In this document: positions 1 through 64,000 of the stretch, in pieces | Layout of the letters: the number at the start of each line of letters is the position of its first letter | Position numbering within the stretch: the first letter of the stretch is position 1 | Assembly (NCBI GenBank): GCA_017934545.1 | Contig: JAGBJI010000008.1 | Coordinates: 186,001-250,000, forward strand | DNA from: Bacteroidales bacterium | GTDB taxonomy: Bacteria; Bacteroidota; Bacteroidia; Bacteroidales; P3 | DNA: 64,000 nucleotides | Direction of reading: 5' to 3' | Position numbers and translations under genes: made by a program | Notes under the pieces: model-generated | What the model was told of the DNA's origin: nothing | The model's input: only the letters and a program-made list of their open reading frames with translations | Database searches by the model: none

Positions 1-1898
1 TCACCAAGCCGTATTTAAGTGTATACGAAGATGTGGTGAATTGTTGGAAAGGGGTGATGATGAGCAAATTCAAAGAGGATTTTATCAAAAAAGCCCATAA
101 AAAATTTCCTGTTCACAAACCTTACAACGAACTTACGGAAGAACAAAAACACTTGCTGTGGTACGGCGACGGCAATATTATAGGAATATATCCTTTCTTT
201 GACTTGATGCGTAAAGAAAGTTACAAGATTCAATTCCGTGTGCTTATATCAAGGTATACAGGCCGCACGGTGTGTCCTGACTGTCACGGAACAAGATTAA
301 GAAAAGACGTTGCATATGTAAAAATCAACGGCAAAAGTATTGTAGACCTTTTGGTAATGCCTGTAAACGAGTTGGCGGAATTCTTTGATAATTTGACTTT
401 GACGGACTATCAGACGAAAATAGCCGAAAGAATAATCAAAGAAATCAAATCGCGTTTGCATTATTTGTTGGAAGTAGGATTGAATTACCTTAATTTAAAC
501 CGTCAATGTTCCACTCTGTCGGGCGGGGAAAGCCAAAGAATAGTATTGGCAACATCAATAGGTTCGCCGTTAGTGGGAAGTATGTATATTTTGGACGAAC
601 CTACGATAGGTCTTCATACAATGGATACCGACAGATTGATAGGAGTGTTGAAGGATTTGCGTGACGAGGGCAACACGGTCATAGTTGTTGAACACGATGA
701 GGACGTTATACGCAATGCAGATTACATCATAGACATAGGACCGCTGGCCGGAATACACGGAGGTGAAGTGGTGTTTGCTGGAACGGTGAAAGAATTGATA
801 AAGGACGGCAAATCGCTGACGGCGGCATATCTTTGCAACAAAAAGAAAATAGCAATACCCGTACGACATATACATTCCAAAGAATTTTTATCAATAGAAA
901 ACGTTTATGCAAACAATTTGCAAAACGTTACGTTCAAAGTTCCGCTGAATGAAAAGGTGGTTGTATGCGGTGTATCGGGTTCTGGCAAGAGTACATTGGT
1001 GAACAAAGTTTTCGTAAATGCGGTCAGAATGCATTTTGACATCCCTGTAGAGATACAGCCTCACTGTTCGGAGTTGAAAGGTTCGCTTTCGCTGATAAAA
1101 GACGTGCAAGTGGTTGACCAAAATCCTATAGGACGTTCCTCAAGGAGCAATCCTGCACTGTATATAGGGGCGTTTGATGACATCAGGGACTTGTATGCAG
1201 CACAACCGTTAGCTAAAACACGGGGAATAAAAGCAGGATATTTTTCGTTCAATGTTGAAGGCGGACGGTGCGAAGTGTGCAAAGGCGAAGGCAAAGTGGA
1301 TATACACATGCAGTTTATGGCCGATGTTACTTTAGAATGCGAAGAGTGTCACGGTAAACGTTACAGGGAAGACGTTTTGGAGATAAAATACAAGGACAAA
1401 AACATATCCGACGTATTGGCGATGACCGTTGACGAAGCCATAGAGTTTTTTAACGACAAGACCGATGCCGTTTGCGGAAAGATAATTCACAAACTGTCCG
1501 TTTTGCAACGCACGGGATTGGGCTATTTGCAGTTGGGACAGACGTTGAGTACTGTATCGGGCGGAGAAGCACAGCGTATCAAACTTGCCACATATCTTGC
1601 CAAAGAACACGATTCCAAACCTACTTTGTTTGTTTTTGACGAACCGACAACGGGATTGCATTTGGACGACATCAACAAGTTGAATACATGTTTTGACGAT
1701 TTGATTCGTTTCGGTCACAGCGTGCTTATAATAGAACACCATTTGGATATAATCAAAACAGCCGATTGGTTGATTGAACTCGGACCTGAAGGCGGAAAGA
1801 ACGGAGGCAAGATTATCTTTGAAGGAACGCCCGAACAATTGGCTGCAAGCAATACTCCGACAAGCAAATACTTAAAACAAAAACTTGAAACCAATTGA
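1..1898 (+). CDS. uvrA: UvrA excinuclease ABC subunit A, 5'-truncated by the window edge
   Basis: DNA-damage recognition ATPase of UvrABC nucleotide excision repair. The frame is open from nt 3, so the start lies outside the window. About 630 residues are present of a family usually near 930-950. In order: a CPDC segment (nt ~276-300), ABC signature LSGGESQR (nt ~510-540) with Walker B YILDEPT (nt ~585-605), a second Walker A GVSGSGKST (nt ~970-1000), a zinc finger with two CxxC pairs (nt ~1270-1350), signature VSGGEAQR (nt ~1550-1580) and Walker B FVFDEPT (nt ~1625-1650). An internal GTG at nt 33 is not the real start, because the conserved sequence continues upstream of it. A start codon for the next gene follows 21 nt after the stop. 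Confidence 0.95.
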   Translation, partial: TKPYLSVYEDVVNCWKGVMMSKFKEDFIKKAHKKFPVHKPYNELTEEQKHLLWYGDGNIIGIYPFFDLMRKESYKIQFRVLISRYTGRTVCPDCHGTRLRKDVAYVKINGKSIVDLLVMPVNELAEFFDNLTLTDYQTKIAERIIKEIKSRLHYLLEVGLNYLNLNRQCSTLSGGESQRIVLATSIGSPLVGSMYILDEPTIGLHTMDTDRLIGVLKDLRDEGNTVIVVEHDEDVIRNADYIIDIGPLAGIHGGEVVFAGTVKELIKDGKSLTAAYLCNKKKIAIPVRHIHSKEFLSIENVYANNLQNVTFKVPLNEKVVVCGVSGSGKSTLVNKVFVNAVRMHFDIPVEIQPHCSELKGSLSLIKDVQVVDQNPIGRSSRSNPALYIGAFDDIRDLYAAQPLAKTRGIKAGYFSFNVEGGRCEVCKGEGKVDIHMQFMADVTLECEECHGKRYREDVLEIKYKDKNISDVLAMTVDEAIEFFNDKTDAVCGKIIHKLSVLQRTGLGYLQLGQTLSTVSGGEAQRIKLATYLAKEHDSKPTLFVFDEPTTGLHLDDINKLNTCFDDLIRFGHSVLIIEHHLDIIKTADWLIELGPEGGKNGGKIIFEGTPEQLAASNTPTSKYLKQKLETN

Positions 1899-1918
1899 TA
1901 CTGCAATCAAAAGCACAA

Positions 1919-3098
1919 ATGGAAAAGACAAAAACATACAATACGGCAAAGGTTTTGCATTTGTGCTTTTTGATAATTGCAACCATTGTTTTTTCTTCGT
2001 GCAACCATCGGCTTACGTCTGCATATAAACACCGTACAAGTGCGGATACATATGCACAAAACACGCAACCGAGCATTGCAATTAACAATTGTTCAATACC
2101 TTTTGATATTTCTTCGGGCTATATACTCATTTCCTCCGTTGTAAACGGCACAAACGATACGCTTATCTTTGACACCGGGTTCAACGGAGAAGTGTTGCAA
2201 CGCAAAGACAAGCAGTTTTTGAATAAAGATTCGTGCCGGGTGATATGTCAATGCACATTACAAAAGCCGTCAAAGGCAATACATTAAACCGATACTTAAT
2301 TCCTTCTTGACAAATCAATTGATGACAATCAGTGGTTTCACTGTTAATGAATATTACCTTGAACAAACATGCTCCGATTTGACATATTCCCTTTTGGGAA
2401 ACAAGCCTTTGAAAAACCGTATTCTCACTTTGGATTTTGACAATCAGAAAATAGGGTTGTATGATACGGATTCGCTTGTGGATTATGGCGGATATACCAA
2501 AGCTTATGCTGTTTTGGACTCGCTGACAGGCTTCTTTTTCGTTTATATAACGGTTGACGGAGAAAAGAAATTGATGCTTTTTGATACGGGAGCCCCCGAT
2601 AATGCCTTTACGATGAAAGAGTACAGGTACTGCAAAGACGACAGAGTATTGTACGGCAAATTGTTTGACGATTTAAATCAGAGCAAAGTAAAAGACAAAC
2701 TGATTATAGGAAAACGTGGCTTGAGTATAGATGAAGCAAATTATAATATAACCCGTGTAAGTTACTCTGAAATAAGACGCAATGTGTTAGGACTTGCGTT
2801 TATATCGCAATACAATTGGATATTGGATTACAAAAATACAAGGGTTTATTACCGCAAGGCCGTAAACAGTAATTACAACGGTGCGGACACTGACTTTGAT
2901 ACGGTTAAAAACCGCGTCACAACAGTTGACGGCAAACTTGTGGTGTGTTTAAATCAAAAAGAACAAAAGCGAAAGTATAAACTGTATAAACAAATTGAAT
3001 CCGTAGACGGACAAAACGTCACGGATTCAAATATATGTCACTTCAAACAATTGCTCAACACTGAAAGTTGGGACAACCACACCGTAAAACTTCGTTAG
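1919..3098 (+). pseudogene. Lipoprotein-type aspartyl (retropepsin-like) protease, broken by two frameshifts
   Basis: The N-terminus (ATG 1919) has a hydrophobic stretch ending FSSC, a lipoprotein signal. LIFDTG follows at nt ~2165 and MLFDTG at nt ~2575. The D-T/S-G motif is the catalytic signature of clan AA aspartyl proteases, and two copies suggest a two-lobed protein. The reading frame breaks twice. The first frame continues as GDMSMHITKAVKGN from about nt 2239, then stops at 2308. A third frame resumes with TNQLMTISGFTVNEYY from about nt 2310 and runs to 3098. Each break fits loss of one base. The pieces join into a plausible single protein of about 390 residues, so this is either a recent pseudogene or two sequencing or assembly indels. 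The stop overlaps the convergent downstream gene by 4 bp. Confidence 0.7.
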
Positions 3099-4141
3099 TG
3101 TTGGTTAACGGGTTGGTCTTTGTATTCTCTTTGTCGGTTGGTAGTCTTAATATTTTCGTCACGAATCACGCGTTTGGTGTCGTAATCTTTCAAATCTTCG
3201 TAGAAATGCGTCTTGTCGTAATATTCAATACTTCTTATTTCGGTGTATTTAACCGCCCATGAATCGTACATTATGCGTTTTGTCCAATTGAAAAACTTGT
3301 CTTTTTTGTATTCGTACGAATAGTCAATGGATTTAACCTTGCGGTTGTCAACGGCTGTTTCGCTTATAAGGTTGAAATGTTCGTCGTAAGTGTATTTGTA
3401 TGTGAGAAGTTTTTGGTTTTTATTGCTGTACACTTCTTTGTCGGTCAACATGCCGTCGTTGTTGTAATCGTACGTTTCCCTGCGTGTCATCTTGTCGTTG
3501 CGATACCAAATCTTTTCCATAGCCAAGTTGTTGAAAGCACGCTTTACGGTTAGTTTGTCAACATTGGAATTGTAACCGTAAGTGGTTATCGTTGAGATTA
3601 AACTGTCGGCAGGGCCGTAGTAGTACTTTATGTTCTTATTGCCGTATTGGTTGTCGCTGCGTATGTCTTTTTCAACCAACAATCCCCTTGAGTCGTAGGT
3701 GTAAACTTCGGTTCTTTCCGTGCGGTTGGCACCCCCGCGGCTGTTAGGATACGAAACTTCGGTAAGGGTTGCCAAACGACCTATGTTGTTGTATGTGTAT
3801 TCGGTTGTGCTTGCTATGGTGTTATCCGCCTCAACGATGGTTTCTTTTACGAGTTGGCGTTTGTTGTTGTACTCATATTTGGTGGTACGGTTCCTGTTGC
3901 CGTCTATGAAATTTATTCTTTCCGTCAGCAAACGGTTGTCATCAAAATTGAGTTGGTAATCTTCTATATATGAAGTACGTTGTTTTTTCAACGAAGAGTC
4001 GGATTCAAATTTCATGTACCGAACTGTTTTGGGGTATCCCTGCAAGTTGTAATCAACGGTTGTACACGGACTTACCTGAGCATTTGAAACATAAGCCCAA
4101 AGCAGCAGAATGCTTAAAATAAAAAGAGGTTTCGTGTTCAT
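3095..4141 (-). CDS. Secreted YD/RHS-like repeat protein of unknown function
   Basis: About 348 residues. An ATG 8 codons further upstream (4165) is possible. The start at 4141 gives a clean signal peptide (MNTKPLFILSILLLWAYVSNA) ending at AQ. The mature part is rich in Tyr, Asn, Asp and Thr and is built from short units such as YEYNNKRQLVKE, YTYNNIGRLATL, YTYDSRGLLVEK and YTYDEHFNLISE. This resembles the YD repeats of RHS proteins but has no RHS core or toxin tip. Bacteroidetes encode many such secreted or cell-surface proteins, and I cannot assign a role. A Bacteroidetes -7 box lies 29 bp upstream. Confidence 0.75.
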   Translation of the reverse strand: MNTKPLFILSILLLWAYVSNAQVSPCTTVDYNLQGYPKTVRYMKFESDSSLKKQRTSYIEDYQLNFDDNRLLTERINFIDGNRNRTTKYEYNNKRQLVKETIVEADNTIASTTEYTYNNIGRLATLTEVSYPNSRGGANRTERTEVYTYDSRGLLVEKDIRSDNQYGNKNIKYYYGPADSLISTITTYGYNSNVDKLTVKRAFNNLAMEKIWYRNDKMTRRETYDYNNDGMLTDKEVYSNKNQKLLTYKYTYDEHFNLISETAVDNRKVKSIDYSYEYKKDKFFNWTKRIMYDSWAVKYTEIRSIEYYDKTHFYEDLKDYDTKRVIRDENIKTTNRQREYKDQPVNQH

Positions 4142-4169
4142 TTTATTCGGATAAATATTAATCAACGTA

Positions 4170-4177
4170 CAAATTTA
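4170..4177 (-). promoter_or_regulatory. -7 promoter box for the YD-repeat gene
   Basis: The minus strand reads TAAATTTG, matching the Bacteroidetes TAnnTTTG -7 box, 29 bp upstream of the ATG at 4141. No clear -33 TTG was seen. Confidence 0.45.
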
Positions 4178-4216
4178 CGATAAAATTTAATATTACAACA
4201 TATTTTTGTCATAAAA

Positions 4217-4996
4217 TTAAAACATTGCGGCGGCTTTTTCCAAACTTGCTTTCTTGCCTGCGTCCAACCACAATCCGTTGTATATATACGGTTTGATAAT
4301 GTTTTCGGCGGAAAGTTGCAGATACATGTCCGTAACGGAGAATTTGCCCGAAAGGTTTATCTTTTCAAAGATATCTTTGCTTATTATGTGAACGCCCGAA
4401 AAGGCAAACAAATGTTCCTTACGGCATTTGCGGGTAATGATTTTTTGATTTGTGGCGGTATTCACCCAACCCGAAAGTTCAAGGTTTTCGTTGAAAATCA
4501 GATAACGTGATGTTTGCCGTTGTTGAACACAGAGCAGTGCCAAACAATTGCTCTGAACAAAGGCTTTTTTCATGTCGTTGAAATCAATATTGCTCAACAC
4601 GTCTACATTGTGCAACAGTATGCAATTTTCATCATCTGATTCTGTAAAATTGTTTTCAGAAAAGAAAAAATCCTTTTCTGAAAACAATTTTTTCTTTTCT
4701 GAAAAGAATTTTCGTGCATACAGAAGTCCTCCTCCCGTATCCAAAAGCATGTTTCTTTCGTCCGAAATATTTATGCGGCAGTTGTATTTTTCGGCTAAAG
4801 CATTAAGGTTTTCAACCATCATATCGGGGAAATGATGGATATTGACCGTGATTGTGCGTATGCCAAACGACACCATCTTGCTGACAATGCGTTCAAGCAA
4901 CGTTGTGCCGTTTACTTCCATCAAGGCTTTTGGTTTAAAGTCGGTCAAAGGCCGCAGCCTTGTTCCCAATCCGGCTGCAAAAATCATTGCCTCCAT
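4217..4996 (-). CDS. Sugar-phosphate nucleotidyltransferase (MurU/ManC-like) carrying an in-frame repeat insertion
   Basis: 259 residues. The N-terminal AAGLGTRLRPLTDFKPKAL (residues 7-25) is the NTP-binding signature of nucleotidyltransferases that couple NTP to a sugar 1-phosphate. LDTGGGLL (85-92) and HNVDVLSNIDF (129-139, metal-binding Asp) are also present. The substrate is not decidable from sequence; MurNAc-1-P or a hexose-1-P are options. Residues about 97-117 are three 7-residue repeats (FFSEKKK, LFSEKDF, FFSENNF) encoded by a 21-bp palindromic repeat found elsewhere only in intergenic DNA. The loop there should be far shorter in relatives. It is the last gene of the minus-strand run starting at clpC, 15 nt after the HD phosphodiesterase gene. 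Confidence 0.85.
   Translation of the reverse strand: MEAMIFAAGLGTRLRPLTDFKPKALMEVNGTTLLERIVSKMVSFGIRTITVNIHHFPDMMVENLNALAEKYNCRINISDERNMLLDTGGGLLYARKFFSEKKKLFSEKDFFFSENNFTESDDENCILLHNVDVLSNIDFNDMKKAFVQSNCLALLCVQQRQTSRYLIFNENLELSGWVNTATNQKIITRKCRKEHLFAFSGVHIISKDIFEKINLSGKFSVTDMYLQLSAENIIKPYIYNGLWLDAGKKASLEKAAAMF
4652..4706. repeat. 21-bp phased palindrome array, 3 units, inside a coding sequence
   Basis: Units TTTTCAGAAAA, CTTTTCTGAAAAC and CTTTTCTGAAAAG have centres at 4658, 4679 and 4700, exactly 21 bp apart. The last two units and their spacer (34 bp, 4673-4706) are identical to the arrays at 18.2, 23.8 and 27.5 kb. The 21-bp period equals 7 codons, so the array adds a 7-residue repeat without shifting the frame. 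Confidence 0.9.
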
Positions 4997-5011
4997 TATG
5001 TGTTTGTTTAT

Positions 5012-7117
5012 TTAGAGTGTCTTTGCTGTCTGATTGACAGGATATTCTATTCTTACGTGATATATGCTTTGCAGTTTTTTCTTCAGAATGATTTTTATTC
5101 TTTCAACGTCTGCAAAGGTTATGTTTGCATTTGAAAACTGATTGTCCTGAATTTGTGCGTCTATGATGCCGTCCACAAGATTTGAAACCGATTGTTCGGA
5201 ATGTTCTTTCATACTCCGTGACGCCGCTTCCACACTGTCAACCATCATAAGCACCGCCGTTTCCCTTGAAAACGGTTTAGGTCCGGGATAAGTGTACAAT
5301 GCTGTGTCAATATGTGTGTCAGGGTGTTCGTTGCATTCCTTGTTGTAGAAATATTTTGTCTTTGAAGTGCCATGGTGCGTGCGGATAAAATCAACTATCG
5401 GCTCGGGTATTTTGTAGCGGTGTGCCAATTTTATTCCGTTGGTCACATGCGATATTATCACTTGGGCTGATTCTTCGTTGCTCAACTCGTTGTGCGGATT
5501 GATACCCGTGTTTTGATTTTCTATAAAATAAATAGGGGAGGACAGTTTGCCTATGTCGTGGTACAAACTTCCCGCTCTGACCAAAAGGGCGTTACCTCCT
5601 ATTTCGTGTATCAAGTCTTCGGCAATATTGGCTACCTGTATGCAGTGTTGGAATGTTCCCGGAGCCTTGACAGAGAGTTCCCTCAACAGCTTGGAATCCG
5701 TATTGGAATATTCCATAAGCGACATCTCACTTACCATTGAGAAGATTTTTTCCAGCACAAACACAATAGGAAAGGCAAAAAGCACCATCGCCGCATTTAC
5801 GGCAAAGTATATGAAACGGTAGATGTCCAATTGTTTCAGGTTGTTGTCCTGTATAAGCGTCATAGCCAAGTAAATAGCGGAGTAAGTGCAGAAGACAATG
5901 GCGGCGGTTTTGAAAAATTCAACGCGTTTTTCCAAATGTTCAACCGAAAGTATTGCCATCATTCCCGCTATGAGTTGATAGAATACAAATTCAAAACTGT
6001 TTGGTACAGAAAAGCCTATAATGATTATTGATACAAGGAATACATAAAGTGATACTTTAGTGTCAAAAAACGTTCTGACAAGTATCGGTGTAAGGCAAAG
6101 CGGAACTACATAAAGGTATTTTGCATCTATATGCAGCACACCTACCGTCATACCGACCATCATCAATATTATAAAAAAGATAAGTATAATTTTTTTGTTG
6201 TTCAAAAATATATCTTTGTCCGTATTGTATATAAACAACACCATAGCTCCGAGGGCAATGATGATTAACAGATATTGTCCAACCCAAGACAATATTTTTG
6301 AATATCTTTCGCTTTGATTGTTTACGCCTTCGTACTCGTTTTTAAGCGATGAAAGTATTTGGTATTTTTCCGCAGTGATAAGTTCGCCCTTTGAAATTAT
6401 TTCCTGATTTTTCGAAATCAAACCCTTGGTCATGGAAATGTCATCTGTCTGCGAAGCAAGTATATCTTCGGTTTTGGCGTTGTTGTATATAATATTAGGT
6501 ACAGTGATTTTAACCAAAATATCCGCTATTGCATCGGTTTCCGACGATGAAAGTTTGGCTGCGGAAGCAATGTTTTCTTTGATTATCTGTTCGGTTTGCT
6601 TGGTTGTATAAAACTCTCCGGTTTCGTGTTCTTGGGCTTGGTTGTTATTGATTATGATTATTGAGTTGTCGTCACGCTTTGTACCCGGGTAATCTGATAT
6701 TATACCGTGTTGGATTATGTTTTGCAGTATTTTTTCTGCGGCATACTGCAGTTGTTGTGCGTTTTTGGTTGCAATGTTGTTGCGTTGTATGTATGAAGAC
6801 AGTGCGTTTTGCAGATTGTCTTCCATCTTGGTGTTTATGCTGTTGTTGTAATCAAAGTAAAGTTTTTTGTTTGCAATGATTTCGTTTTTCTCTTCACTGA
6901 TTTCTCGTTCGGTTTTTTGTATTGCAAAATCAAAAGGGGATGTGAGGGTTTCGTGTTTCCAATAGTGGCCTTGTTGAAATTCGTATTTAAACGACGATTT
7001 GGCGGGAGTTATCATCACTATGATTGCTGCGGCAATCAGCACCTGAAGTATCCTGTTTGCCAACAAAAAGATTTGTTGTTTGGTATGGTCGGAAAAATTC
7101 TTCTTATCAAAAATCAT
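5012..7117 (-). CDS. Membrane HD-domain phosphodiesterase, PgpH/7TMR-HD family
   Basis: 701 residues. There is one N-terminal membrane segment (about 18-38), a long extracytoplasmic 7TMR-HDED-type region to about 290, a block of about seven transmembrane helices, and a cytoplasmic HD domain. In the HD domain HCIQVANIAEDL and the metal-binding motif in GSLYHDIGKL are clear. PgpH-family proteins degrade cyclic di-AMP to pApA; that substrate is inferred from family membership. The gene starts 3 nt after mlaF ends and stops 15 nt before the nucleotidyltransferase, so it is very likely cotranscribed with both. Confidence 0.9.
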   Translation of the reverse strand: MIFDKKNFSDHTKQQIFLLANRILQVLIAAAIIVMITPAKSSFKYEFQQGHYWKHETLTSPFDFAIQKTEREISEEKNEIIANKKLYFDYNNSINTKMEDNLQNALSSYIQRNNIATKNAQQLQYAAEKILQNIIQHGIISDYPGTKRDDNSIIIINNNQAQEHETGEFYTTKQTEQIIKENIASAAKLSSSETDAIADILVKITVPNIIYNNAKTEDILASQTDDISMTKGLISKNQEIISKGELITAEKYQILSSLKNEYEGVNNQSERYSKILSWVGQYLLIIIALGAMVLFIYNTDKDIFLNNKKIILIFFIILMMVGMTVGVLHIDAKYLYVVPLCLTPILVRTFFDTKVSLYVFLVSIIIIGFSVPNSFEFVFYQLIAGMMAILSVEHLEKRVEFFKTAAIVFCTYSAIYLAMTLIQDNNLKQLDIYRFIYFAVNAAMVLFAFPIVFVLEKIFSMVSEMSLMEYSNTDSKLLRELSVKAPGTFQHCIQVANIAEDLIHEIGGNALLVRAGSLYHDIGKLSSPIYFIENQNTGINPHNELSNEESAQVIISHVTNGIKLAHRYKIPEPIVDFIRTHHGTSKTKYFYNKECNEHPDTHIDTALYTYPGPKPFSRETAVLMMVDSVEAASRSMKEHSEQSVSNLVDGIIDAQIQDNQFSNANITFADVERIKIILKKKLQSIYHVRIEYPVNQTAKTL

Positions 7118-7120
7118 ATA

Positions 7121-7870
7121 TTATCTTTCTTTTATTTTTTTTGTCAATGCCGAACAAAATATAAAGTCATTCAACTCTTTGTTGTCCGATTCCAACACGT
7201 TGTGTTTGTCACCCTGCCAATGCAATTTGCCTTCGTATATAAATATAATGTTATCCCCGATTTCCATTACCGAGTTCATATCATGGGTATTTACGATAGT
7301 TGTCATGTTGAATTCTTTGGTAATGTCCATTATCAGATTGTCTATAAGAATGGAAGTTTGAGGGTCAAGTCCCGAGTTGGGTTCATCGCAAAACAAATAC
7401 TTGGGTCTTGCCGATATAGCGCGTGCTATCGCCACTCTTTTTCGCATTCCTCCGCTCAATTGCGAAGGAAACATCTTGTTTATCCCTTTTAGATTGACTC
7501 TTTCCAAACAATAATTAACTCTTTCCGCACGTGCTTTGCGTTTCATTGAGGAAAACATTCTCAAAGGAAACATAATATTTTCTTCAACGGTCATAGAATC
7601 AAACAAAGCTCCTTCTTGGAAAATAAACCCTATGTCTTTGCGTACGTCTATCTTCTGTTCCCGTGACATGTTTGCCAATATTCTGTCGTCATAAGACACG
7701 AATCCTTCTTCGGGTTGGTACAATCCTGCAATGGTACGCAGCAATACGGTTTTTCCGCTGCCCGATTTACCGATGATAAGGTTGCATTTGCCCGGAAAAA
7801 ATTCCGTATTAATGTTATCCAAAACCTTTTTACCCTGAAAATATTTTGAAACAGCGGAAACTTTAATCAT
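7121..7870 (-). CDS. mlaF: ABC transporter ATPase, MlaF-like phospholipid transport
   Basis: 249 residues with a complete ABC ATPase: Walker A GKSGSGKT (34-41), Q-loop FQEGALFD (84-91), signature LSGGMRKRVA (138-147) and Walker B YLFCDEP (158-164). The GALFD Q-loop and SGGM signature are typical of MlaF, the ATPase that drives lipid movement between the inner and outer membranes. mlaE lies 15 nt upstream on the same strand. No mlaD (MCE-domain) gene is in this run, so the substrate-binding partner must be encoded elsewhere. Confidence 0.9.
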   Translation of the reverse strand: MIKVSAVSKYFQGKKVLDNINTEFFPGKCNLIIGKSGSGKTVLLRTIAGLYQPEEGFVSYDDRILANMSREQKIDVRKDIGFIFQEGALFDSMTVEENIMFPLRMFSSMKRKARAERVNYCLERVNLKGINKMFPSQLSGGMRKRVAIARAISARPKYLFCDEPNSGLDPQTSILIDNLIMDITKEFNMTTIVNTHDMNSVMEIGDNIIFIYEGKLHWQGDKHNVLESDNKELNDFIFCSALTKKIKER

Positions 7871-7885
7871 AAGGCAAGGCTGCGG

Positions 7886-8635
7886 TTAGTTGAACAATTC
7901 GGTTATAAGAATATTGAAAATCATTATCACTATGGAACTTTGGACTACGGCTTTGGTTGATTGTTGTCCGACTTCAACGCTGCCGCCTTTTATGGTGTAT
8001 CCCCTGAAACAGGAAACGGTTGAAATAATTACGGCATTGACAATAATTTTAACCATTGCGTACCATAAGTCGCCCATCTCAAATTCCAATCGCAATCCTT
8101 CCACATAGTCAAACATTGTAAGCGTGCCTAACAACAATCCTCCCAACGCTCCTCCGATTAAAGCTACGAATATACTTTGTACGGCAAGGATAGGGAAAAA
8201 TATTACGCAGGCAAGTATCTTGGGCATTATAAGATAAGAAGCGGTGTTTACACCCATTATCTCAAGGGCGTCTATTTGCTCGGTTATACGTTGCGTTCCC
8301 AATTCGCTGGCTATACGTGAGGCACATTTGCCGGCAAGTATCAATGAAATGATTGTAGGGGAGAATTCCAGCATCATAGCTTTGCGTGACACAAATCCGT
8401 AAATCCATTTAGGATACATAGGGTTGTCCAAATTCAAAAGTATTTGCATCACCACGGCAGCACCGACGAATATACTTATAATAAGAACTATGACAATACT
8501 GTCAACACCCAAGGCTTTCATCTCAAAGATAATCCGCCGTGAAAAAACCTTCCAATTCTGAGGTTTTTTACATGCATCTTTCATAAGTAAAAGATACTGT
8601 CCGAAAGCAGTTATAAATCTTTTCAATGCCCCCAC
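7886..8635 (-). CDS. mlaE: ABC transporter permease, MlaE-like
   Basis: 249 residues. The family core is clear: ALGVDSIVIVLIISIFVGAA near residue 40, then a conserved block containing LAGKCASRIASELGTQRITEQ, then ALEIMGVNTASYLIMPK. Five or so hydrophobic segments follow. This is the membrane component of the Mla lipid transporter. It begins 4 nt after clpC ends and precedes mlaF, giving a permease-ATPase pair. Confidence 0.9.
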   Translation of the reverse strand: MGALKRFITAFGQYLLLMKDACKKPQNWKVFSRRIIFEMKALGVDSIVIVLIISIFVGAAVVMQILLNLDNPMYPKWIYGFVSRKAMMLEFSPTIISLILAGKCASRIASELGTQRITEQIDALEIMGVNTASYLIMPKILACVIFFPILAVQSIFVALIGGALGGLLLGTLTMFDYVEGLRLEFEMGDLWYAMVKIIVNAVIISTVSCFRGYTIKGGSVEVGQQSTKAVVQSSIVIMIFNILITELFN

Positions 8636-8639
8636 GTGC

Positions 8640-11198
8640 TTAACTTATTTCAAATTTCAGTTTTTTGGTTTTGCCTGAAGATTGTTTTACGGTTATGTGT
8701 TTTTTGTCTGAATTCAGATTTTCAAGCAACAATTCACTCAACGGGTCTTCTATTTCTTTTTGAATTGCCCGTTTAATAGGACGCGCTCCGAATTCATGTT
8801 TGTCATCCATATCCAAGATATGTTGTTTTGCTCCGTTGGTTACAGTCAGTGTAAAGCCCATTGCTTCGGTACGTGAGCGTAAAACCTGTAACTCCGTATC
8901 CACAATGTTAAACAAGTCTTTTTCGGTCAGAGAATTGAAGAACACAATATCGTCTATTCTGTTCAGAAATTCGGGTGCAAAAGTTTTTTGTATGTCTTTG
9001 TCAATTACATTTTGCTCAAGATGGCGGTTATTGTCCTGCCTTACCGACGTGGAAAAACCTACTCCCGTTCCGAAATCCTGCAAAGTGCGGCTGCCTACGT
9101 TGGATGTCATCACTATTATAGTATTGCGGAAATCCACCGTACGTCCCATGGAATCAGTAAGCCGTCCTTCGTCCAAGACTTGCAAAAGTAAGTTGAATAC
9201 ATCTTTGTGTGCTTTCTCTATTTCGTCAAACAACACTATTGAATACGGATGCAAACGCACTTGTTCCGTAAGTTGACCCGATTCTTCATAGCCTACATAA
9301 CCCGGAGCGGCACCTATAAGACGGGAAACATTTATCTTGTCCATGTATTCGCTCATATCAATCCGTATAATGCTGTCCGCACTTGAGAAAAGATACTCCG
9401 CAATGGTTTTGGCAAGATATGTTTTGCCCACACCTGTAGGACCTACGAAGATAAACGAGCCTATCGGACGGTTAGGGTCTTTCAATCCGGTACGGGAACG
9501 GCGTATGGCCTTGCAGATTTTGCTTATTGCCTCGTCCTGTCCTATAACTTTCTTTTTGATTACAGACTCCATGTCCAACAGTTTCTTTCTTTCGTCTTTT
9601 GAAACGCTGTCCACCGGAATTCCTGTCATGGAAGAAATAACTCCTGCTATATCGTCTTCGGTCACAAGTACGGGATTTGACTTTAAATGTTGTTCCCAAT
9701 TTTGTTTCATCACATTGTACGAATCCTGCAACGCCGCAATCTGATTTTTTACTGCGTTTGCCTGTTCGTATTGCTGTGCATTGACGAATTTTTGTTTGTC
9801 CTTTTCGGCACGTTCTATCCTTTGGGACAAATCAACCATCTCTTCTGGCAGGGCAATATTCTTTACATGCGAGCGTGAACCCGCTTCGTCCATAGCGTCT
9901 ATGGCTTTGTCGGGAAGAAACTTGTCGTTGATGTAACGGTCGGTGAAAGTAACGCAGGCTTTTACCGCTTCATCGGTATATTTCACCTTATGATATTGCT
10001 CGTAACAGTCTTTGATGTTGTGAAGTATCTCTATGGTTTGCTCCACAGTGGTAGGTTCTATCAATACTTTCTGAAAACGGCGTTCCAAAGCCGAATCCTT
10101 CTCAAAATATTTTCTGTATTCGCTGTTGGTGGTTGCACCTATGCACTGTATTTCACCGCGTGCCAATGCAGGTTTGAGTATGTTTGAGGCATCCAATCCG
10201 CCTTCTGCATTGCCCGCACCTATCATTGTGTGGATTTCGTCTATAAACAATATAAGGTCTTTGTTCTTTTGCAGTTCGTTCAATATGCCTTTAAGCCTTT
10301 CTTCAAACTGTCCGCGGTATTTTGTGCCTGCAACAACGGACGCAATGTCAAGGGTAAAGATACGTTTGCCTGCCAAAGTGTAAGGAACTTTCTTTTGGGC
10401 TATGTGCAATGCCAATCCTTCGGCTATGGCACTTTTTCCTACGCCCGCTTCTCCTACTAATATAGGATTGTTTTTCTTTCTGCGGGAAAGTATCTGGGCA
10501 ACGCGTTCTATTATGTCTTCCCTTCCGACGATAGGGTCCAATTCTCCTTTTTCCGCAGCCAAGGATAAGTCCTTGCCGAAGTTGTCCAAATATCTTGTTT
10601 GCGACTCTTCTTCGGTTTCTTTACGGCTTTGACGTGATTTAGACGAAGCACCGACGGAAGAAAATCCCGAGAATTTCTCCAACAATTCGGGAGCGTCGCC
10701 CTGCATGTATATTTCTATGCTTGCAGTGCTTATATCGGGTTGAATGCGTTTGTCGCTTTCGGTTTCAAAGTTGCGTATGTTTTCAAGCGTTATGTTGTTT
10801 TGCTCCAAAAAGTCGCGTATTGTATTACCCGGTTCAAGCCGCAATATGCCTGCAAGCAGATGTCTTGTGCCGACTTTAGGGTGATGACGTGAAAGCGATT
10901 CCAAAAATGCCAGCTGCAAAACCCTTGCCGCATTGTTGCTCATAGGGGTTACCGTCATTTGATTGACAGGCGAGGACGATGATGCGTCTTCGCTTTTTAT
11001 TATATTGTCCACACGGTCTTTGAATTCCGATAAATCGTTGACATATTTGCTTATTATCTGAGTGGCAGTACATGATTTGATTCTCAACATTCCCAGCACC
11101 AAATGGCCTGTATCTATGGCCGTGCTTTGCAAACGCAATGCTTCGTTGGAACCGTTTGTGAGTACTTGCTTTGCGTAATCAGTTAAGTTGTTGTTCAT
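8640..11198 (-). CDS. clpC: ClpC-type AAA+ unfoldase
   Basis: 852 residues. The protein has a double Clp-N domain (about 1-145), AAA1 with Walker A GEAGVGKSA (249-257), a short middle domain carrying a UVR-like coiled coil (LSQRIERAEKDKQKF and onward, about 425-465), AAA2 with Walker A GPTGVGKTY, and a ClpB-D2-like C-terminus. ClpC feeds unfolded proteins to ClpP. It is the first gene of a five-gene minus-strand run. A -7-like box lies 24 bp upstream. Confidence 0.95.
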   Translation of the reverse strand: MNNNLTDYAKQVLTNGSNEALRLQSTAIDTGHLVLGMLRIKSCTATQIISKYVNDLSEFKDRVDNIIKSEDASSSSPVNQMTVTPMSNNAARVLQLAFLESLSRHHPKVGTRHLLAGILRLEPGNTIRDFLEQNNITLENIRNFETESDKRIQPDISTASIEIYMQGDAPELLEKFSGFSSVGASSKSRQSRKETEEESQTRYLDNFGKDLSLAAEKGELDPIVGREDIIERVAQILSRRKKNNPILVGEAGVGKSAIAEGLALHIAQKKVPYTLAGKRIFTLDIASVVAGTKYRGQFEERLKGILNELQKNKDLILFIDEIHTMIGAGNAEGGLDASNILKPALARGEIQCIGATTNSEYRKYFEKDSALERRFQKVLIEPTTVEQTIEILHNIKDCYEQYHKVKYTDEAVKACVTFTDRYINDKFLPDKAIDAMDEAGSRSHVKNIALPEEMVDLSQRIERAEKDKQKFVNAQQYEQANAVKNQIAALQDSYNVMKQNWEQHLKSNPVLVTEDDIAGVISSMTGIPVDSVSKDERKKLLDMESVIKKKVIGQDEAISKICKAIRRSRTGLKDPNRPIGSFIFVGPTGVGKTYLAKTIAEYLFSSADSIIRIDMSEYMDKINVSRLIGAAPGYVGYEESGQLTEQVRLHPYSIVLFDEIEKAHKDVFNLLLQVLDEGRLTDSMGRTVDFRNTIIVMTSNVGSRTLQDFGTGVGFSTSVRQDNNRHLEQNVIDKDIQKTFAPEFLNRIDDIVFFNSLTEKDLFNIVDTELQVLRSRTEAMGFTLTVTNGAKQHILDMDDKHEFGARPIKRAIQKEIEDPLSELLLENLNSDKKHITVKQSSGKTKKLKFEIS

Positions 11199-11221
11199 AT
11201 CACAAGTTTTATTAAAGAATG

Positions 11222-11229
11222 CAAAAATA
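11222..11229 (-). promoter_or_regulatory. -7 promoter box for clpC
   Basis: The minus strand reads TATTTTTG, fitting TAnnTTTG, 24 bp upstream of the clpC ATG. The -33 element is not obvious. Confidence 0.4.
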
Positions 11230-11308
11230 CAAAATTCATTTTATTTTTCCGTTTACCTTATAACAATAGTTTTCAACACCTGAATATTAATATTTAACGG
11301 TCAAATCA

Positions 11309-12157
11309 CTATTCGCACATGACAAACAAATCATCTCTTTGGTTTAAGTACAACACGGGGACATTGTCCATGCGTTTCAACACTTTTCTTTCCGCAAGCC
11401 CGGTAAACAGTTCTATAATACTTTTGGTTTTAGTGGTCTGAAAAATACATATACCGCAATTGTTTTTTGCCGCATATTGCGAAGCCTGAACGTCCAACGC
11501 AGTGTATTTGTCCATAGAGCGTGCGTTACGGGTTTCAATGTTGAATTTGCGGAACATTTTTCTTAAAAAACCAATGTTTAAGTTGAGTTGCTTTTGAAGA
11601 TATTGGTCTGCATAGCGGTGGTAATATATATGGGTGATGCTGTGTGCAAACCTCCCCAAGTACGAAGCCCACAATATTTTTTCCTTACACTCTTTTAATG
11701 CGTTCATTGTCACCACGCAATCGGAGAAATTGTTGTTTGCGTCAAATTTTTTGAACACAAAATAAGCCAAACGGCATGTATAAAAATTGTTCAACAGATT
11801 GTTGACGCTTACGGGATTTGTCTTGGAGGTGTCATTGCTTACCTGCGTTACGACCATCACACCGTTGAGCAAATCGCCCAAGTTGTTTATTATTTCCTTT
11901 GTCTTACCTCCCAAAGCGGCATACGAATGTACATAATTCAGGTTCAACCCTTCATTGATGGTTTTCAGTTTTTGCTGTGCCTGCGAAGTGGATATGCAGT
12001 TGTATTTGCTGTCTGAAATATACAGAAGTATCAATCCTTTTTGCAAAATGTTGCAAAATTTTTCAGCCCATTGTATAATGCTCTGACAATTGTCCAAATC
12101 CGTTATATATGCTATGACGAATTGGTCCCTGTATTCGCCTTTTTTGTATCTGTGCAT
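11309..12157 (-). CDS. Universal-stress-protein-like protein
   Basis: 282 residues. Two regions resemble the Usp fold: FVIAYITDLDNCQSIIQWAEKFC near the N-terminus, and CGICIFQTTK with VPVLYLNQ near the C-terminus. Identity to the family is low and the ATP-binding GxxGxGxxxS motif is not evident. Its start overlaps the rhomboid stop by one base (TAATG), implying translational coupling. Function is not assignable beyond a probable alpha/beta nucleotide-binding-like fold. Confidence 0.55.
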   Translation of the reverse strand: MHRYKKGEYRDQFVIAYITDLDNCQSIIQWAEKFCNILQKGLILLYISDSKYNCISTSQAQQKLKTINEGLNLNYVHSYAALGGKTKEIINNLGDLLNGVMVVTQVSNDTSKTNPVSVNNLLNNFYTCRLAYFVFKKFDANNNFSDCVVTMNALKECKEKILWASYLGRFAHSITHIYYHRYADQYLQKQLNLNIGFLRKMFRKFNIETRNARSMDKYTALDVQASQYAAKNNCGICIFQTTKTKSIIELFTGLAERKVLKRMDNVPVLYLNQRDDLFVMCE

Positions 12158-12858
12158 TATATTTCAAACCTTTTTTGCCACAGCCTTACGAGGAAAAATC
12201 CCGCCAATGCTCCGCCCAAATGGGCAAAATGTGCCACTCCGTCCGAGGTATAAAAGATACCGTTGAGCAGTTCCAACACGCAATATCCTATAACGAACCA
12301 TTTGGTTTTGATAGGAAACAGGAAGTAAAGGTAAATGTATTGGTTGGGAAACATCATTCCGAAAGCCAAAAGCACGCCGAAACAAATTCCGCTCGCACCT
12401 ATGGTGTTCAGATGGTTGAGAAACTGTTCTTTGCTTACGGTTACAGAGCCGTTGATTTGCACTTGCATATAATCGCCGAACACTAAATCGCGGTACATGA
12501 ACAAATAAGTCAACTCCTGCATAAGAGCTGCACCCAATGCAGTGACAAGGCAATAAATCAAAAAGCGTTTGCCGCCCCATTGGTTTTCAAGCGTGTAGCC
12601 GAACATCCAAATGGCAAACATGTTGAAAAACAAATGGGAAAAACTTCCGTGCAGAAAAGCGTAAGAAATCAACTGCCAGATATGGAAATTTGAGGCTGCA
12701 AAAAAATGCAATCCGAAAACCGATTCCAAATCTATTCCCCTGAGTTTTAAGACTACTGTAAGCAAGTATGCTATGGCGTTGATTATGATTAAATTTTTAC
12801 ACACCGGAGGCAATATGGAGAAATTTCTCGGTGAATATTGGTCGCTGTTGGTATACAT
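12157..12858 (-). CDS. Rhomboid-family intramembrane serine protease
   Basis: 233 residues, about six transmembrane helices. The catalytic dyad is visible: Ser156 in GASG and His213 in FAHLGG. The oxyanion-helping HxxxN motif is at 75-79 (HLFFN). Rhomboids cleave transmembrane substrates within the membrane. It is the promoter-proximal gene of a pair with the Usp-like gene. Confidence 0.9.
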   Translation of the reverse strand: MYTNSDQYSPRNFSILPPVCKNLIIINAIAYLLTVVLKLRGIDLESVFGLHFFAASNFHIWQLISYAFLHGSFSHLFFNMFAIWMFGYTLENQWGGKRFLIYCLVTALGAALMQELTYLFMYRDLVFGDYMQVQINGSVTVSKEQFLNHLNTIGASGICFGVLLAFGMMFPNQYIYLYFLFPIKTKWFVIGYCVLELLNGIFYTSDGVAHFAHLGGALAGFFLVRLWQKRFEI

Positions 12859-12886
12859 ATATTATATATAGTGTTTTATTTTCATG

Positions 12887-12894
12887 CAAAGGTA
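12887..12894 (-). promoter_or_regulatory. -7 promoter box for the rhomboid gene
   Basis: The minus strand reads TACCTTTG, a good TAnnTTTG match, 29 bp upstream of the ATG. Confidence 0.55.
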
Positions 12895-13070
12895 CGAAAA
12901 TTTTCCGTACATACTCCGCCCCCTGTTCAAAATTTGAACGCAGATACATATACCGACGGTTAAATATTTGAATTACAATAATCTAATGAGTATATACGGT
13001 ACATTATTATATAAAAATACTTACAACTTTTTATGAATTAAATAATGGTAAATGTGCATTGAAAAAATTG

Positions 13071-13172
13071 TTTTGTGAAAAGAAAAATAAAAAACATATG
13101 TTTTTGAAGAAAAAAACATATGTTTTTTGATTAAAATTCATATGTTTTTTTATAAAAATACATATGTTTTTT
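13071..13172. repeat. 22-bp phased palindrome array, CATATG type
   Basis: A TTTTGTGAAAA unit centred at 13076 is followed by four CATATG palindromes flanked by A and T runs. CATATG starts at 13095, 13117, 13139 and 13161, exactly 22 bp apart. The array sits between the divergent rhomboid and hydF promoters. I see nothing else definable in 12895-13070 apart from a lone GTTCAAAATTTGAAC palindrome near 12930. Confidence 0.9.
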
Positions 13173-13288
13173 TGAAACGTTTTCTCAAAAGAGATATTTG
13201 CAGCAATGTTTTGCGGCGGTATAGAACGGAAAGACCGTTAAAATGCAGTTTTATTCCGAAGTGTTTTCCGAATTCTGAATAAAATGAT

Positions 13289-13296
13289 TAACTTTG
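13289..13296 (+). promoter_or_regulatory. -7 promoter box for hydF
   Basis: TAACTTTG matches TAnnTTTG. It lies 67 bp before the hydF ATG and downstream of the palindrome array. Confidence 0.5.
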
Positions 13297-13363
13297 CAAT
13301 ACAAAAACAAATGCCGTTTACCGCCGTAAAAGCGGATACAAAGGCAACAAAATCTTAAAAGAC

Positions 13364-14569
13364 ATGGATTTGCACAGGGAAGACAAACCGCATATAGGCT
13401 TTTTCGGCCGATGCAATACGGGCAAAAGCACATTGGTCAACATGTTGGCAGGGCAAAATGTGTCAATAGTTTCCCAAACCAAAGGTACGACCACCGATAC
13501 AGTCAAAAAAACAATGGAATTGTTCGGTGCAGGAAGCGTAGTTCTGATTGACACGGCGGGTATTGACGATGCAAGCCAGTTAGGCGAAAAAAGAGTGGAA
13601 AAAACCATGCAGGCGTTCAACCTGACGGATGTTTCGGTTGTAATCATAAGCCAAAATCTTGCAGGCAGTTATGAACAAGATTTGCTTCAAAAGTCAAAAG
13701 AAAGGAATATTCCCTGCATTTTGGTTTACAACAAAAATGATGAATGCCCCGTAAATGAACAAACGCTGCGTTTTATGCAACAATCCGAGGCGGATTTTCT
13801 CATCCTTTCGGCATTGGACAAGACAGATGTAAAGCAATTGTCGGAACTTATCGCCGCAAAGTTAAACCAAAGGGAAAGGGAAACGGAAAATGTGTTGCAA
13901 AACATAGTAAAACAAGGCGATACAGTGGTGATGGTGACCCCCATAGACACTTCCGCACCCAAGGGAAGATTGATTTTGCCGCAGGTGAAGATGATTAGAC
14001 AGGCATTGGATTGCCATGCAATGTGCTTAACGGTGCAACCCGATGAACTGCAACAGGCTTTAAACTCTTTGAACCGTCCGCCCAAATTGGTAATAACTGA
14101 TTCGCAGGCGTTTGAATATGTAAACAAAATAGTTCCCCGCAGTGTTTATCTTACAAGTTTTTCGCTTCTTTTGGCTAAACAGAAAGGCAACTTTAACCTT
14201 TACGCCAAGGGATTGGGGCAAATAGACCGATTGTGCGACGGGGATACGGTTTTGATGTTGGAAAGTTGTACCCACCAACCTACATGTGAAGATATAGGAC
14301 GGGTAAAATTGCCTGCAATGTTGAAAAAATATACTTCCAAACAGTTGAATTGCAAAGCCGTGGCAGGTCTTACCGACAACGAAAAGGACATAAGCAAAGT
14401 TAAACTTGTCATTCAGTGCGGCGGATGCGTTGCAAGCATGCAGCAGTTGAAAAACCGTCTGCAACCTTTTGTCAGCATGAACATTCCCGTTACCAACTAT
14501 GGCATGGCAATAGCATATATGAACGGTATATTCAAACGTTGTTCGGAAATATTTTTTACAAACGGGTAG
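13364..14569 (+). CDS. hydF: [FeFe]-hydrogenase maturation GTPase HydF
   Basis: 401 residues. P-loop GRCNTGKS (15-22) and switch DTAGIDD belong to the N-terminal GTPase domain. The [4Fe-4S] ligands form the diagnostic C302-x-H304...C352-x-x-C355 set, with 47 residues between His and the first Cys of CxxC. HydF is the scaffold that carries the diiron subcluster made by HydE and HydG to HydA. No hydE, hydG or hydA lies in the window, but HydF has no other known role, so an [FeFe]-hydrogenase is expected elsewhere in the genome. Confidence 0.95.
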   Translation: MDLHREDKPHIGFFGRCNTGKSTLVNMLAGQNVSIVSQTKGTTTDTVKKTMELFGAGSVVLIDTAGIDDASQLGEKRVEKTMQAFNLTDVSVVIISQNLAGSYEQDLLQKSKERNIPCILVYNKNDECPVNEQTLRFMQQSEADFLILSALDKTDVKQLSELIAAKLNQRERETENVLQNIVKQGDTVVMVTPIDTSAPKGRLILPQVKMIRQALDCHAMCLTVQPDELQQALNSLNRPPKLVITDSQAFEYVNKIVPRSVYLTSFSLLLAKQKGNFNLYAKGLGQIDRLCDGDTVLMLESCTHQPTCEDIGRVKLPAMLKKYTSKQLNCKAVAGLTDNEKDISKVKLVIQCGGCVASMQQLKNRLQPFVSMNIPVTNYGMAIAYMNGIFKRCSEIFFTNG

Positions 14570-14589
14570 CATTTTGCAGGAAAAATATA

Positions 14590-14597
14590 TATCTTTG
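14590..14597 (+). promoter_or_regulatory. -7 promoter box for the GNA1162-type lipoprotein operon
   Basis: TATCTTTG lies 14 bp before the ATG at 14612 and 20 bp after the hydF stop. Initiation here would give a very short leader. Confidence 0.45.
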
Positions 14598-14611
14598 CAC
14601 TTTAATATGTT

Positions 14612-14989
14612 ATGAATATGAAACAATTGATTTTGATTATCGGTGCAGCGGCACTTGTGTTGCTTGCTTCTTGTACCAAACCTCTTTATAAATACAACAA
14701 TTACGACGAAGCGGCATTTAAATACGCCGTGGCTTACGATGAAAAAGACGTAAAGAGCGTTGCCAAGAGTTATAAGTCAATGGTGGGGGCTGACAAGAAG
14801 AAAAGCAAACAGAAAAAAGACGATAAAAAGAAAAATACCATACCTCCGGGAATGTGTGCCGACTACGGATATTTGTTGTTTTTACAAAAAGATACGGTTA
14901 AAGCCAACGCATTTTTTGACAAAGAGATAAGGCTTTACCCCGAAAGCAAGACATATGTTACTAATCTGAAAAAGAAACTCGGTATATGA
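14612..14989 (+). CDS. DUF4810-type lipoprotein
   Basis: 125 residues. The signal peptide ends with LLASC, a lipobox. KPLYKYNNYDEAAFKYAV, then a Lys-rich stretch (about 65-80), then PPGMCADYGYLLFLQKD and a TPR-like tail match the small lipoproteins encoded beside GNA1162/DUF799 proteins. The stop overlaps the next start as ATGA. In related operons a CsgG-like gene comes first; here hydF is upstream instead. Confidence 0.7.
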   Translation: MNMKQLILIIGAAALVLLASCTKPLYKYNNYDEAAFKYAVAYDEKDVKSVAKSYKSMVGADKKKSKQKKDDKKKNTIPPGMCADYGYLLFLQKDTVKANAFFDKEIRLYPESKTYVTNLKKKLGI

Positions 14990-16302
14990 AACGTTACATA
15001 ATATATTTGTCCGTTTTGTGTTTGTTGTTTGCTTCCTGCCGGAGTTCAAAGCAGGAACAATCTTCGGGACAAACTGATTTGAAGCGTCAGGTTGAGCAGG
15101 AGATAGCCCGTAACAAACAATTGGAAAAAGAAAACAAGCAAAAAAAGAAAGCAAAAGCCAAAGAGGACAAGAAAAAGCAAAGAGAAGAAGCCAAACTTAT
15201 AGAACAGGCTTCCAAAGACGAACGCCGCAGAATAGAGCAGGAGCGAAAGAAAGAAAAAGAAGAGTTGGTTAATTCCCTGAAAAACCAAAACGCTTTGACC
15301 AATCAGCAGGAAGAATCCCTGAAAGAAGAGGAAGCACTGTTGCAACAGGAAATTGAAACCAAAGATTCCGTAGCCATAGACAATGAATTGTTGGCTCTTT
15401 TGTCGCAAAGCGAAAATTTTCAGCAGGATTCTTCGCTTTCCTCAAATTCGGATTCCGCTTCAGCAGTTGTCAAAGAAGAAGAAAAGCCGATGAGTGATAT
15501 GGAAAAAGTCATAGCATTGGCACAAGGTAAGGATTTGAACGAGAAAAAGCCCGCCGCAACGCAGCGTCAAAGCGTTGACATCACCAAGATGACTGAAAAA
15601 GAGAAAAAAGATTTGTTGAAACAACTCAAAAAAGAAGAACGCAAAAAGAACGGCAGTTTCATCAAACGGCAATGGCAGGAAGCATTTCCCGAACATGTTG
15701 ACAGGGATATTCCTTACAACAATTGGTACAAGGAATTGCCACGCAGTATAATGATACTTTGGCCTTGGAACCGTTCGTCTTACAGCCATGCGGACGAAAT
15801 GCTTTACGTTTCGGCAGCCAAAGAACTGTCTTCAAAAGGCTATTACGTTCCGCCCGTTCTCTCAACAATAGACCAGCACAAGCAGGATACCGTATTTTCT
15901 TCGCAATATATAAAGGTCAATGACCTGCCTTCTATAAGCAAACAGTACGGTGCGGACGCCGTGATGTTCGTTACAATCTACCGTTTTGACAATCCTTATT
16001 GGTCAAGTTCCACAAAAGCATCGGTACATTATACTTTGGTTTCCGCAAAAACGATGGATACCTTGTTTATGCGTCAGATAGAATTTGACTACGATACTCC
16101 GCTTCCGCCGAAAACTAACAAGGACAGGGAATTAGACCTTGACGAACAGCAAAGACATGATTTGGGCGTAATGCAACAGATACAGACCTATGCTTTTACC
16201 GATATTCCTTACGGTCCGTACCACAAAAAATACAACACGGACAGAAAGAAATTTTCCCGTAAGCAACAAGTCAAACACAAAATCAACGTAAGACCGAGCT
16301 GA
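14986..16302 (+). CDS. GNA1162/DUF799-family lipoprotein with a long coiled-coil insert
   Basis: 438 residues. The lipobox is FASC. Residues about 20-235 are a highly charged Lys/Glu/Gln-rich region predicted to be coiled coil. The C-terminal domain begins at the family motif PRSIMILWPWN and continues with DAVMFVTIYRFDNPYW. Families of this type form periplasm-facing outer-membrane lipoprotein complexes, probably with CsgG-like proteins; the precise job is unknown. It is coupled to the DUF4810 gene upstream, and radA follows after 2 nt. Confidence 0.7.
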   Translation: MKRYIIYLSVLCLLFASCRSSKQEQSSGQTDLKRQVEQEIARNKQLEKENKQKKKAKAKEDKKKQREEAKLIEQASKDERRRIEQERKKEKEELVNSLKNQNALTNQQEESLKEEEALLQQEIETKDSVAIDNELLALLSQSENFQQDSSLSSNSDSASAVVKEEEKPMSDMEKVIALAQGKDLNEKKPAATQRQSVDITKMTEKEKKDLLKQLKKEERKKNGSFIKRQWQEAFPEHVDRDIPYNNWYKELPRSIMILWPWNRSSYSHADEMLYVSAAKELSSKGYYVPPVLSTIDQHKQDTVFSSQYIKVNDLPSISKQYGADAVMFVTIYRFDNPYWSSSTKASVHYTLVSAKTMDTLFMRQIEFDYDTPLPPKTNKDRELDLDEQQRHDLGVMQQIQTYAFTDIPYGPYHKKYNTDRKKFSRKQQVKHKINVRPS

Positions 16303-16304
16303 TA

Positions 16305-17660
16305 ATGGCAAAAGAGAAAAGCGTTTACGTTTGCAGCAACTGCAGTTATCAATCTTCGGCCTATATAGGCAAATGTCCGCAATGCGGAGCGTGGGGTTCG
16401 TTTGAGCAGAAGACCTTCAACGCCCAACCGCAAGCCAAACACGCTCATTCTGCTGGACAGGTATTGGTGCAACCCATAACCCAAATAACGTACAACGACA
16501 CCCAACGCTTAAATCTTAAGGATACGGAGTTGAACCGTGTGTTAGGAGGCGGATTGGTTACGGGAAGCGTGGTTTTGATAGGAGGAGAGCCGGGAATAGG
16601 TAAGAGTACTTTGTTGTTGCAGATAGCATTGATGTGCAGCGAATGCAAGGTGCTTTACGTTTCGGCCGAAGAATCCGCCCAACAAATCAAATTGCGTCAG
16701 ATGAGAATGAATATCTCGTCCGACAATTGCCTTATAATGTCAACCGACAGTGCGGAACAAATAGTGCAGACAGCCTGTCAGGAAAAACCGCAACTGCTTA
16801 TCGTTGATTCGGTTCAAACCATTACCACTTCGCAATCCGATTCTTTTGCAGGCAGTATAACACAGGTCAGGGCATGTGCCGATATTTTGACCGAATATGC
16901 CAAAACCAACAATGTTCCCGTCATACTTGTGGGGCATATAACCAAGGACGGAATGATTGCAGGACCTAAAATATTGGAACATATGGTGGATACGGTGCTG
17001 CAGTTTGAGGGTGATAAGAACTACGGTTACCGTATATTGCGTTCGGTTAAGAACCGTTTCGGAGCAACCAATGAATTGGGTATCTACGAGATGACTTCTT
17101 ACGGATTGCAAGGCGTGGAAAATCCGTCCAAAGTGTTGCTTTCGGGCAGGGAAGAGCATTTGAGCGGGGTGGCTATATGTGCCGCAACCGAAGGAAGACG
17201 CACATTGTTGACCGAAACGCAGGCATTGGTGTCGCCGTCTTACTATTCCTCTCCGCAGCGTATAAGCAACGGCTTTGACATACGCCGTTTGAACATGCTT
17301 TTGGCTGTTTTGGAGAAAAAAGCTGGCGTAAAAGTAAGCAACAAAGACGTATTTCTGAATATTGCGGGAGGATTGAAAATCAATGACCCTGCGGTTGATT
17401 TGGCTATTTTGGCATGTATAATTTCTTCACATCAGGATATAGCCGTAAGCGATAAGTTTTGCTTTGCCGCCGAAGCGGGTTTGTCGGGCGAAATTCGCCC
17501 CGTGCCTTACATAGACCGCCGCATGAAAGAAGCACAGGCTATGGGTTTTGAAAAGATATTCTTAAGCAAATACAACAAAGACTCCGTTACGGAAAAATAT
17601 TCCATACGACCCGTCTTTATTGCGGGTATTAACGACTTGATAGAGCAACTTATAAAGTAA
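16305..17660 (+). CDS. radA: DNA repair ATPase RadA (Sms)
   Basis: 451 residues. There is an N-terminal C4 zinc finger (C10, C13, C24, C27), Walker A GGEPGIGKST (93-102), the RadA-specific KNRFG motif, and a C-terminal Lon-protease-like domain. RadA drives branch migration during recombination. It starts 2 nt after the lipoprotein gene and is only 1 nt from the convergent tsaC stop. Confidence 0.95.
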   Translation: MAKEKSVYVCSNCSYQSSAYIGKCPQCGAWGSFEQKTFNAQPQAKHAHSAGQVLVQPITQITYNDTQRLNLKDTELNRVLGGGLVTGSVVLIGGEPGIGKSTLLLQIALMCSECKVLYVSAEESAQQIKLRQMRMNISSDNCLIMSTDSAEQIVQTACQEKPQLLIVDSVQTITTSQSDSFAGSITQVRACADILTEYAKTNNVPVILVGHITKDGMIAGPKILEHMVDTVLQFEGDKNYGYRILRSVKNRFGATNELGIYEMTSYGLQGVENPSKVLLSGREEHLSGVAICAATEGRRTLLTETQALVSPSYYSSPQRISNGFDIRRLNMLLAVLEKKAGVKVSNKDVFLNIAGGLKINDPAVDLAILACIISSHQDIAVSDKFCFAAEAGLSGEIRPVPYIDRRMKEAQAMGFEKIFLSKYNKDSVTEKYSIRPVFIAGINDLIEQLIK

Positions 17661-17661
17661 T

Positions 17662-18207
17662 CTATCTCAACTTTATAAGTTCGTTTTCGTCTTTTATCAG
17701 ATATATGTCCGAACTTTTGCCGGAGGATTTTTCCTTACGCATGTATTGCGACACATAATCCGCTTGTTTTAACAACTCTTTGTCAATATCATCAAAGCAT
17801 TGGGGCGAAGGTTGTCCGCTGAAATTGGCGGAAGTGGAAACAATCGGGCGGTCAAATTCATTGAAAAGTTGTTGCAAATAGGAGTTTTGTGCTATTCTTA
17901 TACCTATAGAGCCGTTGAAAGACAGATGTTCTATGGGCAGGTTGCGGCTTTGGGGATAGATGATTGTGACAGGGGAGGACGCTTGTAGGATAATCTGCAT
18001 TGCACCCTCGGGTATACGCTCAACATAACGGCTTAACATCTGCACGTCTTTTACCAAAAGAATAAAACTCTTGGTATTGTCCCTGCCCTTGATTTGCTTT
18101 ATGCGTTCCACTGCGTTGACATTCTGTGCGTCGCAGCCTATTCCCCAGATTGTGTCCGTAGGATAAATCAGTACTTTGCCTTGTTTTAAAATCTCACTGT
18201 CTTTCAT
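17662..18207 (-). CDS. L-threonylcarbamoyladenylate synthase (Sua5/YciO/YrdC family)
   Basis: 181 residues, the short form without the C-terminal Sua5 domain. LIYPTDTIWGIGCDA, FILLVKD and PIVSTSANFSG are the conserved nucleotide- and bicarbonate-binding blocks. The enzyme makes threonylcarbamoyl-AMP for the t6A37 modification of tRNA. The YciO subgroup cannot be excluded. Two repeat palindromes lie 7 bp upstream of the start codon. Confidence 0.85.
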   Translation of the reverse strand: MKDSEILKQGKVLIYPTDTIWGIGCDAQNVNAVERIKQIKGRDNTKSFILLVKDVQMLSRYVERIPEGAMQIILQASSPVTIIYPQSRNLPIEHLSFNGSIGIRIAQNSYLQQLFNEFDRPIVSTSANFSGQPSPQCFDDIDKELLKQADYVSQYMRKEKSSGKSSDIYLIKDENELIKLR

Positions 18208-18213
18208 CCAATA

Positions 18214-18250
18214 TCCTTTTCTGAAAACAATTTTTTCTTTTCTGAAAAGA
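18214..18250. repeat. 21-bp phased palindrome array, 2 units
   Basis: CTTTTCTGAAAAC and CTTTTCTGAAAAG are centred at 18222 and 18243. The 34-bp block they span is identical to that in the arrays at 4.7, 23.8 and 27.5 kb. A weaker inverted repeat TAAAG/CTTTA follows at 18258-18273. The array lies directly upstream of tsaC. Confidence 0.9.
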
Positions 18251-18337
18251 GTAAAAGTAAAGCGGCACCTTTATTCTGATGTTTCTTATTTATTGAAAAA
18301 TGAACAAAGATGACGCTTTATCAAAAACAGATTTCTT

Positions 18338-19060
18338 TTATTGCATTAAGAAATTGATGTCGTCGTTAAGGTCGTATTCTTTGACAGGCATGCCGTAATG
18401 AAATACTTTCATCTTGTTGTCCCGTCCGGTAAGCGACAGTTTGCCGTCTTTCAATCTCAACGCCGTTGCCTCGCGGATAGCAGCTACATAAGTGTTTTGA
18501 TTGGCTGCGATGAATTCGTTGATACGGTCGTCGCGCGTTTCGCCGCCGTGTTTCGGGTCAACGAAATCCGTATAGTGCGGATTGATTTGGAACGGTACCA
18601 AAGCCATAGTGTCAAAGCTTTCAGGCTCTGCAATAGGCATGTCGTTGGTTGTTTTAAGTGACAATCCTGCGACATTGCTGCCTGCACTCCAACCCATGTA
18701 CGGCGTGGAATCCAGTACTTTTTCCCTGATTGCGTTCATTATGCCCGTCATCTGCATTTGTTTTACAAGATAAAAAGTGTTTCCTCCGCCTACGGCTATA
18801 CACTGTGCCTGCATAACGGCTTTTACGGGATATTGTTCACGGTGTATGCTTTTGATTTTTACGCCGAAAGTCTGATAAACCGCAGCAACCTTTTGTTCAT
18901 ATACATCATAGCCTTGTGCAAAGCCTGCATACGGCACGAACAATACTTCCTTTACGTTGTTTTCTTTGCAAAAACCCTCAATCATAGTTTTGCACCAATC
19001 CAAATATTTTTCGCCTGCATTGGTGGAATTGCTTATAAGCAATAAATTTCTTCCGTCCAT
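18338..19060 (-). CDS. pepE: Dipeptidase E (peptidase family S51)
   Basis: 240 residues. The nucleophile is Ser125 in GWSAGSNVAG and a catalytic His is expected at His162 (INPHYTDF). GGGNTFYLVK (91-100) is the other conserved block. PepE hydrolyses Asp-X dipeptides in the cytoplasm. It is followed on the same strand by the palindrome array and tsaC. Confidence 0.9.
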   Translation of the reverse strand: MDGRNLLLISNSTNAGEKYLDWCKTMIEGFCKENNVKEVLFVPYAGFAQGYDVYEQKVAAVYQTFGVKIKSIHREQYPVKAVMQAQCIAVGGGNTFYLVKQMQMTGIMNAIREKVLDSTPYMGWSAGSNVAGLSLKTTNDMPIAEPESFDTMALVPFQINPHYTDFVDPKHGGETRDDRINEFIAANQNTYVAAIREATALRLKDGKLSLTGRDNKMKVFHYGMPVKEYDLNDDINFLMQ

Positions 19061-19087
19061 AATAAAAATACGTTGTGTTTTAAGTTA

Positions 19088-19534
19088 TTACATTGCAAGA
19101 CCGATAAGCACCGAAGCAACTATGGTGATAAAATATACGAACAACATCACTACGGTTATAATACCTGCCAATTGCATAAAACGTTTCAATCCGTGCATTC
19201 CTGCAGCTAAAAGATCCTGATTGTTTTTCTCCAATCCTTTAAGCGTGTTTTGCGTTGTCTTCCACAGCAAATAGCCGAAAACAACATAGATTACGGCTCC
19301 TATGAAACACAAAACCGCAGTCACAGTTGACAATACGGTTGAAACAGCGTCGTATTCTTCGGTTTTGCCTACTGCTAAAAATATTATAACGCCGAGCATT
19401 ACAACGGCCAACACATACAAAAGTATTGCAAAAAATCTGCCCCATTTGGCCGATACCGTTATATCTTCTTTTACCGTAGGGGTAAGTTCTATGGTTTGAA
19501 CGGTTTCGGTCTGTGAAATGTTATTTTCTTCCAT
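19088..19534 (-). CDS. Small membrane protein, DUF5362-like
   Basis: 148 residues with three clear transmembrane helices (about 31-54, 65-90 and 118-146) and an acidic/Thr-rich cytoplasmic N-terminus. The architecture resembles DUF5362-type proteins of Bacteroidetes; no function is known. It has its own -7 box and is divergent from the BatA-like gene. Confidence 0.6.
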   Translation of the reverse strand: MEENNISQTETVQTIELTPTVKEDITVSAKWGRFFAILLYVLAVVMLGVIIFLAVGKTEEYDAVSTVLSTVTAVLCFIGAVIYVVFGYLLWKTTQNTLKGLEKNNQDLLAAGMHGLKRFMQLAGIITVVMLFVYFITIVASVLIGLAM

Positions 19535-19564
19535 TTTTCTTTTAATTTATAATGTTAATAAGTG

Positions 19565-19572
19565 CAAAGGTA
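19565..19572 (-). promoter_or_regulatory. -7 promoter box for the DUF5362-like gene
   Basis: The minus strand reads TACCTTTG 30 bp upstream of the ATG. On the plus strand a poorer TAATTTCG at about 19586 may serve the divergent gene. Confidence 0.5.
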
Positions 19573-19622
19573 TGAATATTTTTTGTAATTTCGCATTGGT
19601 TTTTTAAGAAAAAGATTTTTTG

Positions 19623-21692
19623 ATGGGCTTTTTACATCCGTGGTTTTTGCTGTTGGGATTGGGAGCGTTAATTCCTGTAATAATACATTTGTTTAATTTT
19701 CACAGATTTAAACAAGTGTTGTTCACCAACGTGCAGTTTTTGGAAGAAATATTTACGGTTAAAAAGCAACAAAACAAATTGTACGAACGGTTGTTGTTGG
19801 CATTGCGGTGTTTGATGGTTGTGTTGTTGGCATTGGTTTTCGCACAACCTTACATCAAAAACGACGAAAACAAACTTGTAAACGCTTCGGGCAACGCCGT
19901 AGTGGTGATTGTGGACAATTCGTTTTCAATGCAAAACGCTTCAAACAACGGTTCGGTGCTGGACAATGCCAAAGCCAAAGCACTGCAAGTGATTAACCAA
20001 TATTCGGACAACGACGTGTTTTGTTTGCTTACGCAGGATACGGAGGGCAGGCACAAACATTTTGTGACGAAAAAAACTTTTACCGAGTTTTTAAACCAAG
20101 TAAGCATCACTTCGGCAAGCAAACCCTATTCAGAATTGCTGAACACTGCGGGCAAACTGCTTTCTTTGCGTAACGAAGCGGGCAAACGCATATTTTTTAT
20201 CTCCGATTTTCAGAAAGAAAGCTTTGACGTAAACAATTTCAAACAGGATTCAACTCTTACAACGGCGTTTTTAAAGATAAACACCGAAAACATTGACAAC
20301 GTATTCATAGATTCATTATATATAGGTAAGAATATTTTTCTTCAAGGACAGAAAGCGGAATTGAAAGTTTACATCCGCAACGCATCGGATACGCCCGCAG
20401 AAAAGTTAACGGTCAAACTGTTTATCAACGGCAAGCAACAAAACTTGGTAACCTGCGACATTGCAGCACAGAGTTCGGCCGAAATACCTATGTCTTTCAC
20501 CGTTGAGCAACAGGGAACGGCGTTGGGAAGAATACAGATAATGGATTCACCCGTCACTTACGACGACGATTTTTATTTTACACTCAATGCAGGCGAGAGT
20601 ATAAACGTATTGTCGCTCAATTCTTCGGGCGGCAACAAATATTTGCACCGCTTGTTTGACAGCTCTTCTGAAGTAAAACTGACAGATGTCAACGCCGAAG
20701 CATTGGATTACTCAACCCTTTTGCATTACAACGCCGTAATAATCAATTCCCCCGACCGTATACCGTCGGGATTGGCAATACAATTGGAACAACTGCGTCA
20801 AAAAGGTATCACTTTGATAGTTTTCCCGGGCAAAGATTGGCAGGAATATGCCAAAGCAATGCAGACAATGCATATGCCGTTCTACTCCGCAAAGGCCGAA
20901 ACCAAGATTCAGGCTTCAAAAATAGACACTGACAACAGATTGTTTGACGGTGTGTTTACGTCCGTTACCGACAATACGGAGATGCCTTCGGCAGAAGAGT
21001 ATTACAAAATAAGTTCCGCTGCGGGAACGGCACGCCAAGACATAATAACCTACGTCAACAACGACGCTTTTCTTTCGGAAAACGTTTACCAAGGCTCGTC
21101 GGCTTATATTTTTTCCGTACCGTTGGATGAAAAAATCACGGACTTTGTGTCGCAAAGCCTGTTTGTACCTGTTTTGTGGAACATGGTGCTGTATTCCACC
21201 GTTGCAGTGCAGCCTTATTTGTTTATGAACAAACAAACCATGGTTGATTTGTCGCTGTTGAACGATACGCTTTCGTCCAATCCGGTGACGCTTACCGATG
21301 AGAAAAAAAGCCTTTCCGTAATACCGCACATGCACATCTCGCCTATGCACTGTGGTTTTACGCTTGACGGACAAATAAACAAGGCAGGATTTTACTATAT
21401 CAACCAAGCCGACAGAGTATTGGGCTGCATTGCCGTCAACTATCCGAGGGAAGAATCGGTACTGAGCTTCCTTTCGGCTTCGGATATAGAAAAGACATTG
21501 AAAAAATGCGGAATGAAAAACTATACAGTGTTCAACAGCCGCAAGACTGTCAGCACTTATTTTGAGCAAAGCGACAAGGGAACGGATTTCACTCTGTGGT
21601 TAACCTTGTTGATATTGCTTTCAATAGCAGGTGAAACATTGATTATATACAAGATAAAGAATAATGATAAATTAAAAAACCAAGTAAAATGA
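19623..21692 (+). CDS. BatA-domain / VWA-like membrane protein
   Basis: 689 residues from ATG 19623; a TTG one codon earlier is less likely. The N-terminus MGFLHPWFLLLGLGALIPVI with IHLFNF is the BatA/aerotolerance-regulator N-terminal signature. Next come a second helix (about 58-80) and a VWA-like segment VVIVDNSFSM (about 96-105, DxSxS metal site). A large periplasmic part and a C-terminal helix close the protein. Related proteins occur in Bacteroidetes near aerotolerance operons, with unknown mechanism. The stop overlaps the next start as ATGA. Confidence 0.8.
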   Translation: MGFLHPWFLLLGLGALIPVIIHLFNFHRFKQVLFTNVQFLEEIFTVKKQQNKLYERLLLALRCLMVVLLALVFAQPYIKNDENKLVNASGNAVVVIVDNSFSMQNASNNGSVLDNAKAKALQVINQYSDNDVFCLLTQDTEGRHKHFVTKKTFTEFLNQVSITSASKPYSELLNTAGKLLSLRNEAGKRIFFISDFQKESFDVNNFKQDSTLTTAFLKINTENIDNVFIDSLYIGKNIFLQGQKAELKVYIRNASDTPAEKLTVKLFINGKQQNLVTCDIAAQSSAEIPMSFTVEQQGTALGRIQIMDSPVTYDDDFYFTLNAGESINVLSLNSSGGNKYLHRLFDSSSEVKLTDVNAEALDYSTLLHYNAVIINSPDRIPSGLAIQLEQLRQKGITLIVFPGKDWQEYAKAMQTMHMPFYSAKAETKIQASKIDTDNRLFDGVFTSVTDNTEMPSAEEYYKISSAAGTARQDIITYVNNDAFLSENVYQGSSAYIFSVPLDEKITDFVSQSLFVPVLWNMVLYSTVAVQPYLFMNKQTMVDLSLLNDTLSSNPVTLTDEKKSLSVIPHMHISPMHCGFTLDGQINKAGFYYINQADRVLGCIAVNYPREESVLSFLSASDIEKTLKKCGMKNYTVFNSRKTVSTYFEQSDKGTDFTLWLTLLILLSIAGETLIIYKIKNNDKLKNQVK

Positions 21693-22588
21693 GAAGATTC
21701 GTTATTACATTGACATTGTTGTCCGTAGTTATGAGTTCATATGCGGGCAACGTCCAAGACGGCAATCCGTCCGACACCGCAAAGGCAGTACCTGAAAAAC
21801 ATTGGACTCTGAAAAACAACCTTATTCTGACGATGGAACAGACCCAAATCAGCAATTGGGCTGCGGGAGGATACTCCAGTTTCGCTTTCGGAGGATTGTT
21901 CAAAGGATTTTACAACTACAAGAACAAAAAACACAAAGTAGACAACACCGCCGAACTTGCTTACGGCCGCACGCGTCAGGATGTTACGGGCGAGGGTATA
22001 TGGGACGAGAGCAACGATTGGATAAAATCGGAGGACAAAATAGAACTCAACTCCATATACGGCTACGAAGCGGTAAAACATTGGAACTATTCGGCATTGC
22101 TGAACTTGAAAACGCAGTTTGACAACGGTTACGACAAAGACAAAAACATAATCTCCGCCGGTCTGTCGCCTGCCGTGCTTACTTCGTCGGTCGGAATGGA
22201 ATACAAAATACCGGGATTTTCAGCCCTGTTTTCGTTCCTTACGGATAAGACCACATATTGCGAAGACGCAAGGAAAAAAATACGGGAAAGCGTGTTCGGA
22301 GCGGACGATTGGGACCGCACATGGAAGTTCTCATTGGGTTCGTATATCAAATTGTTTTATCAAAAGGACATATGGTCCAATGTCAATCTGTTGGCAAAAC
22401 TTGACTTTTTCTGGGATTACGAGAAACCTTTGATAGATACTGATATAACGGGCGAAATATTTGTAAGCATGAAACTGACAAAATACTTCAACGCATTTGT
22501 CAACATTCAGGCCGCAATAGACAAGGATTTCTCAACGAAACTGCAATACAAAGAAAGATTCGGAATATCCATTCCTCTTAGTTGGTAA
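21689..22588 (+). CDS. DUF3078 outer-membrane-type protein
   Basis: 299 residues with a signal peptide ending SSYAG. The mature part is rich in alternating aromatic segments (WTLKNNLILTMEQTQISNW, SFAFGGLFKGFYNYKNKKH) and ends FGISIPLSW with a terminal aromatic residue, as expected for an outer-membrane beta-barrel. It matches DUF3078 proteins of Bacteroidetes. It is translationally coupled to the BatA-like gene. Confidence 0.75.
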   Translation: MRRFVITLTLLSVVMSSYAGNVQDGNPSDTAKAVPEKHWTLKNNLILTMEQTQISNWAAGGYSSFAFGGLFKGFYNYKNKKHKVDNTAELAYGRTRQDVTGEGIWDESNDWIKSEDKIELNSIYGYEAVKHWNYSALLNLKTQFDNGYDKDKNIISAGLSPAVLTSSVGMEYKIPGFSALFSFLTDKTTYCEDARKKIRESVFGADDWDRTWKFSLGSYIKLFYQKDIWSNVNLLAKLDFFWDYEKPLIDTDITGEIFVSMKLTKYFNAFVNIQAAIDKDFSTKLQYKERFGISIPLSW

Positions 22589-22820
22589 AATCAAATATAT
22601 CAGTTTCCCGGGGAGTGAACAAATCCAATTGATTGCCGCTTACTTCTTCGGGCATGGTGACATTGGCTGCAAGGAAATCGTGAAGGATTTTTTTTGCAGC
22701 CGTTTTTTTGGTCAAATCATTGAGTTTGGCATATTTATCCAACAATATACTGTCCTTTGAGGACAAAGAAAATTTTACGGACTGTTGTTTTTTTTTCTTT
22801 ATATGAGATTTTTTTTGCAT
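22578..22820 (-). CDS. Small basic protein with a beta-clamp-binding-like motif
   Basis: 80 residues. A Lys-rich N-terminus precedes a segment (VKFSLSSKDSILLDKYAKLN, then a helix to about residue 51) that looks like a ribbon-helix-helix or other small DNA-binding fold. The tail contains QLDLF at 64-68, an exact match to the QL(S/D)LF consensus for binding the sliding clamp. It converges on the DUF3078 gene, overlapping 11 bp. No obvious TAnnTTTG box is seen upstream. Coding status is supported by composition and domain-like order, not by a recognised family. Confidence 0.55.
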   Translation of the reverse strand: MQKKSHIKKKKQQSVKFSLSSKDSILLDKYAKLNDLTKKTAAKKILHDFLAANVTMPEEVSGNQLDLFTPRETDIFDFTN

Positions 22821-22841
22821 TTTTGCACTTTAAAATAGTTG

Positions 22842-22870
22842 TTGTAACGTGTTTTAAATTTTTACTTTTG
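22842..22870 (+). promoter_or_regulatory. Promoter for kdsA
   Basis: TTG at 22842-22844 and TACTTTTG at 22863-22870 are separated by 18 bp, close to the Bacteroidetes -33/-7 layout. Confidence 0.55.
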
Positions 22871-22945
22871 CCAAAAGTAATATAAAAAATTGATATGCAA
22901 CACTGTTTTGTGCTAAAAATTAATAACCGAAAATTGTCAACAAAG

Positions 22946-23767
22946 ATGGATTTATACAATAAACTGAAATCGGACAAACAAAATTTCTTCCTTATGGCAG
23001 GTCCGTGCGTGATAGAGAACGAAACCATGCCCTTTGAAATCGCAGAACAACTCAAAAAGATAACCTCCGAACTTGATATTCCTTTTATTTTCAAGGCTTC
23101 GTACCGCAAAGCCAACCGTTCACGGATAGATTCGTTTACGGGTATAGGCGACGAAAAAGCGTTGAAAGTGCTTCAACAGGTAGGCAAAACCTTTGACGTT
23201 CCCGTGGTTACGGACATACACGAAACCAATCAGGTACAAGTGGTTGCACAATATGCCGATATATTGCAGATTCCGGCTTTTTTGTGCCGTCAGACAGATT
23301 TGATTTTAGCCGCTGCCAAGACGGGCAAAATAGTCAATATAAAGAAAGGACAGTTTCTGTCGGCCCAAAGCATGAAATTCACCTGCGATAAGGCTCTGTC
23401 TGCTGGCAATGACCGTATAATGCTGACCGACAGAGGTACGTTTTTCGGTTATCAGGATTTGGTTGTGGACGTGAGAAGCATTCCCGTGATGCAGCAAAAC
23501 AACGTTCCCGTAATAATGGATATAACCCACTGTCTGCAACAACCCAATCAGACGCAAGGCGTGTCGGGCGGCAATCCGCAGATGATAGAAACCATAGCAC
23601 GTGCAGCAGTTGCGGCGGGAGCGGACGGATTGTTCATGGAAACGCACCCCGATTGTGCCAATGCCAAAAGCGACGGCAAAAATATGCTGCCGTTAGACCA
23701 AGTTGAGCCGTTGTTAAGAAAACTTAAAATACTCAAACAAGCGGTCAACCAAATCAATAAACTGTAA
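22946..23767 (+). CDS. kdsA: 3-deoxy-8-phosphooctulonate synthase
   Basis: 273 residues from ATG 22946. An ATG at 22895 would add 17 residues unlike the family. FFLMAGPCVIEN, FKASYRKANRSR, DIHE, QIPAFLCRQTDL and VIMDITHCLQQPNQ match KdsA. It condenses PEP with arabinose 5-phosphate to make Kdo-8-P for lipopolysaccharide. No other Kdo gene is adjacent; an array and a stem element follow. Confidence 0.95.
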   Translation: MDLYNKLKSDKQNFFLMAGPCVIENETMPFEIAEQLKKITSELDIPFIFKASYRKANRSRIDSFTGIGDEKALKVLQQVGKTFDVPVVTDIHETNQVQVVAQYADILQIPAFLCRQTDLILAAAKTGKIVNIKKGQFLSAQSMKFTCDKALSAGNDRIMLTDRGTFFGYQDLVVDVRSIPVMQQNNVPVIMDITHCLQQPNQTQGVSGGNPQMIETIARAAVAAGADGLFMETHPDCANAKSDGKNMLPLDQVEPLLRKLKILKQAVNQINKL

Positions 23768-23819
23768 TTTTACGCCATACTACAAAAAGGCAGGAGAAAG
23801 ACGTCTTTTCATTAAAACT

Positions 23820-23875
23820 CTTTTCAGAAAAGGATTTTTTCTTTTCTGAAAACAATTTTTTCTTTTCTGAAAAGA
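23820..23875. repeat. 21-bp phased palindrome array, 3 units
   Basis: CTTTTCAGAAAAG, CTTTTCTGAAAAC and CTTTTCTGAAAAG are centred at 23826, 23847 and 23868. This is the 5' part of a composite that recurs at 27.5 kb. Confidence 0.9.
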
Positions 23876-23931
23876 GTTTTGATGTTTTCGGAATATGTTT
23901 TTGCAGACCGTGTGATTTTTATTTTTTTTCG

Positions 23932-24087
23932 TGGCACACATAGTGGCACACTTCTGTTTTTTATAAAAAATTAGCAATCAATTGTTTACAAAGGTGGCAC
24001 ACATTGGCACACTTTTTTTATATAAACTTTTTTTGATTAAAAATCTTTAATAGAAAATAAGTGTGCCAATGTGTGCCATGTGTGCCA
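23932..24087. repeat. GTGTGCC-type stem-loop element, copy 1
   Basis: A perfect 17-bp inverted repeat (23996-24012, beginning GGCACACATT; partner 24061-24077, ending AATGTGTGCC) encloses a 48-nt AT-rich loop. Extra GGCACAC copies lie at 23933-23951 and a further GTGTGCC at 24080-24086. A diverged homologue lies at 27629-27784. The rest of the 23768-24271 gap holds the palindrome array and the truA promoter. Confidence 0.8.
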
Positions 24088-24203
24088 AAGGATTTTTAAA
24101 CGCTTGTTTTACAATATTTTCCGCAGATTTACACCGAACAGATAATAATCCCAAGTTTTCAAGCATGAATCAAAAAAGAAAAAAATTAAAAACAATACAT
24201 GGT

Positions 24204-24234
24204 TTTGTATATTCGGGTAATATTAGTAATTTTG
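24204..24234 (+). promoter_or_regulatory. Promoter for truA
   Basis: TTTG (24204-24207) and TAATTTTG (24227-24234) are separated by exactly 19 bp, the standard Bacteroidetes layout. The ATG follows 37 bp later. Confidence 0.75.
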
Positions 24235-24271
24235 CATTTTAATTTTATACCTATATATAATATATAAGGCT

Positions 24272-25039
24272 ATGCGTTGGGGATTGGTTTTGCAATACAA
24301 CGGAAAAAATTATCACGGCTGGCAACGCCAAAACGGCCAGACAACCGTTCAGGGTACGCTTTGCAAGGTGTTTTCCGACGTTTTGAGCGAACAGATATTG
24401 GTTTTGGGCTGCGGAAGAACGGATACGGGAGTGCATGCAAAGAACTATGTGGCATATTTTGACAGTTTGAACCTGACGGAAGACAAAACCTCACAGGTGC
24501 TTTGGAAAGTCAATTCCTATCTTCCCTACGACATAAGGATTAACCATATAATCAAAGTGCCTGCGGAGTTTAACGCCCGCTTCGATGCCTTAAGCCGCAC
24601 GTACCGATACTACATAGCCACCGCCAAACAGCCTTTTGACAACGATTTTTCGTGGTATCTGCCCTGTGAGTTGGATATACGCAACATGAACACCGCCGCC
24701 CGTATTTTGTATCAATACGATGATTTCACCTCCTTTGCCAAACTCAATACCCAGACCCTTACCAACAATTGCAGAATATTGTACGCCCATTGGAAAAAAG
24801 AGGGCGAAAGATTGATTTTTACCGTAAAAGCCAACCGTTTTTTGCGGAACATGGTACGCAGCATTGTGGGAACGTTGGTTGAAGTGGGCAAGGGCAAACT
24901 TACAACCGACGGTTTTTCGGCCGTTATAGCCGCCCGCAACCGTTCGGCGGCAGGTCCTTCGGCACCTGCACAGGGTTTGTTTTTGGAGCATATTGAATAC
25001 GATAAATCAATTTTTCCCGAAAAATTATTCGCAAATTGA
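24272..25039 (+). CDS. truA: tRNA pseudouridine(38-40) synthase TruA
   Basis: 255 residues. The catalytic Asp is D51 in GCGRTDTGVHA. FNARFDALSRTYRYYI, FTSFAKL and FLRNMVRSIVGTLVEVGKGK are the other conserved blocks. The enzyme makes pseudouridine in the anticodon stem-loop of many tRNAs. It is transcribed alone from its own promoter. Confidence 0.95.
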   Translation: MRWGLVLQYNGKNYHGWQRQNGQTTVQGTLCKVFSDVLSEQILVLGCGRTDTGVHAKNYVAYFDSLNLTEDKTSQVLWKVNSYLPYDIRINHIIKVPAEFNARFDALSRTYRYYIATAKQPFDNDFSWYLPCELDIRNMNTAARILYQYDDFTSFAKLNTQTLTNNCRILYAHWKKEGERLIFTVKANRFLRNMVRSIVGTLVEVGKGKLTTDGFSAVIAARNRSAAGPSAPAQGLFLEHIEYDKSIFPEKLFAN

Positions 25040-25050
25040 ATAATTTGTCG

Positions 25051-25058
25051 TAAGTTTG
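25051..25058 (+). promoter_or_regulatory. -7 promoter box for ilvE
   Basis: TAAGTTTG matches TAnnTTTG, 52 bp upstream of the ATG at 25111. Confidence 0.5.
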
Positions 25059-25110
25059 CAAAAATTTAAAACGCAAGTAACAATTTAATATTAAAAAATA
25101 TAAATCAAAA

Positions 25111-26124
25111 ATGGAAAATATAGATTGGGGTAGCCTTGGATTCGGTTACTACAAAACGGATTACAACGTACGCTGTTACTACCGTGACGGCAAATGGGGC
25201 GAATTGGAAGTATCTTCTTCTGAAGAGATAACTATGCACATGGCTGCAACCGTACTGCACTACGGACAGGCTGCTTTTGAAGGTATGAAAGCCTTCAGAG
25301 GCGTTGACGGTAAGGTCCGCATGTTCCGTCCTTACGAAAACGCAAAACGTATGATTTCTTCGGCAAAAGGAGTTATGATGGCAGAACCGCCTGAGGAATT
25401 GTTCGTAGAAGCATGCAAGAAATGCGTGAAATTGAATGAGAAATATATCCCGCCTTACGGCTCGGGAGCATCATTGTATTTGCGTCCTATATTGGTAGGT
25501 ACGGGAGCTCAGGTCGGCGTTCACCCTGCTAAAGAGTATTTGTTCATGGTTTTCGCATGTCCTGTAGGCCCTTACTTCAAATCGGGCTTCAAACCGGTAA
25601 GATTCCAAATAGCCAAAGATTACGACCGTGCAGCTCCGTTCGGAACGGGTAAGTATAAAGTGGGCGGAAACTACGCAGCATCTTTGGTATCGGGCGAAAG
25701 AGCAGTGAAAGAAGGTTATTCCAACTGTATTTATTTGAATGCCGCTACGCACGAATTCATAGACGAAGCCGGTGCAGCTAACTTCTTCGGAATTAAAAAC
25801 AACACTTACTGCACACCTGAAAGCACTTCAATACTTCCTTCCATAACCAATATGTCATTATGTCAGATTGCAGAAGATTTGGGTATGAAGGTGGAAAGAA
25901 GAAAGATAGCCGTAGAAGAATTGTCAGAGTTTGAAGAGGTGGCAGCATGCGGAACGGCAGCCGTTGTATCGCCTATCAACGAAATCGTAGACAGAGAAAC
26001 AGGCCATAAATACACATGGGGAGCGGAACCGGGTCCTGTTTCAACCAAATTGTACGAAACATTGAAAGGTATACAAGACGGAACAATTGAAGACAAACAC
26101 AATTGGAATGTTTTCGTTGACTGA
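25111..26124 (+). CDS. ilvE: Branched-chain amino acid aminotransferase
   Basis: 337 residues. The PLP-binding lysine is K183 in KVGGNYAAS. LHYGQAAFEGMKAFRG and LYLRPILVGTG are typical of group II (fold type IV) enzymes. It interconverts valine, leucine and isoleucine with their 2-oxo acids. It shows more use of frequent codons than several neighbours, as expected for a well expressed metabolic gene. Confidence 0.95.
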   Translation: MENIDWGSLGFGYYKTDYNVRCYYRDGKWGELEVSSSEEITMHMAATVLHYGQAAFEGMKAFRGVDGKVRMFRPYENAKRMISSAKGVMMAEPPEELFVEACKKCVKLNEKYIPPYGSGASLYLRPILVGTGAQVGVHPAKEYLFMVFACPVGPYFKSGFKPVRFQIAKDYDRAAPFGTGKYKVGGNYAASLVSGERAVKEGYSNCIYLNAATHEFIDEAGAANFFGIKNNTYCTPESTSILPSITNMSLCQIAEDLGMKVERRKIAVEELSEFEEVAACGTAAVVSPINEIVDRETGHKYTWGAEPGPVSTKLYETLKGIQDGTIEDKHNWNVFVD

Positions 26125-26196
26125 TAATTAGTGAAATGTTTTTTTTCGGCGGAAATTCTTTTCCTGTTTGGATTGGGATTTCTGCCGTTTGTTTTT

Positions 26197-27372
26197 ATGC
26201 ATTCGGACAAAATAATCATAGGGTTTGATGCCAAGCGGGCGTTGTGCAACTCTACGGGATTGGGGTCGTATTCGCGTACGCTGATTAATGATTTGGTTCT
26301 TGCCGGCAGGGCAGAGCAGAGGTTTGCTTTCAATCTTTATTCGCCAGATGAGGGCAAAGCGGAGTTACGCAACCAATTGCTCAAGGATGGAAATCTGAAC
26401 TTTATGTATCCGAAACATAAAAACATAAAACTTTGGGGCAGTCTGTGGCGTGAAAAATACGTTGTTAACACTTTGAAACAAGATGGTGTGCGTATCTTTC
26501 ACGGATTGAGCGGACAACTGCCCGCAGGCATAAAAGGCAAGGGCGGAATAAAAAGCATTGTAACCATACATGACGTGATTTTTCTTATCCATCCCGAGTT
26601 TTACAATCCCGTTGACGTTTGCATATACAGACAAAAATTTTTTTCGGCATTGAAACAAGCGGACAAAATCATTGCCGTAAGCCAATGCACCAAGCGTGAC
26701 ATATTGCGTTTTGGCAATATGAACGCATCAAAACCGATAGTTACGGAAGACAAAATAGAAGTTATCTATCAGTCGTATAACAAGGTGTATGACAATGCAG
26801 TAAGCCGTGAAAAACAAAGAGAATTGAAACAACGGTTGTCATTGCCTGACAAATTTATTTTGAACGTCGGAACCATTGAACGCCGAAAAAACATACTTTT
26901 GGGCGTAAAAGCCTTGAACGGAGTGAACAAAGACATTCATTTGGTCATCGTCGGCAGAAGCACTCCGTACGCAAAAGAGATAGAAACCTACGCACAAAAG
27001 CACGGCCTTGCCGACAGGGTACATATATATAACAATGTGAACAATGAGGATTTGAACGTCATTTATTCGCTTGCCCTGATGTTTGTCTATCCCTCGCTTT
27101 ACGAAGGGTTCGGCATACCGATAATAGAAGCCGTTGCACACAATCTGCCCGTCATTGCGGCAAAAGGTTCGTGTTTGGAAGAAGCGGCGGGGCAAAGTGC
27201 GTACTATGTCAATGCCTGCGACGGCAAAGAACTTGCGGACGTTGTCAACATGCTATGCGAAAACGAAGACAAACGCCTGCTGTCCGTCAACGGCAGCAAA
27301 AAGTATATAGAACGGTTTAAAGGCAATAATATAACCGACAGATTGTTTGATATTTATACCCATATCATCTGA
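26197..27372 (+). CDS. Glycosyltransferase family 4 protein
   Basis: 391 residues from ATG 26197. A GTG at 26131 would add 22 hydrophobic residues not expected in a GT4 enzyme. KIIIGFDAKRAL with GLGSYSR is the N-terminal acceptor-side motif. GTIERRKNI and PSLYEGFGIPIIEA are the GT4 donor-binding signature with the E-x7-E glutamates. It probably transfers a sugar onto a cell-surface glycan; the substrate is unknown. It is not in a larger polysaccharide cluster. Confidence 0.85.
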   Translation: MHSDKIIIGFDAKRALCNSTGLGSYSRTLINDLVLAGRAEQRFAFNLYSPDEGKAELRNQLLKDGNLNFMYPKHKNIKLWGSLWREKYVVNTLKQDGVRIFHGLSGQLPAGIKGKGGIKSIVTIHDVIFLIHPEFYNPVDVCIYRQKFFSALKQADKIIAVSQCTKRDILRFGNMNASKPIVTEDKIEVIYQSYNKVYDNAVSREKQRELKQRLSLPDKFILNVGTIERRKNILLGVKALNGVNKDIHLVIVGRSTPYAKEIETYAQKHGLADRVHIYNNVNNEDLNVIYSLALMFVYPSLYEGFGIPIIEAVAHNLPVIAAKGSCLEEAAGQSAYYVNACDGKELADVVNMLCENEDKRLLSVNGSKKYIERFKGNNITDRLFDIYTHII

Positions 27373-27514
27373 AGTATTACTTTACCTTAAATTTTGTTTT
27401 AAAAACTTTTGCATAAAACATAAAACCACAAAGTAAACTTTTGAAAAACGCCGTATAAAAACCGCTTCGGCAATTTATTTTTCAATATTAATACAATCAT
27501 TTTTCACCGAAACT

Positions 27515-27570
27515 CTTTTCAGAAAACAAAAAATTCTTTTCTGAAAACAATTTTTTCTTTTCTGAAAAGG
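27515..27570. repeat. 21-bp phased palindrome array, 3 units
   Basis: CTTTTCAGAAAAC, CTTTTCTGAAAAC and CTTTTCTGAAAAG are centred at 27521, 27542 and 27563. The array precedes the second stem-loop element, as at 23.8 kb. Confidence 0.9.
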
Positions 27571-27628
27571 ATTTTGAAATTTTTGCAACTTATTTTCCGC
27601 AAGACTTAAAATTTTTGTGTTTTTTGTC

Positions 27629-27784
27629 CGCCACACATCCGCCACACTTCTGTTTTTTATAAAATTTTATTAATCAACAGTTTATAAAAAACGCCACACA
27701 TTACAACACTATTTCTATATAAATCTATTTTGATAAAATATCTTTAATAGAAAATAAGTGTAGCAATGTGTGGCAGTGTGTAGC
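27629..27784. repeat. GTGTGCC-type stem-loop element, copy 2
   Basis: Homologous to 23932-24087. Shared blocks include CACTTCTGTTTTTTATAAAA and CTTTAATAGAAAATAAGTGT. The arms are 27692-27709 (CGCCACACATTACAACAC) and 27758-27774 (GTGTAGCAATGTGTGGC). They pair over 14 of 17 positions. GGCACAC in copy 1 has become GCCACAC, and its partner GTGTGCC has become GTGTGGC, a compensated change. The remaining 27373-28019 gap holds the array and the nusB promoter. Confidence 0.8.
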
Positions 27785-27978
27785 GAAAAGTTGTAAGGCG
27801 TTATTAATTAACGTTTTATCAAAAACACTTTGGTAACACAATAAAAAGCGGTTTTGAAAAAAGCATTCAAAAAAGTGCGGTGCAAAGAAGAGGGTGAAAA
27901 AGTGCGGTATTGAAAAAACGTGTTGATAATATTTCGGTAAAAATATGCTGTAAGGGCTGCATTTAACAAAAAATTTAT

Positions 27979-27986
27979 TACCTTTG
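27979..27986 (+). promoter_or_regulatory. -7 promoter box for the nusB operon
   Basis: TACCTTTG matches TAnnTTTG, 33 bp before the ATG at 28020. Confidence 0.55.
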
Positions 27987-28019
27987 CAAATTGAAACAAT
28001 ATAACGATAGTTAATATAA

Positions 28020-29039
28020 ATGGTAAACCGTCATTTTTTGCGACAGAAAGCATTACAATCATTGTATGCATACTTTTCCACAGGGGAGGAAAGTATAGAA
28101 AAGCAGGAGAAATTCATGTACGACAATATCTCCAAACTCTATGAACTTGAGATAAATTTGCTGGCTTCATTGTTTGAAATACGGGATTTGGAACTTATAA
28201 GGATTGAAGAAGCTAAAAACAAGTTTTATCCTACCGAACAGGAACGCAATCCTGACTTGAGTTTTGTTAACAACTCTTTTTTCAAACGCCTTGACGGACA
28301 CACGGAACTGAAAAAATCCATTGAGAGATTTCACGTAAATTTCGTCAACCAAAAAGAATTGTTCAGAAATATGATGGCACGTTTCCGCAAAAGCGATTCT
28401 TACGCAGAGTTTATGGCATTGGAAACCAAGACTTACGAAGACGAAAGGAAAGTGGTTGCCCAACTGTTCAAAAACTATGTGATAAGGGACGAAAACCTTT
28501 ACGATTTGCTGTGCGAGAAAGGCTTTACATGGGAGTGCGATTATGAATACGTATGCCAAATAGCGTTGCAATTCTTAAAAACTTGGGGCATTGACGAAAG
28601 TTTACAGAAGCCTTTGCCTTATCCGTTTGACAAAACGGACGAATCGGCCGAAGAAACGGACAGGGAATTTTTACGGAATATTTTCCGCAACACCATCAAC
28701 CATTACCCTGAATACGAACCGTATATAGAGAAAAGGATTCAAAATTGGGACCGCGACAGATTGGCTTTCATTGACGTGATAATTATCCGTATGGCAATGA
28801 GTGAATTTATCTATTGTCCTACAATCCCTTTGCGTGTGACGCTCAACGAATACATAGAATTGGCAAAAGAGTTTTCTACGGACAAAAGCCGTCTGTTTGT
28901 CAACGGAGTTTTGGACCGCGTTATCACGGATTTGCGTATTGACAACAAGATTCACAAGACCGAAGCCGAAGACCCGCTTTATTTTGAGAACACCGAACAA
29001 ACGGCGGAGTACTATACCCACAGATTTAAAATAGATTAA
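28020..29039 (+). CDS. nusB: Transcription antitermination factor NusB, long Bacteroidetes form
   Basis: 339 residues against about 140 in E. coli. The N-terminus MVNRHFLRQKALQSLYAYF and the C-terminal block DVIIIRMAMSEFIYCPTIPLRVTLNEYIELAKEFSTDKSR with FVNGVLDRV are NusB. The intervening roughly 170 residues are an insertion seen in this phylum. NusB with NusE binds boxA in rRNA leaders. It heads a run with DUF1573, yajC, ybbR and coaE. Confidence 0.9.
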   Translation: MVNRHFLRQKALQSLYAYFSTGEESIEKQEKFMYDNISKLYELEINLLASLFEIRDLELIRIEEAKNKFYPTEQERNPDLSFVNNSFFKRLDGHTELKKSIERFHVNFVNQKELFRNMMARFRKSDSYAEFMALETKTYEDERKVVAQLFKNYVIRDENLYDLLCEKGFTWECDYEYVCQIALQFLKTWGIDESLQKPLPYPFDKTDESAEETDREFLRNIFRNTINHYPEYEPYIEKRIQNWDRDRLAFIDVIIIRMAMSEFIYCPTIPLRVTLNEYIELAKEFSTDKSRLFVNGVLDRVITDLRIDNKIHKTEAEDPLYFENTEQTAEYYTHRFKID

Positions 29040-29042
29040 GCG

Positions 29043-29462
29043 ATGAAAAGGTCTGTATATACTTTGCTTTTTGCAGTTTCGGCGGTACTGTTTTTTACAT
29101 CCTGCTCTAAAAAAGCGGCGGACGATTTGGACGTATCGCTTATCGGCAAAAGTGCGGTGATAAAGTTTGACAACGACGTGTTGGATTTCCATACCATAAA
29201 CGAAGGAGAAAAGGTTACGGGCAGCTTTAAGTTCAAAAATACAGGCAAAAACGATTTGATAATATCGGAAGTGAGTGCCAACTGCGGCTGTACCGTGGCG
29301 GATTATCCGCACAACGCCGTCAAACCCGGTGAAACGGGTATGATTTCAGTCACATACGATTCCAAAGGTTCGCAGGGAATGAGGATTGAAAAGATGATTA
29401 CCGTGCTTGCAAACACCGAACCCTCGCGTACGGTTCTGAAAATAACGGCAACGGTTCAGTAA
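29043..29462 (+). CDS. DUF1573 lipoprotein
   Basis: 139 residues. The signal peptide ends FFTSC. The mature part is one DUF1573 domain (HTINEGEKVTGSFKFKNTG, then NCGCTVADYP and PGETGMISVTYDSKG), an immunoglobulin-like fold of unknown function common in Bacteroidetes. It starts 3 nt after nusB. Confidence 0.85.
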   Translation: MKRSVYTLLFAVSAVLFFTSCSKKAADDLDVSLIGKSAVIKFDNDVLDFHTINEGEKVTGSFKFKNTGKNDLIISEVSANCGCTVADYPHNAVKPGETGMISVTYDSKGSQGMRIEKMITVLANTEPSRTVLKITATVQ

Positions 29463-29515
29463 ACAAAAAGACAAATAACATTAAAACAATAATAATTATA
29501 AAAACTTAACAAAAG

Positions 29516-29851
29516 ATGAATATGCTTAACTTTATGCTTATGGCAGGCGGCAACGCTGCGGGAGGAAACGCAGGCGGACAGGGAATATTGATGTTCGTGT
29601 TGATTATCGTAATATTTTATTTCTTTTTAATCCGTCCGCAAACCAAACGTCAAAAAGAAGAAAAGAAATTCCGTGAATCGTTGACCAAAGGACAGGAGAT
29701 TGTAACCGTAGGCGGATTGCACGGCAAAATAAAAGAAGTTAAAGAAAGTACGGTGTTGGCCGAGATAGCACACGACGTAGTTGTGGAGGTTGAAAAATCG
29801 TCCGTAATGATGAACGTTGCCTCTGCACCTGCACCCGAAAAGAAACAGTGA
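29516..29851 (+). CDS. yajC: Preprotein translocase subunit YajC
   Basis: 111 residues: one transmembrane helix (about 22-41), the conserved FFLIRPQTKRQKEEKKF, then a small cytoplasmic domain with GQEIVTVGGLHGKI. YajC associates with SecDF. The stop overlaps the next start as GTGA. Confidence 0.9.
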   Translation: MNMLNFMLMAGGNAAGGNAGGQGILMFVLIIVIFYFFLIRPQTKRQKEEKKFRESLTKGQEIVTVGGLHGKIKEVKESTVLAEIAHDVVVEVEKSSVMMNVASAPAPEKKQ

Positions 29852-30822
29852 AATCTTTTTTTGAAAGTATAACCTCATTTTTCACAAAGCACAGGCAGAT
29901 AAGTTCGTTCATTCTCTGCCTGTGCGTGAGTTTATTTCTCTGGTTCTTCATTACTTACGGCAAGGACTACCAGCACACAATCAGTTATACGGTTAAATTC
30001 GTTGACAGCAGCAACCGCGTTGAATACCGCACCCAAGACACCGTCTTAACGGTAGGAATACGCACCAACGGCTTTGAATTTTTGGCACGGTTGAACGCCA
30101 AACGCAAACAAAATATAGTTATAGACATTGACAAGTTGGACATCAACCTTTCCAAAGGCAAGGCTACGGTTCAGACTTCACGGTTGAAAACGCAGATAAT
30201 GCAGTCTGCGGGGTTGAGGGGTATGGATATAAGCATATCTCCCGCAACGGTTGACTTAACATGGAACAAACTTTACTCCAAACAAGTAACGGTGGTAAAC
30301 AGGGGAGTGTTTAAATTCAAAAAACCTTACGCCCAATATGCCGAACCCGAACTGTTGGCGGACAAAGTGACGATAGAAGGCCCTGAAGATGAATTGCGTA
30401 AAACGGATACGGTATATACGTGCAGCACGGTGTTTAACAATATCGACCGTAACTGCATTTTTTTGTTGCCTTTGGACTTAAGCTCGCTGGGCAGCGGCGT
30501 TACGTGCAGGTTGAAAAACATTCCCGTCAAAGTACTTACCGAAAAATATACGGAAAACGTAATAAGCATTCCCGTCAAAGTGGTCAGGTATGAAGATTAC
30601 CGCAACATAAAAGTGTTGCCCGCCAACGTGAAAGTGCGTTACCGCATAGCGATAAAAGATTTCAACAAGATAAACCAAAAAGATATAACCGCATACGTAT
30701 TGTGTTCCAATCAGGCAATGGAAAACCATTCCAAATTGAAAATCAATCTTAACAATGTCCCCGACTATATAGACGTGGTTAACATATACCCCGAAAAAGC
30801 GGAATATATATTGTACAAATAG
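29848..30822 (+). CDS. YbbR/CdaR-domain protein
   Basis: 324 residues from a GTG start overlapping the yajC stop. One N-terminal membrane helix (about 18-36, ending WFFITYGKDY) is followed by extracytoplasmic YbbR-like beta-rich repeats. CdaR proteins regulate the CdaA di-adenylate cyclase in Firmicutes; whether that holds here is inference. A PgpH-type phosphodiesterase for the same nucleotide is encoded at 5.0-7.1 kb. Confidence 0.75.
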   Translation: MKSFFESITSFFTKHRQISSFILCLCVSLFLWFFITYGKDYQHTISYTVKFVDSSNRVEYRTQDTVLTVGIRTNGFEFLARLNAKRKQNIVIDIDKLDINLSKGKATVQTSRLKTQIMQSAGLRGMDISISPATVDLTWNKLYSKQVTVVNRGVFKFKKPYAQYAEPELLADKVTIEGPEDELRKTDTVYTCSTVFNNIDRNCIFLLPLDLSSLGSGVTCRLKNIPVKVLTEKYTENVISIPVKVVRYEDYRNIKVLPANVKVRYRIAIKDFNKINQKDITAYVLCSNQAMENHSKLKINLNNVPDYIDVVNIYPEKAEYILYK

Positions 30823-30832
30823 CGTTAAAACG

Positions 30833-31435
30833 ATGGACACTCACGCCGTAGCATTGACAGGAGGAATAGGTACGGGCAAGACTTTGACAGCACAGGTGTT
30901 TTTGCATTTGGGCGTACCGGTGTACAATGCCGACAAAGAGGCAAAACGCTTGTACGGAAACGAAGATGTAATTGGTGACATTGTCCGTATGTTCGGCCAA
31001 GGCGTTGTAACCGACGGACGCATTGACACCAAACGTTTGGCTGATGTGGTTTTCAACGACAGACAAAGGCTGAAAACTCTGTCGGATTATATTCACCCTA
31101 AAGTCAGTGAGCATTTCAAACAATGGCTTTCGCAGTGCAATACAGTATATGCCGTGTTGGAAAGTGCCATAGTGTTTGAAAGCGGTTGGGACAGTATGTT
31201 TGATAGGATTATATGCGTGTCAACGCCCAAGGAATTGGTTTTGCAACGCACTATGCTGCGTGACGGACAAAGCCTGGCGGAAGTTGAAAAACGCATAAAC
31301 AGCCAAACCGATACGCAATACAAAATACTCCGCAGCGATTACGTAATCAACAACGACAATGTGCAGGCGGTGATTCCGCAGGTGTTGGAAATACACCGGC
31401 AGTTGCTGCAGGAATTCAACGGTAAAGGAATATAA
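30833..31435 (+). CDS. coaE: Dephospho-CoA kinase
   Basis: 200 residues. P-loop GGIGTGKT (10-17), PVYNADKEAKRLY (CoA-binding) and the ADP-contacting stretch VSTPKELVLQRTMLRDG fit CoaE, the last step of coenzyme A synthesis. It closes the nusB run, 10 nt after the ybbR gene. Confidence 0.95.
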   Translation: MDTHAVALTGGIGTGKTLTAQVFLHLGVPVYNADKEAKRLYGNEDVIGDIVRMFGQGVVTDGRIDTKRLADVVFNDRQRLKTLSDYIHPKVSEHFKQWLSQCNTVYAVLESAIVFESGWDSMFDRIICVSTPKELVLQRTMLRDGQSLAEVEKRINSQTDTQYKILRSDYVINNDNVQAVIPQVLEIHRQLLQEFNGKGI

Positions 31436-31458
31436 AAAACATTAAAACGCATAATATT

Positions 31459-33123
31459 ATGAAAAAGAAGTTGTTTTTTCTTTTGCAAAGCATTGCTCTG
31501 TGTATGTGTTTGAATGCACAGATAAGCACAAATCAAAATCCGAAATCATTTTCCTTGGACAATCTGAATTTAAACACGGTTAACACCGTTCAACTGACGC
31601 CTCCTGACATGAGAGAGATAGATTCCGTTGACGCAGAGCGTGACGCCATGTTCAAAATGCAGGCATGCGGAGTGAGAATACCCGTAGACAAAGATTTCTT
31701 TGATTATGCCACCGTGATACCTTTGCAAGACGCTGATTTGTATCTTTTGCGTGTGACTTCGCAATATGCTTTGGCGTTGAATTTGTATTGCGACGATTTC
31801 TTTATGCCCGAAGGCACGCAATTGCATGTATACAACCCTATGCACACGCGTTGCTTGGGTGCGTTTACAGATAGAAACAATTCGTCCGACGGATATTTTG
31901 CCACCGATTACGTGTACAACGACACCATGGTAATAGAATACTATTGTCCTAAAAACGTAACCGACAGGGCTAAAATACATATCCAAAGCATTGGATACTT
32001 TTACCGTGACGTTCAATATGAGGACGGCACGGACGTAAAGGCGGGGCTGAACACTTCAGGTCCGTGCAACGTCAACATCAATTGCAGCGAGGGCGACAAT
32101 TACCGCGACGTGCAACGCAGCGTTGTCAAACTGATGATACCAATCAACGCTTACCAGATAGGTTACTGCACGGGAACAATACTGAACAATACGCAGGAAG
32201 ACAAAAAACCTTATGTCATCACTGCCGCACACTGCATACAGGACGTCACCAACCAATCGTACTATTCGCAGATAGTGGTTGTGTTTAATTACGAAACCCA
32301 AGGATGTAGCAGGTCAAAGCAAGAACCGAAAGTACAATCACTTACGGGTTGCAATGTTTTGGCTTATGACAAATCTTTCAGTCAAAACGGCGGCGATTAC
32401 TTGTTTGTTGAACTCAAAGAAAACATACCCGAAGATTACAATCCGTATTTCTGCGGCTGGACAACTACGCATGACAAAGCACCTTCGGCAGTTTGCATCC
32501 ATCATCCGTCGGGTGACGTGAAGAAAATATCCGTTTCAACACAACAAATCAAAGAAACCCAGATATCAAGTCCCGATGAAGGTTGGGACCCTAACACGCA
32601 TTGGACGGCTACATGGTCGGCTACCGACAACGGATACGGAATAACCGAAGGCGGTTCGTCGGGTTCGGGGCTTTTCAACCCGCAGGGAATGTTGATAGGG
32701 GTGCTTTCGGGCGGAGCGTCGTCGTGCTACACACAAGACAAATACAAAGTGGATTGGTTCGGTAAGTTTTACGTTGCATACGACAGCATAAAACAATGGT
32801 TAGACCCTGCAAACACTGGTGCGGAAGAGTTGAACGGCAATTCTTTTACGGCTTCGCTGACGGAAACTTTAAGCAAGGACAACAATGATTTTACGCTTTA
32901 TCCCGTTCCTGCCGAAGACTATATAATTATAAACGCATCGGAAAACATCAACAACGCCGTTGTAACCGTTTTTGACATAAACGGCAGAAAACATTTGACA
33001 ATGCAATGCAACATAATGTCTTACGGCTTTAAGATAAACTTACCGTCCTTGCCTGCGGGTACATATTATATAAATGTAAAGTCGCAGCATTTTAACAAAA
33101 CCCAATCTTTTACCGTCAGATAA
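31459..33123 (+). CDS. T9SS-secreted trypsin-like serine endopeptidase (lysyl endopeptidase-like)
   Basis: 554 residues. The signal peptide ends LNAQ. The chymotrypsin-fold protease region has VITAAHC with His258 and GGSSGSGLF with the likely nucleophile Ser401; the Asp is not pinned down. The order and motifs resemble Achromobacter protease I-type enzymes. Residues about 480-554 form a Por-type sorting domain (LYPVPAEDYIII, then VFDINGR and LPAGTYYINV, ending FTVR), the signal for type IX secretion and surface anchoring. It starts 23 nt after coaE and overlaps the next small lipoprotein start by 1 nt. Confidence 0.85.
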   Translation: MKKKLFFLLQSIALCMCLNAQISTNQNPKSFSLDNLNLNTVNTVQLTPPDMREIDSVDAERDAMFKMQACGVRIPVDKDFFDYATVIPLQDADLYLLRVTSQYALALNLYCDDFFMPEGTQLHVYNPMHTRCLGAFTDRNNSSDGYFATDYVYNDTMVIEYYCPKNVTDRAKIHIQSIGYFYRDVQYEDGTDVKAGLNTSGPCNVNINCSEGDNYRDVQRSVVKLMIPINAYQIGYCTGTILNNTQEDKKPYVITAAHCIQDVTNQSYYSQIVVVFNYETQGCSRSKQEPKVQSLTGCNVLAYDKSFSQNGGDYLFVELKENIPEDYNPYFCGWTTTHDKAPSAVCIHHPSGDVKKISVSTQQIKETQISSPDEGWDPNTHWTATWSATDNGYGITEGGSSGSGLFNPQGMLIGVLSGGASSCYTQDKYKVDWFGKFYVAYDSIKQWLDPANTGAEELNGNSFTASLTETLSKDNNDFTLYPVPAEDYIIINASENINNAVVTVFDINGRKHLTMQCNIMSYGFKINLPSLPAGTYYINVKSQHFNKTQSFTVR

Positions 33124-33269
33124 TGAAAACAAAATTTTTGAATAAAGCAAAACTGTGTTTGATTGTCATTGCGGCGGCAACACTGTGTCTGACCGTCAGT
33201 TCATGTTCGTCGTCTTCGACAATGATGCCCAAACACCGCTCCTCCAAATGCGATTGTCCGCATTGGTAG
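33123..33269 (+). CDS. 48-residue Cys-rich lipoprotein
   Basis: The start codon overlaps the protease stop (TAATG). The product has a signal peptide with lipobox VSSC, then a Ser-rich linker and the tail KCDCPHW. Lipobox, strict coupling and an intact short frame argue that it is real. I recall similar tiny lipoproteins with a Cys-x-Cys-Pro tail in Bacteroidetes but cannot name the family. Function is unknown. Confidence 0.7.
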   Translation: MKTKFLNKAKLCLIVIAAATLCLTVSSCSSSSTMMPKHRSSKCDCPHW

Positions 33270-33297
33270 ACCATTTTTTATTTCAGCCCTACAACAA

Positions 33298-33327
33298 AAC
33301 CTTTTTGCCGAAAGCGAAAAGGTTTTT
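33298..33327 (+). terminator. Intrinsic terminator after the small lipoprotein
   Basis: AACCTTTTTGC (33298-33308) pairs with GCGAAAAGGTT (33314-33324) with one wobble pair, a 5-nt loop CGAAA and a short T run. Confidence 0.6.
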
Positions 33328-33328
33328 G

Positions 33329-33431
33329 CCTTTTGTGAAAACAATCCCGAAAAAACCTATTTTTTTAAGGCAAAAAAATAGGTTTTTTGAGTAAAAAAAT
33401 CTGATTTTTTTCAAATCCTTTTCTGAAAAGG
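33329..33431. repeat. 22-bp phased palindrome array, 5 units
   Basis: Centres are at 33336 (TTTTGTGAAAA), 33358 (A6-CCTA-T7), 33380 (A7-TAGG-T6), 33402 (A7-TCTGA-T7) and 33424 (CCTTTTCTGAAAAGG), all exactly 22 bp apart. Different palindrome types share one period, which links the A7/T7 type to the TTTTCTGAAAA type. Confidence 0.9.
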
Positions 33432-33475
33432 CGGAAACAAGGCAGCGAAAAGCAAAATTCTTTTAATTAAAAGCA

Positions 33476-33505
33476 TTGTCAAACGGAAAAAATAACTTAA
33501 CTTTG
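33476..33505 (+). promoter_or_regulatory. Promoter for manC
   Basis: TTG (33476-33478) and TAACTTTG (33498-33505) are 19 bp apart, 38 bp upstream of the ATG. Confidence 0.7.
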
Positions 33506-33543
33506 TAAGTTGAAACAAGAGCAAAGAGTAAATTTTTTAAATC

Positions 33544-34641
33544 ATGCAAACCGATAAAAACAATTATTGCGTTATTATGGCGGGGGGAATAGGTTCAAGG
33601 TTTTGGCCTATGAGCCGTATGGATAAACCCAAACAGTTTTTGGACGTTTTGGGTACGGGCGAAAGCCTTATCCAAATGACTTACAACAGGTTTAAAAACA
33701 TTTGCCCCGTTGACAACATATACATAGTAACCAACAAAATATATAAAGACCAAGTAAAACAGCAACTCAAAGGCATCAAAGACGACCGCATACTGTGCGA
33801 ACCAGCACGCCGCAACACTGCACCGTGCATAGCCTTTGCCAATTTCAAAATATTGAAAGAAAATCCTTCGGCAAACATTATCGTAGCACCGTCAGACCAT
33901 TTGATTTTGAAAGAAGACAAGTTCTGCGAAGTGGTAAACGAAGCGTTGAAAGCGGCAAAGGAAAATGAAATTTTGATAACTTTGGGTATCAAACCCTCAT
34001 ATCCGAACACCGGATACGGATACATACAGTACGACAAGGTGGACGGATTGGCGTCGGACAACAACTTAAAGAAAGTCAAACTCTTTACCGAAAAACCCGA
34101 TTTGGCTATGGCGGAGAAATTTATTCAAAGCGGCGACTTTTTGTGGAATGCGGGCATATTCATATGGTCGTTGAAAGCCATAAACAACGCTCTGCAACAA
34201 TATCTGCCCGATATTTACAACGCCTTTAACGAGGGTCTGCAGTTTTTCAATACGGACAACGAACAGGATTTCATCAACGAAGCCTACACTTCGTCGCAGT
34301 CCATATCCATTGACTACGGCGTGATGGAAAAAGCAACCAATGTCTATGTGATGCCGAGCGATTTCGGTTGGAGCGACGTAGGAACGTGGAAAGCCTTGTA
34401 TGACGTGCGTGAAAAGGATTCGCAGTCAAACAGCGTAAAGGGTAAAAACGTTATGCTTTATTCGTCAAGAGAAAACATTATAACGGTTGACGACAACAAG
34501 TTGGCGGTAATTCAGGGCTTGAACGATTACATAGTGGTTGATTCACAGAACGTTTTGCTTATCTGTAAGAAGAGCGAAGAACAGCGTATCAAACAGTTTT
34601 TGACCGACGTTGAAGTTCAAAAAGGCAAGGAATACCTGTAA
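33544..34641 (+). CDS. manC: Mannose-1-phosphate guanylyltransferase
   Basis: 365 residues. The motif MAGGIGSRFWPMSRMDKPKQF (split here as MAGGIGSRFWP and MSRMDKPKQF) is the GDP-mannose pyrophosphorylase signature; FTEKPDLAMAEKF and WNAGIFIW follow. It makes GDP-mannose from GTP and mannose 1-phosphate. It is the GT domain only, without the isomerase domain of bifunctional enzymes. Confidence 0.9.
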   Translation: MQTDKNNYCVIMAGGIGSRFWPMSRMDKPKQFLDVLGTGESLIQMTYNRFKNICPVDNIYIVTNKIYKDQVKQQLKGIKDDRILCEPARRNTAPCIAFANFKILKENPSANIIVAPSDHLILKEDKFCEVVNEALKAAKENEILITLGIKPSYPNTGYGYIQYDKVDGLASDNNLKKVKLFTEKPDLAMAEKFIQSGDFLWNAGIFIWSLKAINNALQQYLPDIYNAFNEGLQFFNTDNEQDFINEAYTSSQSISIDYGVMEKATNVYVMPSDFGWSDVGTWKALYDVREKDSQSNSVKGKNVMLYSSRENIITVDDNKLAVIQGLNDYIVVDSQNVLLICKKSEEQRIKQFLTDVEVQKGKEYL

Positions 34642-34702
34642 ACAAAAAGATAACGGCAGTTAATATAAACTAAATATTTACAATAAATTACACACTCGGA
34701 TA

Positions 34703-36100
34703 ATGAGAAGAACAGAGATAAAAGATTTATTTTGTGACAAGGCATTGCAAGCGGTCAACACCGATGTCTGTGTCAAAGGTTGGGTAAGAACGAAGAGGGG
34801 AAACAAAAACGTGGCTTTCATAGCGTTGAACGACGGCAGTACGATTAAAAACATTCAGGTTGTTGCCGACGTTGAAAAGTTTGACGAGCAGCTTTTAAAG
34901 CAGATAACCACGGGTGCATGCCTTTGCGTTGAGGGATTGTTGGTTGAATCCATGGGCAAAGGACAGAGCGTTGAGATTCAAGCCAAAAAAATTGAACTTT
35001 ACGGCACGGCGGACAGCGAAACCTATCCTTTGCAAAAGAAAGGACATACTTTGGAATTCTTACGCGAGATAGCCCATCTGCGTCCGCGTACCAATACCTT
35101 CGGAGCAGTGCTGCGTATAAGGCACAACATGGCTTATGCCATTCACAAATATTTCAACGACAGAGGCTTTTTCTATTGGCATTCACCGCTTATAACGGCA
35201 AGCGATTGCGAAGGTGCGGGCGAAATGTTCCAAGTAACAACATTGGATTTGGAAAATACGCCGACAAACGAAGCAGGCAAAACCGATTACACCAAAGATT
35301 TCTTCGGACAGAGTACGTTTTTGACCGTTTCGGGTCAATTGGAAGGCGAGTTGGGTGCAACTTCAATAGGCAAGATTTATACTTTCGGCCCAACGTTCCG
35401 TGCAGAGAACAGCAACACTCCGCGTCATTTGGCCGAGTTTTGGATGATAGAACCCGAGATGGCGTTTTACGACATCAACGACAACATGGATTTGGCGGAA
35501 GATTTCATAAAATATCTTGTCCGCTACGCATTGGAAAACTGCAAAGACGACATTGAATTCCTTAACAACATGTACGACAAAGCCCTTACAGAGCGTTTGC
35601 AGGGCGTTTTGCAACAGGAGTTCGTCCGTTTGCCGTATACCCAAGCCATAGACATACTTGCCGGCAGCAAACAGAAGTTTGAGATGCCTGTAAGCTGGGG
35701 TATGGATTTGCAGAGCGAACACGAACGCTATTTGGTTGAGAAACACTTCAAACGTCCGGTAATATTGACCGATTGGCCTAAAGAGATTAAATCTTTTTAT
35801 ATGAAACAAAACGACGACGGCAAGACGGTTAGAGGCATGGACGTGTTGTTCCCGCAGATAGGGGAGATAATAGGCGGAAGCGAAAGGGAAGCCGATTACA
35901 ACAAATTGGTGACCCGTATGCAGGAGTTGAACATGAACATGGAGCATTATCAGTGGTATTTGGACACAAGACGCTTCGGCTCGGCTCCGCACAGCGGTTT
36001 CGGATTGGGATTTGAACGTTTGTTGTTGTTTGTCACGGGAATGAGCAACATAAGAGATGTAATACCGTTCCCGCGTTTTCCTAAAAATGCAGCGTTTTAA
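34703..36100 (+). CDS. asnS: Asparaginyl-tRNA synthetase
   Basis: 465 residues, class II. The N-terminal OB fold carries [23 protein letters not shown]. Motif 2 is [21 protein letters not shown], here given as [11 protein letters not shown] and [10 protein letters not shown]. Motif 3 is [15 protein letters not shown] near the C-terminus. Presence of AsnRS implies direct charging of tRNA-Asn. rpoN follows 12 nt later. Confidence 0.95.
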
Positions 36101-36112
36101 ACATTATTGCAT

Positions 36113-37510
36113 ATGATTTCCAATTCTTTGACAACAAAAATGCAACAGAAATTTGCCCCGTCGCAAATTCAATACATGAAATTGTTGCAGTTGCCCTCAC
36201 AATCACTTGAAGACAGAATCAAAGAGGAGATTGAGAAAAATCCGTTGCTTGAAGAAGAGGATAAAAAAGAAATTCCCGTAGAGATTCCGCACATCAAGAC
36301 GGATTCTTCGGGAAGAGTACGCAGTAAGAACAGCGAAAAACATGCGGAGAAATTCAAAACCGACCCCGGTTCTTTCAATTCGCAGGAAGCATCCATGTAC
36401 GAAAACCTTATGGAACAGATAGGGTTGGTCAATCTTACGCAACAACAGTATCTTATAGGCAAAGAAATCATCGGCAATATCAACGACAACGGCTATTTGA
36501 CCCGCAATACCGAAGCCATTGCAGACGATATGTATTTTGCTTCGGGTAAGGAAGTGTCAGAACAGGAAGTTGAAAAAGTGCTGCACGTAATTCAACAGTT
36601 TGAACCTGCGGGCGTAGGAGCCAGAAACTTGCAGGAATGCCTTAACTTGCAGATAAAACGGCTGAACGTTAAGGACAAAAGCATTGAAACGGCCAAACGC
36701 ATAATAGACGACAACAATTTGTTTGACATGTTTAAGAACAAACAATACCAACTTTTGTTGTCAAAACTTGCGTGTTCAAAAGATGAGTTGCAGGCTGCCG
36801 AAAAAATTATAAAACAACTAAATCCCAAACCTTATTCAGGCAGTGAAGGCATATACGAAAATGTCTATGTAACCCCCGATTTTTATATTTGGAACAACGA
36901 AGGCAAGATAGAGTTTCAGTTAAGCCGTACGTTTAACAAAGTCTTAAAACTTTCCCCGCATTATACTAACATGCTTGAGTCTTTGAAAAAGGACAAAAGC
37001 AAGGAGAACAAAGAGGCCATCAACTTTATCAAAGAACGTATGGATTCGGCCAATGAGTTTATCACGGCACTCAACCGCAGGGACGAAACTTTAACTTCGG
37101 TAATGGCTGCCATCATAAAGTTCAACTACGCTTATTTTTTGGACGGAGATATTGAAAAACTCAAACCCATGCGGTTGGTGGACATAGCCACGATGACGGA
37201 CAATGACATTTCAACAATCTCAAGGGTGGCAAGAAACAAGTATGCCCAGACACATTTCGGATTGTTTCAGTTAAAACAATTCTTTTCCAACGCCGTAGAA
37301 GACGAACAAGGCAACCAAATATCTTCCGATACGATAAAAAGTGCCATAGCCAAGCACATAGAAAAAGAAGACAAGAGCAAGCCTTTGACGGACGATAAAC
37401 TTGTAGCCCTGTTACGAAGTGAAGGTTATGTTTTGGCACGGCGTACCATAGCCAAATACAGGGACAGTATGAATATACCGGTTGCACGGTTGAGAAAGAA
37501 AATCACTTAA
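36113..37510 (+). CDS. rpoN: RNA polymerase sigma-54 factor
   Basis: 465 residues from ATG 36113; a TTG at 36107 is less likely. The N-terminal Gln/Leu-rich activator-interaction region (QKFAPSQIQYMKLLQLP with SLEDRIKEEIEKNPLLEE), the core-binding domain with EPAGVGARNLQECL, and the C-terminal RpoN box ARRTIAKYR are all present. It implies enhancer-dependent promoters in this genome. Confidence 0.95.
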   Translation: MISNSLTTKMQQKFAPSQIQYMKLLQLPSQSLEDRIKEEIEKNPLLEEEDKKEIPVEIPHIKTDSSGRVRSKNSEKHAEKFKTDPGSFNSQEASMYENLMEQIGLVNLTQQQYLIGKEIIGNINDNGYLTRNTEAIADDMYFASGKEVSEQEVEKVLHVIQQFEPAGVGARNLQECLNLQIKRLNVKDKSIETAKRIIDDNNLFDMFKNKQYQLLLSKLACSKDELQAAEKIIKQLNPKPYSGSEGIYENVYVTPDFYIWNNEGKIEFQLSRTFNKVLKLSPHYTNMLESLKKDKSKENKEAINFIKERMDSANEFITALNRRDETLTSVMAAIIKFNYAYFLDGDIEKLKPMRLVDIATMTDNDISTISRVARNKYAQTHFGLFQLKQFFSNAVEDEQGNQISSDTIKSAIAKHIEKEDKSKPLTDDKLVALLRSEGYVLARRTIAKYRDSMNIPVARLRKKIT

Positions 37511-37515
37511 CAGAC

Positions 37516-38124
37516 ATGACTGACGTTTATCCTTTTGAAAAAATACTCTGCACTGTTGCCCGTTGGCTTTTCAATCCTTTTATATTGCCTGCTTATATCT
37601 TTATTGCTGCGGTATGGACAAATCCGTTCTGCAAACTGTATTTTCTTTTGTACCCAAAACTGTTTTTCATTATACTTGTAATGGATATATTGGCCGTTTC
37701 GCTTATACCTTTAATATATATACAATACTCCAAGCGGCAAAAAATAGATTTGAACGAGCGGGAAATATTGATATTGTACCTTATCATCAATCTGATAAAC
37801 ATATTGCTGTTCAACAAAATCTTTTCTTCCGCCGTTTTTATCCCGTTGAAAACCTCGCTAATCATCACTGCGTTGACTGCAGCAACGGCAATAGCGGTAA
37901 GTTTTGTTACAGATATCAACCTGCATTGCACAACCGTCGGACTTATACTTATGATTGCTTTTAAAATGTTTACAAACAGTTTTGTCGCAATCAGCATTGC
38001 TTTGTTGTTGACGGGCATTGTGTTTTCGCTTTATCTTGTCAACGGCAAAACAAATATAAAACAAGAAGCAGCGGGATTGGTTACGGGTTTTTGTTCCGTT
38101 GAATTATACAGTCTGTTTGTATGA
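37516..38124 (+). CDS. Multi-pass membrane protein of unknown function
   Basis: 202 residues with about six hydrophobic helices. The gene order after rpoN and the layout recall PAP2-like membrane proteins of Bacteroidetes, but no PAP2 active-site motif (KxxxxxxRP or GH) is seen, so activity is doubtful. It starts 5 nt after rpoN and overlaps the M23 gene by 4 nt (ATGA). Confidence 0.65.
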   Translation: MTDVYPFEKILCTVARWLFNPFILPAYIFIAAVWTNPFCKLYFLLYPKLFFIILVMDILAVSLIPLIYIQYSKRQKIDLNEREILILYLIINLINILLFNKIFSSAVFIPLKTSLIITALTAATAIAVSFVTDINLHCTTVGLILMIAFKMFTNSFVAISIALLLTGIVFSLYLVNGKTNIKQEAAGLVTGFCSVELYSLFV

Positions 38125-39224
38125 AAACATATTCATTGAGAGTAATCACGTTTTTTTTAATTGCGTTTGTGCTTTGCCATAATGCCGCAGGGCAACCTGC
38201 ACAACAGGAAAGCAAAAGTAAAAACCGCAGGATTGCCGACTCATTGTACTATGTCCATACGGTGAAAAAACAACAGGACAGTATAAAACAACAAGCCGTC
38301 AACGATATAAAGATAACCGTTGACACTAAAAACCGCACAAATACACCTGCAACACAAAACAAAACCGTTCCGAGTGCTACTTTGTACCAAAATTCTTGGT
38401 TCAGCGAAAGGGTGAAATCGCAGACGGTGTCTTTGAAAGATATTCCCGACCAAGTAACATTGCGGTTGCTCGGCAGCAAAGGCGACGGAGATTTTTGTTT
38501 TCCTTACAAAGGCAAAAAAACTTCGGGTTACGGTTGGCGTTGGGGCAGACCTCACACGGGTATAGATATAGCTTTGAATACAGGCGATAAGATTTACGCA
38601 GCCTTTGACGGCGTGGTACGGGTGGCACGTTTCAACGGAGGTTACGGCAACATGGTTTTGATAAGACATTACAACAATTTGGAAACCCTTTACGGCCATA
38701 TGTCCGAAATCAAAGTCAAACCCGGGCAAACTGTAAAGGCGGGTGACGTTATCGGTTTGGGAGGCTCTACCGGCAATTCCACGGGTCCGCATCTGCATTT
38801 TGAGTGCCGTCTGTTGTATGCTTGCTTTGACCCCGAGTGGATTGTGGACATGAACACCTATACTCTGAAAACAAAATTGGTAAGAATAGACAGGTCTTAT
38901 TTTGGCATACCTGCATCGCAAGCGGCTTCTGATAAAAAGAACAGCGTATCAAAACTGGTTAAAGTGGATAAATGTCTTGCTGGTACGAATTATATTCCGA
39001 CGCATGAACTGAACAAGATGATTGCGGCAAAAGAACAGGAAAAATCAAGACCTGCGAAAATAAACAACAACGACAAGAAAACATGGCGTTATTATAAGAT
39101 TCAGGACGGTGACAGTGTGGAATCTATAAGCAAACGTTTCAACATAAGCAAAGAAGATTTGATTGCAATAAACAATTTAAAAGAAAACCCGATAAAAACA
39201 GGGCAAAGAATAAGAGTCAGATAA
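38121..39224 (+). CDS. M23-family murein endopeptidase with C-terminal LysM
   Basis: 367 residues with a signal peptide ending NAAGQ. The M23 domain spans about 115-245: GRPHTGIDIA carries the first His/Asp pair and GPHLHFECR the HxH motif, so all zinc ligands are present. A LysM domain occupies the last 45 residues (YYKIQDGDSVESISKRFNIS and onward), for peptidoglycan binding. It probably cleaves peptide crosslinks for cell-wall remodelling. Confidence 0.9.
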   Translation: MKTYSLRVITFFLIAFVLCHNAAGQPAQQESKSKNRRIADSLYYVHTVKKQQDSIKQQAVNDIKITVDTKNRTNTPATQNKTVPSATLYQNSWFSERVKSQTVSLKDIPDQVTLRLLGSKGDGDFCFPYKGKKTSGYGWRWGRPHTGIDIALNTGDKIYAAFDGVVRVARFNGGYGNMVLIRHYNNLETLYGHMSEIKVKPGQTVKAGDVIGLGGSTGNSTGPHLHFECRLLYACFDPEWIVDMNTYTLKTKLVRIDRSYFGIPASQAASDKKNSVSKLVKVDKCLAGTNYIPTHELNKMIAAKEQEKSRPAKINNNDKKTWRYYKIQDGDSVESISKRFNISKEDLIAINNLKENPIKTGQRIRVR

Positions 39225-39248
39225 TAAAAAACAATAAACATATAAACT

Positions 39249-39725
39249 ATGGCAAGTGAATTAAAAAATCTTTCATCATACAATAAAGATGAAATTCCTT
39301 CGGGTGAAAAGTTCAGTTTCGGTATTGTAGTGTCGGATTGGAATGACGAGATAACGTACAAATTGTTGGAAGGGGCAGTAAACACACTGATAGAGAACGG
39401 AACGGACGAAAAAGACATTCTTATAGAACATGTACCGGGTGCATACGAATTGCCATACGGAGCAAAAGCATTGTATAACAGAAAGAAATTTGACGCAATA
39501 ATATGTTTGGGTTGTATAATTCAAGGACAGACGCGTCATTTTGACTTTATAGCGGACGCAGTTGCCAACGGAATAATGAAAGTTTCGTTGGATGAAGACA
39601 TACCTGTTATATTCGGCGTTTTGACAACCAACAATATAGAGCAGGCAAAGGAACGCAGCGGAGGCAGATTGGGCAACAAAGGCGTGGAAGCCGCCGTCAC
39701 CGCTCTGAAAATGGCCGACATGTAA
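39249..39725 (+). CDS. ribH: 6,7-dimethyl-8-ribityllumazine synthase
   Basis: 158 residues. FGIVVSDWNDEITYKLLEGA, VPGAYELPYGAKAL, CLGCIIQGQTRHFDFI and FGVLTTNNIEQAKER are all family motifs, including the catalytic His in TRHFD. It is the penultimate step of riboflavin synthesis. It marks the left border of an AT-rich cassette. Confidence 0.95.
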   Translation: MASELKNLSSYNKDEIPSGEKFSFGIVVSDWNDEITYKLLEGAVNTLIENGTDEKDILIEHVPGAYELPYGAKALYNRKKFDAIICLGCIIQGQTRHFDFIADAVANGIMKVSLDEDIPVIFGVLTTNNIEQAKERSGGRLGNKGVEAAVTALKMADM

Positions 39726-39797
39726 GACGGAAGTGTTAAATAAAATTAAAAACACTATGACTAAAAACTTCTGTAAAAAGAAAAATATTAGGTATAT

Positions 39798-40610
39798 ATG
39801 GCAAGTAAAAAGAAAGAAGTTTTAGAAGAATTGTACAAACTATGCTCTGCTAAAAACAATTTTGTATTTCATAATGATGATGTCAAAAAAATTTCATCAT
39901 CAGTAGGATTCGGCAATCCGTTTGATGTAACTAAACTGGATAATAAAGACAAATTACCTGATAGTTTTATTAAAAATGATATAGCCGTTATTCATTTAGG
40001 AAACGGGCAACATAAGTTTGTAAACGGCATAAATAAAATATATCATACTTTTGAACCTATAAAAGATTGTATTGACTGGAATTATCACAAAAGTTTACTT
40101 AATCAATACAACTCAAGTGAAAGTAATATTTTATCTGTTGCCAATAATCAAAGAATTCTTCATCACTTTTTATTCAATGAAGACAGGGAATTTTTAAATG
40201 AAGAAATAATAAACAGACCTAAAACCTATTTTCCGCACAGAACCAAAACTTCTTTCAGTTATAATTTCGGACAAGATAATGAAATACATCTGCACAATAT
40301 TCAGATAGAAATAGATTTAACCATAGAATACAAAGGAATTGTCGGAGTTTTTGAATGTAAGAACGGAACGCCTGACAGTTTTTCCGTTTATCAACTGTAC
40401 CATCCTTTCTTATATTATTATAATGCTAATTTTGATAATTCAGTCAACGGCAATATAAAAGGTATTTACGGTGTATATGTTGTGAGAAACAAAGACGGAA
40501 AAGCAAACGATATTTTGTCTTTGTGGCAATATACATTTGAACAACCGTTAGATATAACCTCAATAAAATTGGTGAAATCCTGTCAGTATAGATTGATAAA
40601 AGCGAATTAA
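39798..40610 (+). CDS. Probable type II restriction endonuclease
   Basis: 270 residues. A PD-(D/E)xK-like nuclease core is visible: D173 in IEIDLTIEY and E186-C-K188 in VFECKNG, with 12 residues between D173 and E186. It sits 4 nt before a DNA methyltransferase gene. The coding sequence is visibly more AT-rich than ribH and fmt, pointing to acquisition. The recognition site is unknown. It could instead be a nuclease of another kind, but the pairing favours restriction. Confidence 0.65.
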   Translation: MASKKKEVLEELYKLCSAKNNFVFHNDDVKKISSSVGFGNPFDVTKLDNKDKLPDSFIKNDIAVIHLGNGQHKFVNGINKIYHTFEPIKDCIDWNYHKSLLNQYNSSESNILSVANNQRILHHFLFNEDREFLNEEIINRPKTYFPHRTKTSFSYNFGQDNEIHLHNIQIEIDLTIEYKGIVGVFECKNGTPDSFSVYQLYHPFLYYYNANFDNSVNGNIKGIYGVYVVRNKDGKANDILSLWQYTFEQPLDITSIKLVKSCQYRLIKAN

Positions 40611-40614
40611 TATC

Positions 40615-41451
40615 ATGTTGGAAGAATTTAGGAATAAAGTTTTTAATGAGGATGTATTGAAAGTTTTGCGTAGAATTCCCGACAATTCATTGGATATGGT
40701 ATACGGTGACCCCGATTATAATGTCGGAATAAATTACAACGGAACAAAATATACACAAAAGTGGAATGATTATATTGATTGGTACATTGAATTAACTAAA
40801 GAATGTTTGAGAGTTTTAAAACCTACGGGCAATTTATTTATGATGAATTATCCGAAGCAAAATTCTTATCTCCGTGTTAAGTATTTAGACGATAATGCTT
40901 ACGAAGTAAAAGACTATGTTTGGGTATATAATACGAATGTCGGACATTCGCCTAAACGGTTTACCACTGCCCATAGAAGCATTCTGCATGCAACAAAAAC
41001 AAAAAATAATAATTTTTACAAAGACAATGTTGCCGTACCGTATCAAAACCCGACTGATAAAAGAATTAAAAGTTTGATTGCTGCCGGCAATGCAGGAAGA
41101 ATGCCGTACGATTGGTTTTATTTTGATTTAGTTAAAAATGTAAGCAAGGACAAGACTGTGCATGCTTGCCAAATTCCTGTAAAGTTAGTGGAAATGCTTA
41201 TCAAATCCTGTACACAGGAAAATGATGATGTGTTTATTCTTTTCGGCGGAAGCGGAAGTGAACTGTTTGCCTGTCAAAATTTGAAGCGAAATTTTATAAG
41301 TTGTGAATTGCATGCTGAATATTATAAAATGATATTGGATAGATTGCAACATAACGGCGATATAGATCTAAAATACAGATTGAATTTTATTCAACAGAAA
41401 ATGAAAAAAGAATCTTCCGTTCCGCAATACAATGTTGCAACTTTATTTTAA
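40615..41451 (+). CDS. DNA methyltransferase, beta-type amino-MTase
   Basis: 278 residues. Catalytic motif IV is the variant D32-P-D-Y35 (usual DPPY). A target-recognition region spans about 90-180. The C-terminal SAM-binding motif X/I region is QIPVKLVEMLIKS followed by FGGSGSE (210-216). Order IV-TRD-I is that of beta-class N6-adenine/N4-cytosine enzymes. It would protect DNA from the endonuclease upstream. Its end overlaps a second MTase fragment by 20 nt in another frame. Confidence 0.85.
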   Translation: MLEEFRNKVFNEDVLKVLRRIPDNSLDMVYGDPDYNVGINYNGTKYTQKWNDYIDWYIELTKECLRVLKPTGNLFMMNYPKQNSYLRVKYLDDNAYEVKDYVWVYNTNVGHSPKRFTTAHRSILHATKTKNNNFYKDNVAVPYQNPTDKRIKSLIAAGNAGRMPYDWFYFDLVKNVSKDKTVHACQIPVKLVEMLIKSCTQENDDVFILFGGSGSELFACQNLKRNFISCELHAEYYKMILDRLQHNGDIDLKYRLNFIQQKMKKESSVPQYNVATLF

Positions 41452-41668
41452 TCTAAAAACACGTATCATTTTATCATCAACTAAAGAGAATGCTTGGGTA
41501 TTAGACCCGTTTTCAGGCAGTGCTACAACAGGGATAGCGGCAAATCTTTTAAACAGAAAATATTTAGGAACGGAACAGGAAAAATCATATTTGGAGTTAA
41601 GTGTTTTGAGATATAAACAAATACAAGACAAACAAATCAGACAAAGTTTTTTAGATAAAATATTTTAA
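41432..41668 (+). pseudogene. C-terminal fragment of a second DNA methyltransferase
   Basis: 78 residues. RIILSSTKENAWVLDPFSGSATTG is a perfect motif X/I (SAM-binding) end of a beta-class MTase; it is given here as RIILSSTKEN and AWVLDPFSGSATTG. It is followed by GIAANLLNRKYLGTEQEKSYL. There is no catalytic motif IV, and the sequence upstream in this frame is unrelated. The first MTase already has its own SAM motif, so this is a remnant of another enzyme. It may still be translated from ATG 41432. Confidence 0.75.
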
Positions 41669-41675
41669 TATCACT

Positions 41676-42638
41676 ATGAACGGGAAGGATTTACGGATAG
41701 TTTTTTTCGGAACGCCGGAGATTGCAGCCATAGAGTTGGAACATTTGGTTCAAAACGGTTACAATGTCGTCGGCGTTGTCACCAATGAAGACAAACCGCA
41801 GGGAAGAGGCAAGCATGTGGCTGCATGTGAAGTCAAGGTAACTGCAGATAGTTTGGGTTTAAAGGTATTGCAACCCCACAGCATGAAAGATGCGGAGTTT
41901 TTAAACACGCTTCAATCCCTTAATGCCGACATTCAAATAGTTGTAGCGTTCAGAATGTTGCCCAAAGAGGTGTATGCCATGCCGCCGATGGGTACTTTTA
42001 ATCTGCACACATCGCTTCTGCCCGAGTACAGAGGTGCTGCTCCGATAAACAGGGCGATAATCAACGGCGATAAACTGACGGGTATTACCACATTTTTGCT
42101 TAATGACAAGACGGATTGCGGGGAAATATTGTTGCAACGCAAAATAGAAATAACCGATGATATGAATGCGGGAATGCTTTACGATATAATGGCTGACAAA
42201 GGGCGGGAGTTGATAACCGATACACTGGAACTTATCGCCAAAGGCAACTTTACTACTGTACAACAAGATATGAATGCACAGTACCGTCCCGCTCCGAAGA
42301 TTTTTAAACAAGACACTTTCATCAATTGTGACGATAAGGCGGAAAACGTACGCAATTTTATACGCGGAATGTCGCCTTACCCTACGGCAAAGATTGCTTT
42401 TAAAGATTTGATGCAAGACAAAATATATGAATTTAAGGTTTTTGAATCAAGGATTTACGGTTCGGAAATAAAAAATTCAATAGGGGATTGTTGGATTGAG
42501 AATAAATCATCAATATTGTTGCAATGTGCCGACGGTATATTGGAATTAACTGATTTACAACTCAATGGAAAGAAGCGAATGCCTGCATCCGAGTTAATAA
42601 AGGGGTTGCGGACGGAAGGTATATTGAAGAAAATTTAA
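41676..42638 (+). CDS. fmt: Methionyl-tRNA formyltransferase
   Basis: 320 residues. GTFNLHTSLLPEYRGAAPINR (as GTFNLHTSLLP and EYRGAAPINR) is the formyl-transfer active site, and FFGTPEIAAIELE the N-terminal fold. A C-terminal OB-like domain completes it. It formylates initiator Met-tRNA. It begins 7 nt after the MTase remnant, marking the right border of the cassette. Confidence 0.95.
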   Translation: MNGKDLRIVFFGTPEIAAIELEHLVQNGYNVVGVVTNEDKPQGRGKHVAACEVKVTADSLGLKVLQPHSMKDAEFLNTLQSLNADIQIVVAFRMLPKEVYAMPPMGTFNLHTSLLPEYRGAAPINRAIINGDKLTGITTFLLNDKTDCGEILLQRKIEITDDMNAGMLYDIMADKGRELITDTLELIAKGNFTTVQQDMNAQYRPAPKIFKQDTFINCDDKAENVRNFIRGMSPYPTAKIAFKDLMQDKIYEFKVFESRIYGSEIKNSIGDCWIENKSSILLQCADGILELTDLQLNGKKRMPASELIKGLRTEGILKKI

Positions 42639-42666
42639 ATAAAAATGAATTTTTTTTGCTAAAAAC

Positions 42667-42698
42667 TTGTCTTACAATAAAAAAAATTTATAAATTTG
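42667..42698 (+). promoter_or_regulatory. Promoter for the HU gene
   Basis: TTG (42667-42669) and TAAATTTG (42691-42698) are separated by 21 bp, with an A-rich stretch between. The ATG follows at 42732. Confidence 0.6.
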
Positions 42699-42731
42699 CA
42701 ACCGTAAAAACATTTTAAACATTATAGCATT

Positions 42732-43016
42732 ATGACAAAGAAAGAATTTGCAGACATGATGTCTGAAAAATGCGGTCTTACTAAGACTGATTCAATGAAA
42801 GCTTACGATGCTTTCTTGGCAACGACACAAGATTATCTTGTAAAAGGTGAAAGAGTTACGTTCATGGGATTCGGTACATTCGCTATTCAGGACAAACCTG
42901 CAAGAACGGCAAGAAACCCTCGTACGGGAAAACAAATTAAAGTTGCTGCTAAAAGAGTTGTAAAATTCAAAGCAGGTAAAGATCTTAGCGAAACAGTTGC
43001 TAAAAAGAAAAAATAA
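42732..43016 (+). CDS. HU-family DNA-binding protein
   Basis: 94 residues. MTKKEFADMMSEKCGLTK, GFGTFAIQDKPARTARNPRTG (the DNA-binding arm, shown here as GFGTFAIQDKPAR and TARNPRTG) and a Lys-rich tail match HU/IHF. It bends and packages DNA as a dimer. It has its own promoter and terminator and is flanked downstream by a palindrome array. Confidence 0.95.
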   Translation: MTKKEFADMMSEKCGLTKTDSMKAYDAFLATTQDYLVKGERVTFMGFGTFAIQDKPARTARNPRTGKQIKVAAKRVVKFKAGKDLSETVAKKKK

Positions 43017-43041
43017 GAAAATCTTTACTTTACTTTAAAGT

Positions 43042-43078
43042 AACGGCTGTCCTCTTGGGGACGGCCGTTATTTGTTTT
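43042..43078 (+). terminator. Intrinsic terminator after the HU gene
   Basis: AACGGCTGTCC (43042-43052) pairs with GGACGGCCGTT (43059-43069) with one G-T pair and a 6-nt loop; ATTTGTTTT follows. Confidence 0.85.
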
Positions 43079-43107
43079 AATAAATTGTAAAGTCAAAAAA
43101 CAATTCC

Positions 43108-43190
43108 GCAAAACCGTTTTACAAACTCTGCAAAACCGTCTTGCAGGCATTGCAAAACCGTTTTGCAACCATTGCAAGACGGTTTTGCAG
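43108..43190. repeat. 22-bp phased palindrome array, CAAAACCGTTTTG type, 4 units
   Basis: Centres are at 43115, 43137, 43159 and 43181. Unit 3 is a perfect GCAAAACCGTTTTGC-type palindrome. Units 2 and 4 each differ by one base (CGTCTTG and AAGACGG). It fills most of the gap between the HU terminator and the bcd promoter. Confidence 0.9.
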
Positions 43191-43307
43191 AAAATTGATT
43201 CTAAAATAAATTCGAAGAAATAAGTTTTTACATCATTAGTTTGCGGTTTTGAATTGTTGGTTTCACACAAAGACTGCATTTTTTTAGTAAATATATAGGA
43301 TTTGCCA

Positions 43308-43337
43308 TTGCCCTGTGGAAAAAATTTCGTAATTTTG
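43308..43337 (+). promoter_or_regulatory. Promoter for the bcd-etfBA operon
   Basis: TTG (43308-43310) and TAATTTTG (43330-43337) are 19 bp apart. The leader to the ATG at 43404 is about 60 nt. Confidence 0.7.
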
Positions 43338-43403
43338 TGACTTAATTAGTGCATCTGATTTGATAAAGAATAGTAATAATTAAATAACTAATAATATAAA
43401 GTA

Positions 43404-44543
43404 ATGGATTTCAACTTAACAAAACAAGAAAATCTGTTTTTGCAAATGGTAAGGGAATTTGCAGAAAACGAAGTTAAGCCATTGGCTGCCGAGATTGACG
43501 AGCAGGAGAGATTTCCAATGGAAACCGTAGAAAAAATGCGGAAAATAGGATTGTTGGGCATTCCTATCCCTGAACAATACGGCGGACAGGGCGGAACAAC
43601 CCAGATGTATTCCATGGCAGTTGAAGAATTGAGCCGTGTATGTGCTACAACGGGCGTAGTTGTTTCTGCCCACACTTCTTTGTGTGCCGAACCTATCTTG
43701 ATGTTCGGTACGGAAGAACAGAAAATGAAATATTTACCGAAACTTGCAAGCGGAGAGTGGATAGGAGCTTTCGGTTTGACCGAACCCAATGCAGGTACTG
43801 ACGCAGCAATGCAGCAAACCACTGCCGTAGACGCAGGCGACAAATGGATATTGAACGGTAACAAGATATTTATCACCAATGCTTCTTATGCAAACGTATA
43901 CGTCGTTTTCGCAATGACCGACAAAAGTTTGGGAACCAAAGGTATAAGTGCTTTCATTGTAGAACGTGATTTCAAAGGATTCTCAATAGGAAAGAAAGAA
44001 AAGAAATTGGGTATAAGAGGTTCGGCAACATGCGAGCTTATATTTGAAAACTGCGAAGTGCCTAAAGAGAACTTGTTGGGCAAAGAAGGCAAAGGATTCA
44101 AAATAGCCATGATGACCTTGGACGGAGGCAGACTCGGAATTGCTTCGCAGGCGTTGGGTATAGCACAGGGTGCTATGGACGAAACGGTTAAATATGTAAA
44201 AGAGAGAAAACAATTCGGAAAAGCCATCGGTCAATTCCAAAACACGCAGTTCCAATTGGCTGACATGGAAACGAAAATCAATGCCGCAAGATTATTGGTA
44301 CGCAGTGCAGCGGCAAGAATAGACGCAGGATTGCCGCACAGCAAAGATGCATCCATGGCAAAACTGTTTGCAGCCGAAACGGCAATGGAGATGACAACCA
44401 AAGCCATACAATTCCACGGCGGATACGGCTATACAAGGGAGTATCCGGTTGAAAGAATGTTCCGCGATGCTAAAATCACCGAAATCTATGAGGGAACGTC
44501 GGAAGTTCAGCGTATGGTCATAGCAGCAAACTTATTAAAATAA
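43404..44543 (+). CDS. bcd: Acyl-CoA dehydrogenase, butyryl-CoA type
   Basis: 379 residues, the standard length. FGLTEPNAGTDAA contacts FAD and substrate. The catalytic Glu is in EIYEGTSEVQRM, the short-chain/butyryl-CoA position, and GGYGYTREYPVERMFRD precedes it. With EtfB and EtfA directly downstream it likely forms a Bcd-Etf complex that reduces crotonyl-CoA, possibly with electron bifurcation. The exact chain length is inferred. Confidence 0.9.
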   Translation: MDFNLTKQENLFLQMVREFAENEVKPLAAEIDEQERFPMETVEKMRKIGLLGIPIPEQYGGQGGTTQMYSMAVEELSRVCATTGVVVSAHTSLCAEPILMFGTEEQKMKYLPKLASGEWIGAFGLTEPNAGTDAAMQQTTAVDAGDKWILNGNKIFITNASYANVYVVFAMTDKSLGTKGISAFIVERDFKGFSIGKKEKKLGIRGSATCELIFENCEVPKENLLGKEGKGFKIAMMTLDGGRLGIASQALGIAQGAMDETVKYVKERKQFGKAIGQFQNTQFQLADMETKINAARLLVRSAAARIDAGLPHSKDASMAKLFAAETAMEMTTKAIQFHGGYGYTREYPVERMFRDAKITEIYEGTSEVQRMVIAANLLK

Positions 44544-44565
44544 CTTTGAAAAACAAATTTGAACA

Positions 44566-45348
44566 ATGAATATAGTAGTTTGTATAAAACAGGTTCCGGA
44601 TACTACGGAAGTAAAAATAGACCCTAAAACCGGTACATTGATAAGGGAAGGTGTTCCGAGTATAATGAATCCCGATGATAAAGGAGGTTTGGAGTTGGCA
44701 TTGCAGTTGAAAGATAAATTCAATGCCAAAGTAACCGTCATAACCATGGGATTGCCGCAAGCGGAAGCCATTTTAAGGGAATCGTTGGCTATGGGTGCAG
44801 ACCGTGCAATACTTTTGACCGACAGAAGATTGGGAGGTGCCGACACGTTGGCTACATCTTACGCTTTGGCAGGAGCATTGAAAGAATTAGGTTATGATTT
44901 GGTTATAACGGGACGTCAGGCCATTGACGGTGATACCGCACAGGTAGGACCTGAAATAGCCGAACATTTGGATATACCGCAGGTTACATACTTGGAAGAC
45001 TGTCAATTTGACGGCAACAAGACCCTTACAATCAAAAAACAGTTGGAAGACGGATACCAAACCGTACAGGTGGATATGCCGTGTTTGGTAAGTGTGTTGG
45101 CATCTTCTTACAAACCGAGATACATGTCGGTAAAAGGTATAGTTAATTGCTTTAAACAAGAGATAGAAACGTGGACGGTGGACGATATAAAGGTAGAAGA
45201 AGAGAAATTAGGTAAGAAAGGTTCGCCGACAAACGTTAAAAAATCGTTTGCAAAAGGACTTAAAGCAAAAGGAGAGGTGTTTGAAACAGAACCCGAAGAG
45301 GCTGTAAACATCATAATCAACAAATTGAAAGAAAAGCATATAATTTAA
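44566..45348 (+). CDS. etfB: Electron transfer flavoprotein beta subunit
   Basis: 260 residues. It begins MNIVVCIKQVPDT, then GLELALQLKD, GADTLATSYALAGAL and DGDTAQVGPEIAEHL, all EtfB. It forms the FAD-containing heterodimer with EtfA and exchanges electrons with Bcd. It lies 22 nt after bcd. Confidence 0.95.
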   Translation: MNIVVCIKQVPDTTEVKIDPKTGTLIREGVPSIMNPDDKGGLELALQLKDKFNAKVTVITMGLPQAEAILRESLAMGADRAILLTDRRLGGADTLATSYALAGALKELGYDLVITGRQAIDGDTAQVGPEIAEHLDIPQVTYLEDCQFDGNKTLTIKKQLEDGYQTVQVDMPCLVSVLASSYKPRYMSVKGIVNCFKQEIETWTVDDIKVEEEKLGKKGSPTNVKKSFAKGLKAKGEVFETEPEEAVNIIINKLKEKHII

Positions 45349-45366
45349 TTGACGGAGGAAACAACA

Positions 45367-46368
45367 ATGAATAAAGCAGATTATAAAGATATATTTGTAT
45401 TTGTTGAACAAAGGGAAGGCAAAATACAAAATGTAGGATTGGAATTGTTGGGCAAAGCCCGTGAATTGGCTGATGTATTAGGTCAGCAGGTATATGCTAT
45501 GTTCTTGGGTCACAACATAAAACCGCAGGCAGAGAGTTTGATAGCTTACGGTGCCGACAAAGTGCTTTTGGTTGAGGACGAAAGTTTGGCTGTTTACACT
45601 ACCGAGCCATACACCCAAGCCATAGCACAGATAATCAACACCAGAAAACCGTCAATAGTGCTTATAGGTTCAACGACAATAGGAAGGGATTTGGGTCCGA
45701 GAGTTTCGGCAAGAGTTACCACGGGTTTGACGGCAGACTGTACTAAATTGGAGATAAACGAAGAAGACAAGGAACTTTGGAGTACACGTCCTGCATTCGG
45801 CGGCAACCTTATGGCAACCATCGTTTGCCCTAACCACCGTCCTCAAATGAGTACCGTACGTCCGGGAGTAATGCAGAAAATGGCTGAAGATAAATCCCGC
45901 AAAGGCGAAGTTATAGAAGAAAAGATTTCGTTCAACAGGGACAAATTCAAAGTTAAAGTCTTGGAAACCGTAAAGAAAGAAGCCAAAGTTGACATCACCG
46001 AAGCCAAAGTTTTGGTGTCGGGCGGAAGAGGCGTTGCCAATAAAGAAGGCTTCAAAAAGTTGGAAGAATTGGCTGAAGTATTGAAAGGCGAAGTTTCGTC
46101 CTCAAGGGCAATGGTTGATGCCGGCGTTATAGACCACGAACGCCAAGTAGGACAAACAGGAAAAACCGTCCGCCCTGATTTGTATATGGCATGCGGTATA
46201 TCGGGTGCAATCCAGCACATTGCGGGTATGGAATCAAGTGAATTTATAGTTGCAATAAACAAAGACAAATTCGCTCCTATAATGCAGGTTGCAGACTTGG
46301 GTATTGTCGGAGATTTGCACAAAATAGTTCCTATGCTTACCGAAAGACTGAAAAGCGAAATAAAATAA
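45367..46368 (+). CDS. etfA: Electron transfer flavoprotein alpha subunit
   Basis: 333 residues from ATG 45367, chosen because GGAGG lies just upstream; a TTG at 45349 is the alternative. The C-terminal FAD-binding signature includes RAMVDAGVIDHERQVGQTGKTV (as RAMVDAGVIDHE and RQVGQTGKTV) and GISGAIQHIAGM. It is the last gene of the bcd operon. Confidence 0.95.
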   Translation: MNKADYKDIFVFVEQREGKIQNVGLELLGKARELADVLGQQVYAMFLGHNIKPQAESLIAYGADKVLLVEDESLAVYTTEPYTQAIAQIINTRKPSIVLIGSTTIGRDLGPRVSARVTTGLTADCTKLEINEEDKELWSTRPAFGGNLMATIVCPNHRPQMSTVRPGVMQKMAEDKSRKGEVIEEKISFNRDKFKVKVLETVKKEAKVDITEAKVLVSGGRGVANKEGFKKLEELAEVLKGEVSSSRAMVDAGVIDHERQVGQTGKTVRPDLYMACGISGAIQHIAGMESSEFIVAINKDKFAPIMQVADLGIVGDLHKIVPMLTERLKSEIK

Positions 46369-46415
46369 ATTAAAAACTGAATTCAAACAATCGGATGTTC
46401 ACTTTGCCGCCGCCC

Positions 46416-46495
46416 TTTCTGAAAAGAAAGTCAAAAAAATCAGATTTTTTGCCGTAAAAAAATAGGTTTTTTGCTTAAAAAAATCACATTTTTTT
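46416..46495. repeat. 22-bp phased palindrome array, A7-N5-T7 type, 4 units
   Basis: Centres are at 46420 (TTTCTGAAA), 46442 (A7-TCAGA-T6), 46464 (A7-TAGG-T6) and 46486 (A7-TCACA-T7), exactly 22 bp apart. It lies between etfA and the transketolase N-half. No clear promoter box was seen in the rest of 46369-46591. Confidence 0.9.
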
Positions 46496-46591
46496 GAAAT
46501 TAAAACCGCAAGGGGCGGAAATTAAATCAGACGGGGCAGTAGCGTAACAAACAAAGGCATTGAACGTCCGATTGTTAAAAATGATAAATTA

Positions 46592-47437
46592 ATGAAAGAC
46601 ATTAAGCAATTACAGGACATAGCAACGCAGATAAGACGCGACGTGTTGCGTATGGTCAACTCGTGTGCATCGGGACATCCGGGAGGAAGTTTAGGATGTG
46701 CAGATTTGTTTACAGCGTTGTATTTCAATACAATGAATGTAAATCCTGAAAATTTCACAAAAGAAGGCAACAACGAAGACGTATTCTTTCTGTCAATAGG
46801 GCATATAGCACCCGTTTGGTACAGTGCATTGGCACGCAGAGGATATTTTCCTGTCAATGAATTGTCTACCTTGCGTCAGTTAGGTTCACGTTTGCAGGGA
46901 CACCCTTCGGCTCACGCCGAATTGCCGGGAGTGCGTGCCGCTTCAGGTTCGTTGGGGCAGGGCATGAGTGTAGGTATCGGTACTGCGTTGGCTAAAAAAA
47001 TGGACGGCGATACTAATTTGGTCTACACCTTGCACGGTGACGGCGAAATAGAAGAAGGTCAGATTTGGGAAGCCGCTATGTTTGCAGGAGCCAAACACGT
47101 TGACAATCTTGTATCTATAATAGACGTCAACGGCGTTCAAATAGACGGAAGAACCGATGATGTATGCTCTTCGGCCGACCTTAAAGACAAATTTACGGCG
47201 TTCGGTTGGGACGTTTTGACGTGCAACGGCAACGACATGCAAGAGTTGGTCAACACCCTTGAAACATGTAAACAACACGCTCACAAGGGAAAACCCGTCA
47301 TGCTTTTGATGAATACCAAGATGGGATTCGGCGTCGACTTTATGTATGACAACAACTCTTGGCACGGAAAAGCACCTAACGACGAACAAACCGCACAAGC
47401 TTTAGCACAACTTGAGCAAACACTTGGAGATTATTAA
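46592..47437 (+). CDS. Transketolase, N-terminal (TPP-binding) half
   Basis: 281 residues. GHPGGSLGCADLFTALYF, the TPP-binding GDGEIEEGQIWEAAMFAG and NDEQTAQAL are transketolase N-half features. Split transketolases are common in Bacteroidetes and work as an alpha2beta2 complex in the non-oxidative pentose phosphate pathway. Unusually, a VWA gene separates it from its partner. Confidence 0.92.
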   Translation: MKDIKQLQDIATQIRRDVLRMVNSCASGHPGGSLGCADLFTALYFNTMNVNPENFTKEGNNEDVFFLSIGHIAPVWYSALARRGYFPVNELSTLRQLGSRLQGHPSAHAELPGVRAASGSLGQGMSVGIGTALAKKMDGDTNLVYTLHGDGEIEEGQIWEAAMFAGAKHVDNLVSIIDVNGVQIDGRTDDVCSSADLKDKFTAFGWDVLTCNGNDMQELVNTLETCKQHAHKGKPVMLLMNTKMGFGVDFMYDNNSWHGKAPNDEQTAQALAQLEQTLGDY

Positions 47438-47451
47438 TAATCAACATTATA

Positions 47452-48867
47452 ATGTTTAGATTTCCGTACATTAAAATATTGTTTTTATTGTTGGCATTGC
47501 CCTTTGTCTGTTCTTCGCAGCCTTCAGGGGTTAAGATAACCAAGCAAAAGTATGACTCGGAGAAGACAAGAATACTTTTCATCGTTGATTGCTCGTACAG
47601 CATGAACGAAAGATGGCAGAGCAATACCAAAATAAAAATAGCACAATCACTCATTTCCAACATTGTTGACACGCTTGCGTTGTATTCCGACGTGGAAACG
47701 GCTCTGCGGGTATTCGGAAACGAAAAAAATTACTCGGACGGCAACTGCGACGATACGCAATTGCTTACACCGTTTTACCGTTTGAATGCAGACAATATGA
47801 AAGCCAAGCTGAAAACTCTTATTCCCAAAGGCACGTCTGCCGTTGCCAAATCATTGCAAAAAGCAGCGGACGATTTTCCTTCGGATAAGAATTGCCGCAA
47901 TATTGTAATAATGATAGTGGACAATATAGACAAATGCGACGGAGATGTTTCCGCCGTATCGCAAATGATGCAAAAGCAAGGCAAATATATACGTCCGTTC
48001 ATCATAGGCACAAGCCGTGGAATGAAAAACATATACGAAAACTGCGGAAACTATTATGAAGTAAAAGGAGAGGTGGAATTTTCCAAAGTATTGAACAACA
48101 CAATCAAACAAGCACTGCACAGCACGACGCTTCAAGTGAATTTGCTTGATGTAAACATGGAAGCAACCGAAACCAATGTACCTATAACTTTCTACGATTC
48201 CGAAAGCCATAACTTACGGTACAGTTTCATTCACTCGTTTTCGGCAAACGGAGCGAGCGATACCGTATCGGTTGACCCGTTAGTGAAATACGACATAGTG
48301 GTTCATACCATACCTCCGGTAAAGAAAGAAAACACTACTCTCAATGCAGGAACACACAACGTAATCCCCGTACTTGCTCCGCAAGGGGCTATGGTTGTCA
48401 GGTATACAAGTGCGTCCAAGACTTATTCTCCCGTGATGTATCCTGTCATAGTCCGCAAAAGCGGCGGCAGGGAAACGATAAACGTCCAACAACTTAACGC
48501 AAAAGAAAAATATCTTGTCGGTAAATACGATTTGGAAGTGTTATCCGAACCGCGTTTGGTGATTGAAAACGTGGAAGTGGGCCAAAGCTCAACGACAACC
48601 ATAGAAATACCCGAACCGGGAGTGTTAAGGTTGGAAAAACAAGGCGGAGAAATGACGGTAAGTCTGTTTTCAAAAACTTCACAACAGACCCAATGGGTGA
48701 AAAACATTAATGACGAAGCGTCTAAACTGATGATGAATCTTATGCCCGGCGAATATATGATAGTGTCAAAAGGAAAAAATTCATCGCAAATGCAAAAAAC
48801 AATTGTACAAGAAGTAAAAATTGAGTCCAATAAGACGACAAACGTCGTTTTATCGTTGAAAAAATAA
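47452..48867 (+). CDS. Secreted VWA-domain protein between the transketolase halves
   Basis: 471 residues. The signal peptide ends PFVCSSQ. A von Willebrand A domain (about 38-215) has the metal site D46-C-S-Y-S50 and GTSAVAKSL (MIDAS Thr). The C-terminal half is beta-rich and repeats a (V/I)VRKSGG...L-type pattern, resembling carboxypeptidase-regulatory-like domains. Function is unknown. It is 14 nt after one transketolase half and 12 nt before the other, so it is cotranscribed. Confidence 0.8.
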   Translation: MFRFPYIKILFLLLALPFVCSSQPSGVKITKQKYDSEKTRILFIVDCSYSMNERWQSNTKIKIAQSLISNIVDTLALYSDVETALRVFGNEKNYSDGNCDDTQLLTPFYRLNADNMKAKLKTLIPKGTSAVAKSLQKAADDFPSDKNCRNIVIMIVDNIDKCDGDVSAVSQMMQKQGKYIRPFIIGTSRGMKNIYENCGNYYEVKGEVEFSKVLNNTIKQALHSTTLQVNLLDVNMEATETNVPITFYDSESHNLRYSFIHSFSANGASDTVSVDPLVKYDIVVHTIPPVKKENTTLNAGTHNVIPVLAPQGAMVVRYTSASKTYSPVMYPVIVRKSGGRETINVQQLNAKEKYLVGKYDLEVLSEPRLVIENVEVGQSSTTTIEIPEPGVLRLEKQGGEMTVSLFSKTSQQTQWVKNINDEASKLMMNLMPGEYMIVSKGKNSSQMQKTIVQEVKIESNKTTNVVLSLKK

Positions 48868-48879
48868 ATTATAAACAAA

Positions 48880-49833
48880 ATGACAGAATATCCGATATTA
48901 GGAGAAAAAGATACAAGGAGCGGATTTGCCGAAGGTCTTGTGATTGCAGGAGAGGAAAACGAGAATGTAGTGGCATTGTGTGCGGACTTAACTCCGAGCG
49001 TACGCATGGATTTGTTTGCCAAAGCCTATCCCGAGAGATTTTTTCAGGTAGGAATAGCCGAAAGCAATATGATTGGAATAGCTTCGGGTATGGCCTTGAA
49101 AGGCAAGGTTCCGTTTGTAGGCTCGTTTGCCGCCTTTGCAACGGGCAGAACATACGACCAAATCAGACAAAGCGTTTCTTACACGGGGGCGAATGTAAAG
49201 ATTGCCGGTTCACATGCAGGTATTACTTTGGGCGAAGACGGTGCTACGCACCAGATATTGGAAGATATAGGTCTTATGAAGATGCTTCCCGACATGGTTG
49301 TCATCAATCCGTGCGATTTCAATCAAACAAAACAGGCAACCATTGCGGCTGCACGGCATCAAGGTCCCGTTTATTTAAGGTTCGGACGCCCGAAAGTTCC
49401 GGTATTTATACCAGAAGACATGCCCTTTGAGATAGGTAAAGCCGTTCAACTAACGCAAGGCAGCGATGTATCCGTATTTGCAACGGGTCATTTGGTATTC
49501 CCCGCTTTGCAGGCGTGCAAACAACTTGAGCAAGAGGGTATAAGTACCGAAGTAATCAACATCCACACCGTTAAACCGTTGGATAAACAGGCTGTATTGG
49601 CATCCGCAGCGAAGACAAAGTGCGTTGTAAGTTGCGAAGAGCATATGTTCAACGGCGGATTGGGCGATTCAATAGCACAACTGTTGGCTTTGAATCTTCC
49701 GTTGCCGATGGAATACGTGGCAATAGACGATAAGTTCGGTCAATCGGGCAAACCAATGCAGTTGATGGAGCATTACGGGCTGACATCGGCTAATATTGTC
49801 AACGCAGTAAAGAAAGTCATTGCAAGAAAATAA
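48880..49833 (+). CDS. Transketolase, C-terminal half
   Basis: 317 residues. TRSGFAEGLVIAGEENENVV, RFFQVGIAESNMIGIASGMAL (as RFFQVGIAESN and MIGIASGMAL, with the catalytic Glu that activates TPP), SHAGITLGEDGATHQ and the C-terminal swivelling domain are all present. It pairs with the N-half at 46.6 kb. The helicase start codon follows the stop directly. Confidence 0.92.
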   Translation: MTEYPILGEKDTRSGFAEGLVIAGEENENVVALCADLTPSVRMDLFAKAYPERFFQVGIAESNMIGIASGMALKGKVPFVGSFAAFATGRTYDQIRQSVSYTGANVKIAGSHAGITLGEDGATHQILEDIGLMKMLPDMVVINPCDFNQTKQATIAAARHQGPVYLRFGRPKVPVFIPEDMPFEIGKAVQLTQGSDVSVFATGHLVFPALQACKQLEQEGISTEVINIHTVKPLDKQAVLASAAKTKCVVSCEEHMFNGGLGDSIAQLLALNLPLPMEYVAIDDKFGQSGKPMQLMEHYGLTSANIVNAVKKVIARK

Positions 49834-51945
49834 ATGCAGGACAACACGGAACTGCGGCTTGCCGAACAATATCTGCAATTTACGGACAAAAATATATTTT
49901 TGACGGGAAAGGCAGGTACAGGTAAGACAACATTTTTAAAAAATTTAAAACACAAACTGTCAAAACGTTTCATTGTGGTAGCACCGACGGGCGTTGCGGC
50001 ACTGCAAGCCGGCGGTGTTACCATACATTCTTTTTTCCAACTGCCGTTCCACCTGTACATTCCGGGTACCAAACCGCAGACAAGAAAGTTTTCAAAGCAG
50101 AAAATCAACCTTATACGTTCGTTGGATTTGATTGTCATAGACGAAATATCCATGGTACGCTGCGACGTTATGGATCAAATAGACTACATTCTGCGTCACA
50201 TACGGTACAATTCATACAACAAACCCTTCGGAGGCGTGCAGATGTTGATGATAGGCGATTTGAACCAATTGCCGCCTGTTGTCAGCGAAACGGAAGCAGA
50301 GCAACTCTCTGAATATTACCCCAATTTCTATTTCTTCTCATCTTTGGCTTTAACACAATCGGACTATAAAACCATTACTCTCAAACATATCTACCGCCAA
50401 AGTGATTTGAATTTTATCTCCGTTCTCAATTCCGTCAGGGAAAACAACATTTCGCCGCAGGTAATTCAAACTTTGAACCGATGCTATGTGCCTGATATTT
50501 TGAACAATATCCCCGACGGATATATCGTCTTATGCACTCACAACACGCAAGCCGACGCCATAAACGCCGAAAAACTTGACGCTTTGCAATCAAAACCCAA
50601 GATATATCAAGCGGAAGTGGATGGCGACTTTCCTCAAAACATTTTTCCGACCGCAGAACAACTGTTGATAAAGAAAGGGGAGCAGGTTATGTTTTTGAAA
50701 AACGATTATTCTGCGGGCGAAGGTCGTAAAAAACGCTATTACAACGGAAAAATTGGGACTGTTGAGCGGTGTGAAGACGATTATATCGTGGTTTCTTCGC
50801 CCGGAGAAGACGACATATTCGTGGAAAAATATACTTGGGAAAACGTAAAATATACATTAGATGCTAAAACCAAAGCAATTACGGAAGAAATTACTGGTAC
50901 TTTCCGGCAGTTTCCGCTGCGTGCGGCATGGGCGGTGACCATTCACAAATCGCAGGGGCTGACTTTTGACAAAGTAATCATAAACTCCAACCGCGCATTC
51001 TCACACGGGCAGGTGTATGTAGCCCTTTCGCGTTGCAGAACGCTGGAGGGAATAATTTTGACCGAACAATTTGCATCCTCGTCCGTCATTTCCGACATGC
51101 AGGTACGGCAATTCACTGACGAGCAACAGCTTAATGCTCCGACCGAACAATCTTTCAATATAGCAAAACAGCAATATTTCATTGAAAATATCATATCCGT
51201 TTTTGATTTTTCGCTGCTTACCCGCCATATAACGCATCTTTCAAATTATTTAAAGGAGATTCTGTCAAAAGTTTTTCCAAAAAAAAGCGAACGCAATATA
51301 GTTTTGTGCGAACAGTACAACACTGAAATACATTTAGTTGCACAAAAATTCATACGTTTTATCACATCTACTGCCGCTGCGGACAACAGTGCGGAAGAGA
51401 TAAACACAACCATTCTTCAGCGTAGCCTCAAGGCACGGGATTATTTCTTGGACAAACTTTGTTGTATTGACGAAATAATATTGGATTTAGTTGATACAGA
51501 ATTGGATAACAGCGACGACAACGATGAATTGAATCAATTGATTATTGACATTGCAATAGAGAAAGAGATAAAACATCGCTTGCTTAATTTCGTGTCAATA
51601 GATTTTTCAAGCCAAACCTACATCAAACTCCGCAACAGTATATTGGCGGAGGGTAACTCGTTGGAATTAAAGTCAATAAAGGCTGAAAAGAAAAAGAGGA
51701 ATGAAGAACAGAAAGCGGAAAATACAGAATTGTTCAACATATTACGGCAATGGCGAAAGGAAAAAGCAGAGCAGCTGCAAGTGCCTGCATATTGTGTAAT
51801 ATCGCAAAAAGCCCTTATCGCCGTATCTTCAGAAATGCCGAAAAGCCCTCGTGATATGCTCAAACTCAAAGGAGTAGGGAAGAAGACCGTTGAGAAATAC
51901 GCCGATGAAATATTACAAATAATAGCAAATTATTGCGGAGAATAA
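49834..51945 (+). CDS. Pif1-like helicase with C-terminal HRDC domain
   Basis: 703 residues. Superfamily 1 helicase motifs: Walker A GKAGTGKTT (25-33), APTGVAALQAGGVTIHSFF (motif Ia), LIVIDEISMVR (motif II), MIGDLNQLPPV (III), and TIHKSQGLTFDKVI with YVALSRCR (V/VI). The last 75 residues are an HRDC-like helical domain (LKLKGVGKKTVEKYADEIL). Such enzymes unwind DNA at replication barriers, possibly G-quadruplexes. It is translated immediately after the transketolase C-half. Confidence 0.88.
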   Translation: MQDNTELRLAEQYLQFTDKNIFLTGKAGTGKTTFLKNLKHKLSKRFIVVAPTGVAALQAGGVTIHSFFQLPFHLYIPGTKPQTRKFSKQKINLIRSLDLIVIDEISMVRCDVMDQIDYILRHIRYNSYNKPFGGVQMLMIGDLNQLPPVVSETEAEQLSEYYPNFYFFSSLALTQSDYKTITLKHIYRQSDLNFISVLNSVRENNISPQVIQTLNRCYVPDILNNIPDGYIVLCTHNTQADAINAEKLDALQSKPKIYQAEVDGDFPQNIFPTAEQLLIKKGEQVMFLKNDYSAGEGRKKRYYNGKIGTVERCEDDYIVVSSPGEDDIFVEKYTWENVKYTLDAKTKAITEEITGTFRQFPLRAAWAVTIHKSQGLTFDKVIINSNRAFSHGQVYVALSRCRTLEGIILTEQFASSSVISDMQVRQFTDEQQLNAPTEQSFNIAKQQYFIENIISVFDFSLLTRHITHLSNYLKEILSKVFPKKSERNIVLCEQYNTEIHLVAQKFIRFITSTAAADNSAEEINTTILQRSLKARDYFLDKLCCIDEIILDLVDTELDNSDDNDELNQLIIDIAIEKEIKHRLLNFVSIDFSSQTYIKLRNSILAEGNSLELKSIKAEKKKRNEEQKAENTELFNILRQWRKEKAEQLQVPAYCVISQKALIAVSSEMPKSPRDMLKLKGVGKKTVEKYADEILQIIANYCGE

Positions 51946-51991
51946 AATTTTAATTTTTCGTTTTAATTTTGCCGATTGCCGTTTCAGCAGT

Positions 51992-52076
51992 AAAAAAAGC
52001 GGCTTTTTTCACCGAAAAAAAGTGGTTTTTTGCATCAAAAAAGCAGGTTTTTTCAGTCAAAAAAAGTGCTTTTTTT
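51992..52076. repeat. 22-bp phased palindrome array, A7-N5-T7 type, 4 units
   Basis: Centres at 52001 (core GCGGC), 52023 (GTGG), 52045 (GCAGG) and 52067 (GTGC), each flanked by 6-7 A and 6-7 T. All four cores differ while flanks and spacing are kept. It lies after the helicase in a convergent gap of about 770 bp. Confidence 0.9.
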
Positions 52077-52472
52077 ATCAGTAAAAGGCCGTTCGGCAAA
52101 TTTTTTTTCTGTAAATAAAAATTTTAAGTCAACATTTAGCAATTATACTCTGCAATAACTGTATCAATCAAATGTACAATCATATGTACTCAAGTTTGCA
52201 GACAAATCATGTTTATTTGAATATTATTACTCTGACAATGAATTAGATTCAAAGAAATCTGCATTCGTATTAGTTTAGGCGATTTTGAAGGACTTACAAT
52301 GATACGTAAATTATGTTAAAGCAAATAACTAATAAACTGAATTGACGGATAAATCAAACGGAATCAAAACAAAGAAAAATTTTTTCAAATAATACGGTGG
52401 TAAATACAGAACATGAAAAAAAATTTTGTGAAAGCATATCCGTGCGGTATATATTAAATAAGGTGAAAAATA

Positions 52473-52535
52473 TTTTGTATACGGTACAAAACATATTATG
52501 TACGGTTCAAAATAAATTATATAACGGTAAAAATA
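52473..52535. repeat. 22-bp phased weak palindrome array, TACGGT type, 3 units
   Basis: TGTATACGGTACA, ATGTACGGTTCAA and TATAACGGTAAAA are centred at 52482, 52504 and 52526. Symmetry is weaker than in other arrays. Between the two arrays (52080-52470) the DNA is AT-rich and I see no gene or definable site. Confidence 0.65.
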
Positions 52536-52655
52536 TATTATATAAATGTACGGACTGAATATATTTACAGTATTTTGAGGGTTAATTCTTGTAAAGCACA
52601 ATTTAAACATAATTGATATTATGTAAACTATAATATTAAAAAGAAGTAAAAATAA

Positions 52656-52686
52656 AGAAACGGAGTTTTTGTATCACCCCGTTTCT
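52656..52686 (-). terminator. Terminator of the TPR gene
   Basis: AGAAACGG (52656-52663) pairs with CCGTTTCT (52679-52686). On the minus strand the hairpin is followed by TTTATTTTTAC. It ends transcription from the TPR gene and possibly gyrA. Confidence 0.65.
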
Positions 52687-52717
52687 AACAAAAACAAAAA
52701 TATGGTTAGATTAAGTT

Positions 52718-53956
52718 TTATTTCTGCAGTAAGGCATTCAGTTTAGCGTTAACTGAATCCAATTCTTTTTTGTATTCGGCTTTTTTGTCTGCAGGTGCAG
52801 TTGCGCTGCCTCCCAAACGTGAGTAGATTGTTTTCAATGCTTTCAATGAATTGAAGTCATTGTCTTTTATCTTCAATGCGTTTTGGAAATAAGGAATGGC
52901 GTCTTCCATATATTTATATGCTTCCGCAATCTTTTTATCGTACGCTGCCTGTTGGTCAGGAGGAATATTGTTGGCTTCGGTTATCAAGTCAACTGCTTTG
53001 TTGAAGTTTGCAAGACCTATACCCCGCTGTGCATCCAATTGGTTGTTATCTATTGCAAGCGATTTTTTGTACAATTCGGTTGCTTTCTCCACTTGGCTTT
53101 GGTCAACGTATATTCCGGCAATGCTGTTCAACGTTCTGGTGTCGTTTGCACCCTTTGCAAGCAAATCGTCCAACAATTTGTCAGCTTCCTGCTGCTTTCC
53201 TGCCCAAATATATGCACTTGCAAGCGACGATTTCATAATAACGTTGTTTGCAGCATCCTTTTCAGTCATCTTAACACCCTTTTTCAACGCATTCAACGCC
53301 TTGGTGGTATCCCCTGCCTGCTTGTTTGCGGCATAAATCTTCAAATACACGTCGGCTTTGGTAGTGTTGCGTTTGGCCATATCACGGTACAATGCCATTT
53401 CTTTCTCGGGTTGTTTCAACATACGGTAACAATCTGCCTGATAGTACAACGCATCGTCCAACAATTCCGAATGCTTTGCTATCTCGGCATCTTCAGCTAC
53501 TTTGGCAAACATAGGTGCTGCCTTTTCGTATTGACCGTCGTTGTAAACGTTTCCTGCAAACATGTACTCATATCCGCACAAAACTTTCAAAGCTTCTATT
53601 GACGAATTCACATATTCGTGAGTGCCTGCTTTTTCTTCCAATTCCAAACATTTTCTCAGGCTTGCTATACCCGTAGCACACAATTCCTCTATCGGAGTGT
53701 CTATCTTCTGTTTTTTAAACAGTTTTTTGTTGTTGTTGGAAGCGTCAACGATTTGTGCATAAATAAGGCCTGAATAGTTCCAAGTCTTAGGGTCGTTCAT
53801 CGTTTTCTCGTTCTGACAAGCCTCGTCTATATTCTTTTTGGCGTTGGCAAGTCTTTCGTTCTTCATATCAGAATATGCACTCTGAACTTTCATTGATTGG
53901 GCATTGACACCCAATGCCACAGCCAACAAAGATACCAATACAATGCTTTTTTTCAT
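52718..53956 (-). CDS. Secreted tetratricopeptide-repeat protein
   Basis: 412 residues with a signal peptide ending GVNAQ. At least six TPR-like units follow, for example YEKAAPMFAKVAEDAE, PEKEMALYRDMAKRN, VEKATELYKKSLAIDNNQLDA and ALKIKDNDFNSLKAL. TPR proteins act as periplasmic or outer-membrane scaffolds; the partner is unknown. It lies 37 nt after gyrA with no promoter box in between, so it is probably cotranscribed. Confidence 0.8.
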   Translation of the reverse strand: MKKSIVLVSLLAVALGVNAQSMKVQSAYSDMKNERLANAKKNIDEACQNEKTMNDPKTWNYSGLIYAQIVDASNNNKKLFKKQKIDTPIEELCATGIASLRKCLELEEKAGTHEYVNSSIEALKVLCGYEYMFAGNVYNDGQYEKAAPMFAKVAEDAEIAKHSELLDDALYYQADCYRMLKQPEKEMALYRDMAKRNTTKADVYLKIYAANKQAGDTTKALNALKKGVKMTEKDAANNVIMKSSLASAYIWAGKQQEADKLLDDLLAKGANDTRTLNSIAGIYVDQSQVEKATELYKKSLAIDNNQLDAQRGIGLANFNKAVDLITEANNIPPDQQAAYDKKIAEAYKYMEDAIPYFQNALKIKDNDFNSLKALKTIYSRLGGSATAPADKKAEYKKELDSVNAKLNALLQK

Positions 53957-53993
53957 CTCTTGATTTTTGTTTTTTATTGTTTATAATCTGTTT

Positions 53994-56525
53994 TTATTCT
54001 TCTGTTTGGTTTTCATTTGCTTGTTTATCGGTATCAACAACCGTTCCGTTTTCGTCAACTGTATCATTGTCAACGATTTCTTCGTGTTGAACTTTTGCAA
54101 CCGCTGCAATAACGTCTTTCTTTTTAAGGTTTATCAACTTCACACCTTGCGTTGCTCGTCCCATAACCCTCAAAGAATTTATTGCCAATCGGATTGTGAT
54201 TCCCGAACGGTTCATTATCATCAAATCATCGTCGTCATTAACGTCTTTAATTGCTATAAGGCTACCCGTTTTATCGGTTATGTTGATGGTTTTTACACCC
54301 TTGGTTCCGCGGTTTGTCTTTCTGTATTCATCGCTGTCACTCCTTTTGCCGTATCCGTTCTCTGATACAACCATTATGTTTTGCGATAAATCGTTTATAC
54401 ATACCATTCCGATTACTTCGTCCTCTTCACCTGCCAACGTAACGCCTTTTACGCCTGATGCACCGCGACCCATAGGCCGTATAAGTTCTTCGTTGAACCT
54501 TACACAGCGACCTGCTTTGGTTCCGATGTATATTTCGTTTTTGCCGTCAGTAAGTTTGGCTTCAAGCAATTCATCTCCTTCGCGGATAGTCAGTGCAATT
54601 ATTCCCTTGGTTCTAGGACGTGAATAAGCCTCAAGCGAAGTTTTCTTTATTATACCGTTCTTTGTGCAAAGTATGATATAGTTCTGATTTACGTAATCCG
54701 CATCTTTCAAATCGCGGGTGTTGACAAAGGCTTTGATTTGTTCGCCTTCCTCAATCTGAAGCATGTTCTGAATGGCACGACCCTTGGATGTTTTGTTGCC
54801 TTCGGGTATTTCGTAAACACGCATCCAATATACCTTGCCTTTGTTAGTGAACATAAGAAGATAATCGTGCGTTGAAGCCACGTAGACATGCTCTATAAAG
54901 TCTTCATCTCTTGTCGAAGAACCTTTGGAACCCATTCCGCCGCGGTTCTGTGTCTTGTATTCCGAAAGCGGAGTGCGTTTTATATAACCCAAATGCGAAA
55001 CCGAAATAACCACTTCCTGATTCGGAATCATGTCTTCTATAACAAAATCTTTGGAAGAGTATTCTATTTCGCTTCTTCTCGCATCGCCGTATTTTTCTTT
55101 TATTGCAATAAGTTCGTCTTTCACCACTTGCAACAAAACATTTATGTCCGAAAGAATTTCTTTGCACCTTGCGATGAATTCAGCCAACTTGTCGTGTTCG
55201 TCCTGCAACTTATTGCGTTCCAAACCCGTCAATTGACGAAGACGCATTTCAACGATGGCCGATGCCTGTAAGTCGGAAAACTGCCAACGTTCTATCATCG
55301 TATCCTTTGCCATCTGAACCGTCTGGGAAGAACGTATAACGTTGATGATTTCGTCTATAATATCCAAAGCCTTTAACAATCCTTCCACTATGTGCATCCG
55401 CTCTTCGGCTTTTTTCAACTCGTAACGCGTACGGCGTTCCACCACTTGTTTGCGGTGTTCTACGAAATTAAAGATAATGTCTTTCAGATTCAACAGTTTG
55501 GGTTTGCCTCCGACAAGGGCTATATTGTTTATGGAAAACGACGATTGCAATTCGCTGTACTGATAAAGTTTGTTCAAAACAACACGGCTTATTGCGTCTT
55601 TTTTCAACTTATAAACAATACGTATTCCGTCCTTATTACTTTCGTCTTTGATGTCCGCCAATCCTTCTATTTTCTTTTCCGCCATGAGCATTGCCTGATG
55701 TTCAATCATCTCGCTCTTGCATACTTCGTAAGGAATGGAGGTTACAACTATTTGTTCCCTGTCTGTTTTGTCGTTGTGTTCTATATTGGCATGCCCTCTG
55801 ATGACCACCCTGCCCTTTCCCGTGTGATAGGCTTCTTTCACTCCGTCGTAACCGTAGATTATACCTCCTGTCGGAAAATCCGGAGCTTTGATGTACTGCA
55901 TCAACTCGTCTATTGTGATGTCCGGGTTGTCAATATATGCCACTATACCGTCTATTGACTCGCTCAAATTGTGGGGAGCCATGTTTGTAGCCATACCTAC
56001 GGCTATTCCGTTGGTACCGTTGACCAGCAAGTTGGGTATACGCGTAGGCAACACCGTCGGTTCACGCAACGAATCGTCAAAATTGTTTTGAAAATCAACC
56101 GTGTCCTTGTCTATATCGGCCAACAGTTCGGCTGCTATTTTGGACATTCTGGCTTCGGTGTAACGCATGGCTGCGGGCGAGTCCCTGTCTATTGAACCGA
56201 AATTGCCCTGACCGTCAACCAAAGGGTATCTCAAAGCCCAGTGTTGTGCCAAACGCACCATTGCAAAATATACGGACGAATCTCCGTGCGGATGATATTT
56301 ACCCAGCACCTCTCCTACTATTCTTGCCGATTTCTTGTGTTTAGTATTGTAAGTCATGCCCATATCGCCCATTGCGAACATTATTCGGCGTTGAACGGGT
56401 TTCATTCCGTCACGGGCGTCGGGCAAAGCTCTTGCGACTATAACGCTCATCGCATAGTCTATATAAGCTTGTTTCATTTGAGTTTCAATATCAACTCTTT
56501 GTATTCTTCCGTTTAACTGCTCCAT
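53994..56525 (-). CDS. gyrA: DNA gyrase subunit A
   Basis: 843 residues. The catalytic tyrosine is Tyr122 in [10 protein letters not shown], the same number as in E. coli. The quinolone-resistance region reads [17 protein letters not shown], with Ser83 kept and Phe at position 87. The GyrA-box-like [11 protein letters not shown] identifies it as GyrA rather than ParC. The acidic C-terminal tail is long (after about 800). A well-formed promoter lies upstream. Confidence 0.95.
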
Positions 56526-56547
56526 AGTCTAATCCAAAAATAATATG

Positions 56548-56577
56548 CAAATTTAGTCATTTTTTTCCATTTGACAA
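56548..56577 (-). promoter_or_regulatory. Promoter for gyrA
   Basis: The minus strand reads TTG (56577-56575), 19 bp, then TAAATTTG (56555-56548), 22 bp before the gyrA ATG. Confidence 0.7.
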
Positions 56578-56664
56578 TGAAAATTCCGCAAAAAAATACT
56601 TGCAATACCTTATTAATATATGTAAAGCGTGAAAACAAATCAGTGGATTTTGAAAGCAAATTTG

Positions 56665-56767
56665 TGTTTTCAGAAAAGAAATTGATTTGAACCGTCCGAA
56701 AGTTAGTTTCAGACCGTCCAAAATATACTTTTGGACGGTTCAAAAGTTGATTTCAAACGGTTCAAAA
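56665..56767. repeat. 21/22-bp phased palindrome array, ACCGTCC/GGACGGT type, 5 units
   Basis: TTTTCAGAAAA is centred at 56672, then units at 56693, 56715, 56737 (TTGGACGGTTCAA) and 56759 (AAACGGTTC). Spacings are 21, 22, 22 and 22 bp. It lies between the divergent gyrA and mutL-operon promoters. Confidence 0.85.
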
Positions 56768-56851
56768 CAAAACCATTTCTGAATTCAACAAAAAAAATAC
56801 AGGAAAAAACAAAATTATCCTGCAATTTGCCGCCGTTTAAAATCTATTTAC

Positions 56852-56859
56852 TATCTTTG
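56852..56859 (+). promoter_or_regulatory. -7 promoter box for the mutL operon
   Basis: TATCTTTG lies 25 bp before the ATG at 56885; a TTTG at 56826-56829 is 22 bp upstream. Confidence 0.6.
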
Positions 56860-56884
56860 CATAACAAAATACTAACGATTAATT

Positions 56885-57157
56885 ATGGGAATAGTTTTTA
56901 ATGTCCGCAAGCCGCGTCAGTTCAACTACAAGCCGCGTTTTTACGACCCGAAAAAAGATGAACTTGAGCAACTTAAAGCCAAATACGGACCTATCGGCGA
57001 TAAATACAAACGCAAGATTGATTTCCGTGCGGCGATGAACAAAAAAAAGGAAGAGAAGTTAAGCAAACCTTTTCCCGTAACCAAGATATTGCTCTTTGCC
57101 TGTGTGGTGGTTATGTTGGTCTATGTGTTGATTTATTTTGTTGAAAAATGGCAATAA
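56885..57157 (+). CDS. Small conserved-type membrane protein upstream of mutL
   Basis: 90 residues. The basic N-terminus (FNVRKPRQFNYKPRFYDPKKDELEQ, here FNVRKPRQFNYK and PRFYDPKKDELEQ) is followed by a Lys/Glu helix and one C-terminal transmembrane helix (about 68-86). I do not recognise a function; similar small proteins precede mutL in Bacteroidetes. Its last 10 nt overlap the mutL start. Confidence 0.75.
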   Translation: MGIVFNVRKPRQFNYKPRFYDPKKDELEQLKAKYGPIGDKYKRKIDFRAAMNKKKEEKLSKPFPVTKILLFACVVVMLVYVLIYFVEKWQ

Positions 57158-58911
57158 ACATACTTGACCAAAGCATAGCCAACCAAATAGCCGCAGGAGA
57201 AGTAGTAAACCGCCCCGCAAGTGTAGTTAAAGAGTTGGTGGAAAATGCAATAGATGCAGGCAGTTCATCAATCACTTTATCCGTTACAGATGCGGGACGC
57301 ACACTTATAGAAGTCATTGACGACGGGTGCGGCATGGACGAAGCGGATGCACAAAAGTGTTTCCTGCCCCATGCAACGAGCAAAATACAGACTGAAAGCG
57401 ATTTAAGAAATCTTACTACTATGGGCTTCCGCGGCGAAGCTCTTGCTTCAATTGCTGCAATAGCCCAAGTGGAACTGCGTACCAAGACCGAGAGTGAAGA
57501 CCTTGCCAATGAGGTTATTATAGAGGGCGGAGTAATCAAGTCGGTGAGTAAGACAACAGCCCGTAAAGGTACCGATATCAAGGTAAAAAACATATTTTTC
57601 AACGTACCCGCCCGCCGCAATTTCTTAAAAAGCGACCAAGTGGAGTTGTCGCACATCAACGAAGCATTGATACGTATAGCTTTAATCAACAACCATGTGT
57701 CTTTCACCTACATACAAGATTCGCACACGGTGTTTAAATTGGAAAAAGCCAATTTCAAAAAACGTATAACCGACCTTTTCGGTCAAAGTTTCAACAAAGG
57801 ATTGTTGCCGATAAGTGAAAAAATTGATTTAGTGGAGATAAGCGGATTTATATCAACCGTTGATTTAACACGAAAGAACAAAAACGACCAATATTTTTTC
57901 GTAAACAACCGTTTTATGCGTAACCCTTATTTTGCCAATGCAGTTGAAAGGGCTTACCAAAACTTGATTGCTCCGAAAAACTATCCCGTCTTTTTCATTC
58001 ATTTAAAGGTAAATCCGAAAGATATTGACGTTAACATCCACCCGACGAAGACCGAGATAAAATTCGTTGACGACAAAATAATTTACAGTGTGATTAATTC
58101 GGCGGTAAGAAAGGTTTTGGGACAGACAACGCTGGCTTCAACACTTGATTTTGAGAAAAAACCGATAGATTTTCCCCTTGCCGACAAATCGTACATACCT
58201 TCCGTGCCGACAATTTCGGACAACCGCTCGTTCAACCCGTTTTCCAATACCTCATTCAACAAATCTTTTGATTCTTCAAACGGAGTTAACAACGTCAAAG
58301 TGCAGACCGAAATATCTTTTTCCTCTTCCGCCTCGGATTTTAAGCCACGGGAGGAACAATCTTCCGACACTTCAAACAGCCACTTCCCTACCGTACAATT
58401 TTTAAACAAATATATTATAACACAGTTACATGACTCACTTTTGCTAATCAATCAGTTTAAGGCGTCAAAGAAGATTTATTACGAACAACTAACGCACAAT
58501 GCCGTCGCAATCAAGCAAGGTGAAAAACTGCTTATACCTTACGAACACAAATTCTCGCAACTTGAGATAATGAACCTTAAAGATAAAGCGTCACTGTTGC
58601 AATCCGTCGGCTTTGAATTTGAAATCAAGGACGATAACACTGTAAGTTTCACCTGTTTTCCGCAAAACATCACCTCATTGGAAGCAATGAATGCCGTAGA
58701 AGACATCATCAACGAAACGGATTCACGTAACGAACGGCTGCTTGCCGTATCCGAACGGCTTGCAATCAAGGAAGGACGCCGTCTTACCCAGCAACAAATT
58801 GTCAGCCTTGTACAACAATTGTTCAAAACCCCTAACCCGGAGTTTTTACCTATGAACGAAAGGGTTTTTCTGCGTATAGACGAAGGCTTTTTAAACAAAT
58901 TTTTCTTCTAA
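57148..58911 (+). CDS. mutL: DNA mismatch repair protein MutL
   Basis: 587 residues. The GHKL ATPase is complete: ELVENAIDAG with Glu29, DDGCGMDEAD, and TMGFRGEALASIAAI. A Ser/Asn-rich linker (about 340-415) leads to the C-terminal dimerisation domain. There LLLINQFKASKKIYYEQL replaces the usual DQHA(x)2E(x)4E endonuclease motif (N435-Q-F-K438), and no C-terminal CPHGRP-like motif is seen. This MutL therefore probably lacks nicking activity. It couples MutS recognition to downstream repair. Confidence 0.93.
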   Translation: MAINILDQSIANQIAAGEVVNRPASVVKELVENAIDAGSSSITLSVTDAGRTLIEVIDDGCGMDEADAQKCFLPHATSKIQTESDLRNLTTMGFRGEALASIAAIAQVELRTKTESEDLANEVIIEGGVIKSVSKTTARKGTDIKVKNIFFNVPARRNFLKSDQVELSHINEALIRIALINNHVSFTYIQDSHTVFKLEKANFKKRITDLFGQSFNKGLLPISEKIDLVEISGFISTVDLTRKNKNDQYFFVNNRFMRNPYFANAVERAYQNLIAPKNYPVFFIHLKVNPKDIDVNIHPTKTEIKFVDDKIIYSVINSAVRKVLGQTTLASTLDFEKKPIDFPLADKSYIPSVPTISDNRSFNPFSNTSFNKSFDSSNGVNNVKVQTEISFSSSASDFKPREEQSSDTSNSHFPTVQFLNKYIITQLHDSLLLINQFKASKKIYYEQLTHNAVAIKQGEKLLIPYEHKFSQLEIMNLKDKASLLQSVGFEFEIKDDNTVSFTCFPQNITSLEAMNAVEDIINETDSRNERLLAVSERLAIKEGRRLTQQQIVSLVQQLFKTPNPEFLPMNERVFLRIDEGFLNKFFF

Positions 58912-58942
58912 AGTAATTACATAAAACAATTAAATACAAAAT

Positions 58943-58975
58943 AAAAGATGTTGAATTTTATTTTCAACATCTTTT
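58943..58975. terminator. Bidirectional terminator after mutL
   Basis: A perfect 13-bp stem AAAAGATGTTGAA/TTCAACATCTTTT with a 7-nt loop. T runs occur on both strands, so it can also end the convergent gene at 59.0 kb. Confidence 0.85.
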
Positions 58976-59019
58976 ATTGCTTATTGTCTGTTTTTATTTT
59001 CAGCCTTGAATCCTAATTA

Positions 59020-59469
59020 TTATGGTTTTACTTTTCCCAATACTTTATTGATGATTTCGGTTTGAACTTGCGGCAAAAATTCTTCATAAAATGTTGCAGC
59101 CCTTATATTAGTAAGTTTACCGTCATCAGGGTGTATTGTGATTTTAAATTCATCTTTATAAACCCAAGCAACGTTTATCTTTAATAAATTTCGGTTTTGA
59201 CTTGCCGTATTTGCCGTTTTGTTTTCAAATAAATTCTGTATAACACTTCCCGTTACAATTCCTATTCCTTTGACTGTAATTGTACGTGAACCGGGCTGAT
59301 TACTTTTCAGATAAATAATATCTCCTACTTTAACGGAACTTAATGCACTGTATAAATCTTCTGCATCTGCATAACCCCAACCAATCCAATAAGCCGATTT
59401 TTTAAAAAACTCTTCTTTCTTTTCTACTTGCGGGTCGCCTATTTTAGACCCTGCTCCGTAAATTGCCAT
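59020..59469 (-). CDS. Small protein, possibly PUA/EVE-like fold
   Basis: 149 residues, no signal peptide. YWIGWGYADAEDLYSAL, VGDIIYLKS and ITVKGIGIVTG are spaced like the beta-barrel core of PUA/EVE-type domains, which read modified bases in restriction and RNA-modification systems. The match is by pattern only and could be wrong. It stands alone with its own promoter in an accessory region. Confidence 0.45.
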   Translation of the reverse strand: MAIYGAGSKIGDPQVEKKEEFFKKSAYWIGWGYADAEDLYSALSSVKVGDIIYLKSNQPGSRTITVKGIGIVTGSVIQNLFENKTANTASQNRNLLKINVAWVYKDEFKITIHPDDGKLTNIRAATFYEEFLPQVQTEIINKVLGKVKP

Positions 59470-59553
59470 AATTCTTTTGTTTTAAATGTAAAATTAAATA
59501 CTGTTTTTTGCTTTTCATCTGTGCAATATTCTAATTCCTGCACAGAACAACTA

Positions 59554-59581
59554 CAAAATTACTGAATTTTTGTTACTACAA
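59554..59581 (-). promoter_or_regulatory. Promoter for the PUA/EVE-like gene
   Basis: The minus strand reads TAATTTTG (59561-59554) with TTG 17 bp upstream (59581-59579). An inverted repeat CTGTGCA/TGCACAG (about 59518-59545) lies between the -7 box and the gene. Confidence 0.5.
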
Positions 59582-59620
59582 ATCAATTTGCAGTGAATAT
59601 TTGCACTGTTTATTTAATAA

Positions 59621-59653
59621 AGGTGCAGATTTATTTCCTGCACCTTTTTTTTT
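59621..59653. terminator. Terminator downstream of the T9SS protein gene
   Basis: AGGTGCAG (59621-59628) pairs with CTGCACCT (59638-59645), with T9 on the plus strand and TTTATT on the minus strand. It lies about 40 bp past the T9SS gene stop. Confidence 0.65.
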
Positions 59654-59692
59654 CTAACTCTTGTTTTACTTGTCCGTAAGTTGAATTTTTTG

Positions 59693-60595
59693 TTATTTAA
59701 TTATGAATTTACCTGAATTATTTCCGTAACGGTAAACATAAACTCCCTTTTTGTAGTTGGAAGTGTTGATTTTGACCTGTTTTTGTGACGGGTCAAGCAA
59801 GTAAGAAGCTACAACTCTGCCCTGCATATCAACAATCTGCATTTCTTGCATCTGTCCTTGAATATTATATTCCAAAGTAACGGAGTTTCTTGCAGGATTT
59901 GGATATAGTTTAGAGGAGTTTACGTCTTGTTGTACAGAAGTAACTGAACTGGTATTGTTTCCCGTAAGATTGTAAACTTTGGTGTAATAATGGTCATTTT
60001 CATCGTACATTTCTTTTACGGGTGTTTTTCCGCTTTTCTTCTTGTCATCATAAGTATCAACAGATACAAACAATTTATTGAATTTAACGAACGGATTGAA
60101 CCATTCGTTGTCATCGCTTTCAGAGAAGTAGCCCAAATCAAACAGAAGCTGACCGTCTTCGTTATATATTCCGTAACCATAAGAATAGTCATAGAAATAG
60201 AACCATACTGTATCGGTAATAGGTTCTCCGGTTTGCTCATCATATCCTGCATATTCTAAATTGTAAGTTAAAGTAGAATCTTGGCCGGTTATAACATTTG
60301 CAACGAATTCATACTTACCGCTGGTGGTAAATAAATTCTTTGCCACGCAGAAAACATTAAGCATATCGTGGTCCAGCGATATTTCCAAGTTATTTACTTT
60401 CTTTATTGTATTAAGGTTGTTGTCGTAAATAACCAAGTGTTTTTCGCCGTCATGCCCGTAAAGGATTTCGGAATCATACGGAGATTGGTGAATAACGCCC
60501 GGCAATTCTCCGAATTTCATTATTTGTGCCGTAGCGCTGCCGCCAACAAACACCATTGCAGCAAGAGTTAAAAGTTTGATTGTTCTTTTGAACAT
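59693..60595 (-). CDS. T9SS-sorted secreted protein of unknown function
   Basis: 300 residues. The signal peptide ends SATAQ. The middle is Tyr/Asp-rich with no recognised domain. Residues about 215-300 form a Por-type sorting domain: LYPNPARNSVTLEYN, IVDMQGRVV and a final GNNSGKFIIK. This targets it for type IX secretion. The last 25 codons and the downstream DNA are duplicated at 62.0 kb. The gene is preceded by a 325-nt structured leader. Confidence 0.8.
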   Translation of the reverse strand: MFKRTIKLLTLAAMVFVGGSATAQIMKFGELPGVIHQSPYDSEILYGHDGEKHLVIYDNNLNTIKKVNNLEISLDHDMLNVFCVAKNLFTTSGKYEFVANVITGQDSTLTYNLEYAGYDEQTGEPITDTVWFYFYDYSYGYGIYNEDGQLLFDLGYFSESDDNEWFNPFVKFNKLFVSVDTYDDKKKSGKTPVKEMYDENDHYYTKVYNLTGNNTSSVTSVQQDVNSSKLYPNPARNSVTLEYNIQGQMQEMQIVDMQGRVVASYLLDPSQKQVKINTSNYKKGVYVYRYGNNSGKFIIK

Positions 60596-60638
60596 GATTT
60601 TTGTTGCTTTGTTATCCCATCAAGCCCCTCGGTTTTGT

Positions 60639-60920
60639 GATGCAATCATTTTGAATTTTATTTTGATTGCATCTGATTAATAATTTATTTAACGTGGATA
60701 CAAAAAAGAACGTGAACTTTATTAATCTTATTTGTTCTGTTGAAGGTCCTAGACTACCGTATAATAATTCAAATAAGTAAAGCTCACGAATATATACATA
60801 CCGTAAGCACTTACCGCTTTCTATTTTTGAATTATTGGTTGAAAGTGTCTAGGTTTCAACAGACCAAAAACAAAGCGTAACGCCTTAATTATATCAAAGG
60901 ATTGACTTGCATCGTCAATC
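60639..60920 (-). ncRNA. Structured leader or small RNA candidate
   Basis: Several helices are drawn from sequence alone. A long rod: 60736-60744 with 60855-60863 (9 bp), 60748-60754 with 60847-60853 (7 bp), 60763-60773 with 60826-60836 (11 bp) and AAAGC/GCTTT (60779-60783 with 60816-60820). A promoter-proximal hairpin: GATTGAC/GTCAATC (60900-60906 with 60914-60920). A gene-proximal hairpin: GATGCAATCA/TGATTGCATC (60639-60648 with 60664-60673). It sits right after a well-formed minus-strand promoter. It could be a leader of the T9SS gene, a separate rod-like RNA (6S-like), or a MITE. No family is confirmed. Confidence 0.45.
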
Positions 60921-60927
60921 ACATTTG

Positions 60928-60957
60928 CAAAAGTACAAAGAAAATCTGAATTAACAA
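60928..60957 (-). promoter_or_regulatory. Promoter for the structured leader / T9SS gene
   Basis: The minus strand reads TTG (60957-60955), 19 bp, then TACTTTTG (60935-60928), an ideal Bacteroidetes layout. Predicted transcription starts near 60921, at the first hairpin. Confidence 0.7.
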
Positions 60958-60972
60958 GAAAAACAATAAAAT

Positions 60973-61004
60973 AAACGGCAAAGAATTTGTTTTCCCTGCC
61001 GTTT
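60973..61004 (-). terminator. Terminator of the Bro-N/DinD-like gene
   Basis: AAACGGCA (60973-60980) pairs with TGCCGTTT (60997-61004). On the minus strand TTTATTTTATTG follows. Confidence 0.65.
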
Positions 61005-61035
61005 TATTTTCCGCTAATTATAATATTGCTACTTT

Positions 61036-61896
61036 TTATTGTTCGTTCTCATCCCCGTCCAACAACTTTACATCATTATCGGATATAAGATAATCACTTG
61101 CTTTTGCTGAAGAAATAACACTTTTACCTAAATCTTTTTCAAGTTCTTTGCGTGCCGTGTTTGCTATCTCTCCGCCACGCATTGCAATATTGCGGTGTTG
61201 AGATATTCTCTTCGGATTCTTTTGTTTTGACAATTCCGTCGCAGATACTTCCGCCAAAGTGTTTAACGCTATCTCTATGTTTGTCATATTATCCCGCAGA
61301 CTTTCTTTGTGCAATCCTTTATAATCCTTGTATTCCCTTGTCGTCAAACCGCTCCATGTCCGAAGCATCAAATCAGTAAGCATTGCAAACGCCTGTCCTG
61401 TCTTTACGCCACCTCTCTGCCATTCGTCCGTCAATTCCTTTCTTGCTTCTATTGAACGTATGCGTTGAGTTATCCACTTATCACTATACCCCAACCGTTT
61501 ATAATCTTTGACTGCTTGGTCAATAGATTTCTCTGGGTCTTGCAACTGTTCCAACCTTGCATTTGCAACCTGCGACATCCAAATCTTAAACGGCTCTGCT
61601 TTTGGTGACGGAATAGACTGTATAATACGGAATAACTGCTCAGTATCAGCCACATCAGTTAATCTTTTCTTACCGTCTGCAGCCGTCAATTTGAAACCGT
61701 GACAATTTGTCACGGTTTGATTACCTTCTTCTATTAACCGCTGCTTTAATTTTCTCCAATAAGCCCGTGGATTTACGCTGTCAGTCAGTACAGCGACAAC
61801 ATCCACGATGGCAAAATACCATTTCTCTTTTTCGTTATCCCAAACGGTGCGGACTTTCTTTGTTTCAAATAGTTTTAATGCTTCTTGCTGCGACAT
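61036..61896 (-). CDS. Bro-N / DinD-like protein
   Basis: 286 residues. The N-terminus (VRTVWDNEKEKWYFAIVDVV, AVLTDSVNPRAYWRKLKQRL) is a Bro-N domain, the DNA-binding module of phage antirepressors. The rest, with PFKIWMSQVANARLEQLQDP and TREYKDYKGL, matches the DNA-damage-inducible protein D group. Role is unresolved: phage-derived regulator or DNA-damage response. It is monocistronic with promoter and terminator, in an accessory patch. Confidence 0.75.
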   Translation of the reverse strand: MSQQEALKLFETKKVRTVWDNEKEKWYFAIVDVVAVLTDSVNPRAYWRKLKQRLIEEGNQTVTNCHGFKLTAADGKKRLTDVADTEQLFRIIQSIPSPKAEPFKIWMSQVANARLEQLQDPEKSIDQAVKDYKRLGYSDKWITQRIRSIEARKELTDEWQRGGVKTGQAFAMLTDLMLRTWSGLTTREYKDYKGLHKESLRDNMTNIEIALNTLAEVSATELSKQKNPKRISQHRNIAMRGGEIANTARKELEKDLGKSVISSAKASDYLISDNDVKLLDGDENEQ

Positions 61897-61928
61897 AATA
61901 TTATCACCTTGTTTATTATAAACTTCTG

Positions 61929-61936
61929 CAAAGTTA
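61929..61936 (-). promoter_or_regulatory. -7 promoter box for the Bro-N/DinD-like gene
   Basis: The minus strand reads TAACTTTG, 32 bp upstream of the ATG. Confidence 0.5.
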
Positions 61937-61969
61937 CAATTTTTTAATATCTTTAAATAATAAAAGAAG

Positions 61970-62112
61970 CAAGATTTAATTTCAACACCTTTTATTTTTA
62001 ACTCTTGCTTTGCTTGTCCGTAAATTGAATTTTTTATTACTTAATTATGAATTTACCCGAATTATTTCCGTAACGGTAAACATAAACACCCTTTTTGTAG
62101 TTGGAAGTGTTT
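61970..62112 (-). pseudogene. Duplicated remnant of a T9SS protein gene end
   Basis: Nearly identical to 59627-59769. The minus strand encodes NTSNYKKGVYVYRYGNNSG then KFIIK and a TAA stop at 62037-62039, the same 24 residues as the end of the intact gene. About 65 bp of downstream sequence are also shared. Homology ends abruptly at about 62112. It is the 3' tail of a lost paralogue or a copied fragment. Confidence 0.85.
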
Positions 62113-62130
62113 TATTTTTTTGTAATTTTG
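62101..62130 (+). promoter_or_regulatory. Promoter for the M3 peptidase gene
   Basis: TTG (62101-62103) and TAATTTTG (62123-62130) are 19 bp apart. The TTG lies inside the duplicated T9SS remnant. Confidence 0.65.
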
Positions 62131-62158
62131 CAGGCGTTAAATTAAACATAATTAAAAA

Positions 62159-64000
62159 ATGAAGAAAAAACTTTTAATAACATCAATGCTTATGGCTACA
62201 ACATTATTATCAGCACAGATGTCAAAACAGGAAATGGACGAGATAAAATCTTCCAATCCATTAGTTATGCAGTGGAATACACCGCATCAAACACCGCCTT
62301 TTGATTTAATCAAAACAGAACATTACAAACCTGCAATGCTTTACGCAATAGAGAAAGCAAAGGATGATGTCAATAAAATTATTTCCAATACCGCCGAGCC
62401 GACATTTGAAAACACTATCGTGGCTTACGAACAGAGCGGCAAGATATTGGATAAAGTGTCTTCCATTCTGTTTAATATGAACGAGGCATGCACATCGGAA
62501 GAAATGCAACAAGTAGCCCAAGAACTAACTCCGATACTTACCAAATACAGCAACGATGTCAGTATGAATCCGCAGTTGTTTGCCAAAATCAAAATGGTCT
62601 ACGATAACCGCGATTTCATTAAACTGACAACCGAAGACCGTATGCTTTTAGACAAAGTCTATAAAGGATTTATCAAAAACGGAGCGTTATTAACCGGGGA
62701 CGCCAAAGAAGAATTCCGTAAGGCAAGCGAAGAACTCAGTGTGTTGTCTTTGAAATTCAATCAGAATGTTTTGAACGACCAAAACGCATTTGTTTTAAAC
62801 GTTACCAACAAAAAAGACGTTGAAGGTATGCCTGCCTACGCTTTGGAGGCTGCACAGCAAGAGGCAAAGGCAAGAGGTATGAAGGGTTACGCATTTACGC
62901 TTGACCAACCGTCATACGTTGCCGTTATGTCTTACTGTCCTAACCGTGAGATAAGGGAAAAAATCTGGCGTGCGTACAATTCCATGGGTAATCACGGCGA
63001 TACCAACGACAATAAGCAGGTAATAAAAGATATAGTCAATCTCCGCTTAAAGATTGCCAACCTTTTGGGTTATCAATCCTACGCTGAATATGAATTGGAG
63101 GACAAGATGGCGGAAACACCTGCCAAAGTAAATGATTTCCTTAACGATTTATTAAACACAAGTATGCCTTACGCAAAGCGGGATTTGAAAGCCGTACAGG
63201 AATATGCCAGCAATCACGGTTTTGAAGGCATGTTGAACCGTTGGGATTTCTCTTATTGGAGCGAGAAACTGCAAAAAGAAAAATATGACATCTCTCCCGA
63301 ACTGTTGAAACCGTATTTCAATTTGGAATATGTGAAAAAAGGTATCTTTGAATTGGCAGGAAAACTTTACAACCTTGAGTTCCGCGAAAACAAATCCATA
63401 CCTGTTTATCACAAAGACGTACAAGTGTATGAGGTTTGGGACAAAACAAGCAATAAATTCATGGCTGTGCTTTATATGGACTTCTTCCCGAGAGACAATA
63501 AGCGTCAGGGTGCGTGGATGACGTCATTCCGTGAAGAGAGTAAGGTAAATAACAACGAGATTCGTCCGTTAATCCAACTTGTAACCAATTTTTCAAAACC
63601 TACAAGCAAAACTCCTTCCCTACTTACTTTTGATGAAGTAACTACATTCCTGCATGAATTCGGCCATTGCCTGCACGGCATAGTTACGGAATGCACCTAC
63701 CAATCTCTTTCTGGAACGAGCGTTGCCCATGACTTCGTTGAGGGAATGAGTCAGTTCATGGAAAACTACGCATACGAAAAAGAATTCCTTGATATGTTTG
63801 CCGTTAATTACAAGACAGGCGACAAGATTCCGCAAAAGTACATTGACCGTATTCGAGAGGCTCAACAATACAACGCAGGCTGGCTTTCCATCCGTCAGTT
63901 GTTTTTCGGAATCCTTGACATGACATGGCATTCCATTGAGAAACCGTTTAACGGTAACGTCTTGGTTGTTGAACAATCGGCAAGCAGGAAAGCCGAACTT
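62159..64000 (+). CDS. M3-family metallopeptidase (peptidyl-dipeptidase Dcp-like), 3'-truncated
   Basis: 614 codons to the window edge; the family is near 690-710. The signal peptide is MKKKLLITSMLMATTLLSA. The zinc motif H499-E-F-G-H503 lies at nt 63653-63667 within TFLHEFGHCLHG, and the third ligand region begins at nt ~63725. Dcp enzymes release dipeptides from peptide C-termini, here probably in the periplasm given the signal peptide. The frame is open throughout. Confidence 0.92.
   Translation, partial: MKKKLLITSMLMATTLLSAQMSKQEMDEIKSSNPLVMQWNTPHQTPPFDLIKTEHYKPAMLYAIEKAKDDVNKIISNTAEPTFENTIVAYEQSGKILDKVSSILFNMNEACTSEEMQQVAQELTPILTKYSNDVSMNPQLFAKIKMVYDNRDFIKLTTEDRMLLDKVYKGFIKNGALLTGDAKEEFRKASEELSVLSLKFNQNVLNDQNAFVLNVTNKKDVEGMPAYALEAAQQEAKARGMKGYAFTLDQPSYVAVMSYCPNREIREKIWRAYNSMGNHGDTNDNKQVIKDIVNLRLKIANLLGYQSYAEYELEDKMAETPAKVNDFLNDLLNTSMPYAKRDLKAVQEYASNHGFEGMLNRWDFSYWSEKLQKEKYDISPELLKPYFNLEYVKKGIFELAGKLYNLEFRENKSIPVYHKDVQVYEVWDKTSNKFMAVLYMDFFPRDNKRQGAWMTSFREESKVNNNEIRPLIQLVTNFSKPTSKTPSLLTFDEVTTFLHEFGHCLHGIVTECTYQSLSGTSVAHDFVEGMSQFMENYAYEKEFLDMFAVNYKTGDKIPQKYIDRIREAQQYNAGWLSIRQLFFGILDMTWHSIEKPFNGNVLVVEQSASRKAEL

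Follow-up and report, generated by a model that had tools for sequence, protein, structure and literature searches.

Palindrome arrays with a 21- or 22-bp step and species-specific sequences in a genus of rumen Bacteroidales

The stretch of Bacteroidales DNA analyzed here (the window; 64,000 nucleotides) carries short runs of palindromes whose centers lie 21 or 22 bp apart. Arrays of this pitch are spread across the genome of the window (G000, a 2.38-Mb assembly in 14 contigs; other G numbers denote further sampled genomes) and across several congeners, in which they consist of unrelated sequence families. The pitch is present within families and at the junctions between them, and arrays also lie in frame within two protein genes, at one of which different species carry their own families. 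Some of the change between close genomes comes in steps of one unit. The original prediction for this DNA was that eleven loci carry palindromes with exact 21- or 22-bp phasing; this proved real and, in 450 kb of G000, of a larger scale than described. Three points go beyond it, namely, that the families differ between species, that arrays occur in frame within genes, and that a position inside a gene can outlast its sequence. Our preferred explanation, held with a little less than even confidence, is that the arrays are dispersed modular palindromic repeats that are rewritten by unit and by recombination, with their pitch held by side-by-side dimers of a putative protein.

Arrays were detected as three palindromes with 9-bp arms at a constant step, with a sum of at least 20 or at least 21 of 27 pairs and at least 5 pairs in each palindrome. 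This detector replaced an early crude pair test (2 pairs versus 0 in 5 shuffles). The window held 10 arrays at a score of at least 20 and 8 at a score of at least 21, compared to means of 0.35 (maximum of 2) and 0.1 (maximum of 1) in 40 dinucleotide shuffles made within 120-bp blocks. Nine of the eleven predicted loci were recovered at period 21 or 22 (4.65, 13.07, 23.82, 27.52, 33.33, 43.11, 46.42, 51.99, and 56.67 kb), and the tenth match in the window, at 12.03 kb within an open reading frame (ORF), is probably due to chance. At 18.21 kb, the palindromes are present as two units 21 bp apart but do not form a three-unit array, while at 52.47 kb the 21-bp tandem repeat stands and its dyads are weak (4 to 6 of 9 pairs). 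The predicted palindrome centers were accurate, as 19 of 20 lay no more than 0.5 bp from the best local dyad, with the remaining one (33336) off by 1 bp. Two of these centers, 33336 and 46420, are weak end units (4/9 and 5/9 pairs, respectively). Classes A to E were named by reading and are mutually unrelated sequences. Class A is TTTTCWGAAAA with a step of 21 bp, classes B and B' are A-tract/T-tract dyads with a step of 22 to 23 bp, and classes C (GGACGGTC-type), D (CATATG core), and E (GCAAAACCGTTTTGC) each have a step of 22 bp. The loci in the window are as follows.

4217..4996, minus strand: NTP-transferase gene (PF00483), host of an in-frame array
4647..4711, no strand: class A array (3 units, 21 bp), located in frame within the NTP-transferase gene
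13065..13190, no strand: class D array (CATATG core) of 4 units of 22 bp
18213..18252, no strand: two class A units, 21 bp apart
23815..23879, no strand: class A array of 3 units, 21 bp
27510..27574, no strand: class A array of 3 units, 21 bp
33328..33435, no strand: class B array of A-tract/T-tract dyads, 22 bp, with outer class A-like units in phase, the left one weak
43106..43192, no strand: class E array (GCAAAACCGTTTTGC) of 4 units of 22 bp
46412..46497, no strand: class B array with a 22-bp step and a weak outer class A-like unit (5/9 pairs)
51990..52089, no strand: class B' array of 4 units, about 22 bp
52449..52544, no strand: degenerate 21-bp repeat array with weak dyads
56665..56783, no strand: class C array of GGACGGTC/TTTGAACCGTCC dyads with a 22-bp step, flanked by class A-like units

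The wider scan gave the same picture, with palindrome spacings across 450 kb of G000 that were not random but concentrated at 21 to 22 bp. At a score of 21, there were 18 matches at 21 bp, 2 at 21.5, 41 at 22, and 7 at 22.5, while control period bins averaged 0.17 with a maximum of 1. G000 also had 6 matches at 23 bp and 29 at 33 bp, the latter fitting dyads that also fall at the half-period, and bins from 14 to 20 and from 24 to 30 bp were close to background. By a looser count, the 450 kb contains 68 array regions, a few of them chance matches within ORFs, which extrapolates to roughly 300 to 350 regions in the whole genome.

Within classes, 29/31 A-A steps were 21 bp, and 13/13 C-C, 37/38 D-D, and 4/4 E-E steps were 22 bp; class B was more variable (33 at 22, 16 at 23, 2 at 21, and 1 at 24; n = 52). 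Class D is rigid; when elements with three or more cores at distances of 18 to 26 bp were collected from 550 kb, all 27 had four units and 81/81 steps were 22 bp. Between classes, A-C steps were 21 bp in 10/10 cases, A-D steps were 21.5 bp in 8/11, and A-B steps were 21 to 22 bp in 29/36, with the caveat that junction counts inside one composite family are not independent of each other. A B-D row was dropped as an artifact, since 73 of its 118 steps were one palindrome counted by two patterns. Taken together, the 21/22-bp step is common to unrelated families and is also mostly kept at their junctions.

The outermost units are frequently class A-like, as around the class D array at 13065..13190 (6/9 pairs on the left and 5/9 on the right). 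A strict class A search beside the 27 D elements found 9 units at 21.5 bp on the left, and 9 at 21.5 and 1 at 22.5 bp on the right, with no match for the rest. Beside six C blocks, class A units lay at 21 bp (three), at 43 bp (one), or were missing (two) on the left, and at 21 bp (two), 42 bp (one), and 43 bp (one) or were missing (two) on the right; the strict search found none beside two E blocks. This nested order bears on a competing explanation, in which MITE-like selfish palindromic elements are moved by a putative transposase, with older arrays as the preferred targets of newer families (giving A-B-B-B-A or A-D-D-D-D-A) and the pitch as a recombinase footprint. The fixed four-unit class D element with its 27 copies in 550 kb, the A units outermost, the in-frame arrays within genes, and the species-specific families all fit such elements. 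However, Y1_Tnp, the one transposase family searched, has no match in the 14 genomes of the genus, no empty site could be aligned to reveal target-site duplication, and the exact 21-bp changes between G002 and G006 (below) are not element-sized insertions. Complementarity of the outer arms to an element's own partner arm was weak in class B (P = 0.02; 23 of 24 elements scored) and absent in class D (own, 6.9; other, 7.8; P = 0.99; 27 elements), and whole-array hairpins with arms matched in this way were rejected. We consider the MITE-like explanation possible but doubtful.

The comparison with related genomes showed that several congeners bear arrays of the same pitch but of other sequences. 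Strict matches at exactly 21 and 22 bp numbered 4 and 10 in G001, 0 and 6 in G009, 3 and 0 in G002, and 0 and 6 in G013. By reading, the palindromes of G001 are A7CNGT7 at 22 bp and ATC...GAT types at 21 bp, those of G002 are GTGTTAAACAC at 21 bp, those of G013 are GTACTGNCAGTAC at 22 bp, and the G009 sample holds arrays of palindromes other than those of G000. At a looser score, G005 had two 21-bp arrays in 80 kb, and G014, from another genus, had one 22-bp example within 20 kb. No matches were found in the samples of G008 (108 kb), G015 (100 kb), and G018 (80 kb), which implies that any function is dispensable. Among 80 Bacteroidales loci (1.38 Mb), L051 alone had strict matches at 21 to 22.5 bp, and L052 and L053 bear arrays that fell below the strict score. 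The families themselves are narrowly distributed. Class A tandem pairs numbered 31 in G000 and 0 in 13 congeners, and the G002 family gave 12 matches in G002 and G006 and 0 in 12 other genomes. In 54 unique units of the G002 family, within-unit covariation was seen at the two innermost pairs only (P = 0.02 and 0/500).

One intergenic example is the class E array at 43106..43192, which is flanked by genes that Pfam assigns to HU and acyl-CoA dehydrogenase; the matching gap in the relatives L051 and L052 holds, by reading, arrays of other families. The closest named matches of the acyl-CoA dehydrogenase are Bacteroidales metagenome-assembled genomes (MAGs), the first four of them recovered from the rumen or omasum of deer or belonging to a RUG bin. 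The array-bearing genus is one of rumen gut bacteria.

Short-term change was followed in G002 and G006, which share six collinear blocks at 95 to 96% identity. Ten spots fell below 72% identity in 60 bp. Four of these (near G002 66235, 201431, 225119, and 243520) reach a phased-palindrome score of 19 or more in one or both genomes, two (78741 and 217343) are 21-bp repeats with weaker dyads, and the remaining four show ordinary sequence divergence. Alignment gaps of exactly 21 bp are present at 78741, 217343, and 225119, and another at 201431 adjoins the array rather than lying within it; at 66235 and 243520, whole units are replaced. G006 33887-34009 links G002 83733 to 243524 in inverted orientation, so that collinearity switches at arrays, and the two G002 arrays involved are, by reading, inverted copies of each other. 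Because the assemblies are fragmented, this rearrangement may be a misassembly at repeats. A 5.5-kb stretch at an array is found only in G006; when three of its ORFs were searched against Pfam, one matched DUF4332 and two had no match, so that no recombinase was seen among these three. The exact gaps and whole-unit swaps are also what would be expected if the arrays were a mutational by-product, that is, functionless palindromic minisatellites grown and corrected by hairpin slippage or template switching. However, the 14- to 20-bp and 24- to 30-bp bins are near background although the families that pick 21 to 22 bp are unrelated, and we know of no reason for slippage to choose this length across unrelated families. 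We regard this origin as improbable.

Sequence turnover at a fixed position is seen in the NTP-transferase gene. In an alignment of G000 and 23 orthologues (after removal of 6 of 30 loci that were partial, distant, or overlong; G007 had no match), 7/10 same-genus sequences, including G000, have an insertion at one position, compared to 0/14 sequences from other genera. Tandem Repeats Finder reported period 21 at this spot with unrelated units in G000, G001, G002, and G012 and nothing in G004. The G006 insertion matches that of G002 at all but one base of the compared stretch, and the G009 insertion holds two class A dyads with a 21-bp spacing. The insertions of G001, G012, and G004 have weak dyads, with no center that reached 7/8 pairs. 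The seven insertion-bearing sequences form one clade (support of 0.997) in a one-gene tree built without the insertion columns, which favors a single ancient insertion whose sequence was later replaced. The second gene is an epimerase (PF01370) with an in-frame class A array in G000. In G001, the one relative compared, reading shows a 21-bp family particular to that genome at the corresponding place; Tandem Repeats Finder gave no repeat for this G001 spot. More arrays lie within long ORFs of G002, G006, and G009, these ORFs being only putative genes.

For intergenic positions, conservation between species looks suggestive when flagged gaps are read. Among 29 G000/G001 gaps, at a score threshold of 20 or more, 2 had arrays in both genomes, 2 in G000 only, 4 in G001 only, and 21 in neither. 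When 6 of the 8 flagged gaps were read, G000 had an array in five, and a G001 array was seen in 5/5; this agreement by eye is biased because only flagged gaps were read and the 21 others were left out. With uniform rescoring of orthologous gaps, co-occurrence was not significant for G001 (Fisher P = 0.08 to 0.40 by threshold), ranged from P = 0.036 (at one of four thresholds) to 1.0 for G002, and was not seen for G009 (P = 0.8 to 1.0) or G013 (P = 0.99 to 1.0). Uniform scoring thus does not establish intergenic slot conservation.

The orientation of the gaps addresses the idea that the arrays are transcription terminators or RNA hairpins. With genes taken as the longest ORFs, the 68 regions of G000 comprised 34 in tandem gaps, 20 in divergent gaps, 6 in convergent gaps, 5 in ORFs, and 3 at edges. 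For the 60 regions with known neighbors, the available gap DNA was 34.5 kb tandem, 15.0 kb divergent, and 7.9 kb convergent. While class B palindromes do end in T-tracts, the 6/60 convergent regions are no excess over the 7.9 kb of convergent gap DNA, which makes the arrays unlike terminators, and the window had no Rfam match at gathering score. This is the least probable of the explanations considered, and we give it very little weight.

The original prediction offered a protein-binding array, curved-DNA boundaries, or a self-propagating repeat. The first and last survive, while curvature from phased A/T tracts as a shared design is weakened. Curved-DNA boundaries would suit G001, whose adjacent A-tracts are mostly 10 or 12 bp apart (58 and 40 of 122), and class B, which is composed of A- and T-tracts. 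However, A-tracts numbered 406 in 62 arrays of G000 but only 12 in 6 arrays of G002 and 9 in 5 arrays of G013 (the last still about 11 bp apart), and their spacing in G000 is broad, mostly 6 to 14 bp. A-tract curvature is therefore not general to the array families, and a boundary role resting on it is very unlikely.

With 10.5 bp per turn, a length of 22 bp makes 2.1 turns, and placement of every dyad on the same face, as had been proposed, would thus require underwound DNA. Both one-face placement and a protein that fixes the pitch are inferences; no pitch-setting protein was found in this analysis. The HU gene at 42.7 kb, proposed as a candidate, is PF00216 by Pfam, and no link between it and the arrays was found from the sequence. 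HU-HIG (PF18291) had 14 matches in G000, 30 in G002, 16 in G006, 13 in G009, 9 in G013, and 39 in G014, but only 4 each in the array-bearing G001 and G005, with 5 in G008. Because of these low counts, and because the PF18291 model also matches ordinary HU, HU-HIG is a weak candidate. SbcD was above the cutoff in G000, G001, G002, G004, and G006, four of which are array bearing here, and had no match in the array-bearing G013 and G005 (85% complete). Loss of SbcD as a simple rule for palindrome persistence was therefore rejected. Neither the SbcD nor the HU-HIG distribution cleanly tracks the arrays.

Returning to our preferred explanation, the arrays would consist of a few dyad-symmetric units in a row, each 21 or 22 bp long and spanning about two helical turns, and may swap units by recombination or conversion, through which each species' own families could take over older positions. 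A dimeric DNA-binding protein would sit on consecutive dyads as adjacent dimers that share one face of the duplex, and arrays of another pitch would not be retained. Given the family turnover, the sequence preference of such a protein must change or be loose. Counting against this explanation are the variable class B steps, the covariation confined to the innermost pairs, the samples free of arrays, the gap comparison that does not establish co-occurrence, the low palindrome scores at six of the ten divergent G002/G006 spots, and the blank Tandem Repeats Finder results for the NTP-transferase gene of G004 and the epimerase gene of G001. A more far-reaching version, which we hold less probable than this and rather speculative, is that the genus carries dyad arrays locked to the duplex pitch, that a protein reads the two-turn spacing over the letters, and that families sweep inherited positions, genes included. 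A protein that sets the pitch would represent a novel means of writing sites on a chromosome; failing that, some mutational process able to gauge two helical turns would be required.

In the open-access literature, with most subscription papers outside it, the titles and abstracts listed gave no description of pitch-locked palindrome arrays in this group. Three known systems come close. Rickettsia palindromic elements (RPE) also comprise several palindromic families in frame within protein genes, according to the available parts of two papers (PMC10969869, PMC3733652), and two genes of G000 share this trait. As described there, RPE span about 150 bp and have a conserved peptide (PMC10969869), unlike the 21/22-bp, mostly intergenic units here, and those parts do not mention helical-pitch modularity. 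REP/BIME sequences with RAYT are likewise dispersed, clustered, and mostly extragenic palindromes, GTAG- or CGTC-tagged in the available portion of the source (PMC3733652). In contrast, the arrays here belong to several unrelated families with a single pitch, in a genus with no Y1 transposase. PF01797 had 0 matches in 14/14 genus genomes (completeness of 69 to 100%), while 5/14 control genomes were positive, and mobilization by RAYT is thereby ruled out.

Porphyromonas gingivalis belongs to the same bacterial order as the array genus. Its BrickBuilt MITE has dispersed 23-nt tandem units with strain-varying repeat number but, in the available text, is a single family whose leader and tail segments contain inverted repeats, and the main text as available never uses the string "palindrom" (PMC4596501). 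BrickBuilt is strictly intergenic in the part of the later paper available (PMC10969869), whereas arrays here lie inside two genes. Nor is a 23-nt unit the rule, since classes A, C, D, and E have 21 or 22 bp and only class B reaches 23 (16/52). As to the terminal inverted repeats and target-site duplications of MITEs in general, the arrays showed nested outer units, and no empty site could be aligned. Bacterial palindromic repeats are usually defined by their sequence; here, the letters change from species to species, and what is retained is the pitch and, for two genes, also the place of the array.

At locus L265, a 5.5-kb stretch (L265:9145-14692) is present in G006, a congener of the window's genome (G000), and missing from a second congener, G002. 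The site of this difference coincides exactly with an array. We examined three ORFs from the stretch; one carried DUF4332, while the other two had no Pfam match.

An additional 21/42-bp repeat was found in G002 downstream of the NTP-transferase gene (PF00483), at L176:3528-3654 of the locus L176. Judging by its position, this is the G002 repeat that has a 21-bp difference in G006.

Within the window, an inverted repeat of 40 bp with the ends TGGCACACA lies at 23995-24087, together with a short tandem of GTGTGCCAT. Both are apparently distinct from the phased arrays. A GC-rich hairpin (window 43043-43075) follows the HU gene and, judged by reading, is probably the ordinary terminator of that gene. 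The array at 43106-43192 adjoins this hairpin, the two being distinct features.

Several members of the genus and family are rich in matches to HU-HIG (PF18291), with 14 in G000, 30 in G002, and 39 in G014, which belongs to another genus.
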